Positions 1 to 45,433 of a DNA stretch of 45,433 nt are shown piece by piece. The position numbers and the translations under genes were made by a program. The notes beneath the pieces were generated by a model. The model saw only the letters and a program-made list of their open reading frames with translations. It did not search any database and was not told the DNA's origin. Position 1 is the first letter of the stretch, and the number at the start of each line of letters is the position of its first letter. The stretch is from a virus. The stretch lies in IMG/VR virus record IMGVR_UViG_3300050119_000188, positions 1 to 45,433 of that record, one strand, 5' to 3'.

Positions 1-269
1 CGTTTTCTCATGGCGCACATATCACCGCCTCCTCCCCTACCGCCTGGGCGACCGCCAATGTTGGTCTTGAGTTTGCGGATCTCGGAATGCAGTTCGACCG
101 GTCCAAATTTGTGTCGGCGACGACATTTCGTTCGATCGTCGCCCATGTTGATCAGCTGGTTTGCGCGTCGCAACAATGAGGTGATCAGCGACATTTGTTG
201 GCCGATGATTCGCGTCGATTTATCGATTTGTGCGGCAGCTGTTGGTGTGAGGGTGATGGGCTTTTTCAT
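1..269 (-). CDS. Hypothetical protein, C-terminus off the left edge
   Basis: An open frame starts at ATG 269 and is still open at base 1, giving at least 89 residues. It begins MKKPITLTPTAAAQ and has a helical, basic middle, then a glycine/arginine-rich stretch (GGRPGGRGGGG) near the window edge. No family is recognised. The start is supported by a strong promoter just upstream (TTGACA and TAATCT, 17-base spacer). The plus-strand frame over the same bases is proline-rich and reads as its shadow. Confidence 0.6.
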   Translation of the reverse strand, partial: MKKPITLTPTAAAQIDKSTRIIGQQMSLITSLLRRANQLINMGDDRTKCRRRHKFGPVELHSEIRKLKTNIGGRPGGRGGGGDMCAMRK

Positions 270-277
270 GACCTTCC

Positions 278-306
278 AGATTAGCACCGAACCTTTTCGC
301 TGTCAA
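278..306 (-). promoter_or_regulatory. Sigma70-type promoter for the gene starting at 269
   Basis: On the minus strand the -35 is TTGACA (301-306) and the -10 is TAATCT (278-283), with a 17-base spacer. The ATG lies 8 bases after the -10, so the leader would be only about 2 bases. The -35 overlaps the end of the upstream gene. Confidence 0.7.
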
Positions 307-647
307 TCAGGTAAATCTAAGTCGTCGAGCTGACTCAACCGGAGCCGGAGATATTGGACCGCCATCACCTTGGCCTTGTGTTCGGTAGGAGCCCATGATC
401 CGGTTTCACGCACCAGCCATTGACGTTGGTCAATACGCTGAGGTAATCCTGGGTGTTGGGAAATGTGCACGTTAACTCCCAGACAGTGTCCCGACCACCC
501 TTTATACGGCGGCTTATGGTTCCTTCGTTTGGGACCATTGGCCCATGATCCATCAGGTCTCACGGTTGCATATCCGAATACGTATTTGGGCCAATCATCC
601 CTGACCCATCTGACGTCCTTCGCAGTCATGCGGGTCGGCTTTGCCAT
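303..647 (-). CDS. Small B-type domain protein with C-terminal DLPD tag
   Basis: A 114-aa protein of unknown function. It fits the B-type pattern seen repeatedly in this window: aromatic beta-strands (WPKYVFGYATV, then GHCLGVNVHIS), a tryptophan-rich strand (RQWLVRETGSW), an alanine/lysine helix (EHKAKVMAVQYLRLRL), then an acidic end DDLDLPD. The tag is the last thing before the stop. The gene overlaps the 3' end of the upstream glycosylase-like gene by 22 bases, so the two are probably co-transcribed and translationally coupled. The fold and tag are inferred by comparison with the other copies in this window. I know of no named family. Confidence 0.75.
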   Translation of the reverse strand: MAKPTRMTAKDVRWVRDDWPKYVFGYATVRPDGSWANGPKRRNHKPPYKGWSGHCLGVNVHISQHPGLPQRIDQRQWLVRETGSWAPTEHKAKVMAVQYLRLRLSQLDDLDLPD

Positions 648-1075
648 AGGTCGACGACCACCTTCATAGCGCGCTTAAATGAGGCTTGATCGGCAGCGCT
701 TCGAGCCGCTGGGTGCGGGGACTCGATTAAATGGAGAGTCGGGATTAGTTCGCGCAGCGCCTCCCTAGCAACCTTGCCGAACGCGATCACCAGATCCGGG
801 TGATGGAGGTCCAGGGTCGCCGAAATGTGGCTGAGATCGGCCAGCACCTTATCGGACGCCCGGCCCGTGATGGTGGTGGAGGCTTCCTCCCAGACGATCG
901 AGTCGCAGAGATCCTGCCCCAGCTGCTTGCGGAGGTTCCGGCCCGTCACGCACCCGGCGAACAGCGCATACATGATCAACCTGCGACGATAGTCGGGGCC
1001 GTGGGTTGCGATCATGTAACGAACTCGATCGGGGTCACGGACCCAAGTGTTCTGCAGAAACGCGACGATCTTCAT
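626..1075 (-). CDS. Uracil-DNA glycosylase superfamily-like protein
   Basis: From ATG 1075 the protein has 149 aa. Its layout fits the small phage members of the uracil-DNA glycosylase fold: an N-terminal strand MKIVAFLQNTW, then GCVTGRNLRKQLG, a late strand DLVIAFGKVAREAL and a terminal ESPHPAARS. In the family the last two correspond to the strand and HP-containing loop near the active site. It would act on damaged or deaminated bases, or it may be a non-catalytic relative. I do not see an unambiguous catalytic acid. An upstream in-frame ATG at 1162 is rejected because that stretch is antisense to the well-supported gene starting at 1112. Confidence 0.6.
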   Translation of the reverse strand: MKIVAFLQNTWVRDPDRVRYMIATHGPDYRRRLIMYALFAGCVTGRNLRKQLGQDLCDSIVWEEASTTITGRASDKVLADLSHISATLDLHHPDLVIAFGKVAREALRELIPTLHLIESPHPAARSAADQASFKRAMKVVVDLWQSRPA

Positions 1076-1076
1076 A

Positions 1077-1105
1077 TTGACGAACGTTGGCTGATTTGTT
1101 AGTAT
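1077..1105 (+). promoter_or_regulatory. Leaderless sigma70-type promoter
   Basis: TTGACG (1077-1082), a 17-base spacer and TAGTAT (1100-1105), followed by exactly 6 bases and then ATG 1112. The predicted +1 is the A of the start codon. Confidence 0.8.
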
Positions 1106-1111
1106 CTGTGA

Positions 1112-1696
1112 ATGCAAAAACCAACGATGATCCGTATTGCCCAATATCTCACCGCCTGCCACATGCCGTCAACCATCCGTGATCATCTGGTCTCGGTCAG
1201 CAGTTCGCGCAGCTATCGGTTGTTTAAGTCAAGCAAATCGGTCAAGCAACTCACCGACACTCAGGTGATGATCGATTGCACGGGACCCGAGGACGTGGTC
1301 GTGTGGACAAGAACATCGTTCGAGTGCCGGAGGCAAAGCATTGCGGGAGTTGACAGGATCGGGTGCGCCAATGATGAAGCAACTCTTTTCGAATGGCGCG
1401 ACTGGGTGTCCAAGATGGGTCTCGGATATGATCAGGAAATCAGCGCTTTCCACCGCATCTTGGTAGACCGCACCGGTTTGCTGAAAATGTTCGATCGATC
1501 CGAAGCTGAGACGCGCTCCAATGCTCGCGCCCGATGGCTCCAGGACGCTGCCCGGGACGACGTTGTCACAGTTGGAATATGGATTAGCGATCGGTGGGTG
1601 TCAGTGATGCTCAACCCAGCCGACCGGCTCGATGATCCGGTGGAAGCTGCCGGACAGGTTGCTCGGTGCGCCCAAGAATGCGTTGCGCGTCTCTGA
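1112..1696 (+). CDS. Hypothetical protein (early, leaderless)
   Basis: A 194-aa protein of unknown function. The start at 1112 is fixed by a promoter whose expected transcription start is the A of this ATG. The sequence is soluble-looking, with a serine/arginine-rich N-terminal third, a central W-rich stretch (EWRDWVSKMGLGYD) and a C-terminal part with an isolated beta strand (VTVGIWISDRWVSVML). No catalytic motif is recognised. Its last 86 bases overlap the 3' end of the convergent nuclease gene (1611-2555), so transcripts of the two genes are complementary there. Position and promoter suggest early expression. Confidence 0.7.
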   Translation: MQKPTMIRIAQYLTACHMPSTIRDHLVSVSSSRSYRLFKSSKSVKQLTDTQVMIDCTGPEDVVVWTRTSFECRRQSIAGVDRIGCANDEATLFEWRDWVSKMGLGYDQEISAFHRILVDRTGLLKMFDRSEAETRSNARARWLQDAARDDVVTVGIWISDRWVSVMLNPADRLDDPVEAAGQVARCAQECVARL

Positions 1697-2555
1697 TCTG
1701 CTGCTCCACCACACTACGGTTGCGCTTCCAATCGTGCTCCTGAACCACGAGCACCTTGTAACGGGCCTGAACCGCTAGAGAGTGCTTGGAGCGGTCACGG
1801 GACGGGTCCTTGTGCCACTTCGCACCGTGGTGCTCGATCAGTAACTGTCCGGCCCGGACGTCGAATTTACATGGTTGATGGTGTATACGCACTCCGGGCA
1901 GCTCAAATTCTAATTCGACGTCGTCCGTTAAAGTGAGACAGAAGTCCCGGATCTCCATATTGGCTCGTGATACCAATCCGCTTAGGCACCCGCATGATAC
2001 GTTTTGAAAGGTCACGATAGCTGTCAATCGGCGCCTGCTTTCTTTACCGCACGCCATACATCTCCACAGCATTGGAGTTCTGACGTTCGGGCAACCTTCC
2101 AGTGGTTGCAGATTGCATCCCGTGAAGTATTCGAGCAGATACGAGAGAGGATATCCAGACGGTTGACGCACCAACGGAGCCTTATTGACCCAAAATCGAT
2201 AAGCAGACTCATAACATCGCCCGCACGACACGGTAGCTCCCCGCACCACATGTTTCACCAACAGCATTTTCTCTGTGCCACATGTACATCTCCACAATAT
2301 CTTAACGCGTGAACTCGTGTAGTTGGGCAGCGGTTCTACTGGAGTTAGTTTCCCGAACGTTTTATCACGTATTTTATCTACACTGAAGTCGAGAACCCTG
2401 CACATGCCACACGTTTTGAGACGGCCTCTGGCATAATTGTTCCATCCCATCGCCTTAGTTCTACCGCATTCGCACAAAAACACGACCTTGCGCTTACTGT
2501 CCGTATACTTGTGGGTGGGAATAGGCATCTCATCGGTAGCGATCGGCGTTAACAT
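1611..2555 (-). CDS. Zinc-repeat protein with Vsr-like nuclease domain, probable homing endonuclease
   Basis: A 314-aa protein. The N-terminal two thirds hold repeated Cys pairs (CECG...CGMC, CTCG...CGRC, CMACG...CGC), spaced like tandem zinc-ribbon DNA-binding units. The C-terminal part reads like the very-short-patch-repair/PD-(D/E)XK nuclease fold: a strand CKFDVRAGQLLIEHHG with the Asp and Glu of the active site, then AKWHKD, then a strand YKVLVVQEHDW. Such zinc-repeat plus Vsr-like proteins are usual free-standing homing endonucleases in phages. A solitary gene with its own upstream element (AACATTCTT at 2563-2571) and a hairpin before it fits a mobile gene. Function is inferred from motif order. 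Confidence 0.7.
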   Translation of the reverse strand: MLTPIATDEMPIPTHKYTDSKRKVVFLCECGRTKAMGWNNYARGRLKTCGMCRVLDFSVDKIRDKTFGKLTPVEPLPNYTSSRVKILWRCTCGTEKMLLVKHVVRGATVSCGRCYESAYRFWVNKAPLVRQPSGYPLSYLLEYFTGCNLQPLEGCPNVRTPMLWRCMACGKESRRRLTAIVTFQNVSCGCLSGLVSRANMEIRDFCLTLTDDVELEFELPGVRIHHQPCKFDVRAGQLLIEHHGAKWHKDPSRDRSKHSLAVQARYKVLVVQEHDWKRNRSVVEQQIRDAQRILGRTEQPVRQLPPDHRAGRLG

Positions 2556-2562
2556 AATATCA

Positions 2563-2571
2563 AAGAATGTT
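2563..2571 (-). promoter_or_regulatory. AACATTCTT upstream element
   Basis: AACATTCTT lies 7 bases before the ATG at 2555. The same nonamer, or a one-base variant, precedes four other genes in the window (starts 11894, 23173, 27558, 31485). It may be a phage-specific promoter element. Confidence 0.45.
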
Positions 2572-2588
2572 GACCATTATATAGCAGA

Positions 2589-2616
2589 CTGGCGGCCCCG
2601 TTTCCAAGGCCGCCAG
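2589..2616. terminator. GC-rich hairpin between convergently stacked minus-strand genes
   Basis: CTGGCGGCC (2589-2597) pairs perfectly with GGCCGCCAG (2608-2616) around a 10-base loop. It sits just past the stop of the 2645-3166 gene. No T-run follows on the minus strand, so it may be a weak terminator or an mRNA 3'-end stabiliser. Confidence 0.5.
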
Positions 2617-2644
2617 CTGATGCCCACAAATTGCTTGTGATCGA

Positions 2645-3166
2645 CTAGGACCCGAAGTCCGGTCCTTCCGGCCACGGTGTGTCCGTGTAGGACGCGATTC
2701 CCTCACGGTTGTCGTAGGACCCGCCCATTGGGTCAGTGCCGTGGACGAGATCGTCTCCCTCCAGCCCATATCCAGTTTTCCCTCCGGCCACATCGATGTC
2801 GAGTTGGCCGTAATAGAGTGATCCGTTGAAGAATGCGTCCAGCTTCGCGTAAACGGCTCCGCCGACGCCGTGGCCGACGATCTTGAGCCACATCTTCTGA
2901 GTGATGACGTTGAACTGATTGGCGGCCCCGTCGTTGACCAGGATGCCGGGCGCCGTGGTCAGTTGGTTCCAGGTTTGCCGGTCGTCAGATTCGTAGGCGT
3001 TGACGAGGAGCGGGAACCCCTTCTGGCCGAGGCCGAGGAGGTCGCGGTTGACCTGGGCCATGATGTTGAACTGGATCACGCCAGTCTTGGGAGCGACCTT
3101 GTAGATCGCCAGCACGCCGTCGACGTTAGCCGGGCATGCGATGTGGTTTTGAGAGATTCCTGCCAT
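2645..3166 (-). CDS. Probable virion protein, unknown role
   Basis: A 173-aa protein with almost no charged clusters, rich in Gly/Asn/Tyr and beta-strand patterns (for example QFNVITQKMWLKIVGHGVGG). It ends in a flexible acidic/glycine tail ending in PDFGS. This composition is typical of phage structural or decoration proteins, but I recognise no family. It follows the 3183-3497 gene with a 16-base gap and is followed by a hairpin, so the two form a short operon. No Shine-Dalgarno sequence precedes the start. Confidence 0.6.
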   Translation of the reverse strand: MAGISQNHIACPANVDGVLAIYKVAPKTGVIQFNIMAQVNRDLLGLGQKGFPLLVNAYESDDRQTWNQLTTAPGILVNDGAANQFNVITQKMWLKIVGHGVGGAVYAKLDAFFNGSLYYGQLDIDVAGGKTGYGLEGDDLVHGTDPMGGSYDNREGIASYTDTPWPEGPDFGS

Positions 3167-3182
3167 ATAATTGGTTGGTTAG

Positions 3183-3497
3183 TTACTTGGGTTTGGTTTT
3201 GGTTGAGGTGGTGGGGCGCTTTTTCTGCTCACTTGGCGTGATCGCGAACACCATGTTGCGAACCCCGTTCACATTGAGCAATTGCATTCTGGCCTTGAAC
3301 TTGAGGCGCTCCGCAAGCTCCCGGAGGCGGTCCACGACCAGCTCGCCAATCTCGCGCCACGCTTCCGGATTGACGGGCTGCACTCGCAATAGTAGGGCTC
3401 CGGTCTTGGACCAGGTTAGCCCGACGATGGAATCGAGCAGGCTGAGGTCGCTGGTCAGCTCGTGGACGATGTGGTCGGTGAATGCTCCCTGTTGCAT
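3183..3497 (-). CDS. Small basic protein upstream of the probable virion protein
   Basis: From ATG 3497 the protein has 104 aa. It is mainly helical (WREIGELVVDRLRELAERLKFKARMQLL) and has a strongly basic, disordered C-terminus rich in Lys/Thr/Pro. No family is recognised. The frame stays open upstream of the ATG through the 46-bp inverted-repeat copy to a stop near 3620, but no ATG or GTG lies there, so ATG 3497 is kept. The downstream neighbour suggests a virion or assembly role, which is inference only. Confidence 0.6.
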   Translation of the reverse strand: MQQGAFTDHIVHELTSDLSLLDSIVGLTWSKTGALLLRVQPVNPEAWREIGELVVDRLRELAERLKFKARMQLLNVNGVRNMVFAITPSEQKKRPTTSTKTKPK

Positions 3498-3524
3498 GCA
3501 GATATGGTGGTTGTTATCAGTTAA

Positions 3525-3570
3525 ATCTCGGCAGGCGTTAAGTTCGGGCGAATCCCGCCCTACTAAAAAA
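3525..3570. repeat. 46-bp inverted repeat, left copy
   Basis: These 46 bases are the exact reverse complement of 20333-20378. The element contains a small hairpin (GGGCG...CGCCC) beside an A/T run. It lies upstream of the minus-strand gene at 3497, at the left edge of the accessory block. Confidence 0.85.
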
Positions 3571-3717
3571 TATCTAGCATTATCAGCGATAATGTTACCC
3601 TCAATTACAACGCGCGCCTAGATATTGCAACGAGATTGTATCGTATACAACCTTAAGAGAAGCCGGTCATTGCGTAGGCCGGAATGCGTTTGATGCACTA
3701 CCTCGGAGCGAACGCGC
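3571..3717. promoter_or_regulatory. Intergenic region with two short palindromes
   Basis: No gene is seen here. Two perfect interrupted palindromes are present: TTATC-AGC-GATAA (3580-3592) and TTGTAT-CGT-ATACAA (3636-3650). They look like operator sites for a dimeric repressor, or transcription-related elements. The stretch separates the early block from the 3497 gene. Confidence 0.4.
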
Positions 3718-3798
3718 TTATCGAGGCACCGGGACCGTGGGAATCTTCTCCCAAAACGGGTCCAGTGGCAACATCTGTCCGGTCTGTGAATCTTGCAT
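3718..3798 (-). CDS. Possible 26-aa peptide
   Basis: A short frame starts at ATG 3798, 3 bases after the stop of the kinase-like gene, and ends at a TAA at 3718. It begins MQDSQTGQMLPLDPFWEK. It continues the tight gene spacing of the operon, but it is too short to prove from sequence alone. Confidence 0.35.
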   Translation of the reverse strand: MQDSQTGQMLPLDPFWEKIPTVPVPR

Positions 3799-3801
3799 AG
3801 G

Positions 3802-4518
3802 TTAGGCGATAATCTTACACTGATTTGCTTTGACCGTAACGGTGGTGGGAGGCCGCCCTTGCGTTGGTCCGTAGAACGCCACCTCATAGGTGGGTTCGTC
3901 GGTGGTCTCATGATTTGTATCATAAACATGGGATACTTGGCCGCGCGATCCTGCGGGAAGGTTGGCTAAGTTCACTGTCAATTCGATAACGGCGCCCTTG
4001 TGATCCAAGAGTTGACGCATGGGGGCTTTGACGTTGGCGGCCACATTTCCGCTCGGAAGCAGCGCAATTCGTTCTGAAACATCGGTGCGAGCCTTGTAGG
4101 TGACCACCCATCGTCCACCGTCGTCGCTGATCGGCTCAAATTCACTCGCCATGCGGCGGATCACTGGAATGAGTTCAGCGTCATTGGCGACATGATTACG
4201 ATTAAGACACTCTTCCTCACTGGTCTGGAACACCTCGAACTCAGTGTCCCAATCGTTCGACATCCATACGTCCCGGCGCTTTTTCGTCACGTTGGTGGCG
4301 TCGACAATCACGACATCGTGACCGGCAGCGAACAGCGCCCGCACCATTACTTGAGCGATCGCCCAGACGAACGGCTCGGCCTCGGCGGCGAACCGTTGAC
4401 CATGGAGGGCGTAACGGATCGAGTCTGGATTAACGATCGGATGACCTTGGGAGCGCGCCCATGTGGACTTTCCGGCTCGTGGCAGCCCGACCGTGCAGAT
4501 TAAACGTCGGCGGATCAT
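3802..4518 (-). CDS. P-loop kinase, polynucleotide kinase-like, with C-terminal extension
   Basis: A 238-aa protein. A Walker A motif GLPRAGKST is at residues 11-19, followed by a nucleotide-kinase pattern (VNPDSIRYALHGQRF, then VIVDATNVTKKRRDVW with the Walker-B-type Asp). This matches the AAA/zeta-type kinase half of T4-like polynucleotide kinase, which phosphorylates 5'-OH ends of nucleic acid. No phosphatase domain is present. Residues from about 145 on form a separate beta-rich extension of unknown role. The gene is the fourth in a compact minus-strand operon with gaps of a few bases. The substrate is inferred from family resemblance only. Confidence 0.75.
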   Translation of the reverse strand: MIRRRLICTVGLPRAGKSTWARSQGHPIVNPDSIRYALHGQRFAAEAEPFVWAIAQVMVRALFAAGHDVVIVDATNVTKKRRDVWMSNDWDTEFEVFQTSEEECLNRNHVANDAELIPVIRRMASEFEPISDDGGRWVVTYKARTDVSERIALLPSGNVAANVKAPMRQLLDHKGAVIELTVNLANLPAGSRGQVSHVYDTNHETTDEPTYEVAFYGPTQGRPPTTVTVKANQCKIIA

Positions 4519-4523
4519 TTGAG

Positions 4524-4883
4524 TCAGAGTGCGATGTTGTCCAGCAGCTGTTGGGCCGATGCGTTGACGGTTCGTAGGGTCAACACTTCATCGCGCAGGC
4601 GTGCTGCGAGCTGGCACACACTCTCATCCGTCACATCACCGACCGGGTTGGCAATCAGTGTGGACTTGCGTAGGATCGGCTCCAAACGTTCGCGTAACGC
4701 CGTGAAGACTTGCTCGTTCACTCGCACTTCGACGGTTAGAAGCCGGTAATATTCGGCGACGCTACCTTGTTCGAAGTCGTCCGTCCCAACTTCGTTGACC
4801 GAATGTCGGTACGCAGTAGGCGTTGGACTATCAGCGGTGAGACAGTGATCAGGTGATTGGCGACGGCGGGATGTGGTTCTCAT
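4524..4883 (-). CDS. Hypothetical helical protein
   Basis: A 119-aa protein of unknown function. After a basic N-terminus it is predicted mostly helical, with regularly spaced leucines (for example AARLRDEVLTLRTVNASAQQLLDNI) that could form a coiled coil. It sits between a two-helix membrane protein gene and the kinase-like gene, 5 bases before the latter. No Shine-Dalgarno sequence is visible. Confidence 0.55.
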   Translation of the reverse strand: MRTTSRRRQSPDHCLTADSPTPTAYRHSVNEVGTDDFEQGSVAEYYRLLTVEVRVNEQVFTALRERLEPILRKSTLIANPVGDVTDESVCQLAARLRDEVLTLRTVNASAQQLLDNIAL

Positions 4884-4899
4884 GTTCCGATGAATGCGG

Positions 4900-5193
4900 C
4901 TAGCCGCCGATGAAGTTGAAGGCTCGGGCGATCAGCAAAATCAGTCCGATCGCGATGAACGCCCCGAGGACGATGTAGACGGGTTGCGGGATCGCGACCC
5001 CGGACCATTTGATCAGAGCAATGATGGCCCAGATTACGACAACGGCGATCGCGACGATGACGAGCAGGCTGATTAGACCGTGGACGGACGGGCCAGCGAT
5101 CGAAGATGATGAGGATGTGTGGCCGATAAGTTCATCGGCGAGCAGAGGGAGTAGGATAAGGATGTTCATCCTGATACTTAGGGGACAAATCAT
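4900..5193 (-). CDS. Small membrane protein with two transmembrane helices
   Basis: A 97-aa protein from ATG 5193, which directly abuts the upstream TAG. The second ATG at 5169 would give MNILILLPLL and a signal-peptide-like N-terminus. Two long hydrophobic segments follow (around LISLLVIVAIAVVVIWAIIAL and YIVLGAFIAIGLILLIARAF), with a serine-rich linker before the first. The size and topology would suit a holin, but no lysis enzyme is adjacent, so the role is open. Confidence 0.6.
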   Translation of the reverse strand: MICPLSIRMNILILLPLLADELIGHTSSSSSIAGPSVHGLISLLVIVAIAVVVIWAIIALIKWSGVAIPQPVYIVLGAFIAIGLILLIARAFNFIGG

Positions 5194-5616
5194 CTAATCC
5201 ATCGCTTCGAAGGTGTGATCCGGTGGCAACGGTTTGGGCTTGGTGAACAAGATGTCGCGGATCGTGCGGACATCTCCTTCAAACACGACCGCCTTACCGG
5301 AGAATCCGGCCTTGGTTCCGTCGCTGAGCGTGATCCATACTGACTGCATTTGATCAACGGCGAATCCGTTGTCGTCAACGATTCCACCACATTGAAGGTG
5401 GATATCGGGCGCCTTGAGCGTGTCCTTGATCCATTGAGAGAAGTGATCGACCGTGCTGGCGTCCACACAATCTCCATCATGACTGGATAGCGGCTCTGGA
5501 CACAAGTTTCCTTCGACCTCCAACAGCACTTGAAAGCTCTCACGGCGCCGCACCTCTTTGATGTCAAGCGTTGGCCAACGTTTGCGGAGCTCTGAGACAA
5601 CGGTGGGATGATCCAT
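5194..5616 (-). CDS. Hypothetical protein
   Basis: From ATG 5616 (MDHPTVVSELRKRWP) the protein has 140 aa. It looks like a folded alpha/beta protein with charged N-terminal helices and a C-terminal beta part (GFSGKAVVFEGDVRTIRDILF). No family is recognised. The longer frame up to 5781 adds a low-complexity stretch that seems non-coding. It is the first clear gene of the operon running down to 3718. Confidence 0.55.
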   Translation of the reverse strand: MDHPTVVSELRKRWPTLDIKEVRRRESFQVLLEVEGNLCPEPLSSHDGDCVDASTVDHFSQWIKDTLKAPDIHLQCGGIVDDNGFAVDQMQSVWITLSDGTKAGFSGKAVVFEGDVRTIRDILFTKPKPLPPDHTFEAMD

Positions 5617-5659
5617 GGTGGAACGAATGCGTTCCTGTTCCTGAATGGCATTACATTGC

Positions 5660-5743
5660 TTATGTCCACCACCGCCCGATGCGCACCCTATCGTGCGACT
5701 GCATCGTGGCCAGCGGATCATGGTCGGCACTGGCCTCCGCCAT
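5660..5743 (-). CDS. Possible 27-aa peptide upstream of the 5616 gene
   Basis: A short frame from ATG 5743 to a TAA at 5660 (starts MAEASADHDPLATMQ, ends RIGRWWT). It lies in the gap between divergent genes. No promoter or homologue is visible, so it may be chance. Confidence 0.25.
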   Translation of the reverse strand: MAEASADHDPLATMQSHDRVRIGRWWT

Positions 5744-5767
5744 GTTTGTCGCACCATACGTAACATA

Positions 5768-5938
5768 ATGGATGGTATCATCCACGAGAATCACGGAAAC
5801 ATGTGCCTAGAGATGGTTGACTTCGTGCGGGTGGCGGGTAAGTTCCACCGAGTGGAGGCCACTTACTCACATGGTGGACGTCACTACGCTTGGTCCTCAT
5901 GGTCGATCGACCATGAGGACCACGATTTGCCAGACTAG
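5768..5938 (+). CDS. Short protein ending in the DLPD tag
   Basis: From ATG 5768 the product has 56 aa. It starts MDGIIHENHGNM, contains a beta-rich middle (VRVAGKFHRVEATYSHGG) and a strand HYAWSSWSI, and ends HEDHDLPD directly before the stop. The end matches the acidic DLP tag of many other small proteins here. The start is uncertain: two further in-frame ATGs lie downstream, and the frame is open further upstream. It overlaps the convergent gene 5935-6198 by 4 bases. Confidence 0.5.
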   Translation: MDGIIHENHGNMCLEMVDFVRVAGKFHRVEATYSHGGRHYAWSSWSIDHEDHDLPD

Positions 5939-6198
5939 CGTTTGGTTCTTTGACGTAATTTCTCACGTTTCGCTAGTTCTGGCGATAGATCGTCTTCCAT
6001 GAACTTGCCGATAATGTCGAGACCGTCCCCAAATTTCCTACCGGCCAGCACGGCGTCGACTTGGGCGTCCACGCCACTTTCAGTGAGAGACCCGTAACCG
6101 AACTCGGTCATTTGGATCAGTTTCGCTTTCACATAGGCGCGGCGATCCACGCAGCGTGTTTCCCCGTCGATGTCGATCAGCAACGTTTCGTTCTTCAT
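5935..6198 (-). CDS. Hypothetical protein
   Basis: An 87-aa protein, MKNETLLIDIDGETRCVD at the start, mostly helical afterwards, with a very basic C-terminus (KREKLRQRTKR). It lies 12 bases downstream of the gene at 6211-6510 and probably uses that gene's promoter. In the second copy of the cassette (19412-19865) this downstream gene is absent. No family is recognised. Confidence 0.6.
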   Translation of the reverse strand: MKNETLLIDIDGETRCVDRRAYVKAKLIQMTEFGYGSLTESGVDAQVDAVLAGRKFGDGLDIIGKFMEDDLSPELAKREKLRQRTKR

Positions 6199-6210
6199 AA
6201 TGTAGGTCGA

Positions 6211-6510
6211 TCAGCGTTTGCGATGCAATCGGCCGAGGTAGTCGTGCTGGATTTTGCTGAGCGCCGATTGCATGGCGTTGTGGACAGCGCCCCCAAAGTC
6301 CACGGCCTGTTCAGCAGGCCAGCCATCATCGTTGCCCGTAATGTCGTTCACGGAGTCGTTGAGCGCCTCCCCGAACTCCTTCATGGCTCCCAACAATTGA
6401 TTGAGCTGATGTTGACAGCGTCCGAACGATATCGGCGCAGCGTTGCCTTGTAGCAGCTCCTTGTAAAGGGCGGCAACGATCTGATTTGGTTCAATGTTTA
6501 AGTTTGGCAT
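6211..6510 (-). CDS. Hypothetical protein, duplicated cassette copy 1
   Basis: A 99-aa protein starting MPNLNIEPNQIVAAL. It is helical and soluble, with a glutamine/leucine-rich middle (RCQHQLNQLLGAMKEFGEAL), an acidic loop TGNDDGWPAEQ and a basic end. ATG 6510 is chosen over an upstream GTG at 6534 because a promoter (TTGACA, 17-base spacer, TACTCT) ends 6 bases before it. The protein is identical to the product at 19420-19719. No family is recognised. Keeping two identical copies with identical promoters suggests recent duplication, or selection for dosage. Confidence 0.75.
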   Translation of the reverse strand: MPNLNIEPNQIVAALYKELLQGNAAPISFGRCQHQLNQLLGAMKEFGEALNDSVNDITGNDDGWPAEQAVDFGGAVHNAMQSALSKIQHDYLGRLHRKR

Positions 6511-6516
6511 GTCGGA

Positions 6517-6545
6517 AGAGTAACACATGACCAACCGTTTGTCAA
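6517..6545 (-). promoter_or_regulatory. Leaderless sigma70-type promoter (minus)
   Basis: TTGACA (6540-6545), a 17-base spacer, TACTCT (6517-6522), then 6 bases to ATG 6510. It is back to back with the plus-strand promoter at 6554-6582. Confidence 0.8.
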
Positions 6546-6553
6546 GTTATGGG

Positions 6554-6582
6554 TTGACGATTGACAAGTCGCGTGATAAGAT
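6554..6582 (+). promoter_or_regulatory. Leaderless sigma70-type promoter (plus)
   Basis: TTGACG (6554-6559), a 17-base spacer, TAAGAT (6577-6582), then 6 bases to GTG 6589. The predicted +1 is the G of the start codon. Confidence 0.8.
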
Positions 6583-6588
6583 GCTGAT

Positions 6589-6885
6589 GTGCCGCGTAAA
6601 TCAATCAAATCAGTGCGCTTGCGCATCGGGATGCGTTGTTATTGTCGACACAAGTATCACCCTATCAGCGACATCCGACATCAGGAAAACAAGTTCGCCG
6701 GGAACAGACATATGTGGCGGGAGATCTGGTGCGAGGGCAGATGGCAGGCCCTATCCAGCATCCAGGCCGTGTTAGTCGCGGGACAACCGTGGAAGTTGGT
6801 TGATGTAACCAGCAACGATTGGAAGGTCATCTTGCACCTTGGTCATGCGATCGATCCGCGCTACGATCAGGACCTACCAGAATGA
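6589..6885 (+). CDS. A-type small domain protein with DLPE tag (1 of 3 in tandem)
   Basis: A 98-aa protein starting at a GTG that sits exactly at the predicted transcription start. It follows the A-type pattern: an N-terminal strand VRLRIGMRCYC, then a W...GRW strand pair (WREIWCEGRWQAL), another strand (WKVILHL) and the end YDQDLPE directly before the stop. It overlaps the next gene as ATGA, so translation is coupled. The three genes 6589-7534 look like divergent paralogues. Function unknown. The fold is probably a small SH3-like barrel, which is inference. Confidence 0.7.
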   Translation: MPRKSIKSVRLRIGMRCYCRHKYHPISDIRHQENKFAGNRHMWREIWCEGRWQALSSIQAVLVAGQPWKLVDVTSNDWKVILHLGHAIDPRYDQDLPE

Positions 6886-7205
6886 AGCCCAACTGGCATA
6901 TTGGCGACACGTGGGATGACGCACAACGCGTATACGTCGGCATGCAACTAGGGTTTGATCACAACGCGCCTCGCACTTACCGCATTGAAACGATTACTGC
7001 AAGGGCGTGGCAACACGGTCGCCTAGGCATGTCGGTAGCCAACGCTAATGTGGTCAGCTTTTCCGCTGAATTATTTTCATGGTGGCGCAGAGGTCGGCGT
7101 ATGTACCATGTTGTTGGGTGGTCTGGTAATGATACGCACGTTTTTATTCATGTAAGGTTGGCCATGGTCAGCGGGTCGATTGATGGATTGGATTTGCCGA
7201 TATGA
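6882..7205 (+). CDS. A-type small domain protein with DLPI tag (2 of 3)
   Basis: A 107-aa protein from ATG 6882, which overlaps the previous stop (ATGA). It has the A-type features: VYVGMQLGF near the N-terminus, WWRRGRRMYHVVGW in the second half, a strand HVFIHVRL, and the terminal GLDLPI. The previous and next genes share this order of features but little direct identity, as expected for old duplicates. No family is known to me. Confidence 0.7.
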   Translation: MKPNWHIGDTWDDAQRVYVGMQLGFDHNAPRTYRIETITARAWQHGRLGMSVANANVVSFSAELFSWWRRGRRMYHVVGWSGNDTHVFIHVRLAMVSGSIDGLDLPI

Positions 7206-7534
7206 AGCCTGAATGGACGTTTGGTGATATAGATGCCCGACACACAACTATGCGACTGCGGGTCGGGATGCGGGTCAAATTCTGCCAGAGTTTGCCAGGA
7301 GAACTGATGGTTCGTCAATTTGATGTCGGTCGTCTCAACCAAGTGATTCTTACAGACGGTCACCGAGATCATAATCATCCACCGCACCATATTAAATATG
7401 TGCTGCGTGGAAAACTGATGTGGCAGGTGTGTGGAATCTCAGGTTATACTCACAAGATTATATTACACGGTTATCTCGTGTCATTGGAGCAAGAATGGTG
7501 GGATCGAGAAACCGACCAGGACTTACCGATTTAG
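7202..7534 (+). CDS. A-type small domain protein with DLPI tag (3 of 3)
   Basis: A 110-aa protein from ATG 7202, overlapping the previous stop (ATGA). It starts MKPEWTFGDID, similar to its neighbour (MKPNWHIGDTW), then LRVGMRVKF, a strand KYVLRGKLMWQVCG, HKIILHGYL, and the end TDQDLPI. LRVGMRVKF closely resembles LKVGDRVKF in the tandem-module protein at 23182-25059, which links the two groups. Its stop overlaps the convergent gene 7531-7713 by 4 bases. Confidence 0.7.
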   Translation: MKPEWTFGDIDARHTTMRLRVGMRVKFCQSLPGELMVRQFDVGRLNQVILTDGHRDHNHPPHHIKYVLRGKLMWQVCGISGYTHKIILHGYLVSLEQEWWDRETDQDLPI

Positions 7535-7713
7535 AACATAGCGCCTGCCGCCCTGAGCTTCATGTCCAGCTGAGCAAAAAACTCATCGGCGTCTTCCAGC
7601 GGTTCGTCGCCCTGCTCCGCAATACCTTCCTGCACAAACGCTTCAATGGCGCACCCTTCCTTGATTTCGGCTTCAGTGAGCATCTCAACTTCGTCGGAGT
7701 TATCGGCAATCAT
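7531..7713 (-). CDS. Small acidic protein (early, leaderless)
   Basis: A 60-aa, strongly acidic, helical protein starting MIADNSDEVEMLTEAEIKEG. It has its own promoter placed 6 bases before ATG 7713. It lies directly downstream of the RelE-like ORF at 7752-7922. An acidic partner next to a toxin-fold protein raises the possibility of an antitoxin, but the order, the separate promoter and the lack of a DNA-binding motif leave this open. DNA mimicry is another option for such a protein. Confidence 0.65.
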   Translation of the reverse strand: MIADNSDEVEMLTEAEIKEGCAIEAFVQEGIAEQGDEPLEDADEFFAQLDMKLRAAGAMF

Positions 7714-7719
7714 GTCGTT

Positions 7720-7748
7720 ACATTAACACGAACGCATAGATTTGTCAA
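7720..7748 (-). promoter_or_regulatory. Leaderless sigma70-type promoter
   Basis: TTGACA (7743-7748), a 17-base spacer, TAATGT (7720-7725), then 6 bases to ATG 7713. Confidence 0.8.
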
Positions 7749-7751
7749 GCG

Positions 7752-7922
7752 TTACCTCCGATCAATGATGGAGTCATACTCGGCGTGCGTGCCCAACCAG
7801 TCCCAAATGAATATGCGGTCGTCGGTCGGGTCCTGATATCCCATCACCCGGTATCCTCTACCAATCTCGGCGCGAAACTTGTTTTTGTTAGATGTGAGAC
7901 ACTTAAAGTCGACCGACCCCAT
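7752..7922 (-). CDS. RelE/HigB-like small protein
   Basis: A 56-aa frame from ATG 7922, 9 bases after the stop of the kinase-like gene, ending at TAA 7752. It reads KFRAEIGRGYRVMGYQD, then RIFIWDWLGTHAEYDSII. The pattern of a strand with R-GYRV, then a strand followed by W-GTH-EYD, is the C-terminal hallmark of RelE/HigB-family toxins and their relatives. It is shorter than most members (about 90 aa), so it may be a trimmed or inactive version. It ends 4 bases before the promoter of the acidic gene 7531-7713. Confidence 0.55.
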   Translation of the reverse strand: MGSVDFKCLTSNKNKFRAEIGRGYRVMGYQDPTDDRIFIWDWLGTHAEYDSIIDRR

Positions 7923-7931
7923 ATCGCGCTT

Positions 7932-8690
7932 TCATTTCTTGAAAGCTTCAGACGCCCGAATTTGCATGGCAAGCGGTAATGCGGCCATGCACTTCTTGAA
8001 CCGCTTAGTGGTCTTCGACATCGTATAAGGGTTGGGTCGCGGAATGCTCTCCAATAACGTCGTGAAGATCGCAGGTGTGATGCCTTCGGTACCGGCTAAA
8101 GCTCCTGATAGTGTGTCTCCTGCGCTCAGCCGCCCAAGCTTTCCGGCGTCATCCAGGTAGATGACCGGGTCGACGATGACGAGCGTTCCGTCCACTCGCA
8201 TAATCACGTTCTCGTTATGGAGATCTTCGACCCTGATGCCGGTTGTGGCGTTATAATAATCGTCGTTGGACAACCTGGTGAATCCCATCACCCTCATATA
8301 TGGCTCAACAATGTCACGCTCTGCCCTTTCTCCCTCTACGGCAGGCTGTGACATGATCGGCATCAAGATATCCAGATCCGTCGTCTCATCTGGATGCCAG
8401 ATAAAAGCCTCGAGCCTGAGCGGAGCCTCACTGAACATGGTGTTGTGCAGGGCGACCCGGTAGAAGAAGTCCAGATAGGTTGAATGGTAGGTAAGCCGAT
8501 TGCGCTTGAACCAGCGTTGCACAGATTTGTCGAAGTATACGTCATTTTCTCCCTCGCCCAGATCCCCTTGAGCATGCCACGGTCCATCGAACCGCGCGGT
8601 TGGCATCAAAAGCCCAGCTTCATGCGCCCATTCGGCGAGCGCTCGCTGCTCCAGCGGCCTGATTATTTTGGAGGCGGCGTTCCGCCCCGC
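7932..8690 (-). pseudogene. Kinase-like polyvalent-protein domain, C-terminal part after a frameshift
   Basis: This frame encodes about 250 residues of a protein-kinase-fold domain known from phage polyvalent proteins: KIIRPLEQRALAEWA, GENDVYFDKSVQRWFKRN, TYLDFFYRVALHN, then VEDLHNENVIMRVDG and LVIVDP, which correspond to the catalytic loop and metal-binding Asp. No sensible start lies at its beginning. The matching N-terminus is in the frame of 8663-8881. A single -1 shift, or one extra base, in the run of four G at 8685-8688 would join them. It is either a genuine mutation, programmed frameshifting or a sequence error. An internal ATG at 8606 could start a shorter product. Confidence 0.65.
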
Positions 8691-8881
8691 TTGGGCATGC
8701 GCCCTGGGGAGATGCGCGAACTCCCGGACTTGATGCGATGATACTGAGCGATGGCATCTTCGACAGACATCGGTCGCGGCTTGTAGGAGCTGTCCATGAG
8801 GTCCCTGATAAGAGCGTTCCGCTTCCTTGGGGATACAGTCCGGGCGGTAGCTTGGTTCTTGCATTTGTTTGGGATGTTCAT
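8663..8881 (-). CDS. N-terminal fragment of the frameshifted kinase-like protein
   Basis: A 72-aa frame from ATG 8881, basic at the start (MNIPNKCKNQATARTVS), then VEDAIAQYHRIKSGSSRISPGR, which is the usual run-in to a polyvalent kinase-like domain. After that it diverges into GGTPPPK and stops. The following homologous sequence (RNAASKIIRPLEQ) continues in the -1 frame. The promoter 9 bases upstream supports this start. Confidence 0.65.
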   Translation of the reverse strand: MNIPNKCKNQATARTVSPRKRNALIRDLMDSSYKPRPMSVEDAIAQYHRIKSGSSRISPGRMPKRGGTPPPK

Positions 8882-8890
8882 AACTAGCCT

Positions 8891-8919
8891 ACCATATCAC
8901 AGCGATTCCAGTCCGTCAA
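8891..8919 (-). promoter_or_regulatory. Sigma70-type promoter for the 8881 gene
   Basis: TTGACG (8914-8919), a 17-base spacer, TATGGT (8891-8896). The ATG is 9 bases after the -10, so the expected leader is about 3 bases. Confidence 0.7.
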
Positions 8920-8924
8920 GCATA

Positions 8925-9185
8925 TCAGCCGGTCGACGCGATGAATTCGATATCCTTGGCCGGAATGTTGTGCGGGTCCTCGTAAGATTTGCTGCGCGCG
9001 CGATGGGTATAGACGAAGAAGCCGTCTTTATCGCGCCCAAGGCCGACCTCCTTTAATGCAGATTTGAGATCGGCAGGCTTGGCGCAACCGTGTTCGATCC
9101 CGTCTTTCTTCTTACCTTCAAGCAAGTCCGATAACTGTTGCGGCGTCATGCCGGATACGTAGATCTCAGACGGGCAGGTCATCAT
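8925..9185 (-). CDS. Conserved-looking phage protein of unknown function
   Basis: An 86-aa protein starting MMTCPSEIYVSGMTPQQLS. The C-terminal half, DGFFVYTHRARSKSYEDP followed by IPAKDIEFIASTG, has the look of a conserved small phage protein that I have seen without an assigned role. Residues 15-60 are helical (QQLSDLLEGKKKDGIEHG). It lies about 100 bases after the sigma-factor gene. The gap holds two competing short frames, neither convincing. Confidence 0.6.
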   Translation of the reverse strand: MMTCPSEIYVSGMTPQQLSDLLEGKKKDGIEHGCAKPADLKSALKEVGLGRDKDGFFVYTHRARSKSYEDPHNIPAKDIEFIASTG

Positions 9186-9286
9186 TATCTATCGACATAT
9201 TGAAGAAGCGCGCCAGACACGTGTTCGTGACACGGTGACTGAAAAGCATATACATGCCAGACTTGCTCCACGAACTTTCGTGCGCC

Positions 9287-10960
9287 TCATTTGGCAAACG
9301 TTTCCGCGCTCAACTCAATCGGTACGTCATCATCTTCGTAGAGCAGCGTGTCGGTTAGCAGCCCGTCGTTCACGTTGCCCTGGACGTGCTCAAACTGCCG
9401 CTGGATGGAATCGGGCGACGTCCGCAAGTGCTTGGCCAGTGAGTTGACGGTTTCGGGGGATGGGTCCTTAGTCATGACGTTGAATACCTCCTTGAGCTGG
9501 GAGTTGCGGCGCATCAAAGCGTGGGACGGGAACCGGACCGTGATCCCGGCGAACACTTCCATGAGCCGCTTGGCTGCGTCCATGCCGACGCACTTGATGA
9601 CGTCCGGGATGAACGAGAACTTTTCCGCCGCCCTCATGATGTCGATCTCTCCCAGCGGCTGGTCGTAGATGGATAGCAGGGCGTTGCGGATCGCCGCGTG
9701 CGTCCAGTCGAGCAAAAACTTGGCGGAGTCGAGCGGCATCCCGTAGCCAGACACGATCGTCTTCAAGATTTGCTGACGAGAGGTGTTGGCAGCATTGGTC
9801 ATGACTTCGCGGACGCAATATCGGATGATCTCCCGGATATGAGGCTCGTTCCAGCGCACTTCCAGCTCCTTGAGGGATGCCAAGATGGCGTCCCGGATGT
9901 CGGTGTCGAAGTTCTGCACGTAGTCAGTCCCAACGAACGCGTCCAGAGGGGTGTCGTGGACCGTTACCATATGGTCGCGGAACTGCTTTTCACGACCGAT
10001 GTAAGCAAGGGCGGCGTTCCGTACACAGGAACTATTCCCCACTACGATTCCATTCGCCACATAATTATGTGTCTCCTCCACCGTGATATCATACCTCCAA
10101 TCAGTGTCGGAATCATTCCACACATTAGACCGAGACCATGCGCTGGCTACGGCTTCTTCACGACATATTATTAACCTATCTGATGGGTCTAGGTCACTTA
10201 CGGATACCTTACCTCCATTAAAACGTTGAACCTCATGACCACGCGTCATCACTAATGATGCTCCTTGCCTGGCATGTAGGCTTACCCAATCGTGTTTGTT
10301 GATCGATGGGGATTTGGACCATCCAACCACTTTCTTATTGACGAATAATCCAGTCTCGGCATCCCAGCTTCGAACGCTTACTGGAAGTCTATCATCCACA
10401 ATAATATTGATAGGTAGACGATCGCCATTCGCTAGCGTCACCATAGACTTTGAAGCTACGCAGAAGTAAGTGAACACTTTGGGTGATCCGGGGGCCGTCT
10501 TGACGCCTCTGATCCATCCGCGAAATTGCCCGAACATGTGATTCTTAATGTCTTCAAATGGGGCCGAGAGCTGGAACCGATGCACCCGGATGATCGAGTC
10601 GATCAGATCGCCGGTCAGTGCGCAGATCCGTTCGTAGGTGGCAAAGTCCTCCTTCTCCTTATATTGGTTGCAGAGCTCCGTCACCAAAGCGTTGTCGAAG
10701 ATCACGCGCTTGGCAGGCTTGACGACTACGGCCCCGTTCCGTTCCTGCGGCGGCGGCACGTCAGCGATCGGCCCCAATAAAGCTGGCGGCTTGATCTTGG
10801 TGCGCACCGGCTGCAGCGGTGACTTGGCTTTTTTGCCAGCGTTCGGCCCCACCAGATCTCGGCCACATTCACAGATGATGGCTCCGGCAAACTGGTTGAC
10901 GACGGTGTGCTGGGCTCCGCACTGACATTTTATGACCTGACTGGTAGGCTTTGACTTCAT
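9287..10960 (-). CDS. Late sigma factor (gp55-like) interrupted by a mini-intein
   Basis: The 557-aa precursor has an N-terminal Cys pattern (CQCG...CECG, residues 13-33) like a zinc ribbon. The sigma70 region-2-like segment reads KVFTYF up to residue 166 and resumes SSCVRNAALAYIGREKQFR at residue 310. This recalls T4 gp55-type late sigma factors (F-YF-x-x-x-RNA). Residues 167-309 are an intein. The spliced protein would have 414 aa, longer than T4 gp55. It would direct host RNA polymerase to phage late promoters. The divergent RusA gene starts 28 bases away. Assignment to gp55 rests on the short core motif. Confidence 0.7.
   Translation of the reverse strand: MKSKPTSQVIKCQCGAQHTVVNQFAGAIICECGRDLVGPNAGKKAKSPLQPVRTKIKPPALLGPIADVPPPQERNGAVVVKPAKRVIFDNALVTELCNQYKEKEDFATYERICALTGDLIDSIIRVHRFQLSAPFEDIKNHMFGQFRGWIRGVKTAPGSPKVFTYFCVASKSMVTLANGDRLPINIIVDDRLPVSVRSWDAETGLFVNKKVVGWSKSPSINKHDWVSLHARQGASLVMTRGHEVQRFNGGKVSVSDLDPSDRLIICREEAVASAWSRSNVWNDSDTDWRYDITVEETHNYVANGIVVGNSSCVRNAALAYIGREKQFRDHMVTVHDTPLDAFVGTDYVQNFDTDIRDAILASLKELEVRWNEPHIREIIRYCVREVMTNAANTSRQQILKTIVSGYGMPLDSAKFLLDWTHAAIRNALLSIYDQPLGEIDIMRAAEKFSFIPDVIKCVGMDAAKRLMEVFAGITVRFPSHALMRRNSQLKEVFNVMTKDPSPETVNSLAKHLRTSPDSIQRQFEHVQGNVNDGLLTDTLLYEDDDVPIELSAETFAK
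10034..10462 (-). other. Mini-intein inside the sigma factor gene
   Basis: A 143-aa intein. Block A starts at Cys (CVASKSMVTLANGDRLPI), block B is VMTRGHEV with the usual T-x-x-H, and blocks F/G are YDITVEETHNYVANGIVVGN followed by Ser. The usual penultimate His is Gly here. It is too short for a homing endonuclease. It sits within the most conserved sigma segment. Confidence 0.85.
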
Positions 10961-10988
10961 CGCATTCTAAGTAAAAAGAACGCAACCA

Positions 10989-11675
10989 ATGAGCAAAGCG
11001 CCACAACTTCCGGCTTACCAGCGTCTGGCAAAACATGGTCAAGCTTGCCAGCCGTCAAGGCTTGTGTTAAGAGCTTCCAAGCGGTTGGTGCTGGAGTTCA
11101 TTCATCCCGGACAGATCATGGGGAAGCAGCGCCCAAGGCGCGGAAAAGGGGTGACCAAGCACGGCAATCCGATCATGTACACGCCTAGGCGCACCCAAGA
11201 CGCTGAGGCGGTGATCGCCATGCTGGCCCGGCAGGCCATGGGCGCTGGGGCCAAGCTACTGGAAGGGTCGCTCAGGATTGAGATCACCCACTTCTCCGCA
11301 ATTCCGAAGTCCTATAGCAAAGCAGTGGCTGCCAAGTGCGAATCGGGGGAATTGAGACCCCAGAGTGACGTTGACATCGACAATTGTCAGAAGACGGTTT
11401 TCGATGCTTTGAATAAGGTGATCTATGATGATGATCGCAGGGTAGTGGAGGGAGAGTGCACCAAATGGTACGTCACCGACCGCAACGCTGCCGGATATGC
11501 GATCATCCGACTTTATCAATTGGAGTGCTTGCCTCCGGTCACGGAGGCGGAAGCTTGTATCAGTTTGAGCATGATGATTCAACGACTGGCGGATGCTCCA
11601 GCTAACCAGCGTTTTGATGTGATCGGAAAGCATCGTGATGAGCTGTTCAATATCATGAGGACGCTTGATGCCTGA
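10989..11675 (+). CDS. rusA: RusA-family Holliday junction resolvase
   Basis: A 228-aa protein, with the RusA fold in its central part. After GKQRPRRGKG and MYTPRRTQDAE comes the substrate-binding AIPKSYSK. The metal-binding acidic cluster follows in QSDVDIDNCQKTVFDALN and VIYDDDRRVVEG, the family's D-x-D-N-x-x-K-x-x-x-D-A-L...D-D-R pattern. It cuts four-way DNA junctions, here probably to debranch replicating or recombining phage DNA before packaging. E. coli RusA has about 120 aa, so there are N- and C-terminal extensions of unknown role. It is divergent from the sigma gene and overlaps the next small gene. Confidence 0.85.
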   Translation: MSKAPQLPAYQRLAKHGQACQPSRLVLRASKRLVLEFIHPGQIMGKQRPRRGKGVTKHGNPIMYTPRRTQDAEAVIAMLARQAMGAGAKLLEGSLRIEITHFSAIPKSYSKAVAAKCESGELRPQSDVDIDNCQKTVFDALNKVIYDDDRRVVEGECTKWYVTDRNAAGYAIIRLYQLECLPPVTEAEACISLSMMIQRLADAPANQRFDVIGKHRDELFNIMRTLDA

Positions 11676-11835
11676 CAAATCGCCAACCAAGTGGGAGCTT
11701 GACGGTGATGAAGATGCCGCACGAGCGATTATGGGAACGTGCACGATTCGCCGATCGTTTCGAATGTGGATGCTGGATCTCAAGCTGGCGAGGCAGCGCC
11801 TTGCCCGAGAAAGGAGGGGCCAATTGAGAACCTAG
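11668..11835 (+). CDS. Small basic protein downstream of rusA
   Basis: A 55-aa frame whose ATG lies inside the end of rusA (8-base overlap). It starts MPDKSPTKWELDGDEDAARA and continues with an arginine-rich helix (RMWMLDLKLARQRLARERR). Unknown function. The neighbouring frames over the same bases are also open, one of them ending in the DLP tag, so the exact coding frame here is not certain. Confidence 0.45.
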   Translation: MPDKSPTKWELDGDEDAARAIMGTCTIRRSFRMWMLDLKLARQRLARERRGQLRT

Positions 11836-11876
11836 ATCTTCCAGAATTGCGAGACGTCGAAGACCTCCCAGACTAA
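11766..11876 (+). CDS. Possible short peptide with a doubled DLPE/DLPD tag
   Basis: A 36-aa frame from GTG 11766 ending IENLDLPELRDVEDLPD before TAA. It holds the tag twice and little else. It overlaps the 3' half of 11668-11835 in another frame. It could be the remnant of a tagged gene, or the start may be a different non-ATG codon. Confidence 0.35.
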   Translation: MDAGSQAGEAAPCPRKEGPIENLDLPELRDVEDLPD

Positions 11877-11878
11877 CT

Positions 11879-11887
11879 AACATTCTT
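11879..11887 (+). promoter_or_regulatory. AACATTCTT upstream element
   Basis: AACATTCTT followed by 6 bases and ATG 11894, the same spacing as upstream of the dCTP deaminase gene. Confidence 0.5.
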
Positions 11888-11893
11888 TTCTCC

Positions 11894-12634
11894 ATGGCTA
11901 CAACCGAATTTCTTCACGACGTTGCCGCTGATGAAGCTGCTGCAGGCGCTTCTTCCGCGATCGCAACCGTTCGCACTACTCCGCTTGACCCCCAGGCTAC
12001 TCAACGCTCCGTCGCTGAGCTCGCTTATCTGACTGCGATGGCCAATGCGGCAGTGGCCAAGTATATCGGTCAGCCGGTCCCACTGCAGACCGGTGGAAGC
12101 TACCCGATGCTAGGGCTTCCCGTGTATTCCGGTGACATCAGCGACGGTCAGAAGCCACCCATATTGGATGGGGATTCTTTGACGCTCGCCATCGCCAAGC
12201 TGGTCGTGCAGCTCAGTCAATGGCTGCCGTTCGTCAACCGTCACCCTCTACCACCTGGCACGGTGATCGCCTACATGGGAGACCCATCGCTGATCCCGTC
12301 GATTGATTTGTTACCTGGCGATGACCCTACTGTCCCCCCTACCGGGTCAGTCGGCAGCTTTTTCGTTCTCATGGACGGAGGAATACATTCCACTATTCAG
12401 ACCATTGATATGACTGGCAATTGCCTAATTGGGGCGGTGGCCGGGCAAATCGGCAATGCGTTTGGTGGCCTACCGGTAACGCCCGCCTCGATAGGGTTGG
12501 GCATCATTGTAGTGGCGTCGTCGCCAGCCTTCGGCCTAGCCTACGGACCTCAGGAAACTGCTGAGGTGACGCCGATCACGCCGAGCGTCGGGTGTTCGTT
12601 CATCATGCGTACGCCTCGGGTCAATTACACCTGA
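11894..12634 (+). CDS. Tail collar/fibre-like virion protein
   Basis: A 246-aa protein. The N-terminal 100 residues are helical and alanine-rich. The C-terminal half is beta-rich and glycine-rich: LPPGTVIAYMGDP, then FFVLMDGGIH and MTGNCLIGAVAGQIGN. This resembles the phage tail-collar domain, where a strand with PPGT-I...G is followed by LCDG-type and G-FL-G-type turns. Such proteins form receptor-binding tips or collars. It is preceded by the AACATTCTT element shared with portal and terminase, consistent with late expression. Its end overlaps the convergent methyltransferase gene by 10 bases. The receptor is unknown. Confidence 0.55.
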   Translation: MATTEFLHDVAADEAAAGASSAIATVRTTPLDPQATQRSVAELAYLTAMANAAVAKYIGQPVPLQTGGSYPMLGLPVYSGDISDGQKPPILDGDSLTLAIAKLVVQLSQWLPFVNRHPLPPGTVIAYMGDPSLIPSIDLLPGDDPTVPPTGSVGSFFVLMDGGIHSTIQTIDMTGNCLIGAVAGQIGNAFGGLPVTPASIGLGIIVVASSPAFGLAYGPQETAEVTPITPSVGCSFIMRTPRVNYT

Positions 12635-13272
12635 TTACGCGATCGCAGCCACTCTCTGGCAATAAACGCGCTATAAGCTGGCGGAATGGCTTGAGACAGT
12701 TCGGAGAGCGTCATCCAGTGGATCTCCATGGCGTTTTTGCCAGCCTCGATGCTGAAATCTGGTTGACCCTTATTATCTGCTGGCCCGGTCCTGCGTCGGT
12801 TCCGCACGTGTCCTCCGTAAACTCCGATGACTGACGGTTTGGAATGATTGCAGTTAGGCGCCTTGATCGGAAAGTTGGACTCAAAGATTCGGTGACGTTG
12901 TAACTCGGCTCCCATGCATCCGAGCCCAAACATGGTCCCGCACAACAATATTGGGTGGATGAGTGGAGCACCCACCACGTTCTCGATCACGTAAGGGCCG
13001 CCCCATGCCTGGAGCTTCTGGCGCGTCGCTGGAATCAGGTCTGCGTGGCATCGATTGTTGTGCATCTGCTTCAGCGCGCAATGGCGCTGGCACGGCGGAC
13101 TGGCCCACACAAAATCGGCACCGGTCAGATCCGCCTCCAACGCGTCTCCTTGGATAAATTTGAACGGGTAGCGAGGTTGGCTCTTGAGATCAATGCCCGT
13201 CACCGTGAACCCAGCGTGATGCAATCCCATCGAGACGCCGCCTGCCCCGCAGAATAAATCGATCGCGATCAT
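12625..13272 (-). CDS. C5-cytosine DNA methyltransferase
   Basis: From ATG 13272 (overlapping the previous stop as ATGA) the protein has 215 aa. Motif I IDLFCGAGGVSMGL is at residues 4-17, and motif IV SPPCQRH with the catalytic Cys is at 58-64. It is followed by ENVVGAP (motif VI) and ELQRHRIFES (motif VIII-like). It would transfer a methyl group to C5 of cytosine. It is much shorter than host enzymes, with a minimal target-recognition region, as in several phage versions. A longer frame up to 13467 is antisense-like extension into the upstream gene and is rejected. It is last in a six-gene operon and probably serves to modify phage DNA against restriction. Confidence 0.85.
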   Translation of the reverse strand: MIAIDLFCGAGGVSMGLHHAGFTVTGIDLKSQPRYPFKFIQGDALEADLTGADFVWASPPCQRHCALKQMHNNRCHADLIPATRQKLQAWGGPYVIENVVGAPLIHPILLCGTMFGLGCMGAELQRHRIFESNFPIKAPNCNHSKPSVIGVYGGHVRNRRRTGPADNKGQPDFSIEAGKNAMEIHWMTLSELSQAIPPAYSAFIAREWLRSRNQV

Positions 13273-13700
13273 TCGTGAGCCGCCCGGCTCCATTTTGGTT
13301 TGTGCTTTTTTTGCCAGTGTTTGGAAACTTTGACGCCCCACACAATATGCTCGCCGATCAGGTAAGTGGTAGGGTGCTCGCTTTTTGATAGGTTCCACCG
13401 TCTTGACATTGGTCGACGCACCTTGGGATCGATCTTCATGAACCCGAGATTGAGCGGAAACCCACAATAAATCTGCTGTTGCATAAACGTTAGAACGCCT
13501 TCAGCGGCGTTCATGGCTTCCTTAACCGTCATGCCACGAGCGCGCAAATGCTTAATAATTGTACGCAGATATTGGCGCCTAAATTCGGACGCTGGAAGCT
13601 TTTGGAAGTGGGCCACATTTGAACGAATGCTATGGTAAGTCGAGCGTTTGTTCTTCTTTGAGTTCCTGATCCATCTGCCGCTGGTTAGCGGATCTTCCAA
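13269..13700 (-). CDS. Small basic protein, possible nucleic-acid binder
   Basis: A 143-aa, strongly basic protein. The likely start is TTG 13700, overlapping the end of the adenine methyltransferase gene. There is no earlier ATG before residue 57. The middle (RARGMTVKEAMNAAEGVLTF, then GFPLNLGFMKIDPKVRR) vaguely recalls the helix-helix-strand of HU-like proteins, but the match is weak. Trp/Lys-rich segments end the protein. It sits between two methyltransferase genes with overlapping starts and stops. Confidence 0.55.
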   Translation of the reverse strand: MEDPLTSGRWIRNSKKNKRSTYHSIRSNVAHFQKLPASEFRRQYLRTIIKHLRARGMTVKEAMNAAEGVLTFMQQQIYCGFPLNLGFMKIDPKVRRPMSRRWNLSKSEHPTTYLIGEHIVWGVKVSKHWQKKHKPKWSRAAHE

Positions 13701-14509
13701 GGCGTGATCACGACTAAGTCGACTGCATTTTTGGTCAAGCCACCGTCAGCCTCACCGGGCTTGAGTCGCGTCCACTCCTTGCACCCATCGGTTTGTTTCC
13801 TGAAAGCTTGCGCTAGCTTGGTTGTAGACGTTGACCAACTAGGCCACATCAATGTGACCAGCGACCCGCGAGGATGGAGCATGGCGATCGCCCTCATCAC
13901 GTGCTTAATGTCCTGCTGCTTGGTGAACGGCGGGTTCATCAGGATGCCGTCGAACAATCGGCTGCCGATACTTTTCATCGTGGGCTCATGCTCATCTTGC
14001 CAACGCATGAAGTCTCCATATATGATTTCATTGGGAACAAAGTCTGGGGGCAGTTTGTCGATGTGTAATTCTCGATTTAATTCCACGCCGACCACGTAGA
14101 CGTCCGGCCTCAGCGTCCGGATGGCCTTCACAAGCGCTCCGAGACCTACGGACGGCTCCAGCACTGTTCTCAATTGGTGACCTGCAAGGGTGGACGCGTC
14201 CACAAGCTCTTGCGCCATCTGGTCGGCCACTTCCGGGACAGTTGGGAAGAATTGGAACTTCTGACGCTTGTTCTCTGTTCCTCCTTCTTTCAAGATCGTC
14301 GCCACATCTTTGACCGCATCGCCACCGAGCTTGTAGTGTCGACCCATCGATCGATTCCATTTGTAACCGGCGCCTTCCAGCACGCGCACAACCTCCTTAT
14401 ATACTTGGCGGTTGAGCGATCCTGGCGCCCCAAGATTGATCTGGCCGTCCGAGAGATCGGCGTTCTGGAGCGCTTTGCGCGCCTCGTCGGTAAGTTTGAT
14501 AGTGTTCAT
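13685..14509 (-). CDS. N6-adenine DNA methyltransferase
   Basis: From ATG 14509 the protein has 274 aa. After an N-terminal helical part there is SAM-binding motif I (VLEPSVGLGALVKAI, about 117-130), an acidic residue after the next strand (VVGVELNREL) and the catalytic LMNPPF (191-195). This is the D/N-PP-Y/F signature of amino-methyltransferases. It would methylate adenine N6 in phage DNA, or the target may be unusual. The first 60 residues (SLNRQVYKEVVRVLEGAGYK) may bind the substrate. It belongs to the operon that also encodes the cytosine methyltransferase. No partner nuclease is seen, so it is an orphan enzyme. Confidence 0.8.
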   Translation of the reverse strand: MNTIKLTDEARKALQNADLSDGQINLGAPGSLNRQVYKEVVRVLEGAGYKWNRSMGRHYKLGGDAVKDVATILKEGGTENKRQKFQFFPTVPEVADQMAQELVDASTLAGHQLRTVLEPSVGLGALVKAIRTLRPDVYVVGVELNRELHIDKLPPDFVPNEIIYGDFMRWQDEHEPTMKSIGSRLFDGILMNPPFTKQQDIKHVMRAIAMLHPRGSLVTLMWPSWSTSTTKLAQAFRKQTDGCKEWTRLKPGEADGGLTKNAVDLVVITPWKIR

Positions 14510-14511
14510 AA

Positions 14512-14595
14512 TTATAGAAGGCTTGCAGCGGCGTAGAGGGCGGCCAAGGTGGCCGCGAACCCAAGAACGCGCCAGTGGATCGGAACGTTGTTCAT
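14512..14595 (-). CDS. 27-aa single-span membrane peptide
   Basis: A complete mini-gene: ATG 14595 overlaps the previous stop (ATGA), and its own stop is 2 bases before the next ATG. The product begins MNNVPIHWRVLGFAATLAAL and stays hydrophobic to the end (one transmembrane helix, N-terminus likely inside). The perfect fit between neighbours argues that it is translated. Function unknown. Confidence 0.6.
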   Translation of the reverse strand: MNNVPIHWRVLGFAATLAALYAAASLL

Positions 14596-14942
14596 GACTT
14601 CTTGATCTGAGCTTTGGCAGTTGCGATGATCCGGTCGACGGCAAACCGGTCGTCGATGTACAGCGTTCCGGCCTCGGCCTGCTTGAGCAGCGCCTTCCAA
14701 GCAGCTTTCTTGGTCAGATGAAACGGGCAGTCTCCGTCTATCCAAGTCCTGCGCCACAATGGATCAATGATCGGCGCCCATCCATAATCACCGTGGTGGA
14801 TGCTGAGCTTCTTCCACGTCCACTGGTTGATCAAGATCGCGGTGATCCGGACTTTGCGGATGGTGCGCACCTCCCACGTTTGCATCTCGCACGTCCCATC
14901 GTCCGATTCCAGGACATCGTAAAGTTGTTGACCAATAGTCAT
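14592..14942 (-). CDS. Hypothetical protein
   Basis: A 116-aa protein from ATG 14942, which overlaps the previous stop (ATGA). It looks folded, with beta-strands at the N-terminus (EVRTIRKVRITAILI), a W-rich centre (YGWAPIIDPLWRRTW) and a C-terminal helix (AAWKALLKQAEAGTLY). No family is recognised. Second gene of the methyltransferase operon. Confidence 0.6.
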   Translation of the reverse strand: MTIGQQLYDVLESDDGTCEMQTWEVRTIRKVRITAILINQWTWKKLSIHHGDYGWAPIIDPLWRRTWIDGDCPFHLTKKAAWKALLKQAEAGTLYIDDRFAVDRIIATAKAQIKKS

Positions 14943-15487
14943 ATTTGAAAGCTGTTGACGAACTCACCGTCGAAGAGCGGAGAGCTGAGGGCGTCGGCGG
15001 CGTCCTCCAATTGTTGCGCCAGCTTGCGATATTGTCGAGCATCGCTTCGCAGTGCGGACGGGATCATACTCACCTTCCGCACTGGAACATTGATTGTTTT
15101 AGTGTCGGGAGGGAGGTTTGAGTCACTGAACAGGCGACCGTGGCGACAAGGTGGCGTCACATCCTGCTGTCGCCTATATTTAGCCAGTGTGATGCCAGCT
15201 GGTTCGAACCCTTCTCCCTGTACCAGTGAATATATTTTGGTGCACCAAGTTTTGTACGGAGTGCCATCAAGATTCATCCCATTGGCCGGGCGCGGAGCGC
15301 GTCGGGCGTAGAGAACTCTCTTACTTTTGGCAAGATGAGATCGCAAATTCTGGATGAAGGTGGTGCCGTCCTGCGTAGCAGGCCCCATCGTAGACTTCAT
15401 GTGTTCGTCTAGAGCATCGACGGTTACACCCTCCGGGTGTTGACCAATAAACTTAACTGCGTGCTCAAAATATGGAAGCATCTTCAT
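14939..15487 (-). CDS. Hypothetical protein, first gene of the methyltransferase operon
   Basis: A 182-aa protein from ATG 15487. This start is fixed by a promoter ending 6 bases upstream, and the longer frame to 15670 is rejected. The N-terminal half looks like a winged-helix or transcription-factor-like domain (FEHAVKFIGQHPEGVTVDAL, then FIQNLRSHLAKSKRVLYARR), as in proteins with HTH-plus-wing around a modified DNA site. The C-terminus is helical (RQYRKLAQQLEDAADALS). It could regulate its own operon. That role is inference. Confidence 0.6.
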   Translation of the reverse strand: MKMLPYFEHAVKFIGQHPEGVTVDALDEHMKSTMGPATQDGTTFIQNLRSHLAKSKRVLYARRAPRPANGMNLDGTPYKTWCTKIYSLVQGEGFEPAGITLAKYRRQQDVTPPCRHGRLFSDSNLPPDTKTINVPVRKVSMIPSALRSDARQYRKLAQQLEDAADALSSPLFDGEFVNSFQI

Positions 15488-15493
15488 GACCGT

Positions 15494-15522
15494 AGGATAG
15501 CACAAACTAACTCGTCCGTCAA
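15494..15522 (-). promoter_or_regulatory. Leaderless sigma70-type promoter of the methyltransferase operon
   Basis: TTGACG (15517-15522), a 17-base spacer, TATCCT (15494-15499), then 6 bases to ATG 15487. Confidence 0.8.
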
Positions 15523-15542
15523 TCTTCCAGATGCTGTTCCAC

Positions 15543-16934
15543 TTAATCGAGCAATGATTCTGGAAGATCTTGCTCTGCCGCTGGTAGATAAAGATATGTG
15601 GCATTATAATGGCTTCGCAACATGCGCAGCGCAATATCCTTAGCCTCCCCCATGGAGGCTGCGCCGCCATGCCCTATGTCACCGAGCATCGCATCAAATG
15701 CCATCCACCTGTACGGCGGAAGTGGAGATGGTATGTGTCGAACTATCTTACCGTCTAAACTCAACACTTCTACCCGCCTAACTTCCGGATATACGAATAA
15801 TGTAAAATGGCGACCGTTCTTGCGCAGCTGCGCATACATTTCACCTTTAGTGGCGGATCGATGCGTGGACCGGCGCCAGACTGGGCAGAAGTCGGCTGAT
15901 TCTGGCAGATCTTGCTCCGGGCGCTCCAAGTCGGTTTCCCGCTGATTGGATCGCAACATTTTCAACGCTTCACGCTTGGCTTGAGGCAATGTTTCATCGG
16001 CGCCGTTGCCTGCGATGAAAATTTTACCTCCTTGATGAAGCTCGATGAACCATGACCATAGGTGGTCATCATCATATTGGGTGATGTTGATGTAGTACCA
16101 ACCATCTGCTCCTATCACCTTGGCATCATAAACAACAGGACTGAGCTTTTCCCACTTAATTCGCATTGTAGCCTCTGGCAGGGCCTGGTGGTGGGTTTTG
16201 AGCATCGTATGGGCAGGCTGGCCAGCAGGTCTTCTAAACATCGAGCAAGGCATGTCGGGCCGATAATTGCGGCGTCCGTATGAGGATACGAACCCGAACC
16301 GTTTATAGAAATCAAGCAATCGGTTTCTTGATGACGTCTTGACCCACTGGACAGGCTTCCCCGCGTAATGTCCCGTGTCGCCCGGTAATGCGCCCGGACT
16401 GACGCCCAACCAATATCCACAACGATCAGCTAACCGCGACAGCTCTTCCATGAATGCCGTTCCAGTGCCTTTGGGAGTGTCGCGGTGGGCTTGCAAATAC
16501 GTTACCTTGATCATTTGCTCGCCGTGATAATCATATGGGTGCACCACAATGTTGATTCGGTCTGAGTATTTATCCACTATCCTTTGCACCTCTGGTGGCG
16601 CCTCAAGGTCGTCAAACCGTGTCAAGGCCTCGGGAAGGTCGTCGTTGTCACGTTTCTTGGGAGGGTTCCTGGCAATATCATCGTCGATGAACTTGATTGC
16701 CGACATCTTGGCGTCCCGGAGAGTATGCTTACCCCATCTGGATTGACCGAACGTCGGCATCGCCACATTGATGCTCCACCCGCCGCCCTGAAGCGCTATT
16801 ATCCACACCGTGTGACCTTTATATCGTGCCGACCAGAGTTCTAGCGCATGACCGCTGGCTGGGAAGTGGTCCCACCATACGGCTTCCTGGAGCGCTTTCG
16901 CGATGTCGTGGATCAATCGTTCCGTCACCCTCAT
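15543..16934 (-). CDS. Multi-module protein: B-type domains, GNAT-like domain and three DLPES/DLPE tags
   Basis: From ATG 16934 the protein has 463 aa in four parts. Residues 1-105 are a B-type domain ending NDDLPEAL. Residues 116-238 look like a GNAT acetyltransferase (GTGTAFMEELSRLADRCGYW, then LLDFYKRFGF), the acetyl-CoA-binding fold. Residues 257-346 are a second B-type domain (WYYINITQYDDDHLWSWFIEL, then PQAKREALKML) ending EQDLPES. Residues 362-463 are a third B-type domain ending EQDLPESLLD at the stop. The in-frame GTG at 16928 is an alternative start. The acetyltransferase substrate is unknown. The B-type/tag units recur elsewhere in the window. Confidence 0.75.
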   Translation of the reverse strand: MRVTERLIHDIAKALQEAVWWDHFPASGHALELWSARYKGHTVWIIALQGGGWSINVAMPTFGQSRWGKHTLRDAKMSAIKFIDDDIARNPPKKRDNDDLPEALTRFDDLEAPPEVQRIVDKYSDRINIVVHPYDYHGEQMIKVTYLQAHRDTPKGTGTAFMEELSRLADRCGYWLGVSPGALPGDTGHYAGKPVQWVKTSSRNRLLDFYKRFGFVSSYGRRNYRPDMPCSMFRRPAGQPAHTMLKTHHQALPEATMRIKWEKLSPVVYDAKVIGADGWYYINITQYDDDHLWSWFIELHQGGKIFIAGNGADETLPQAKREALKMLRSNQRETDLERPEQDLPESADFCPVWRRSTHRSATKGEMYAQLRKNGRHFTLFVYPEVRRVEVLSLDGKIVRHIPSPLPPYRWMAFDAMLGDIGHGGAASMGEAKDIALRMLRSHYNATYLYLPAAEQDLPESLLD

Positions 16935-17010
16935 ATCTAAGTCTTTGGATGACGCCCGCGCGCTTAAACGATCTTCTTTGCGACAGCTTTGCTCTTCCAG
17001 ATTTCGCGGC

Positions 17011-17310
17011 ATGGAACTAGTAGTTGCTAAGGACGGCCAGGACAACCCGCTGTTCGGTGAAGATGCCGACGCCTATGTATGCCGTCATACGTCTCCCCAG
17101 TCTTATATTTACAGGGTCGATCTAGGAAGCGACGAGGGGGACGCGTTCGTGGTCTGTCGTGGGATGGTAAGCGGTGAGTTGGTGGCCGAGTTCATGGAGC
17201 ACGAAATAATGTGCGGACAGGGACCGGATGATATTCAGGAAGTTGGTTGGGGGGAGCGAGAGTCTAGCAGTGACCTAGATTTGCCGGAGTCGCTTCTTGG
17301 CCTCTTCTGA
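17011..17310 (+). CDS. Small protein with C-terminal DLPESLL tag
   Basis: From ATG 17011 the protein has 99 aa. It begins MELVVAKDGQDNPLFGED, has beta-strand patterns (SYIYRVDL, DAFVVCRGMV) and an acidic C-terminal third ending SSDLDLPESLLGLF. The tag is nearly terminal, with only three residues after it. The last 76 bases overlap the 3' end of the convergent J-domain-like gene. The start is the first ATG not antisense to the gene at 15543-16934. Confidence 0.6.
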   Translation: MELVVAKDGQDNPLFGEDADAYVCRHTSPQSYIYRVDLGSDEGDAFVVCRGMVSGELVAEFMEHEIMCGQGPDDIQEVGWGERESSSDLDLPESLLGLF

Positions 17311-17864
17311 CACTTTCCCACATGTCCGTGCTGCTTACCGCATAAGCACCGTTTCGGAGTCCGCGAACACGATTTGGCGATGCATTCGACCACATGAAAC
17401 GTCACTCCGGTGGTGCGCGCGATAGCGTTGTATCGCGCTCCTGCTATGATCATGTCGGTGATCTGGGACACCGGGGTGCTGTCCGTGATGCAAGTGATGA
17501 TTTTGCGTCGGTCCTCACAGCAATGATCATCCTGACGACGCAGCGCAGTGATGACCGGATCTATGTTGCCGATGCCGTGGCGGTTGAACGATCGTTTGAG
17601 CGCGTCAATATGCCGCTTTAATTCGATAAATGCGTCATGCTCTCCTCCAATCCGGTCTGGATGAGTGTTCTTCAGCGCTTGGGGAATTGCCTTGATGAAA
17701 TCGTGGTAAACATATTCGAGATCCTGCTCATTAGCTGACCAAAACGTTTTCCCTTTGATCTTTTTGAACGGCACATGGAGTATCTTCAACACGGTTGCCG
17801 GAGTTGGTCGGGCCGACCACGTGACGCTAGATCGTGCCAGTTGGTTGTGAAGATCCATGATCAT
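17235..17864 (-). CDS. J-domain-like protein with HTH and Cys-rich tail
   Basis: A 209-aa protein from ATG 17864, fixed by a promoter ending 6 bases upstream. Residues 42-97 read like a J domain: helix EQDLEYVYHDFIKAIPQAL, then the hallmark HPD (68-70) with RIGGEHDAFIELKRHIDALK. J domains stimulate Hsp70 (DnaK) ATPase, so this may recruit host chaperone. Residues about 135-165 resemble a helix-turn-helix (ITDMIIAGARYNAIARTTGV). The end has CLCGKQHGHVGKC, a possible zinc site, then a basic tail. The combination is unusual. Its 3' end overlaps the tagged gene on the other strand. Confidence 0.65.
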   Translation of the reverse strand: MIMDLHNQLARSSVTWSARPTPATVLKILHVPFKKIKGKTFWSANEQDLEYVYHDFIKAIPQALKNTHPDRIGGEHDAFIELKRHIDALKRSFNRHGIGNIDPVITALRRQDDHCCEDRRKIITCITDSTPVSQITDMIIAGARYNAIARTTGVTFHVVECIAKSCSRTPKRCLCGKQHGHVGKCQKRPRSDSGKSRSLLDSRSPQPTS

Positions 17865-17870
17865 GCATGA

Positions 17871-17899
17871 AGATTATCAGATGGATTGGACTCAATCAA
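17871..17899 (-). promoter_or_regulatory. Leaderless sigma70-type promoter
   Basis: TTGATT (17894-17899), a 17-base spacer, TAATCT (17871-17876), then 6 bases to ATG 17864. On the other strand TTGGAC (17886-17891) and TATACC (17909-17914), also 17 apart, may serve the divergent gene at 17935. Confidence 0.7.
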
Positions 17900-17934
17900 T
17901 CCGGGGCCTATACCATACATAATCGCTAAATATT

Positions 17935-19053
17935 ATGGTGCTGCCAGATGATTATATACAACTGTTGACCGAAGCGTTTCGATGGCGTGATGCGACGTCC
18001 AGAGAGCTCGCCCAAATTAATCGCAGCTGGAAATGGGACCATGTATCGGTCCATCAACTGCCCTATGCCACCTTTAAACCATTGAAGATAGGTGACGTGC
18101 AGATTTGCCGATGTGGGACGCATTGGGGACGCATCCAACCATCTGATTACAGTGTCGGAAGAATTGTATGGTCAATATGGATCGGTAAAAGTAAGATCAC
18201 CGGAAATCTTGCTGATGATGTGGAGCAAGCCAAGAAGTGCGCAGAGCTGTCGTTAGGATACTTGCCTCCTGAACCTGACTCGTGGGACCTTCCAGAGTCA
18301 TTGGACGAGAGTTATTGCGCTGAGAACTCTTGGTTGTTCCAATATTTGCGGGAGAAGCCAGTGTCGATTTCAAATCACTGGCAGGAGTTGATGCATGAAT
18401 GGGCCGATTGGGAGTACGTGCTCAGCAAGATGGGGATGATCGATGATCAAGTTGAGGAGCTGGAGGATGTGTTCGAGGAGTTCTGTCATCCGGCCAGCGA
18501 AATCATCCACAACACTCAAGAGCTACTGGACAGCTACGTCCTGTTCATGATGTCGGAGCATCCGGCGCAGGCCCCGACGTGGGCGCATATGTCGGTGGAA
18601 GCGGATCGGCTGCTACCGGCCTCCACATGGTTGGTGCATTGGACCGACAACGCTCACGAAGTAGCACTGGATGGGTTCAACCATGGCATCGGCGACATCG
18701 AGACGCTTGGGTTGACCACTCACTACAACGACGGTGCGAAGCGATATGGCGGCTACAACTTCGCATATCTGCCGGACCGAAATGATGCTACATATGGCGG
18801 CAAGTACGGCAAGAATTGTGTGATGTTCCAAAGCTCCGGCGTCATGGTTCATCACTATGGCGACAGTGAGCACCAAGTTATTTTCTGGGGCGCCGGGATT
18901 ATATCCAAGCCAATTGCGATCATTCAAGACAATGAGCAGTGGGTCGTGTACTCAACCAAGCTCGGTCGCAGTCTGGTGCGGTTCGATCGGGTGCAGGACT
19001 GTTGGTCATGGGTCCGCCATCATTGGCGGCAATATCAGGCCGCGCTCCAATAA
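17935..19053 (+). CDS. DLPES-tagged B-type domain fused to an ADP-ribosyltransferase-like domain
   Basis: A 372-aa protein. Residues 1-125 match the B-type pattern (a strand with W..., a helix VEQAKKCAELSLGYL) and end WDLPESLDES. After an acidic helical linker, residues about 225-372 begin with TWLVHWTDNAHEVALDGFNHG and continue KRYGGYNFAYLPD, KYGKNCVMFQSSGVMVHHYG and EHQVIFWG. This recalls the ART-like domains found in phage polyvalent proteins, which transfer ADP-ribose from NAD to host proteins. A catalytic Glu is plausible in EHQVIFW but not proven. A hairpin terminator follows the stop. Confidence 0.65.
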   Translation: MVLPDDYIQLLTEAFRWRDATSRELAQINRSWKWDHVSVHQLPYATFKPLKIGDVQICRCGTHWGRIQPSDYSVGRIVWSIWIGKSKITGNLADDVEQAKKCAELSLGYLPPEPDSWDLPESLDESYCAENSWLFQYLREKPVSISNHWQELMHEWADWEYVLSKMGMIDDQVEELEDVFEEFCHPASEIIHNTQELLDSYVLFMMSEHPAQAPTWAHMSVEADRLLPASTWLVHWTDNAHEVALDGFNHGIGDIETLGLTTHYNDGAKRYGGYNFAYLPDRNDATYGGKYGKNCVMFQSSGVMVHHYGDSEHQVIFWGAGIISKPIAIIQDNEQWVVYSTKLGRSLVRFDRVQDCWSWVRHHWRQYQAALQ

Positions 19054-19057
19054 AAGT

Positions 19058-19081
19058 GAGCCCGCCGATTAGGGCGGGCTC
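19058..19081 (+). terminator. Strong hairpin after the 17935-19053 gene
   Basis: GAGCCCGCC (19058-19066) and GGCGGGCTC (19073-19081) form a perfect 9-bp stem with a 6-base loop, 5 bases after the stop. Little U-run follows. A second short stem (GAGGCT-AA-AGCCTC) and the palindrome TTACTTAAGTAA lie within the next 90 bases. No gene is seen in 19082-19154. Confidence 0.65.
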
Positions 19082-19154
19082 GAAGGTTTGCCATTGAAGG
19101 CCGAGGCTAAAGCCTCTAAGAATTGGTCTTGGGCTCGTGGGCTCGTGGACTTAC

Positions 19155-19355
19155 TTAAGTAAACCCCTCATGGCGTCGGATATCGGTTCGTTGCGCTCGC
19201 AGCCCAGCATTGCCCCACAGGTCGGGACGCATAGGATTGAAGGCGAGCTTCGTTAAACGATCCCACCGCCCACCCCGTTCATCGGCGACCGGAGCAACCC
19301 ACATCCAACAGAGGACGAGAGCCACAGTCAGATCGACGAGAAAGAATAAAAGCAT
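19155..19355 (-). CDS. Small membrane-anchored protein
   Basis: A 66-aa frame from ATG 19355. The first 22 residues are hydrophobic (MLLFFLVDLTVALVLCWMWV) and would form a signal anchor. The rest is soluble and basic, with Trp and Arg (RWDRLTKLAFNPMRPDLWG). No family or promoter is recognised. It is downstream of the second cassette copy and could be read from the cassette's minus-strand promoter. Confidence 0.45.
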   Translation of the reverse strand: MLLFFLVDLTVALVLCWMWVAPVADERGGRWDRLTKLAFNPMRPDLWGNAGLRAQRTDIRRHEGFT

Positions 19356-19419
19356 CTGTTACAAGAACGCGTATCCGTTATATCGGTTATAGTTGGCGGG
19401 AGTTTCCGGATTAGGTCGA

Positions 19420-19719
19420 TCAGCGTTTGCGATGCAATCGGCCGAGGTAGTCGTGCTGGATTTTGCTGAGCGCCGATTGCATGGCGTTGTGGACAGCGCC
19501 CCCAAAGTCCACGGCCTGTTCAGCAGGCCAGCCATCATCGTTGCCCGTAATGTCGTTCACGGAGTCGTTGAGCGCCTCCCCGAACTCCTTCATGGCTCCC
19601 AACAATTGATTGAGCTGATGTTGACAGCGTCCGAACGATATCGGCGCAGCGTTGCCTTGTAGCAGCTCCTTGTAAAGGGCGGCAACGATCTGATTTGGTT
19701 CAATGTTTAAGTTTGGCAT
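19420..19719 (-). CDS. Hypothetical protein, duplicated cassette copy 2
   Basis: A 99-aa protein identical to the product of 6211-6510, with the same promoter 6 bases before its ATG. It starts MPNLNIEPNQIVAAL. Here its downstream neighbour differs: the small membrane protein gene replaces the 87-aa gene found after copy 1. Unknown function. Confidence 0.75.
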   Translation of the reverse strand: MPNLNIEPNQIVAALYKELLQGNAAPISFGRCQHQLNQLLGAMKEFGEALNDSVNDITGNDDGWPAEQAVDFGGAVHNAMQSALSKIQHDYLGRLHRKR

Positions 19720-19725
19720 GTCGGA

Positions 19726-19791
19726 AGAGTAACACATGACCAACCGTTTGTCAAGTTATGGGTTGACGATTGACAAGTCGCGTGATAAGAT
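19726..19791. promoter_or_regulatory. Duplicated divergent promoter pair
   Basis: Minus-strand promoter: TTGACA (19749-19754) and TACTCT (19726-19731), 6 bases before ATG 19719. Plus-strand promoter: TTGACG (19763-19768) and TAAGAT (19786-19791), 6 bases before GTG 19798. The latter now reads towards the unrelated gene at 19871. Confidence 0.75.
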
Positions 19792-19797
19792 GCTGAT

Positions 19798-19866
19798 GTG
19801 CCGCGTAAATCAATCAAATCAGTGCGCTTGCGCATCGGGATGCGTTGTTATTGTCGACACAAGTAA
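19798..19866 (+). pseudogene. Truncated copy of the A-type DLPE gene (22 codons)
   Basis: The first 22 codons are the same as those of 6589-6885 and are followed at once by TAA, formed at the duplication junction. The A-type domain and tag are missing, so this is a remnant or a leader peptide. It ends 4 bases before the next ATG. Confidence 0.7.
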
Positions 19867-19870
19867 CGTG

Positions 19871-20311
19871 ATGACGGGCCCCGGCCAGCACCGGCTGCTG
19901 CGCCACCGCATTCAGGAGGATATCAAGAGGACGTGGCCCGAGCTTTCCGACCCAACTTTCAAACCGCAGGTCGGCGTTATCGAGATCGAGCGCGCGAAGA
20001 TCATTAAACTGGACGAGCGGCAGATGCGGGCGCTTGCCGAAGGGTTCGTTGGGTTGCTGATGATCAATAAGCCGCACGATCAAAACAGCACCGGCGGCAC
20101 GTTTCTGGTCATCAAGGAGCTCGCCTGCAAGTGCCGTTGCTGGACCTGGGTGGAGAAGCAGCTTACCGCACTGGCTGATGCTATGCCGGGATTCAACGAC
20201 GACGACGTCGACCCCAACGGAGATAAAGAAATATCTGATCAAGGCGATGTCTCAGTGCCGCCGGATTGGGTAAGGGATGATAAGGAAGCAGTGTTCAAAG
20301 CTGGGCTATGA
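19871..20311 (+). CDS. Hypothetical protein placed behind the duplicated promoter
   Basis: From ATG 19871 the protein has 146 aa. The N-terminal half is basic and helical (RLLRHRIQEDIKRTW). A central part with KIIKLDERQMRALAEGFVG and a Cys pair in CKCRCW follows, then an acidic tail. The longer frame from 19736 is the antisense side of the repeat and is rejected. No family is recognised. The gene starts 5 bases past the duplication junction, so the duplication apparently supplied its promoter. A 10-codon frame overlaps its stop (ATGA) but looks accidental. Confidence 0.6.
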   Translation: MTGPGQHRLLRHRIQEDIKRTWPELSDPTFKPQVGVIEIERAKIIKLDERQMRALAEGFVGLLMINKPHDQNSTGGTFLVIKELACKCRCWTWVEKQLTALADAMPGFNDDDVDPNGDKEISDQGDVSVPPDWVRDDKEAVFKAGL

Positions 20312-20332
20312 CCTATGGTCGTGCATTCTTTC

Positions 20333-20378
20333 TTTTTTAGTAGGGCGGGATTCGCCCGAACTTAACGCCTGCCGAGAT
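20333..20378. repeat. 46-bp inverted repeat, right copy
   Basis: Exact reverse complement of 3525-3570, 16.8 kb away. It lies between the convergent genes ending at 20311 and 20429. The T-run precedes the small hairpin on the plus strand, so it is not a standard terminator in either direction. Confidence 0.85.
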
Positions 20379-20428
20379 CCTATCAATATCGGGGTCGTTG
20401 AAACAGGAAGTCTCAAACCAGATACAAA

Positions 20429-21004
20429 TCATCGTCCTGACCCGTTGTAGATCCAGTTCCACTCGTTGACGACGAATTGGATCTGGGCGATCACGGCATT
20501 GCAGTCAGAACTGCGGTCAAGATCGTTAATGCCAAACGAGCAGGGCCAGATATCATCCAGCTCCACATAAGCAATTGCCAACCCGGTTGGAGATGTGATG
20601 CTGACCGTGGCCGATCCACCGACCCCTCCTGACCCATGATCTGAAACCAACATCCCGACCGTGTCAGTGCTATCATTATAGACTAGGTTGTACCAGTTCC
20701 AGAAGAAGTCGTAGGCGCCGTTCGACACCCCACCGAAGATCATTAGATCCAAACTGGCGTTGGGCAGTGGACCACGCTTTTTGGGGTACCGGATGACTCG
20801 GTTCGACAGGATATAATCACCTGCGTCAACGGTTTTCTTGCCAGTCTGGAAGCTGCGCACCGCATATTGCATGGCTGAACTCCATGTGCCCACGGGTGAG
20901 TTCAAAAACGTGACCTCAAACTTGTTGGTCAGCGCCGGTTCATAACCGGGCGTCCCTGACCCGGATAAGATCACCCCAGCAGCGTTCTCAAGTAACAGGC
21001 TCAT
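20429..21004 (-). CDS. Tail tube protein (gp19-like)
   Basis: A 191-aa protein, a usual size for contractile-tail tube subunits. Features: an N-terminal LTNKFEVTFLNSP, then a strand with NRVIRYPKKRGPLPNASLDL, a segment YDFFWNWYNLVYN, and a C-terminal pair of strands (VELDDIWPCSFGINDLDRSS, then AVIAQIQFVVNEWNWIY). The order matches T4 gp19-type tube proteins, in which late strands end in a W-Y motif. It would stack as hexameric rings inside the sheath. The start overlaps the stop of the 20-aa minigene (TAATG). Late operon with the portal gene. Confidence 0.8.
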   Translation of the reverse strand: MSLLLENAAGVILSGSGTPGYEPALTNKFEVTFLNSPVGTWSSAMQYAVRSFQTGKKTVDAGDYILSNRVIRYPKKRGPLPNASLDLMIFGGVSNGAYDFFWNWYNLVYNDSTDTVGMLVSDHGSGGVGGSATVSITSPTGLAIAYVELDDIWPCSFGINDLDRSSDCNAVIAQIQFVVNEWNWIYNGSGR

Positions 21005-21066
21005 TATTGGATATCTAGTAAGCGGTCGGCCAAAGACTCTGGAAGGTCCTGATCAATATTGATCAT
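21004..21066 (-). CDS. 20-aa minigene consisting of the DQDLPESLADRLL tag
   Basis: ATG 21066 is 1 base after the portal stop, and the TAA overlaps the tail-tube ATG. The whole product is MINIDQDLPESLADRLLDIQ. The gap between portal and tube is exactly filled by this frame, so it is likely translated by coupling. It is the tag without a domain: either the last remnant of a deleted tagged gene or a free peptide ligand for the tag's partner. Confidence 0.7.
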   Translation of the reverse strand: MINIDQDLPESLADRLLDIQ

Positions 21067-21067
21067 G

Positions 21068-23173
21068 TCAAGACCTATTACGGGACTTTGCTCGCATCGC
21101 CGTGACAGTCTGGACGGATTCATGCATGATCTGGTTTCGGTTGGTTTTAGATTTCGCGATCGAATCCGTCATGATCGCGCCGGTCTCATATGAGCTCTCA
21201 TTCAACTCGTAATCTCCGTTGGTTGTCATCACAGTCCGGACCTCGAACTCTCCAGAAGCTTCGTAGGGCTTGGCAATCCTCTTGGCCGATTCCACGATCA
21301 GGTTCTTGATCGTGCTCTCCGTCAATGTTCCCCCCTTAGTGGCGGGCTTCATGACGGGCGGTAGCGGCTCGGTAGCGCGCGTCGATAGATCTGAAGATGA
21401 ATAGCACTCGACCAGTGACGACTTCTTTGAGGCGTGAATCCTCCCTAGGTCGCGCACGATCTTCTGCATCCTGACCATCTGCAGCTTGATCTCGTTTCCG
21501 CGTCCCACCAGCGACGACTCGAAAAGCAGCACAGCGTTGCGCTTGAACTGAGCTTGGGACTCTTGCTTGCCAGCGCCAGCCTTGTCGGTCGTTAGCTCCA
21601 CATCAGGAGCTCCCTCCGGGTTGCCGCCCGGTTCAGGTTCAAGTCCAAGATCGGTCCCCAGTCCCCCGCCGCCCATTGGCATCCCGCCGCCCATTGGTCC
21701 GCCCATTCCGCCGCCTTCTCCCTGTTCGATCGGCAGTCCGACCGCTTGCTGGACTGACGCGGCCAGCTTGGCGATGTCGACGAAGTCGCGGGGCAGCTGC
21801 AGGAACTCGGCGAACACCAGCTCGATGATTTCTTTGTTCGGGATCGTGAGCCGCTGGCAGATGTCGATGATTGTGGAGGCGAGCTGCCCCTGCTTCTCCA
21901 TCGTGGCGGCCCGGACCTCCTCCTCCAGCGCCGAGATTTTCGACATCATGACCCGGATTTTGTACTGGGACGGGTCTTTACCCTTGAAGCAGAGCTGGAA
22001 CTCCCCTAGTCGGTGCATCCCCTGCATGAACGGCTTCCGGAGCGCCTTAATGGTGCGGGCGAACCGCATGTCCTTGGTGACAAGAGAAGAGTTCGAAAGC
22101 CCATTGTTGTCATCGTCGAACCCTAGATACGCCCGTGGCACCCTGGCGCCTCCATAGAACATCTTGAAGAGCGTGTCGAGATCCGGCACGTCCGGCACGT
22201 CGCTGGAGCCGTTCATGATGTCGATCTTGGATTCATCGCCGGTCGGCTTGGGCATGAACAGGATCGAGTCCATGGCGGGAGGGTTGAACCGGCTGTCGAA
22301 CCGATGCTCGTTCACGGCCACGCTGGCCCGCAGAAAGTTCCTGTAGGCGTTCACGGTATCCATCTGTTCGGAGACAGTTTGCGAGCCGGTGTCGATCCAG
22401 CACACCCAGCGGCTTGGCATCACGTGGAGCCGGTACATAACCATCTGGTCGACGCTGAGCTTGATTCGGCGATAGAGCGAGAACAGATGTTCGACCATCG
22501 ACGTCCCGTACTCGGAATCGCTGTCAGTCCCCCGCCTGCTCAGGCGTCGGAAGTGGATGAACTCCCACGGCGCCCAGACCGGAGTTTGCTTAGCTCCCAA
22601 CGATATTCCCTGCTCCTCCACCGGATCAAATCCTTGCCAAGCGAACCCCAAAAGTCTCTTTGATGCGAAGTCGTAGATGCGCTTGACGTTGGCCTTTGAC
22701 ACTGGAATCAGTTGTACAATACCGTCCTCGACGGTTCGCATCACTCGTTGGAAATCGTCGCCGAACCCGGCGATATTGAAAACGATCGAGTAGGCGGAAT
22801 CTTCGATCCGGATGCGATCCAACATGTTGTTAAGATCATCTTCTACCTCTTGGTCGTCGCACTCGTACCACAGGGTTCGGTTGTTCGATAGGTCAGGGAC
22901 AGTTGCTTCTTCTGAATAGAGGTCAACGACCGGCGCCACGACCTCGTGACGCAACATCTCGGCCATTTCCTCAGCGTGCATCCGAGGGTCACTGTTCCCC
23001 GTAGTATAGTTCGAATACTGGGACCCTATCCCATTAGTCATTCCATGGCTTCGCCCCTTACCCGCAATGTCCAACTCCTGTTGGCTTCGGTTTTGGGGAG
23101 AGGTTTTGAGCCAACCTAAAAGGCTGTACAGCGTAAACCGCATTCCGAGATTTTGTGAAGAAGCGTTTGCCAT
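21068..23173 (-). CDS. Portal protein (gp20-like)
   Basis: A 701-aa protein with the features of T4-type portals. The N-terminal part has RHEVVAPVVDLYSEEATVPD, then TLWYECDDQEVEDDLNNML. The core has GIVQLIPVSKANVKRIYDF, WEFIHFRRLSRRG and RVPRAYLGFDDDN. Long helices follow (the stem and wing), then a glycine/methionine-rich linker near residues 485-525. Twelve copies would form the DNA gate at the capsid vertex, where terminase docks and the neck attaches. An AACATTCTT-like element lies upstream. The 625-aa tandem-module gene ends 8 bases before its ATG. Confidence 0.88.
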   Translation of the reverse strand: MANASSQNLGMRFTLYSLLGWLKTSPQNRSQQELDIAGKGRSHGMTNGIGSQYSNYTTGNSDPRMHAEEMAEMLRHEVVAPVVDLYSEEATVPDLSNNRTLWYECDDQEVEDDLNNMLDRIRIEDSAYSIVFNIAGFGDDFQRVMRTVEDGIVQLIPVSKANVKRIYDFASKRLLGFAWQGFDPVEEQGISLGAKQTPVWAPWEFIHFRRLSRRGTDSDSEYGTSMVEHLFSLYRRIKLSVDQMVMYRLHVMPSRWVCWIDTGSQTVSEQMDTVNAYRNFLRASVAVNEHRFDSRFNPPAMDSILFMPKPTGDESKIDIMNGSSDVPDVPDLDTLFKMFYGGARVPRAYLGFDDDNNGLSNSSLVTKDMRFARTIKALRKPFMQGMHRLGEFQLCFKGKDPSQYKIRVMMSKISALEEEVRAATMEKQGQLASTIIDICQRLTIPNKEIIELVFAEFLQLPRDFVDIAKLAASVQQAVGLPIEQGEGGGMGGPMGGGMPMGGGGLGTDLGLEPEPGGNPEGAPDVELTTDKAGAGKQESQAQFKRNAVLLFESSLVGRGNEIKLQMVRMQKIVRDLGRIHASKKSSLVECYSSSDLSTRATEPLPPVMKPATKGGTLTESTIKNLIVESAKRIAKPYEASGEFEVRTVMTTNGDYELNESSYETGAIMTDSIAKSKTNRNQIMHESVQTVTAMRAKSRNRS

Positions 23174-23181
23174 ATTAAAAG

Positions 23182-25059
23182 TTAAAGAATGTCGTCGGCC
23201 CGGTTGAGTAACACTTCCGGAAGATCTTGGTCCGGTTTTGTCGTTTTAGCCTCCATGAACGACTGCTTCACTTGATCGCGTTTCGCTTCCACGTTTTGTA
23301 GGCTCAGGTCCTTGATCCGGATCGAGAAGTTGCCGTTAGTGGTCAGCTCCTTGAACTGGTAGAGACCCATCTCGCACCCTTGGTAATCGACGCCCGCCTG
23401 CTCAGCGATCTCAGCGGGGTCAGGTGGATTGAGCAGTGACTCCGGAAGATCTTGATCTTCCGGTTGCCTTATTGAGTAGGTGTGACATCCATTTGCATGA
23501 CTGAGACTGCGCACGCTCATCCATTTACCGGATCTAAACACCGCCGATACATCAAAGCCGGCATATGTTGTCGAGGCTGCATTGACGGGATAGGCGGGCG
23601 GTTTAACGCCTATAGCACACGATTTAAGCATCGGACTCCAACTGCGTGTGCGCTCTAAACTTCCCGGATTAAGGTCAATCACCGTATACGTGTTCGGTGC
23701 GTCCGATATCCTGATTCGGTCTCCGACCTGCAACGTAATCGTTTCGGATTCCGGGAGGCCATTGAGCAATGACTCCGGGAGATCCTGATTTCCCCTCTCG
23801 ATCTGTTTTCTTGCTTTTTCGTCTTGATAAGCTTGCAACCACTCATCAGCACAGATTTTGGCTTTTCTCATCGAGTATTCTCCACCAGAATGCTGTAACT
23901 GCTCCCCTCGGCAAACTCGCCACTCCCATACACGACTGTTCGGACACTTTTCGACACTAAGTGTGATCCCATGTTTGTGGCGCTTCCACAATTGGTTGTT
24001 GATCTGACGCCAGCGTAAATCTTCAGCGAACAATGACTCTGGCAGATCTTGATCGTTGCTGGCCATATATTCATTGATCTTCCCCATCATGTCGCGCCCA
24101 ACTTGCACGTAGTCGCAGTAGTGATTGGTGCGAAGCGTCGATCCCATTGCGACTGAACGATGTTCCCGGTATATCTCCCAGCACGCCACCCATTTAATGG
24201 AACGACCCTCTTGATCAAATGGTCCACTGGAACTTCTGGCGTCGTAGTAGACCTTGCCGACGAACCCTTTATGGCGGAATTCAGTAGAGCCGCCGATCGG
24301 GTGCCACATTCTCAAGATGCTGGAATCAGGTAACGTGGACTCCGGAAGATCATGATCGACCACCTTGGGTTCGACCACATCAAACGCGTGACGCCCATGC
24401 GAGCTTCTGGTTTGCCGGTTCCAACGGCTACGCACGTCCAACCACTTGCCGTTGCGCCAGATCTTGTAGATATCGTCCGAATAATCGAGCATTGGGTACA
24501 TCCGGCGACTTGTATCCAACACCGTGCGAATAGCACGGTATTGCAAAGTTGGACCAATGGCTTTGGCTTGATCGCCAGCGTCCAATTGTACCACAATGCG
24601 GCTGGCCACCATACTATCAATATATTGGTGTTTGAACTTTACGCGGTCCCCCACTTTAAGCGTGATCATCTGGTCGGCCAGCGATTCCGGAAGGTCTTGG
24701 TCGTCGCTTGCGATTACCTCGTATTTATGATCAGGTTCGCCAGGATGTTCGTCGCTCGTGGAAGCAACGTGCAGACGGACTCCGTTCCGGATAATAAACT
24801 CAATATCATCAGCCCATATTATAGTAGGAACCATGGATGCGTTTACACGACTGCCATCACCAAGACGCCTCCAAATCGGACGTGATCTGACACCGACTTT
24901 CAGATCATCATTTTCTATCACTTTGCCTTGAGCATCTTTGAACTTCTTGGTTGATACTGGATGCAGATTGGTGACTGTGAAAGCAATCGTAGCGTAAGGA
25001 TGCGCATGATAGAGTCTAACTCGGTCCCCCACTTTAAGCGTGATGACGTCACCAATCAT
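23182..25059 (-). CDS. Six-module protein with each module ending in the DLPES/DLPE tag
   Basis: A 625-aa protein; ATG 25059 overlaps the baseplate-gene stop (ATGA). Modules: A1 (1-130, ITLKVGDRVRLYHAH, ending DDQDLPESLADQ), A2 (131-247, starts MITLKVGDRVKF, ending DHDLPES), B1 (251-344, ending NDQDLPESLF), B2 (355-434, SMRKAKICADEWLQAY, ending GNQDLPESLLN), A3 (440-543, ITLQVGDRIRIS, FRSGKWMSVRSL, ending DQDLPESLLN), C (545-625, ending DQDLPEVLL). A modules look like SH3-like barrels, B modules like strand-strand-strand-helix domains. It could be a scaffold, or a polyprotein cut at the tags. It lies inside the late virion operon but has no virion-family signature. Confidence 0.8.
   Translation of the reverse strand: MIGDVITLKVGDRVRLYHAHPYATIAFTVTNLHPVSTKKFKDAQGKVIENDDLKVGVRSRPIWRRLGDGSRVNASMVPTIIWADDIEFIIRNGVRLHVASTSDEHPGEPDHKYEVIASDDQDLPESLADQMITLKVGDRVKFKHQYIDSMVASRIVVQLDAGDQAKAIGPTLQYRAIRTVLDTSRRMYPMLDYSDDIYKIWRNGKWLDVRSRWNRQTRSSHGRHAFDVVEPKVVDHDLPESTLPDSSILRMWHPIGGSTEFRHKGFVGKVYYDARSSSGPFDQEGRSIKWVACWEIYREHRSVAMGSTLRTNHYCDYVQVGRDMMGKINEYMASNDQDLPESLFAEDLRWRQINNQLWKRHKHGITLSVEKCPNSRVWEWRVCRGEQLQHSGGEYSMRKAKICADEWLQAYQDEKARKQIERGNQDLPESLLNGLPESETITLQVGDRIRISDAPNTYTVIDLNPGSLERTRSWSPMLKSCAIGVKPPAYPVNAASTTYAGFDVSAVFRSGKWMSVRSLSHANGCHTYSIRQPEDQDLPESLLNPPDPAEIAEQAGVDYQGCEMGLYQFKELTTNGNFSIRIKDLSLQNVEAKRDQVKQSFMEAKTTKPDQDLPEVLLNRADDIL
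23185..23193 (-). promoter_or_regulatory. GACATTCTT upstream element of the portal gene
   Basis: A one-base variant (GACATTCTT) of the shared element, 11 bases before ATG 23173 and overlapping the end of the upstream gene. Confidence 0.4.
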
Positions 25060-27506
25060 TGCAAGGCGTTGTTGATGGTCAAGCTCCCCAGCGTAAGCAG
25101 TTCGCTGGACGCTGGCACAACTTGCTCGACCGTCGACGATAATGATCCGATTGTGACGATCACTGAGGTGATATTGTTGATCGTCGACAGCATGGCGACG
25201 AGCGTGCTGACCAGGAGCGTTTGCTCGGGTTGCAGGACCTGCAGGAAGTAGCTGGAGATCATTTGGTTGATGGCCGCCGTCGTGGAGGCGCTCGTTCCCG
25301 TGCCGCTCGTGTAGAGCACGTAAACGTCTTGCGGGTCCTCGAACTGCCACGACTGCGCCAGATAATCGGTGTTGATCACGATGGCGTTGAGCGAATATTT
25401 GTCGAGCAGCGGCGTCTGCAGCGTCACCGTTGATCCGCTGACCGACGCGACCAGCGCGGTGGTGGGCTGCGAGTTAAGATCGTAGAGCGTGATCTGGCCG
25501 TTGACTGAGAAGATCGATGGGTTGGTCACGGTGACCGACGTTGCTCCCAACGTGGCGGCGGTCAATAATTGGGCGAACTGCGGCTGCGTCACTGAGTTAG
25601 CCATCAGGTCGAACTGGTTTTGCGGCGTCACGTTGACGAGCGGCCCGTAGATGTTGACGTAATCGACCCCGGCGATCGCCGTCACTGCCGCAAACAGTTC
25701 GCTCAAGTAAAGGGTTGATCCGGGCGTCAGCGCGGCGAACACTGAATTGATGGCGCCTTGGACCTGGTAGTCAACCTCCGTGATGATCGCCGCTGAGTTG
25801 ACCTTGTAGCGGATATCGATCGGCACGGTCGTAACCAATCCATCCACGATCACGACTTCATCCGTGATCATCTTGCGGTCGTTCAAATAAGCAAGTAAGG
25901 CTGTCTTCAGATTGTAAGTGGGCGGGGCGAGCTGGCCGTTGATGCCGTGGACCCAGCAATACACCCAGACGATGTTCTGCTCCAGCGGCACCTGGTTTTG
26001 ATGCAGCACACCCACCGCCAGCGCGATCGATCCGTTAATTGGGTCGGTGAAGTTGGACGCCAGATAGCTATAATCCTCCGCCGCCACGGCTCGATCGTTC
26101 GTCCTGATGAACTGTGGGATGTTTTGCTTGGCCGCCGTAATAGTCTCACGCTCCTGGCCGCCGCTCCCGGTCGTGTACGGGTTGCTGACGTAGATGGTGA
26201 CGGGAGAGCTGGGTTGCGATCCAGTGACGCTGGCAGTCAATGAGGTGTCGATGGAGTTTTGCGGAAGGTTCCCGGACGTTCCGCCTCCGGTCCGGTAGAT
26301 CACGATAATGTTAGTGCCAGACCCGTCCACAGCTTGGGGCAGCAATGCCCCGAACGTTCCGTCGCCAAACGTGATCACCATTCGGTCGAGCTCGTCGAAG
26401 AGCAGCGTGTAGGCGGTTGAGTCCGGGGCTTCGAACAACAATGACGTCGTATAATCCCAGAGCTGACCGTTGACGAACACCTGGACGCCTTGGTCGGAGT
26501 CAGCAGTGCTGTTGCCGAAGAATCCGGACGGAATGAATCCGACGTTAGCTCCGGCCAGCACCGGGTAGTAAAGGGCTTGCACCTGGTATCCGGCCACGTT
26601 GGTCCCCGCCGCCACGTTGAAGGTATCGGTCTGAGTCTGTCCTTGGGTCAGGATGATGTTGCAGTTGTTGATCTGCCATTGGCCGATGAAATCGGCGTTG
26701 GCTCCTCCACCGTCCCACGGTCGGTCCAGGTATAGGATGGTGTCCTGGTAGATGTCATAGCTATACTGGCTGACCTGGATGATCGCATATTGGTCGGACC
26801 CGTAGACAGGTGGTGGCCCGAAGCTCGTGCTGACGTTATTAGTCTGTCCGGTCTGCTGGTTGCCGAGCACTAACAATGATCCAGCGTTGACCTGTGGCCC
26901 GAAATTGGAGATGCTGGGCAACCTAGTGCCGTCTGGGCTGCAGAGCACCGCTACGCTGGAGCCGATTGGAATATGGACGAGCGCCGAAATGGTTGTTAGT
27001 GTGTTATCAGATGCTACCACTTGCCCAAACACGTTGCCGAATTGCTGCTCCACATTGATGGGAGAAAAGTTGCCGGGCGCAATCTGGTAGTCCTGCGACA
27101 CCTCCCAGACCTGACCATCCTTGGAGCGGATTTGGGTTCCCTGCGCGATCGTGTAGCCAAGATCAACTGAAGCAGGCGGGGCAGCTGCTACCGCATACGC
27201 GGCAATCGACGCCGCCGACGCCCTGCGCAGCGTGTATCCGGTGAGCCGGGCAAAGTGCACGAGCGATTCGCGATAATTGAGAGTGTCGAGGAAGCACTCC
27301 TGCGTCATCATATCGAGCGTGAAGCTCTGCAAGGTGTTGCCGTAGGCCATGGCTTCAAGCAGCGCTGACCCCAGATCGCCCTCGTAGAAGCTCGTCCATT
27401 TCGTGGGCGCGACAGTCTGGATGAATTGCTGGAGCGCCGCCAGGTTGGTGTCGAAGTCTCGCGCCGTATACTGGATGGCTGGAGTAGGTGCTGTGGTGGT
27501 GGCCAT
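25056..27506 (-). CDS. Baseplate wedge protein, gp6/J-like
   Basis: An 816-aa protein from ATG 27506 (a TTG two codons upstream is less likely). The first 60 residues (ARDFDTNLAALQQFI, FYEGDLGSALLEAMAYGN) are the classic start of phage baseplate J/gp6 proteins. A beta-rich middle follows, then RTNDRAVAAEDYSYLASNF (also typical) and a C-terminal part with VDGLVTTVPIDIRYKVN. It forms the wedge ring that holds the baseplate together and triggers sheath contraction. It is divergent from terL across a 51-base gap, and the tandem-module gene is coupled downstream. Confidence 0.88.
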   Translation of the reverse strand: MATTTAPTPAIQYTARDFDTNLAALQQFIQTVAPTKWTSFYEGDLGSALLEAMAYGNTLQSFTLDMMTQECFLDTLNYRESLVHFARLTGYTLRRASAASIAAYAVAAAPPASVDLGYTIAQGTQIRSKDGQVWEVSQDYQIAPGNFSPINVEQQFGNVFGQVVASDNTLTTISALVHIPIGSSVAVLCSPDGTRLPSISNFGPQVNAGSLLVLGNQQTGQTNNVSTSFGPPPVYGSDQYAIIQVSQYSYDIYQDTILYLDRPWDGGGANADFIGQWQINNCNIILTQGQTQTDTFNVAAGTNVAGYQVQALYYPVLAGANVGFIPSGFFGNSTADSDQGVQVFVNGQLWDYTTSLLFEAPDSTAYTLLFDELDRMVITFGDGTFGALLPQAVDGSGTNIIVIYRTGGGTSGNLPQNSIDTSLTASVTGSQPSSPVTIYVSNPYTTGSGGQERETITAAKQNIPQFIRTNDRAVAAEDYSYLASNFTDPINGSIALAVGVLHQNQVPLEQNIVWVYCWVHGINGQLAPPTYNLKTALLAYLNDRKMITDEVVIVDGLVTTVPIDIRYKVNSAAIITEVDYQVQGAINSVFAALTPGSTLYLSELFAAVTAIAGVDYVNIYGPLVNVTPQNQFDLMANSVTQPQFAQLLTAATLGATSVTVTNPSIFSVNGQITLYDLNSQPTTALVASVSGSTVTLQTPLLDKYSLNAIVINTDYLAQSWQFEDPQDVYVLYTSGTGTSASTTAAINQMISSYFLQVLQPEQTLLVSTLVAMLSTINNITSVIVTIGSLSSTVEQVVPASSELLTLGSLTINNALQ

Positions 27507-27532
27507 GATCAAGCGATTAGTGTTTCATAGGC

Positions 27533-27541
27533 AACATTCTT
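27533..27541 (+). promoter_or_regulatory. AACATTCTT upstream element of terL
   Basis: AACATTCTT, 16 bases before ATG 27558, in the short divergent gap between the baseplate and terminase genes. Confidence 0.45.
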
Positions 27542-27557
27542 TTTCATATCTAGCGCG

Positions 27558-29615
27558 ATGCCAACACTCGCCACAAAATCGAACAACGGGAAGTCGTCAG
27601 ACTTGCGCATCGCTGCTATGCAGGTCGTCCGGGACTCTGGTCAGGACCCTGATGATCCAGCTAACGTGGAGCTGGTTGAGCAAGTCATCGATGAGCTATT
27701 GGAGGGGGCCGGGGAGTCGCCCACGCTCGACCAAATGTACGCGTTGGACTTCTTTCGGAAGCCGCCGACCATTGAGGAGTTCATCACCTCTAGCTACTAT
27801 TTGGGAGACGTGTGCAACGCTGACCCGCAGAATGGGGTCGAAGGATTGTTCGACACTTGGAGAACAGCGCTCATCCAGGATTTCGACATTCATTCGCCAG
27901 TTCAACAAATCATCGCATCCGGTGGGGTGGGACTCGGTAAGACTTGGTTTGGCGTCATTTGCATGCTCTATAAGGTCGCCATCTGCTTGTGCTTGCGCGA
28001 CCCCGTCACCTATTATGGGCTCAGCAAGGCATCGGCAATCACGTTCGCGTTTTTCTCGATCACGCAGAAGCAGGTCAAGGGCGGGGCGTTCTCAGACTGC
28101 GTCAAGTTCCTGCGCAGCTCACCGTTTTTTCGTGAGCACATCAAGGACGACGCGCAAACCCGTAAGTATGCGGACCGCCGCATCGACTTCCATAATGGGG
28201 TCGTGATCGAGGCAGGCAGCCAGATGGGTGAGGCGCTAGGCCGCAACACTTTGGGAGCGTTCGTCGATGAGATCAACTTTCGGCGTGAGAAGGATGCTGC
28301 GCTGGCTGCCCACGAGATGGTTGAAGCGATTCACCGCCGCATCCTGAGCCGGTTTCGTCGTGGCAATGATCATCCGGGACTGATGGTGCTGATCAGTTCA
28401 GCTCAGAACGACACCGACTTCCTGACCCAGTATATCAAGGATCATCGTCACGACCCTCGCGTCCGCGTTTACGACTATCCATGGTGGGAAGTAGTCGGCC
28501 CATACCGGATGCAATATAGCGGCGAGACGTTCACGATCGACATTGGAGACTCCATGATGTCGCCCCGGATCGTGGACGTCGAATCCGAGATCTTGAACAT
28601 TCCGCCGGACCGGATCTTGCAGCCTCCGATAGAGCATCGTGGAGAGTTCGAGGTCAACATCGTTGGATCGATCCGGGACCTGGCCGGACGCGGGACCGGG
28701 CGCACCAGCAAGCTGTTCCCCAACATCGTGTCGCTGCTCAATTGTTTGGACGATTACGAGAATCCGTTCATGGTTGACTCGATTCCGTTGAGCGTGGAAG
28801 TGAACGAGACCGCGATCTGGTCGTCCCGATATCTGGACGTCAAGAAGCTGCTGGCGCTGCGCGACTCCAAGCCGACACCCATGCGCCACCCGGCCCAGCC
28901 ACGGTTCATCCATCTTGACATGAGCACAGGCGCCATGGACGCGCTCGGTATGGCGATGGTCCATCCAGTAAGGTCCGTCGAAGTCACTGGATATGATCCA
29001 CTGACGCACCGAGCCATGCAGCTCTTCAAGCCAGTGTTTGAATTAGACTTTGCAATCCGAATCATTCGGTCGCCTGTTCATCATGATAAATCAATCAATC
29101 TTGGCAAGATTCGGGAGTTCATTGGGTGGCTGCGCAGCAAGCAGTTCAAGATTGAGATGGTGAGCTGCGATATGCGGGAGCTCTCCGATGAGATGCGTAA
29201 CATCCTAACGGCGAACGGATTCAGCGCCGAATATTTGTCGGTCGACAAGAAGAAAGATCCATACTATCAGTTCAAGCAGATGGTGGAGGAAGGCCGGTTC
29301 AGGATGTTCGATCACGATTATCTGCTGACTGAGTGCGCTAATCTTGAGGATCTGGACAAGAAGATCGATCATCCTGAGACGTTTCCGCCGTGTGTGATCA
29401 ACGGCGTCAAGATGTTGGATCTGCAGGGATCGAAGGACATGAGCGATGGCGTAGCAGCAGCTTGTTACAAGGCGTCTGAATCCCAGACTACCACCGGACA
29501 ATCTGATCCGCGCAGCCGGTCCGACATCCTCAACGGGCTGGTCATGGCTCAGGCTGAGCCAGCGGAAGGGTGGATGACGGTTGGGGTGCGACCCGATAGA
29601 CCGCGCACGTTCTAG
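27558..29615 (+). CDS. terL: Terminase large subunit
   Basis: A 685-aa packaging motor. The ATPase half has Walker A in ASGGVGLGKTWFG (120-132) and Walker B plus catalytic Glu in LGAFVDEINF (232-241), followed by MVLISSAQND (coupling motif). The nuclease half has the RNase H-like metal site: FIHLDMSTGAMDALG, then VSCDMRELSDEM, and a final Asp in GSKDMSDGVAAACY. It pumps DNA through the portal and cuts the concatemer. There is no separate small subunit in the window. Starts without a Shine-Dalgarno sequence behind the AACATTCTT element. Confidence 0.92.
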   Translation: MPTLATKSNNGKSSDLRIAAMQVVRDSGQDPDDPANVELVEQVIDELLEGAGESPTLDQMYALDFFRKPPTIEEFITSSYYLGDVCNADPQNGVEGLFDTWRTALIQDFDIHSPVQQIIASGGVGLGKTWFGVICMLYKVAICLCLRDPVTYYGLSKASAITFAFFSITQKQVKGGAFSDCVKFLRSSPFFREHIKDDAQTRKYADRRIDFHNGVVIEAGSQMGEALGRNTLGAFVDEINFRREKDAALAAHEMVEAIHRRILSRFRRGNDHPGLMVLISSAQNDTDFLTQYIKDHRHDPRVRVYDYPWWEVVGPYRMQYSGETFTIDIGDSMMSPRIVDVESEILNIPPDRILQPPIEHRGEFEVNIVGSIRDLAGRGTGRTSKLFPNIVSLLNCLDDYENPFMVDSIPLSVEVNETAIWSSRYLDVKKLLALRDSKPTPMRHPAQPRFIHLDMSTGAMDALGMAMVHPVRSVEVTGYDPLTHRAMQLFKPVFELDFAIRIIRSPVHHDKSINLGKIREFIGWLRSKQFKIEMVSCDMRELSDEMRNILTANGFSAEYLSVDKKKDPYYQFKQMVEEGRFRMFDHDYLLTECANLEDLDKKIDHPETFPPCVINGVKMLDLQGSKDMSDGVAAACYKASESQTTTGQSDPRSRSDILNGLVMAQAEPAEGWMTVGVRPDRPRTF

Positions 29616-29629
29616 CACTAATTATCTGC

Positions 29630-30517
29630 ATGGCTCTCGCAGATATTTTACTTAACGGTAGCGATGAACGCGCATTTGAACGACCGTTTCGGCGCCCATC
29701 CATACCCATTACGGAAAGCCAAGTGCGCGCCCGCATTGTAGGCTCTCGCGGTCGTCCGATGCAATTAAACGAGTGCGAGACTGAAATGTTGGCTTCGTTG
29801 CTGGAGCGATCGCAATCCGATCCGTTCAGCGGTCGCACGGGGAGGGGGAACTTTCTGACTGCCGACGATCTGGCTGGACTCAGCCTTGAGATCGGTGATG
29901 GTGGCATGGACATCGACGACGACGAAGCCCACATCTCGGATGAGAGCGAGGAGCTTCATCATACGGCCAAGCCGGTCACCAACATGGCGTCAACCGGCCC
30001 GGTCCTTAAGGTTGAGCAGGCGATCGTTGCTCCCAACACCACGCCGCATGCTGAGGAGGATATTCCGGCATCCGTGCTGGCGTCGATTTCGGTCTTGCAG
30101 AGTTCGCACGAACTCGTGGAAGTGAGCGGCCCCGAAGATCTCCCGGAACCCGCTCATACAGACCCCCATGATCACGGCTCGGATCAGGTCGATCATGAGG
30201 AGCCGCCTCCCGTGGAACCGCCTCCAGTTCATGCGGCCCCTACCGAAGCCGAGTTAGCGCGGGCGTTTTCCCATATCTCGGGCGGTAGCATTTTGACCGA
30301 AACGACACCTGAGTCCTCAGCCTCGACGAAGGATCGTCACGAACATCCGGGCGCCGCCGGATATCAGGACATCATGTTGAAGGTGCGCAAGGGGAAAAGA
30401 CAATCTGGTTCGGAGCCTCGTAAGCGTCGCACCATTACGGAAGCTGACACCCGCAACATGTCACCGGAGGCTAAGGCCGCGCACGAGAAAGCTCAGCGGA
30501 TGGCTGCAAAGCTCTAA
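29630..30517 (+). CDS. Acidic disordered protein downstream of terL
   Basis: A 295-aa protein, largely low-complexity: an acidic middle with DDDEAH and SEELHH, a proline-rich part (EEPPPVEPPPVH) and a basic C-terminus with RKRRTITEADTRNMSPEAKA. It could act in assembly or scaffolding, given its place 14 bases after terL, but no family is recognised. A PEDLPEPAH sequence resembles the tag but lacks the S-L part, so I do not count it. Confidence 0.55.
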   Translation: MALADILLNGSDERAFERPFRRPSIPITESQVRARIVGSRGRPMQLNECETEMLASLLERSQSDPFSGRTGRGNFLTADDLAGLSLEIGDGGMDIDDDEAHISDESEELHHTAKPVTNMASTGPVLKVEQAIVAPNTTPHAEEDIPASVLASISVLQSSHELVEVSGPEDLPEPAHTDPHDHGSDQVDHEEPPPVEPPPVHAAPTEAELARAFSHISGGSILTETTPESSASTKDRHEHPGAAGYQDIMLKVRKGKRQSGSEPRKRRTITEADTRNMSPEAKAAHEKAQRMAAKL

Positions 30518-30537
30518 GTTTCAAGGAAGCACGACCA

Positions 30538-30822
30538 ATGAAAACTCTCAAACCATCTTCGCCCCGCACGATTTCCGAAGTCAACCGAGCCGTGCTCCGG
30601 GCCAAGAGTCCGGCTCAGCTGCTGGAGATCTTGACTGAGGAGCACATGTTCCATGCCGGGGAGGCCGTCTATATTGCTGGGTCGATGGGACAATGCAATG
30701 TTGACGCCGTCTTCCAGAAGATGAACAGTGGCGGATACGCAACGGTCAAGACGTCGCAGGGTGTCTTCCATGTCTCTCCTCAAAAGCTGTATCCGAAGAG
30801 TCAGCGCGGACGGGCGGCTTGA
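30538..30822 (+). CDS. Hypothetical protein
   Basis: A 94-aa protein, 20 bases after the previous stop. One of the few genes here with a possible Shine-Dalgarno (AAGGAAG about 10 bases upstream). It has a helix (PAQLLEILTEEHMF) and strands (AVYIAGSM, YATVKTSQGVFHVS), with a basic end. Third and last gene of the terL transcript. Unknown function. Confidence 0.6.
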   Translation: MKTLKPSSPRTISEVNRAVLRAKSPAQLLEILTEEHMFHAGEAVYIAGSMGQCNVDAVFQKMNSGGYATVKTSQGVFHVSPQKLYPKSQRGRAA

Positions 30823-30834
30823 TCGAGGTGATCG

Positions 30835-31485
30835 TTAACCTGATGATTTGGCTTTCCATAGGTGTATGATGGGCTTTGTTTGGACGTGCTTCAGGTCGTT
30901 CATGCAAGATTGACAACCGCATTGTAGTCTTTCGTCATCACCGGGTGGAAAAGATGGACTGTCGCAATCCAAAATGCAGTTCTTCCTTACATCCCCAGAC
31001 TTTTCTGGCCTTGGCTCGGTGGGGCCACGCTGCCCATTATAACGCCCAATAATTCGGTAGTCCTTGTGGATGGAGCTTTCGGAGCGCGTGAAATGAAGCT
31101 GGCAGATCCGCATTCCTGGTTTGAGCTCGATTGGCCATGGCGCCATGTTGTAAAGCTCCAGTGTGATCGTGCCACTGAATCCGGCGTCCAAGAGCCCGGC
31201 GTTTTCGACCTGGAGCCCAGTGCGACCAATGGAAGACTTTCCCTGAACGAACCCGACTACGTCACTGGGTAATGTGATGACTTCCACGGTTGACCCGAGC
31301 GCAAAGTCACCGGGGAACAAAATTAACTGGTTCGGCTTCATTTCGACCCACTGCCGGGTGAGATCTTGCCAGACGGCAAGCTTAATAATCGGGTGTAGCG
31401 TGCAATCGTAGCTGTGCGGGTTCAGCAGATCGTGCTGGTAAGGCTCGATGATGCCGGATTCCATGATTTGATGATCGTTGAGCAT
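30835..31485 (-). CDS. dcd: dCTP deaminase / dUTPase-family protein with Cys-containing extension
   Basis: A 216-aa protein. Family motifs are clear: the N-terminal PHSYDCTLHP, FALGSTVEVITLP, GFVQGKSSIGRTGL (phosphate and nucleotide site) and NAGLLDAGFSGTITLEL (the catalytic region of dCTP deaminases, with the Glu). It converts dCTP to dUTP to feed thymidylate synthesis. The exact activity (mono- or bifunctional) is not determined. Residues about 170-216 are an extra tail with several Cys (ERLQCGCQSCMND). Upstream: AACATTCTT and 6 bases. It fits with the neighbouring reductase gene. Confidence 0.82.
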   Translation of the reverse strand: MLNDHQIMESGIIEPYQHDLLNPHSYDCTLHPIIKLAVWQDLTRQWVEMKPNQLILFPGDFALGSTVEVITLPSDVVGFVQGKSSIGRTGLQVENAGLLDAGFSGTITLELYNMAPWPIELKPGMRICQLHFTRSESSIHKDYRIIGRYNGQRGPTEPRPEKSGDVRKNCILDCDSPSFPPGDDERLQCGCQSCMNDLKHVQTKPIIHLWKAKSSG

Positions 31486-31489
31486 ATCA

Positions 31490-32260
31490 TCAAGAATGTT
31501 CGTGGACCGTTACCGGACTCCCTACGTCGACATAGGTGTCGACTTCGGATGCATGGATCTTGAAACGTCGTGGGGTCGGTGGATCAGTTCTGGTCACCAA
31601 CCTAGCATGCACCCTGCAAGCTTTATGGGCAACCTGCAGCCACTTGAGATCGGAGCCGATTTTATTGTTCATCCGGATCAAATACGGCTCTTTTTGATAC
31701 TGCTCCTTGACACTATGTTGGAAGACCGAAAGCTTTCGCTGTCCCGTCACTATCACCCGCATCACTTCCTCAGAATCGGTCACAATAATGGATGAACCGT
31801 CTTGTTGCTTAGCTTCACGGATGCCGACGCACATTGCCACGAGTTCGGCGTCGCTGGATGTGGTGATACCGATCCCGCTAGCCGTGCGAATGCTGATTAG
31901 TTTGCCGTTTGCTGCTACGGTCACTGCCGCGCCCGCAATATGCCCGGACAAACTAGTGCCGTCCACGAAAATGGTGGCGTTCACCTGTTGATCCATGGGC
32001 GGGTGCGATACGGCACATCGCGGAATCATCTTATCTACCTTCCTAATGAGGCTGCCGACGTTCACATGGGCGCGCTTTAAACATCGCAACGCGTCTGTCA
32101 ACAGGTTGCGATCCACCAGCTCCTTGATCGACGCCATCTCGGCCTCGTGGAACAATAATTTGGTAATTAACCTTTGATGATCGCATGAAGGATGGTCTTT
32201 AGGTTGCTCCTTCGCATGATATCGGTAATTGTCGCCGTCTGGCCATCCGCGCGTCTCCAT
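31490..32260 (-). CDS. RNase H-like fold protein
   Basis: From ATG 32260, one base after the previous stop, the protein has 256 aa. After a helical N-terminal 90 residues (including IKELVDRNLLTDALRCLKRA), it has NATIFVDGTSLSGHIAGAAV with the first Asp, then SSDAELVAMCVGIREA with the Glu, then SSIIVTDSEEVMRVI with the next Asp. This D-E-D order is that of RNase HI-type domains, which cut RNA in RNA-DNA hybrids. It could remove primers in phage replication. The fourth acidic residue is not obvious, so activity is uncertain. Confidence 0.7.
   Translation of the reverse strand: METRGWPDGDNYRYHAKEQPKDHPSCDHQRLITKLLFHEAEMASIKELVDRNLLTDALRCLKRAHVNVGSLIRKVDKMIPRCAVSHPPMDQQVNATIFVDGTSLSGHIAGAAVTVAANGKLISIRTASGIGITTSSDAELVAMCVGIREAKQQDGSSIIVTDSEEVMRVIVTGQRKLSVFQHSVKEQYQKEPYLIRMNNKIGSDLKWLQVAHKACRVHARLVTRTDPPTPRRFKIHASEVDTYVDVGSPVTVHEHS
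31492..31500 (-). promoter_or_regulatory. AACATTCTT upstream element of the dCTP deaminase gene
   Basis: AACATTCTT followed by 6 bases and ATG 31485. It overlaps the 3' end of the RNase H-like gene. Confidence 0.5.
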
Positions 32261-32261
32261 A

Positions 32262-32489
32262 TCAATGCTCCCCGCGATAGATAGCATTAGCGACCGAATA
32301 TGCTAATCTTGCCTTGAGGGCATAGTGATTGGCCGTCTCGATGTCGCCCAGTCTCCTGAAGGTGTCGCCCAACTCCTCTAGGTCGCGCGCCTCTTGCAAT
32401 GCAGCGTCATATGGCTGGCGTAGTGCCAACGATTCAGTGGAACTATCGTCGGCGTCGGCCATTAGTGACATCAGGGCAATGAGCAGCAT
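32262..32489 (-). CDS. Small helical protein, possibly secreted (early, leaderless)
   Basis: A 75-aa protein from ATG 32489, 6 bases after a promoter -10. The start MLLIALMSLMADA resembles a signal peptide. The rest is helical (LQEARDLEELGDTFRRLGDI, then ANHYALKARLAYSVANAIY) and could be a pair of TPR-like helices. First gene of the operon with the RNase H-like protein. Role unknown. Confidence 0.65.
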   Translation of the reverse strand: MLLIALMSLMADADDSSTESLALRQPYDAALQEARDLEELGDTFRRLGDIETANHYALKARLAYSVANAIYRGEH

Positions 32490-32495
32490 CCTGCC

Positions 32496-32524
32496 ATGTT
32501 AGCAGCTCGTGCGCCGTTGGTCAA
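32496..32524 (-). promoter_or_regulatory. Leaderless sigma70-type promoter
   Basis: TTGACC (32519-32524), a 17-base spacer, TAACAT (32496-32501), then 6 bases to ATG 32489. The -35 overlaps the last codons of the reductase gene. Confidence 0.8.
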
Positions 32525-35500
32525 GCGCATCCGGAAGACGCTCCGCACGCTGGGCAAGTATGGCAACTGCCAGAGCGATTCATGATAGTGCCGCAGATTT
32601 GGCACGGTGGGGCATCGATGGAAGCGCGTGGCGGTTCAGAGAAGATAACTTTTGCCGTGGTAAGGTCGCGAGGATCGACCTTTCCCACCGTAGGTTTATC
32701 GTAGTGGATCTGCAATAGCTTGAACAGATAGTCGACGATCGAATCGCAGAACCGGATGTCTGGGTTCTTGGTGATGCCGGATGGGTCGAACTTGGTGTTG
32801 ACAAATCCTTTGATCAGCAGGTCAAGTGGCACGCCGTGCTGCAGCGACACACTCAGGAGGCGCGTGAAGGAATCTACGAACCCCGCGACAGTGGTCCCAG
32901 GTTTCCCGAGCTTGAGGAATACTTCTCCCGGCCTTCCGTCCGGGTATTCGCTCACCAGGATGTACCCTTTGTGGCCCGCGATGTCGAACTTGTGCCGCCA
33001 TCCCGTCACGTCCATGGGTAGCTTATCGCGCCCGATCTTGACCGGCGGCAGGAGTTTCTCCGCCACGATCGTTGGGTTCTTCGCTTTTTCACCGTCCGAT
33101 TTCTTGGAGGATAGCGGCTGCGACGCCTTGCATCCATCGCGGTAAACGGCGATGCACTTCAATCCGAGCTTCCACCCTTCCATGTAAACGTCGGCGATCT
33201 CCTTGGCCGTCACCGTGCTGGGTAAATTGCAGGTCTTGCTCATTGCACAGGTAATAAGCGGCTGGATGGATGACATCATGAGGAGATGCGCCCGTGGCGT
33301 CAGACATCGCCCAGATGGTCCGGACGCGGACGCGCAATCGAACACCGCCAAATGCTCCGGCTTGATATGGGGAGCGCCGTCAACTGTCGAATGTTCGTCG
33401 ATGTGCCGCAAGATCGCGGCAGATTCATCTGAGGTGTATCCGAGGCTCGTCAATGAGGCGCCGACGCTCCCAATCACCAATTTCGTGTAACCGCCCCCCA
33501 CCATGCTCTTGTAGCTGACCAGCGCGAACGCAGGTTCAATCCCGGTGGTGTCCATCCCCATCAGGAACCCGATGCAACCAAGAGGCGCTTGCAGAGTGGC
33601 TTGCGAGATGTTGTACCCGTAGCGTTCGCCGAGCGTGATCACGCTCCGCCAGATGCGGGCGCTGTGATGGTCGGAGCCAATTGGGCAGGTCGGCGTCTCC
33701 CATTTCCTAGTTACCTGCGCGTCGGCAGTCTGATGCATCCTCATGATCTTGAGCATGTCGCGGCGGTTGGCTGAGAATTCTGAGAACGCTCCCACTCGCG
33801 CCGCCAGCTTAGCCGACGTTTGATAGGCGACGCCCGTCATCAGTGACGCCAATCTGGCCGCGACCGCCCGCCCCTCATTGCTGTCGTACCCGAACCCCAA
33901 TCGCATCAACAGCGCCCCGAGATTACCATAGTTGAGCCCGATAGGGCGCAGCTTGTGAGAGTTGATCCGAATCTTCTCGGTCGGATAATCAGCCCTGGCG
34001 ACGATTGCCATCTGGGCAGTGCTGAAGATCCTGCAGACATGTTCAAACTGGATTGCGTTGAATTGCCGGACGCTAAAGTTGAAGAACTTTGTCAGATTGA
34101 CGGCGCACAGGTTGCAGGCAGTGTCGTCGACATGGAGAAACTCGGAGCACTGGAAAATGTGCACGCCATCGGCCACGATAGTATGAGTATCCGGCTCGGT
34201 CATGTTGTAGGTGATCGCCGTCTCGCCGTGATCTGTCACTGACTTGACGGTGTCATACCAAATATCGTGGATTGGCGCAGAGTATCCTTTAGGTAACAGA
34301 TCCTCCATCCTTTTTTGTTTCCTGGATGAGAACATGCCGCCCAGAGCTATCCACCCGTCACGCAGCTTCCGTAAACTGTGTCCGTAGACGAATAGCTCGT
34401 GGCAATTGTGCGCTGACGTGTACTCGCGCTCCTCGCCGCTGACAGTTGTGTATTTGAACGGAGTTTTAACATTGGTCCGTTTATTGCGATCGAGTTGAAT
34501 TGTTGACTTAATTCCCAGATTTAACAGCAATGCTTGGACATCGCGCAGGAGACCGGCACTGATGCTGGCCAGCCGTAATTCTCGTGTTGGAATCTTACCG
34601 TGGTGGCCCTTCGCACTTACTCTGAACGTGCCATCGGCAGAAAACAATCCAGCCAAGTAGGCGAGCTGGTCGACTTTTTGCGCTCTGAACACGGTATCCG
34701 CCACGCGTTTAGTATGCGCAACAGAACCAAAAGGACATGCGATATCCGCCAAGAGATTGACGATCGCGGATTTGCGAATCCGCAAATAACGAGGGCTCTC
34801 CCCTACTGATCCTGCTTGCAGTTTAATACTGTGTGGGATCGAGCACCGTGTGAGCAATCCGACCACACGCTCCATACAGTCATCATCGTCCTTACCGAAG
34901 CACATTCCGGCTTCAATGCCGCGACCGGATTTTGTCATCCATCCGTCTCCCACCAAAAACCCGGCAAGCTGAAACCATTCTGCCTGTTCCCGCATATTGA
35001 TGTCTATGTTGCCGAATCCTCCCTCAGATGGTTGGATGTCCACAGTGTCTCCGGCAGTGAGTTTCGCAGCTTCGCAACGCGATCCATCACGCAATCTATA
35101 CCCGTGGTCCGGTGTCACTTTCATTAAACGACCGGATGCGAAGAGCACCTCAACAATCGGGTTTTCACCAGTGCAAAATACGTCGACAGACTTCACGGCC
35201 ATGGTTCCATCCACCGGAATAACTACCTGCGCCGCATCACCGCTTGCTGCGATGTCTTCAATACGTAGTGGACCGTTAACAGTGGCAATCCTTGTACCGG
35301 GCGCAAAGCAGGGGTTCGATCCCCGGATGCGTCCCGCCTTGGGAGTAGTGTGCCACTTGTTCATAGTGTCGCTGAACTGGACTCCTGGGTCGCCGCACAC
35401 CCACGCGGACTCGGCCAAGGCGTTCCACAGATCTCGCGCCTTGTAGGTATGGATGGTTTCTCCGGTCGTTCGCGCCTTGGTTTCCCAATTTCCATCCGCC

Positions 35501-36687
35501 TCGACTGCCTGCATGAACGCGTCGCTGATTGACGCCGAAATGTTGGCGTTCTGGAATTGGACGCGCTTGTAGGCGCCGTTCGGATCGTCGTAATTGGTCG
35601 GGTATCCGATGTCGACCAACTGATGGGCCAGCTTTTCCTCCCCCGCCTTGCACTTCAGGAATCCGGGACGCCCATCCTTGGTCTCCAGGATGTCGGGATG
35701 GTCCATGTCCATGGCCACCAGCTTCGCCGCCGACCTGGTCCCACCTCCCGACTTCATCGCCCCCGCATACTGATCGTTACCCTTCATGAACGCCAAAGGT
35801 CCGGACGTGTAGGCGCCCGCCGAGATCTTCTCATAACTGGACCGGAGATTGGAGACGTTGACGCCCGACCCCGACCCGCTCCTGAAGATCGCGATCTCGG
35901 CGGCCTGAAACTCGGCAATCGATTCCAGCGAGTCGTCAAGTGAGCTGATGAAGCAGGCGCTGCCCATCTGACGCCGCCCCGGCACTCCGAGATTGAACCA
36001 TACTGGGCTATTGAACGCCCCGAACTGATGGACGAGCGCGTAGAGCATCTCGTGTTTGTAGGTGTTGGCGTCCTCAACGCCATTGAAGTAGTTTTGCTCG
36101 AACGCCCAGGTGGTGAGTCGGTCGGCCACGCGGGTGAACATCTGCTTGGCTGAAGTCTCCCGCACTCCGTCGATGACCCTGAAATATTTGTCGGCCACGA
36201 TGTTGACGGTTTGCTGACTCCATGTCGCTGGCACTTCGATCCCGACCACCTCGAAGATCACCTGGCCAGTAGCCGAGAGAAGTTTGGCATCAGTCTTCAC
36301 CCATTCTATGGTGTCGAACGGATGAGACTTGCCGGTCGGCTTCATGAACATCGGCTCCCAATGTCCGGCCTGCTGCGCCACTTGGGCGCTGTCGCTGAAC
36401 GCCTCCGCAATTTCCCCATAATGGAACTTGAGCAGGGTTTTCTTGATGATCAAGCGAAGGTGCTCGGCAGCGATGACGCCTTCCTGCGCTTGGTGGCGCG
36501 CGCAGACCGCCACCTCGTTAACGATCCTCATCAGGTCGCCGTTAGGATCTACCCCCACGTCGTCGAACGCCCGGCGCACCGTCGTCTCGACGTTCTTGCT
36601 GTTCCAGAGTTGTTCGCTGCCGTCACGTTTCCGCACCACTGGTGGATGAATTGTGTCGGGAGTGTCAGAGATGTCGGTGTCTTGCAT
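32521..36687 (-). CDS. nrdJ: B12-dependent (class II) ribonucleotide reductase with intein
   Basis: A 1388-aa precursor. The N-terminus is an ATP-cone (VRKRDGSEQLWNSKNVE). The barrel has FNSPVWFNLGVPG, SACFISSLDDSLESI and IFRSGSGSGVNVSNLRS, as in vitamin-B12-dependent reductases. The conserved NPCSEF...D-x-ACNL strand is split by the intein at NP|C (residue 460) and resumes at residue 847. The C-terminal part has DLLIKGFVNTKFDP and a Cys cluster (CQICG...CPACG) typical of class II enzymes. It makes deoxynucleotides without oxygen-dependent radical chemistry. Spliced length is about 1001 aa. Starts without a Shine-Dalgarno sequence. Confidence 0.9.
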   Translation of the reverse strand: MQDTDISDTPDTIHPPVVRKRDGSEQLWNSKNVETTVRRAFDDVGVDPNGDLMRIVNEVAVCARHQAQEGVIAAEHLRLIIKKTLLKFHYGEIAEAFSDSAQVAQQAGHWEPMFMKPTGKSHPFDTIEWVKTDAKLLSATGQVIFEVVGIEVPATWSQQTVNIVADKYFRVIDGVRETSAKQMFTRVADRLTTWAFEQNYFNGVEDANTYKHEMLYALVHQFGAFNSPVWFNLGVPGRRQMGSACFISSLDDSLESIAEFQAAEIAIFRSGSGSGVNVSNLRSSYEKISAGAYTSGPLAFMKGNDQYAGAMKSGGGTRSAAKLVAMDMDHPDILETKDGRPGFLKCKAGEEKLAHQLVDIGYPTNYDDPNGAYKRVQFQNANISASISDAFMQAVEADGNWETKARTTGETIHTYKARDLWNALAESAWVCGDPGVQFSDTMNKWHTTPKAGRIRGSNPCFAPGTRIATVNGPLRIEDIAASGDAAQVVIPVDGTMAVKSVDVFCTGENPIVEVLFASGRLMKVTPDHGYRLRDGSRCEAAKLTAGDTVDIQPSEGGFGNIDINMREQAEWFQLAGFLVGDGWMTKSGRGIEAGMCFGKDDDDCMERVVGLLTRCSIPHSIKLQAGSVGESPRYLRIRKSAIVNLLADIACPFGSVAHTKRVADTVFRAQKVDQLAYLAGLFSADGTFRVSAKGHHGKIPTRELRLASISAGLLRDVQALLLNLGIKSTIQLDRNKRTNVKTPFKYTTVSGEEREYTSAHNCHELFVYGHSLRKLRDGWIALGGMFSSRKQKRMEDLLPKGYSAPIHDIWYDTVKSVTDHGETAITYNMTEPDTHTIVADGVHIFQCSEFLHVDDTACNLCAVNLTKFFNFSVRQFNAIQFEHVCRIFSTAQMAIVARADYPTEKIRINSHKLRPIGLNYGNLGALLMRLGFGYDSNEGRAVAARLASLMTGVAYQTSAKLAARVGAFSEFSANRRDMLKIMRMHQTADAQVTRKWETPTCPIGSDHHSARIWRSVITLGERYGYNISQATLQAPLGCIGFLMGMDTTGIEPAFALVSYKSMVGGGYTKLVIGSVGASLTSLGYTSDESAAILRHIDEHSTVDGAPHIKPEHLAVFDCASASGPSGRCLTPRAHLLMMSSIQPLITCAMSKTCNLPSTVTAKEIADVYMEGWKLGLKCIAVYRDGCKASQPLSSKKSDGEKAKNPTIVAEKLLPPVKIGRDKLPMDVTGWRHKFDIAGHKGYILVSEYPDGRPGEVFLKLGKPGTTVAGFVDSFTRLLSVSLQHGVPLDLLIKGFVNTKFDPSGITKNPDIRFCDSIVDYLFKLLQIHYDKPTVGKVDPRDLTTAKVIFSEPPRASIDAPPCQICGTIMNRSGSCHTCPACGASSGCA
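34150..35310 (-). other. Intein with LAGLIDADG homing endonuclease in the reductase
   Basis: 387 residues (460-846 of the precursor). Block A is CFAPGTRIATVNGPLRIEDI, block B is MKVTPDHGYRL with T-x-x-H, and the two endonuclease motifs are LAGFLVGDGWM and LAGLFSADGTF. Block F/G is THTIVADGVHIFQ, followed by extein Cys. The terminal residue is Gln instead of the usual Asn. The insertion site is the conserved NP|CSE reductase motif. Confidence 0.9.
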
Positions 36688-36713
36688 GGTTAGTGTGTCT
36701 TTGAATGTGGGGA

Positions 36714-37343
36714 TCAGTGGGCCGTTTGAGGATGATTTTCAGGTGATTCGGGATCTTCTTGCTCATCCTCTTTGGGAGACAGCAGAGCCGTCCCAAACTT
36801 AGTGAGCGCGCCGTTCTCATCCAGGATGTCGCACTCCTTAAGCCAGGACACGGAGTCGTCGGAGGCGTCTCCCTGACCAGCTTGGATCGACTTCATCGCC
36901 GCCCAATCTTCAACGGTCAGTTCATATCCGGTGTCCTGCTCGTCTTCCAGTAATTTTGGCTTTTTGCGAGATTTGCGGCGCTTTTTGGCGGTGGGGTTCG
37001 GTGGGATGAACGTGGTCGGCATGCAGAGCGTGACCGACGTTTCATCAATCAGTTGATCGGCGAGAGATTCAGGTAAGTCCATGGTAGCGACGCTGTCACG
37101 ATGTTGGTTGATTAGTTCCACCACCCTAGCTTTGGCAGCATCCTCGGTAGGTTCATAATTGGTTACGTTTGCCTTAATGATGTGGATAGATTTTTTACCT
37201 TTGATCCGGAACGCATCGTAACACCACCCACTGATGCCTTTCCACACCCGCACATAAAGCGAATGATGCGTACCATAAAGCATTGGGTGCTTAGCGTCGC
37301 CTCCGCGCGCAATTTGCCACTTGAAATCGTCAACAGTCAACAT
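36714..37343 (-). CDS. B-type domain plus DLPESL tag plus basic/acidic C-terminal region
   Basis: A 209-aa protein. Residues 1-85 follow the B-type pattern (FKWQIARGG, HHSLYVRVWKGISGWCYDAF, then the helix DAAKARVVELINQHRD) and end VATMDLPESLADQLIDE. The sequence continues with a basic stretch (AKKRRKSRKKPK), then DTGYELTVEDWAAMKSIQAG and an acidic, disordered end. So the tag is internal here and links two regions. It overlaps the upstream gene by 14 bases and lies just upstream of the reductase gene. Function unknown. Confidence 0.7.
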   Translation of the reverse strand: MLTVDDFKWQIARGGDAKHPMLYGTHHSLYVRVWKGISGWCYDAFRIKGKKSIHIIKANVTNYEPTEDAAKARVVELINQHRDSVATMDLPESLADQLIDETSVTLCMPTTFIPPNPTAKKRRKSRKKPKLLEDEQDTGYELTVEDWAAMKSIQAGQGDASDDSVSWLKECDILDENGALTKFGTALLSPKEDEQEDPESPENHPQTAH

Positions 37344-37845
37344 AATTTAATAATCGATCAGATAACGATTCCGGAAGATCGTGGTCGACTGATTTTGGGC
37401 GCACTAGTTTTCCGTCGACGACATTATATCGACAACCACGCAGGTGGACGCACGTGGCTGCCACCCTTCTTGCCACAAAATTGTTCCTTGCTGTGATGTA
37501 TCCACCAGCCCAGATGTCACCTGTCGCATTAATGTTTATCGCCCCAATATATCCTCCAGCTGATATGCATCCATTCACCACAATGTTGTTTTTCGCCGCG
37601 ATGTTACCTGTTGCCTTGATGTTGCCTATCACCCTGATGCTGCCTCCTGCAGCAATGTTTTTCTCCTTCCACGATCGGCCCATAACAGTAACATCACCAT
37701 TGACCACAATGTTCCCTCTCGCTGCGATGTCATGATGGAATGATATTGGACCCTCAATAACTAAATCGACTAGGTATCTCGGAAACTTGCCGAGATACCT
37801 ACCTTTGGCGTCACAATCTTTAGCCGTGATGATCAGATTAGACAT
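37330..37845 (-). CDS. Bactofilin-like beta-helix protein with DLPESL tag
   Basis: A 171-aa protein. Residues 30-145 are a series of short repeats with the pattern I-x-A-x-G-N-I/V-x-V-x-G (DIAARGNIVVNGDVTVMG, GGSIRVIGNIKATGN, KNNIVVNGCISAGGYIG). This predicts a right-handed beta-helix, as in bactofilin-type polymer-forming proteins. It ends VDHDLPESLSDRLLNYVDC. The final part (tag plus SDRLL) is very similar to the 20-aa minigene. Its role in a phage is unknown; it could be a structural filament or scaffold. Confidence 0.7.
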   Translation of the reverse strand: MSNLIITAKDCDAKGRYLGKFPRYLVDLVIEGPISFHHDIAARGNIVVNGDVTVMGRSWKEKNIAAGGSIRVIGNIKATGNIAAKNNIVVNGCISAGGYIGAININATGDIWAGGYITARNNFVARRVAATCVHLRGCRYNVVDGKLVRPKSVDHDLPESLSDRLLNYVDC

Positions 37846-37865
37846 TCTAATTAACAGTCAGCATA

Positions 37866-38687
37866 TCAGAAAAGAATGGGTGCGGGTACGTACCAAACTC
37901 CTTCGAGCTGGTTCACCCAGGTACGATACCGAATATAGTACAAAGTTGATGGGACCAATGGGTCTGTAATTTGAACGGAATAATAAACGGTAACACCTGA
38001 GAATAGCGTCCCGTCAATTCCCAAGGCCGGGAATGCCACGTATCCGCCCGCTTGGCTGTTCACGTAAGGGTCGTAGTAGTACCAGTTGGCCTGGCTGGCC
38101 GTGGTCAACCGGCTCATGATCACGTTGGTGAACCCGGCGTCGGTCGCCACCTCGATCTGAAATTGTACGAGTCCAGTCAGTCCGATTGGTAATGTGAACC
38201 CGAAGTTAAATCCGGCGCTCTCCGCATTGGTGGAGGGTATCGTTATGGCTGAATTAGATTGTGCGGGCGATAGCGGGGCGACGAACGGCGGAATGACAAC
38301 GGGCGTTGATAGTCCAACCGGCGCCGCAGGCAAGGTCTCGGAGCCGGTCGCTTCGGCAGCGTCAAGAATTGGCCTTGGTCCCTGCGCTTGCATCTCTTGA
38401 AGGATTAGCTTGATCGTGGCAGCGGTCGGTAGCTTTAGTCGGTCACCGGGCTGGAGGCTGAACGGATCAGCGATCCCATTATAATGGAGCACAACCCACC
38501 ATAGGTCCGGCACCCCATAGGCGAACTGGCTGATTAGATCTGGCCGATTGACGGTGGCGCGCGTCACGATGTAAAGCCGTTCGTCGATCTTTCCGTACAC
38601 AGGCGGGTTCCACTCGACAAACTGCTCAATCCCGGCGATCGTGACGATCCGGGTTGTCCAGTAACGTGAGTATGTGGAAAGAGACAT
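37866..38687 (-). CDS. Baseplate wedge protein, gp53-like
   Basis: A 273-aa protein. The N-terminal third has DERLYIVTRATVNRPDLISQFAYGV in order, then PDLWWVVLHYNGIADPF and LQPGDRLKLP. The YG-x-x-x-LWW-x-x-x-x-N-x-I-x-DP-F pattern followed by a LysM-like G-D-x-L-x-x-P is the usual signature of gp53-type baseplate wedge proteins. The remainder is beta-rich. It would complete the wedge together with the gp25-like and gp6-like proteins. It is followed by the tagged genes and preceded by the gp25-like gene with a 13-base gap. Confidence 0.75.
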   Translation of the reverse strand: MSLSTYSRYWTTRIVTIAGIEQFVEWNPPVYGKIDERLYIVTRATVNRPDLISQFAYGVPDLWWVVLHYNGIADPFSLQPGDRLKLPTAATIKLILQEMQAQGPRPILDAAEATGSETLPAAPVGLSTPVVIPPFVAPLSPAQSNSAITIPSTNAESAGFNFGFTLPIGLTGLVQFQIEVATDAGFTNVIMSRLTTASQANWYYYDPYVNSQAGGYVAFPALGIDGTLFSGVTVYYSVQITDPLVPSTLYYIRYRTWVNQLEGVWYVPAPILF

Positions 38688-38700
38688 CAGTAGTTGACCG

Positions 38701-39744
38701 TCATTGCTGTTGGTTCAAGGCGAATTCAATGTCGAAGCTGTTCGAGCCATCGGCGATTTGGATCGAGCAGGTGCCGACGATCGAGTTTTCGATGCTGTTG
38801 AGCGTGAGGCCAAGCACCGTGGCCCGTGGTTCATAGGTTCGAATGGCCGTGTTCAAGTCTGTGATGATCAGCTGCAGCGTGATTTGATCATTTTGCTCAA
38901 ACGGCACATCCGGCAGCATCGTGCCGAAGTTGTAAAGCATCACTCGCTCCCCCTGGCGGGTCGACAGAATGGTGCGGATCGACGCTTTGATCAAGTCAGC
39001 GTCGTAGCTAACTGGGAAATACCACGGAGCCTGAGCGCCTGCCACTAATATGGTGGCGCGGGTAGACTGTGACCCTGGCTTGAGTTCGACTGTAGCGCCT
39101 ACCGGCGATTGGCTAGATAGATAGTTGTCGAGCAGCGCTGAATCCAGGTATACCTGATTCCCCGACATACTGAGCACCCTGGCTGCCGTCACCATCTTAC
39201 CGGTTTGGGTAATGACAAGCTGTGAACCGGCTGTGAAAACGCTTTCACTGCTGTCCACCAAGATTGTCATCGATCCCACGCTAGCGTCAGTTGACAGTCC
39301 GCAAAACACTGGCGCGGAGCCGTTTTGTGACGCTGCGTAAGCTTGCTGGATCGATTTGGCGGGCAGCGCCAGCCCGGCCCATTTGTGGGGACGTTCGCTA
39401 TTGAGCGCTCCCAGCGCGATCACGACTGTGGCGATCACACAATTGGCTGACAGGGTTGACAGTTCACCATCGGTGTTCTGAACCTGCGCCTTGATTGAGC
39501 TCGGTCCGAGCGTCTGGTAAAGATGTTGGAACTGTTGCTGCGTCCCAATGCTCTTGTAGTCGGACGAGCTCGTGGAGCCATCTCCCCAGTCGATGAACGT
39601 TCGCACTGTTGGAGTTCCATTGCCGCTCGACACCGGATTCAATCGTAGCACCACGATGTCATTCAGTGAAATTTGGTATAGTCCACTGGTCGCGACCTTT
39701 CTGTTGGTCAGCGTCAAGGGAGTAGTGGTGAGAACTGGCAGCAT
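38701..39744 (-). CDS. gp25-like baseplate protein with N-terminal PKD-like domain
   Basis: From ATG 39744 (a TTG two codons upstream is less likely) the protein has 347 aa. Residues about 10-110 contain TFIDWGDGSTSSSD, the signature of PKD/immunoglobulin-like domains. The C-terminal 110 residues (DLIKASIRTILSTRQGERVM, YNFGTMLPDVPFEQND, YEPRATVLGL) match the gp25/GPW family of baseplate proteins that cap the wedge and anchor the sheath. In T4, gp25 is about 130 aa alone, so this fusion is unusual. Divergent from the sheath gene. Confidence 0.78.
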   Translation of the reverse strand: MLPVLTTTPLTLTNRKVATSGLYQISLNDIVVLRLNPVSSGNGTPTVRTFIDWGDGSTSSSDYKSIGTQQQFQHLYQTLGPSSIKAQVQNTDGELSTLSANCVIATVVIALGALNSERPHKWAGLALPAKSIQQAYAASQNGSAPVFCGLSTDASVGSMTILVDSSESVFTAGSQLVITQTGKMVTAARVLSMSGNQVYLDSALLDNYLSSQSPVGATVELKPGSQSTRATILVAGAQAPWYFPVSYDADLIKASIRTILSTRQGERVMLYNFGTMLPDVPFEQNDQITLQLIITDLNTAIRTYEPRATVLGLTLNSIENSIVGTCSIQIADGSNSFDIEFALNQQQ

Positions 39745-39750
39745 CGCCAA

Positions 39751-39776
39751 ATACTTAGCATCATAGCGCTAAGTAT
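39751..39776. promoter_or_regulatory. Palindrome between baseplate and sheath genes
   Basis: ATACTTAGC (39751-39759) and its exact reverse complement GCTAAGTAT (39768-39776) with 8 bases between. It lies in the divergent gap 39745-39818, so it probably serves both genes. No -35/-10 pair of the early type is seen there. Confidence 0.5.
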
Positions 39777-39818
39777 CGGTCACAAGCTAGTTATTGATCG
39801 ACTTTCACCATCACCACT

Positions 39819-42230
39819 ATGCCAACCCAAGTTTCGCCAGGAGTTTACATCACCGAGAACGACTTCAGTGACTATATTTCGTCACTCGGAACCACGACGC
39901 TGGGGTTGGTGGGCGTCGCTGCCTCAGGACCGCTCAACGTGCCGACGCTTTGCACCAGCGTCCAAGAGTTCATCAACATCTTCGGGACGCCAAACCTTAA
40001 CCAGTATGGCGCCTATGCGGCGCTCACATATTTGCGGCAGGGCACCCAGCTTTGGTTCTGCCGGGTCGCCAAACAATATGTTGAAAGCGTTGCCGAGCTG
40101 GCCAGCGGAACTACGGCGGGCGCGTTCACGTTCACGTTGGAGACCAGCAACCCGTTCGCGGTCGGCGACTATGTTCGGATCTCTCAGGACGGGCTGCGGA
40201 CGACCCAGAACGCTCCGGTGACCGTTATCAACGGGCTGGTTGTCACCCTTGGCGTCCCGATCCTGGAAAATTACACGACGGCTGCCGAGATTGATCAGTG
40301 TTCGCTGGCTCTCAATGCTAACGCGGCCAATGCCTCGGCATCTGCCGAGATCATCGCTTACGGTCGCTCCGGGGCGGGGGCCGACACTTCCCTGCTGCCG
40401 ATGGTGAAGTTCACGGCGGTTGACCCCGGCACTTGGGCAAACTTCGGCTCCAATGCTGGGATTGAAGTGGTGATCGAGGACGGTGGACAGTTCAGCAACG
40501 TTAACCCGGTGACCGGGTTATCATACCAGTCGGCCAACGCCGTGAACCTTCAGGGGGTGCTGCCAAGCCTCCCCAGCGTTGACACTCGCGCCGAGCTCAA
40601 CGCCCTCACGTCCAATGATGGAGTTGGGGTCGGTCAGACTTGCGGGGTTAACCGCGATTCGGTGGTAACGACAGTGACTGCCGCCGTGAAGTCCTCCTCC
40701 ACCATTACGGCGACGGTCGGCAGCTCCGCCGGACTGTTGGTCGGCGATTCCATCCAGGTGGTGGGGTCGGTCGGTGGACTGAACGACGGAACGTTCACGA
40801 TTTTAACGGCGCCGACAGGGACCTCTATTACCTACACGAACGCCGGTGGCGTCAGTCAGGCCGATGAGACCGCCAGCTTGGAGAAGACCAATGGAGCTCA
40901 TCTGGCGACCGTCTACAAATGCGTGACCGTGACTGGCTCGGGCAGCACTTGGACGGCGGTCGGCATTTTGACCAAGCAAGTCAAAGTGCTTTACCAGGGC
41001 AACCAAGTTGAAGTGTGGAACAATCTTGTCGGATATGATCCGACCAGTCCGAATTTCTGGAACACTGTGATCGGGGTCCCCATCAACCCAGTCAGCCAAT
41101 ACATCTGCGCCGAATACCTGGGGGCAGCCACTCAAGGCGCTCAGCCGATGTCGAGCTACGATTCCAACGATTGGCCTAACAATCCACGGTTGCTCATGGG
41201 GAACACGGAGGCTGTCCCACTTTTCGCGGACGGAGGTTCTTCCGTCTCGTTTTCCCAAGCGGCAGGCGCTGACGGGAACGACCCGAACGACGCCGACTAC
41301 ATTGGGACGACCGACGCGAATGACATTGTCACCGGGTTGCAGAACTTCTACAAGCAGCAACAGTTTCAAGTCAACCTGCTGGCCATCCCGGCAGTGTCGG
41401 ACGCCTCCGTGATCGCAGCCTTGATCGCACTGCTCGAAACGCGCGGCGACTGCCTTGGGATCATCGACCCTCCGTTTGGCCTCTCGGTTCAGGAAGTTGT
41501 GGACTGGAGCAACGGCACCGGAGCCTACTCGGGTCAGACTGCGTTTGTGACCAACAAGGCCGCGCTCTATTGGCCGTGGGTTAAACAGATCGATCCTTAC
41601 AGTGACAGCAATGTGTGGATGCCGCCGTCCGTGTTCGTTCCCGGAGTCATTGCGGCCAGCGATCTGGCGTCAGCGGTTTGGTTCGCCCCGGCTGGCATCA
41701 CCAGAGGCGTGGTCCCGAACGCGATCGCGGTTGAGTACATGATCCAGCAGTCCGACGCCGACTTCATGTACGGTCCCGGTAACGGTAACGCGGTCAACCC
41801 GATCATGTCGTTTGCCTCATCCGGCATCGTGCTCTACGGTCAGCGCACTCTGCAGCGCGTTCCATCCGCCTTGGATCGGATCAACGTTCGCCGTCTTGTC
41901 TTTTACATCGAGCAGTCGCTCATCGCATCGTGCCGCGTGCTAGTGTTCGAGCAGAACGACGCGGTGCTGTGGAACCGTTTCCTGGCGCTCGTCAACCCGT
42001 TCCTGACCAGTCTGCTCGGACAGCAGGCGCTTGACTGGTATGATGCCGTGTGCGACGCCACCACCAACACATCGGTGCAGCTGAACAACAACGAAATGTC
42101 GGCGGCGGTATACCTCGTGGCGTCGAAGTCTGCGGAAATTATCTCGATCCAAGTCAACCTTCTGGCATCTGGCACCAATATTTCGGAATTCGTCCAGAAT
42201 GCGTCACCAGCTGGGGCCGCTACCGCGTAG
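39819..42230 (+). CDS. Tail sheath protein
   Basis: An 803-aa protein. The N-terminus (QVSPGVYITENDF, then TTLGLVGVAASGPLN and EFINIFGTPN) is the classic start of contractile-tail sheath proteins. The C-terminal part (LDRINVRRLVFYIEQSLIAS, NDAVLWNRFLALVNPFL, SAAVYLVASKSAEIISIQV) matches the conserved sheath core. An inserted middle domain is beta-rich and Thr/Val-heavy. It forms the contractile helical sleeve. It has no Shine-Dalgarno sequence. The minus-strand gene downstream ends 2 bases after it. Confidence 0.93.
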   Translation: MPTQVSPGVYITENDFSDYISSLGTTTLGLVGVAASGPLNVPTLCTSVQEFINIFGTPNLNQYGAYAALTYLRQGTQLWFCRVAKQYVESVAELASGTTAGAFTFTLETSNPFAVGDYVRISQDGLRTTQNAPVTVINGLVVTLGVPILENYTTAAEIDQCSLALNANAANASASAEIIAYGRSGAGADTSLLPMVKFTAVDPGTWANFGSNAGIEVVIEDGGQFSNVNPVTGLSYQSANAVNLQGVLPSLPSVDTRAELNALTSNDGVGVGQTCGVNRDSVVTTVTAAVKSSSTITATVGSSAGLLVGDSIQVVGSVGGLNDGTFTILTAPTGTSITYTNAGGVSQADETASLEKTNGAHLATVYKCVTVTGSGSTWTAVGILTKQVKVLYQGNQVEVWNNLVGYDPTSPNFWNTVIGVPINPVSQYICAEYLGAATQGAQPMSSYDSNDWPNNPRLLMGNTEAVPLFADGGSSVSFSQAAGADGNDPNDADYIGTTDANDIVTGLQNFYKQQQFQVNLLAIPAVSDASVIAALIALLETRGDCLGIIDPPFGLSVQEVVDWSNGTGAYSGQTAFVTNKAALYWPWVKQIDPYSDSNVWMPPSVFVPGVIAASDLASAVWFAPAGITRGVVPNAIAVEYMIQQSDADFMYGPGNGNAVNPIMSFASSGIVLYGQRTLQRVPSALDRINVRRLVFYIEQSLIASCRVLVFEQNDAVLWNRFLALVNPFLTSLLGQQALDWYDAVCDATTNTSVQLNNNEMSAAVYLVASKSAEIISIQVNLLASGTNISEFVQNASPAGAATA

Positions 42231-42232
42231 GT

Positions 42233-42604
42233 TTAGCCGGTCGGAGATCGACGGATCAGGATGTGGGTTAACAGTGTATCGTAGCCGATATGGTATCGGG
42301 ACCCATCAGCTCTGGTGTTCATGACCGGATAGCGTCGCCCATCGTCGTCCATTAACTCGGTGTCGCTTACCGCCGTGATGATACGATCCTCAGACCCGGT
42401 AACTTCACCGCTGCGCACGTCCGATGTCGTTATGCGGAGCATTTGGCCATCGAATTGATGCCTAGTTATATGATACCGCATGAGATCTCGCACCCACGGT
42501 GAGGCTTTGGACGCTAGTTCCCGGATTGAGGCGTCGGCGCGAATGTTCAAGGTGCCCGATATCCACCTTCCAAGATATTCGCTGACCGGCTCGACGAGTG
42601 ACAT
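42233..42604 (-). CDS. Hypothetical protein, possible A-type relative without tag
   Basis: From ATG 42604 the protein has 123 aa. After a helical N-terminus (SEYLGRWISGTLNIR) it has QMLRITTSDVRSGEVTG, then TAVSDTELMDDDGRRYPVMN and RYHIGYDTLLTHI. The order of strands, with a G-R-x-Y strand late, resembles the A-type domain, but the DLP tag is absent and the end is IRRSPTG. It follows the transglutaminase-like gene by 8 bases. A longer frame up to 42721 overlaps that gene and is rejected. Confidence 0.55.
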   Translation of the reverse strand: MSLVEPVSEYLGRWISGTLNIRADASIRELASKASPWVRDLMRYHITRHQFDGQMLRITTSDVRSGEVTGSEDRIITAVSDTELMDDDGRRYPVMNTRADGSRYHIGYDTLLTHILIRRSPTG

Positions 42605-42612
42605 GCTGATAC

Positions 42613-42921
42613 TTAAAGCTCCAGCAGATAGAGTCGGTGGGACGCGTGCTTGGACACCAGGTGTGGACGGCACCCACCGACTGGATAGATGTCGAGGATG
42701 AACGTTCCCATGTCGACCCACGAATGTTCATAAATCGGGTAGAACCACCCGCGCACAGCCTTGCCTTTGTTGGTGACCTTGATCCAGGCGTCCACCGCTT
42801 CGTGGCAGCTAGAGATGCCATCCAATTGCGATAGCACGTATCGGGCCGTGTGCAGTATGGTATCGACGTCTACGTCTGCCGGAATGTGTCCAATTGATTG
42901 TGCGTATGGTGTGAAGCTCAT
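42613..42921 (-). CDS. Transglutaminase/papain-fold-like small protein
   Basis: A 102-aa protein. The order of a Cys in GISSCHEAVDAWIKV (Cys39), a His in YEHSWVDMGT (His66) and an Asp in ILDIYPVGG (Asp77) is that of transglutaminase-like cysteine enzymes. The C-A-x-x-x-W...H-x-W...D-x-x-P spacing fits small phage members. It may be a peptidase, an amidase or an inactive relative. With the protein at 44851-45315 it makes two papain-fold candidates in one 3-kb region. No Shine-Dalgarno sequence. Confidence 0.55.
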   Translation of the reverse strand: MSFTPYAQSIGHIPADVDVDTILHTARYVLSQLDGISSCHEAVDAWIKVTNKGKAVRGWFYPIYEHSWVDMGTFILDIYPVGGCRPHLVSKHASHRLYLLEL

Positions 42922-42964
42922 TTTAATCGCTGACAGTATTTGTTCTCTAGCTAGGCTGCTTATG

Positions 42965-43246
42965 TTAATTGGTCACTGCATCCAAGTATTTGGCTCGGAT
43001 CGCATCAATTTGGTTCTGGAGGTGGTCAAGCGCCGACCCAAGCTCGGCCCGACTGATCCCAGCGGGGTTGATGATGTCGGCAGCCACGAGCGGCAACGAT
43101 TTGGCATCGACGATCACGAGCTCTCCTGCGATCGTGTGCAACTCTCCATCTCCACCTAATACCTGATCTCCGCCGACGAGTGTTGAGACTGGAACGTCAC
43201 CTTTAGTGGTCACTACCGTAGTCGATGCTGACACGGTGGCGGAAAT
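42965..43246 (-). other. Hint-like segment at the helicase C-terminus
   Basis: The last 93 residues are outside the helicase core. The V-x-T-x-x-G-x-x-x-V-x-x-L-x-x-G-D-x-V-L-x-x-D-G pattern is the start of Hint domains, but the nucleophile position reads Ser/Thr and no block B or F is seen. It is probably a decayed intein N-half. Confidence 0.5.
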
Positions 43247-44782
43247 CTGTTTCCTCCAGCTGTTTGAGTTGATGAATCGCAGTGTGTTCTTGGCGCGTGT
43301 CACCGCAACATACATCAAATTGCACTCCTGAACCCTCTGCCAATCCTTCTTGGCGTAGCGGGACGGCATCAGCTCCTCGAAGTCCAGGATGGAGACGCGC
43401 TCCCATTCCATCCCCTTGGACTTGTGGACGGTCGAAAGCGTCAGCACCTGGACGCCCTTCTCATCGCTGAACAGCGAATCGATGCGCTCCTTCAATCCGT
43501 CCACGGTGCGATGATCCTCGGACAATTGCCCGGCCAGCAGCAGGATGCATTCGACCTTGTCGGCGATCGCGGCGGCAGCGGCCTCCTTATCCTTAGCGAG
43601 CAGTTCCGCGCACTCACGGGACCGATATTCTTGCAAATGGTCGGACAGCTCCTGGATCGTGCTGGCATCCATTCGGTCGATCAGATCAATGAGTCCCTGG
43701 CCGATCTCCCGCCCCAGAATCCGGCACCCCACGTTGCGGCTCAGGAGCTCGTAGGCCATGGCGACCAACGGAGCCGAATTGCGGCACAGGATGGCGTCGG
43801 TCGGCTTGAAGTCCTCGGTCCCGTAATCATCCGGGAAGTCCACGGAGCCCTCTGGGGCCGTGGGAGCGCTCTGGATCGCCCCGCAGTATTTCTGAGCCTC
43901 CAGAACGACCTTCTTGGGACAACGGTAGCTGACGGTGAGCGGCAGCGGCGTGCACTTAAACTCGCGAGCCAATATCTGCATGGCGTCCGAGTTCGCTCCC
44001 CGCCAGCCATAAATCGCTTGGCTTTCGTCTCCGACCGCGACCATCCGACCATTGGCTTTAAGCATCCGGCGCAGCAAGGCGATCTGGACTCCATTGAGGT
44101 CCTGCGCCTCATCAACGAACACCCAGTCGCACTTGTAGAATCCGACGTTATTGATCAGCGTCAGATACAGCATATCGTCCTGATCAATCACATCCAGCGC
44201 CTGATTGTTGCGGCGCAGCGTCTGCTGAGCATATCCGATCGCGACCGACAGCTTGGCGTCATGGCTGTCCAGCGTCATATCATGGTGGTCGACGATGGCG
44301 GCCCAGGACTCGTCAGTGTCCGAGATCAGCGCGCCCATCCCGGCCCCCTTGGCGAAGCCGACCAGCTTGTTGACGAACCCACGATACTGTTGGAAGTGTT
44401 CCTTGGGGACTGAAGGGTCAGTCAGCATCTTCTTGATGATCTGCTGGACCTTGTTGTCGATCACCTCGACATCGCCGCCGAACCACCTTTTGTAGGCGCG
44501 GAACGAGGTCGAGTGGAACGTCATCGCGAAGACGTGCTTGGGGACGCGCGCCTTGAGCTCCTGGACGATGCTGCGATTGAACGCCAGGAACGTGACCGAC
44601 TGATTCGACGGGATGAATTCGAGCGCCTTGACGATCGTGGTGGTCTTGCCCGACCCGGCCACGGCTTGGATGATCGCCGACCCAGCCCGAGGGTTCCGGA
44701 TATGGGAGAAGATCTTCTCCTGATAGCTGCTGTACTGAATGGCGCTGCCGCTCGGGCGGACTTGGATCTCGGTTGAATTCAT
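42965..44782 (-). CDS. SF1 (UvrD/Rep-type) DNA helicase with Hint-like C-terminal appendage
   Basis: A 605-aa protein. Motif I is IIQAVAGSGKTTTI (37-50), motif II is DWVFVDEAQDLN, motif III is VAVGDESQAIYGWRGAN, motif IV is LTVSYRCPKKV, and motifs V/VI are LSTVHKSKGMEWERV and LMYVAVTRAKNTL. This is a small superfamily-1 3'-5' helicase for replication or recombination. Residues 518-557 (TTVVTTKGDVPVSTLVGGD, then VLGGDGELHTIAG) look like the N-terminal block of a Hint/intein domain without its Cys, followed by a helical end. Start ATG 44782 lies 6 bases after the promoter. Confidence 0.88.
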   Translation of the reverse strand: MNSTEIQVRPSGSAIQYSSYQEKIFSHIRNPRAGSAIIQAVAGSGKTTTIVKALEFIPSNQSVTFLAFNRSIVQELKARVPKHVFAMTFHSTSFRAYKRWFGGDVEVIDNKVQQIIKKMLTDPSVPKEHFQQYRGFVNKLVGFAKGAGMGALISDTDESWAAIVDHHDMTLDSHDAKLSVAIGYAQQTLRRNNQALDVIDQDDMLYLTLINNVGFYKCDWVFVDEAQDLNGVQIALLRRMLKANGRMVAVGDESQAIYGWRGANSDAMQILAREFKCTPLPLTVSYRCPKKVVLEAQKYCGAIQSAPTAPEGSVDFPDDYGTEDFKPTDAILCRNSAPLVAMAYELLSRNVGCRILGREIGQGLIDLIDRMDASTIQELSDHLQEYRSRECAELLAKDKEAAAAAIADKVECILLLAGQLSEDHRTVDGLKERIDSLFSDEKGVQVLTLSTVHKSKGMEWERVSILDFEELMPSRYAKKDWQRVQECNLMYVAVTRAKNTLRFINSNSWRKQISATVSASTTVVTTKGDVPVSTLVGGDQVLGGDGELHTIAGELVIVDAKSLPLVAADIINPAGISRAELGSALDHLQNQIDAIRAKYLDAVTN

Positions 44783-44788
44783 GCCGAG

Positions 44789-44817
44789 ATTAAATCAGCA
44801 AATCGAACGTTTGTCAA
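44789..44817 (-). promoter_or_regulatory. Leaderless sigma70-type promoter of the helicase gene
   Basis: TTGACA (44812-44817), a 17-base spacer, TTTAAT (44789-44794), then 6 bases to ATG 44782. Confidence 0.8.
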
Positions 44818-44850
44818 GTTACCAATATTTGCGTGGCGTCCGATTGATTA

Positions 44851-45315
44851 TCAAGGAGAAGTGAAGATCGCTGGTTTGACGATCGCGTACCAGTCCACGC
44901 AATAAAGAAGGCCGGTCTCGTCCGGATGCGGGTCGTAAACGGTCCTACCTTCTTGCATTACCACCGCATGATGTTCTCCTCGATGCTTCGACCGCGTCGT
45001 CGGGCCACATGCGATTATGGGTGGCAGATCTTGCCAATGCCTTCCGTCGCAATATGGGTAAAACATCCCAGAGTCACCCTTTCCAGAGCTGTGGAGCAGG
45101 AACAATCCTTTCACATTGAGCCAAGCCTGCGTTTGAGCGTCCTCGTTTGATTTCCCATTGTCGATCGCGATTTGAAGAAAGTGTGGAACCTCGCTGGCAG
45201 GCAGCTGTAACACGGTGGCGACGCAGCATCGCCAGCAGTCTCCGGCAACTTTTGGATTATCCGGGTCGACGAAGATCGTTTGCTTGGGGCGCTTGAAGTC
45301 GTAACTAGTGATCAT
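44851..45315 (-). CDS. C39-like cysteine-peptidase-fold protein
   Basis: From ATG 45315 the protein has 154 aa. GDCWRCCVATVLQLPASEVPHF places a Cys (Cys27) at the start of a helix, GEHHAVVMQEGRTVYDPHP supplies His (116/117) and Asp (128). This Cys-His-Asp arrangement, with VPHF after the helix, is found in small papain-fold proteins related to C39 peptidases. Substrate unknown. A role in cutting at the DLPES tag is conceivable but purely speculative. Its mRNA seems to start at or before the tRNA, 5 bases upstream. A frame start at 45351 would lie inside the tRNA and is rejected. Confidence 0.65.
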   Translation of the reverse strand: MITSYDFKRPKQTIFVDPDNPKVAGDCWRCCVATVLQLPASEVPHFLQIAIDNGKSNEDAQTQAWLNVKGLFLLHSSGKGDSGMFYPYCDGRHWQDLPPIIACGPTTRSKHRGEHHAVVMQEGRTVYDPHPDETGLLYCVDWYAIVKPAIFTSP

Positions 45316-45320
45316 TTGAA

Positions 45321-45394
45321 TGGAGCGAGTGGACCGGAATTGAACCGCCATCTCGACCTTGGAAGGCCGTGTTCTAACGTTGAACTACACCCGC
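45321..45394 (-). tRNA. tRNA-Gly-like gene with atypical anticodon arm, CCA encoded
   Basis: On the minus strand the 7-bp acceptor stem pairs fully (GCGGGTG with CACTCGC, one G-U), the D-arm is GTTC/GAAC, and CCA follows the discriminator T. The body closely follows bacterial tRNA-Gly (GCGGG-GTAGTTCAA...). The anticodon arm pairs as CGGCC/GGTCG around TTCCAA, only six bases. The T-stem needs a bulged base. If the stem opens by one pair, the anticodon reads TCC (Gly). Total length is normal, so one arm is a base short and the other a base long. Confidence 0.7.
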
Positions 45395-45433
45395 GTTACG
45401 ATTGGAAGAATGCATGCACTATGGACGTAACAC

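Follow-up and report, generated by a model that had tools for sequence, protein, structure and literature searches.

The peptide DxDLPES, which recurs in about a dozen proteins of the window (the whole stretch of DNA analyzed here, a 45,433-base virus record that is a genome fragment), is quite probably a lineage-specific maturation signal, for cleavage or targeting, of cargo of the phage head, as judged from sequence comparisons. The tag is far above chance: a six-frame scan finds 12 copies of DLPE[ST] in the window, as compared with 0.125 expected from 200 dinucleotide-preserving shuffles, and eight copies of DLP[EDIV] directly followed by a stop codon, as compared with 0.115 expected from 200 shuffles of the same kind, with 0 matches for the reversed DNA pattern used as a control. 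The only second phage with multiple copies was found by an IMG/VR scan for [D/E]QDLPESL, with four viral-contig scans made in all. This contig, IMGVR_UViG_3300050119_000254 (52,593 bases, referred to as G001), is likewise a fragment, is only distantly similar to the window phage, and has 14 copies of DLPE[ST] (six frames) and four of DLP[EDIV]-stop. Wider tag patterns gave only single or chance-level copies in other viral contigs, and the tag pattern in genome contigs gave scattered, mostly single matches in bacteria. No match to a 20-residue tag or to one of the carriers was found by tblastn in cultured phages, and DLPE[ST] is absent from the cultured phages with similar capsid proteins, being SP-15, LIS04, and QdP_Psa3 (~37–38 kb around the capsid gene in each).

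Carriers of the tag and their modules

The tag copies are located at C-termini and at the junctions of multi-module proteins. The C-terminal copies listed in the original prediction (ending at 303, 5938, 6885, 7205, 7534, 15543, 17310, 21004, 23182, and 37330) were recovered, as were the internal copies in 15543–16934 (two), 17935–19053 (one), 23182–25059 (five), and 36714–37343 (one). At 11876, the peptide is present, but it is part of a short ORF without a clear start, which may not be a gene, and the gene status of the ORF with a further copy at 9166–9186, also short and with an unclear start, is equally doubtful.

Single-module proteins are encoded at 303–647 (minus strand, C-terminus DLDLPD-stop), 5645–5938 (plus strand, DHDLPD-stop), and 6589–6885 (plus strand), the latter ending with DQDLPE-stop, exactly at the predicted P1 glutamate, with its stop codon overlapping the next start (GAATGA). 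The adjoining genes 6882–7205 (plus strand, overlapping with the next start as ATATGA) and 7202–7534 (plus strand) end with GLDLPI-stop and DQDLPI-stop, respectively, and the single-module protein of 16903–17310 (plus strand) has the C-terminus DLDLPESLLGLF-stop. The 20-residue C-terminal form of the tag is of the DLPESLADRLLG type. The three-part polyprotein of 15543–16934 (minus strand) has the tags NDDLPEA (16623–16646) and EQDLPES (15894–15917) and the C-terminal EQDLPESLLD-stop (15543–15575); its middle part had been labeled as GNAT-like, which was not confirmed by Pfam. The carrier 17935–19053 (plus strand) starts with a targeting-like peptide, MVLPDDYIQLLTEA, which is followed by a first module, the tag SWDLPESL (18280–18303), and a putative ADP-ribosyltransferase-like domain, recognized by eye and having no Pfam match. 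The six-module polyprotein of 23182–25059 (minus strand) has tags at 24679–24702, 24334–24357, 24031–24054, 23767–23790, and 23434–23457 and the C-terminus DQDLPEVLLNRADDIL-stop. In the protein of 36714–37343 (minus strand), the tag MDLPESLADQLIDE (37041–37082) is between an A-module and a second domain, and the beta-solenoid (FapA/bactofilin-like) protein of 37330–37845 (minus strand) has the C-terminus DHDLPESLSDRLLNYVDC-stop, with its homologues in G001 retaining the C-terminal tag. The carrier of the copy ending at 21004 is not the tail tube protein but a mini-ORF of 20 codons between the portal and tube genes (21004–21066, minus strand), which is nearly all tag (MINIDQDLPESLADRLLDIQ) and whose stop codon overlaps the start of the tail tube gene (TAATG). 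The carriers have almost no matches in Pfam and PHROGs, neither of which identifies a peptidase family in them.

When the carriers are split at the tag, modules mostly of 75–125 residues are obtained, several of which are mutually homologous; they are of the A-type (five strands and a helix), the B-type (LKVGDRV...), the beta-solenoid type, and other types. Modules of one and the same kind are found both alone, in genes that stop right after DLPx, and strung together. The stand-alone module genes stop exactly at the P1 residue, and five such genes, of which two are from the window and three from G001, have an ATGA-type stop/start overlap, which may account for the I or V that replaces E in those genes. 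In the AlphaFold model of the A-module, the module has a good fold (pLDDT 82) and the tag is of low confidence. The model of the full polyprotein is poor apart from the beta-solenoid; in it, the C-terminal ESLADRLL follows a disordered linker and is predicted, with low confidence, as a helix. The predicted cutting sites are in flexible boundary regions at 12 of 12 A-module ends, and the tag has a low pLDDT in two models. Foldseek gave nothing significant for the A-module, with weak dsRBD-like and Pur-alpha-like matches (E 0.6 to 2.4) that were disregarded.

At the DNA level, the original prediction held that the peptide is kept and not the DNA. This is the case for the sequence flanking the tag, where the identity is 0.27 and 0.25 as compared with a background of 0.25, but within the motif the codons are more similar than usage predicts, as the 26 DLPES copies from the window and G001 have a pairwise codon identity of 0.42, where codon usage predicts 0.35 ± 0.02. 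The tag copies are therefore related by descent and have not evolved independently. This descent (serine is encoded by TCN in 26 of the 26 copies of both phages and leucine by CTT in 16 of 26), together with the paralogy of several modules, agrees with the tag being an uncut linker that was copied and fused along with the modules and that has no function of its own. Such a linker is quite improbable, as the tag also occurs on unrelated folds (beta-solenoid, A, B, and other) and as a free mini-ORF, and as homologous tag positions are kept in the two phages despite the divergence of the flanks to background, where neutral linkers should decay. The many in-frame copies on both strands could also point to a mobile DNA element that inserts in frame, as the Rickettsia palindromic elements do, and for which the DNA should be conserved past the encoded peptide. 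This is hardly credible, because there is no DNA similarity beyond the peptide; no DNA repeat was found around the tag copies, nor were inverted repeats associated with them.

Repeats of other kinds were observed as well. A direct repeat of 454 bases, 100% identical (6203–6656 and 19412–19865), contains an ORF of 107 residues plus the first part of the gene after it; it either arose by recent duplication or was introduced in assembly. A 146-base element (3524–3669 and 20333–20432) is 99.3% identical to G001 49057–49202, with inverted partial copies in the window and in G001 (32082–32166), where the copy overlaps the 3' part of an ORF that was named IS605-type TnpB-like by eye; this suggests a transposon end that may have been shared recently by the window phage and G001.

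A second carrier phage and its prohead protease

In G001, the gene at 16066–18054 encodes a scaffold together with a prohead protease of the S77 (gp21) type in one fusion protein (PF03420, E 7e-10). Two tagged polyprotein genes directly precede this protease–scaffold gene, which is followed by the gene of the gp23 capsid protein (PF07068, E 2.5e-48); a tagged polyprotein is encoded at 14775–16043. The protease and capsid genes are absent from the window, which is a fragment. The prohead protease of T4, gp21 (peptidase S77), cuts after L/I-x-E (PMC9026906), the protease of SPN3US prefers a serine after the cut (PMC10052503), and Alt, the injected ADP-ribosyltransferase of T4, is cut at both ends, with the C-terminal cut after LTE (PMC5694885). 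The tag agrees with this S77 site pattern of L/I-x-E and a small residue, in the form DLPE↓S (the arrow denotes the predicted cut) in 26 copies. Where an A-type module has further chain behind it, [LI]xE[AST] is found within ~20 residues in 12 of 12 cases (both phages; two of these are weak profile matches), as compared with 5% of windows of 23 residues taken from other genes; as this count includes the DLPES copies, its independent weight is in the DLLE↓A junction of G001, which is the only A-module junction without DLPE, and in the relatives. The pattern L-x-E[AST] is loose, occurring 2.5 times per 1000 residues in other genes.

It is possible to construct a maturation pathway from these data. 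The DLPE↓S core would be the cutting site of a T4-type prohead protease, and the optional helix S-L-A-D-R-L-L would be a capsid-targeting peptide, located C-terminally or between modules, whereas that of T4 is N-terminal. The prohead core would take up the tagged proteins, the module strings would be cut to single modules, each ending with ...DxDLPE, and these would stay in the head and be delivered with the DNA. Cutting at the tag, targeting by the helix, and the occurrence of the products in the virion and their injection are what we infer from the sequences. The proposal that the tagged proteins have one common partner is supported. Of the host protein, phage protease, and recruiting scaffold that had been suggested, the protease is the best fit, and the scaffold or core could be a second partner where the helix is concerned.

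The carriers had been described as early proteins, which is not supported by their location in the structural operon and, in G001, beside the protease–scaffold and capsid genes. In the window, tagged genes are found in the gap between the gpJ and portal genes, in the gap between the portal and tail tube genes, and after a baseplate gene. The six-module polyprotein gene (23182–25059) is between the genes of the baseplate gpJ-like protein (25056–27512, minus strand) and the portal protein (21068–23173, minus strand), which are ~20 bases apart in the related contig G020. The tail tube protein is encoded at 20429–21004 (minus strand) and the terminase large subunit at 27558–29615 (plus strand). 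As far as gene order can tell, this placement favors late expression, related to the virion, over early expression. The window also encodes a Kinase-PolyVal domain protein (7932–8864, E 2e-27), whose family has been linked to proteins that phages inject.

Junction sites and targeting peptides in related phages

Five contigs, G018–G022, share 54–73% of the G001 capsid protein and, each covering part of the set, are ~38–53% identical to the terminase, portal, gpJ, sheath, and RNR of the window, with homologous gpJ-like genes in G018 and G020. From these similarities, the window phage, G001, and G018–G022 seem to form one phage group; the window terminase and gpJ have no close relatives in IMG/VR. 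For some proteins of the window, the alignment with the relatives is interrupted: the ribonucleotide reductase large subunit (32521–36687) has an intein-like insert at about residues 460–820, with the G019 and G022 homologues aligning only to either side of it, and the protein of 9287–10960 has a probable intein-like insert, as its G020 homologue aligns as two segments that are separated around residues 261–285 of the window protein.

Homologues of the S77 protease are present in G018–G022. Near the N-terminus of the capsid protein, [LI]xE↓A is conserved in six of the six phages of the group (as LIE↓A in G001), and the scaffold part of the protease–scaffold protein ends with LTE↓T, LTE↓A, IEE↓A, DLKE↓S, or DLNE↓S. 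The original prediction had tied the shared function to the presence of the tag in related phages; DLPES is missing from G018–G022, also where the domains are homologous, but a different L/V-x-E↓A/S site is found at the same junction. At the homologous junction before a SWIM-like domain, the site is LPE↓S in G001, LEE↓S in G020, and LVE↓S in G019 and G022, and a G022 protein that resembles the protein of 36714–37343 by eye has DHDLPIDLIE↓S at the equivalent junction. In the multi-module proteins of G019 and G022, PVTE↓A stands at two junctions, and the other junction sites are PVRE↓A, PVRE↓S, GLTE↓A, and SLADRILSE↓A. The pattern [LIV]xE[AST] occurs 5.5–11.8 times per 1000 residues in their polyproteins, but at 4.6 per 1000 it is also far from rare generally in these two phages. 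The A- and B-module profiles have no members in G018–G022, so that the junctions of the relatives are mostly position-equivalent and not strictly homologous. On balance, we lean toward injected cargo in the form of strings of small modules joined by prohead-protease sites, as the phage equivalent of viral polyproteins and with a C-terminal or internal targeting helix, in which the junctions would be lineage-specific (DLPE↓S in two phages, PVTE↓A and PVRE↓S in others) and the L/V-x-E core would be kept.

The conservation of DxDLP is stricter than the specificity of the protease would call for, and the stand-alone ends DLPD, DLPI, and DLPV, which have no helix, do not conform to L-x-E and therefore fit the cleavage model only as ready-made products. 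As these stand-alone proteins and the mini-ORF are only loosely explained by cleavage, DxDLP might instead serve for docking, with one partner (a host factor, the scaffold, or a protein of DNA metabolism) binding the C-terminal or exposed peptide without any cut, in the manner of an SSB tail. The stand-alone ends DQDLPI, DLDLPV, DEDLPD, and others do keep DxDLP without E and S, and the acidic-hydrophobic-proline pattern resembles what is generally known of SSB tails. However, most copies run on past ES and many are internal, which is a misfit for a ligand with a free C-terminus, it is only in copies with chain behind them that the E and S hardly vary, and the homologous junction in the relatives retains L-x-E↓S and not DxDLP; docking is thus unlikely. 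Genuine C-terminal tails of the SSB type (acidic, with I/L-P-F at the free end) were rejected, as no copy has a phenylalanine after the proline and most continue with E-S. The sortase signal LPxTG was also rejected, since the motif is LPES and the C-terminal copies end within a few residues, without a membrane segment or basic tail.

Returning to the maturation signal, the SLADRLL stretch after DLPE is a predicted helix, and similar stretches are seen in the relatives (SLADRILSE↓A, and LADRLLTE↓A near the N-terminus of a protein). The sequences suggest that the helix could be the C-terminal capsid-targeting part and DLPE↓S the cut. To our knowledge, C-terminal targeting peptides have not been demonstrated in T4-like phages. 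When a T4 CTS is defined as a short N-terminal peptide ending with L-x-E, the DLPES tag falls outside this definition, and the peptides M-x-P-x-x-F-x-x-L-x-E fall within it. The latter are at the N-termini of 16 ORFs of G022, 10 of G019, and five of G001, as compared with 0–0.15 in shuffles; MTPRRFIHLIE↓S is an example of a targeting-like peptide of this kind, and an ART-PolyVal protein is among the bearers. Similar N-termini are found twice in the window, being that of the carrier 17935–19053 and that of a small protein with the T4-like targeting peptide MTPQQLSDLLE↓G (8925–9149, minus strand). The 16 and 10 peptide-bearing ORFs of G022 (L170–L173) and G019 (L161–L163) are candidate head-packaged proteins. 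In G001 (L017), a 2H/Acb1-like protein (11590–12135), possibly anti-CBASS, adjoins a GNAT acetyltransferase (12132–12656), and both have targeting-like N-termini.

Comparison with known systems

For the DLPES sequence, no paper describing such a phage system was found, as had been supposed, but the kind of signal is known from T4 (PMC9026906). The likeness to the gp21 sites of T4 (PMC9026906) is in the L-x-E↓S core, in the protease gene adjoining the scaffold and capsid genes, and in the single specificity that is seen across the capsid-protein, scaffold, and cargo sites of this phage group. In T4, most sites are close to an N-terminus or within a core protein (PMC9026906), whereas DxDLPES is long and stereotyped, is repeated many times, and is located between modules and at C-termini. 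The internal proteins of T4 are loaded by targeting peptides (PMC9026906), and the N-terminal peptides of G001, G019, and G022 match the CTS of IPI–IPIII and Alt in position, length, and L-x-E end (PMC9026906, PMC5694885). Alt is also cut at its C-terminus (PMC5694885), which resembles the C-terminal tag; unlike the T4 CTS, DLPES-SLADRLL is C-terminal or internal and would be cut in front of the helix.

The polyvalent proteins of phages and conjugative elements are likewise multidomain cargo, for which domain release by proteolysis has been proposed (PMC5512222), and ADP-ribosyltransferase, kinase, and 2H-type domains are also found in the phages studied here. Polyvalent proteins often have their own peptidase domain (PMC5512222), whereas none was found in the tag carriers, for which the phage prohead protease is proposed instead. 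In giant-phage head processing, by SPN3US gp245 after A-x-E and in phiKZ after S/A-x-E (PMC10052503, PMC9026906), the P1 glutamate and the repeated propeptide sites are shared with the tag, as is the serine at P1' that is favored in SPN3US; the P3 residue is different, and a string of equal modules has not been described there.

If the maturation signal is correctly identified, the head-loaded and injected proteins of T4-like phages would be readable from sequence alone, which is an open problem for most phages. Prohead proteases would then free whole sets of small proteins from polyproteins, targeting signals would be possible at C-termini, and the sites and the protease would probably drift jointly within each lineage. 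The N-terminal and DLPES-type signals would thereby provide a candidate list of injected anti-defence and host-takeover proteins.
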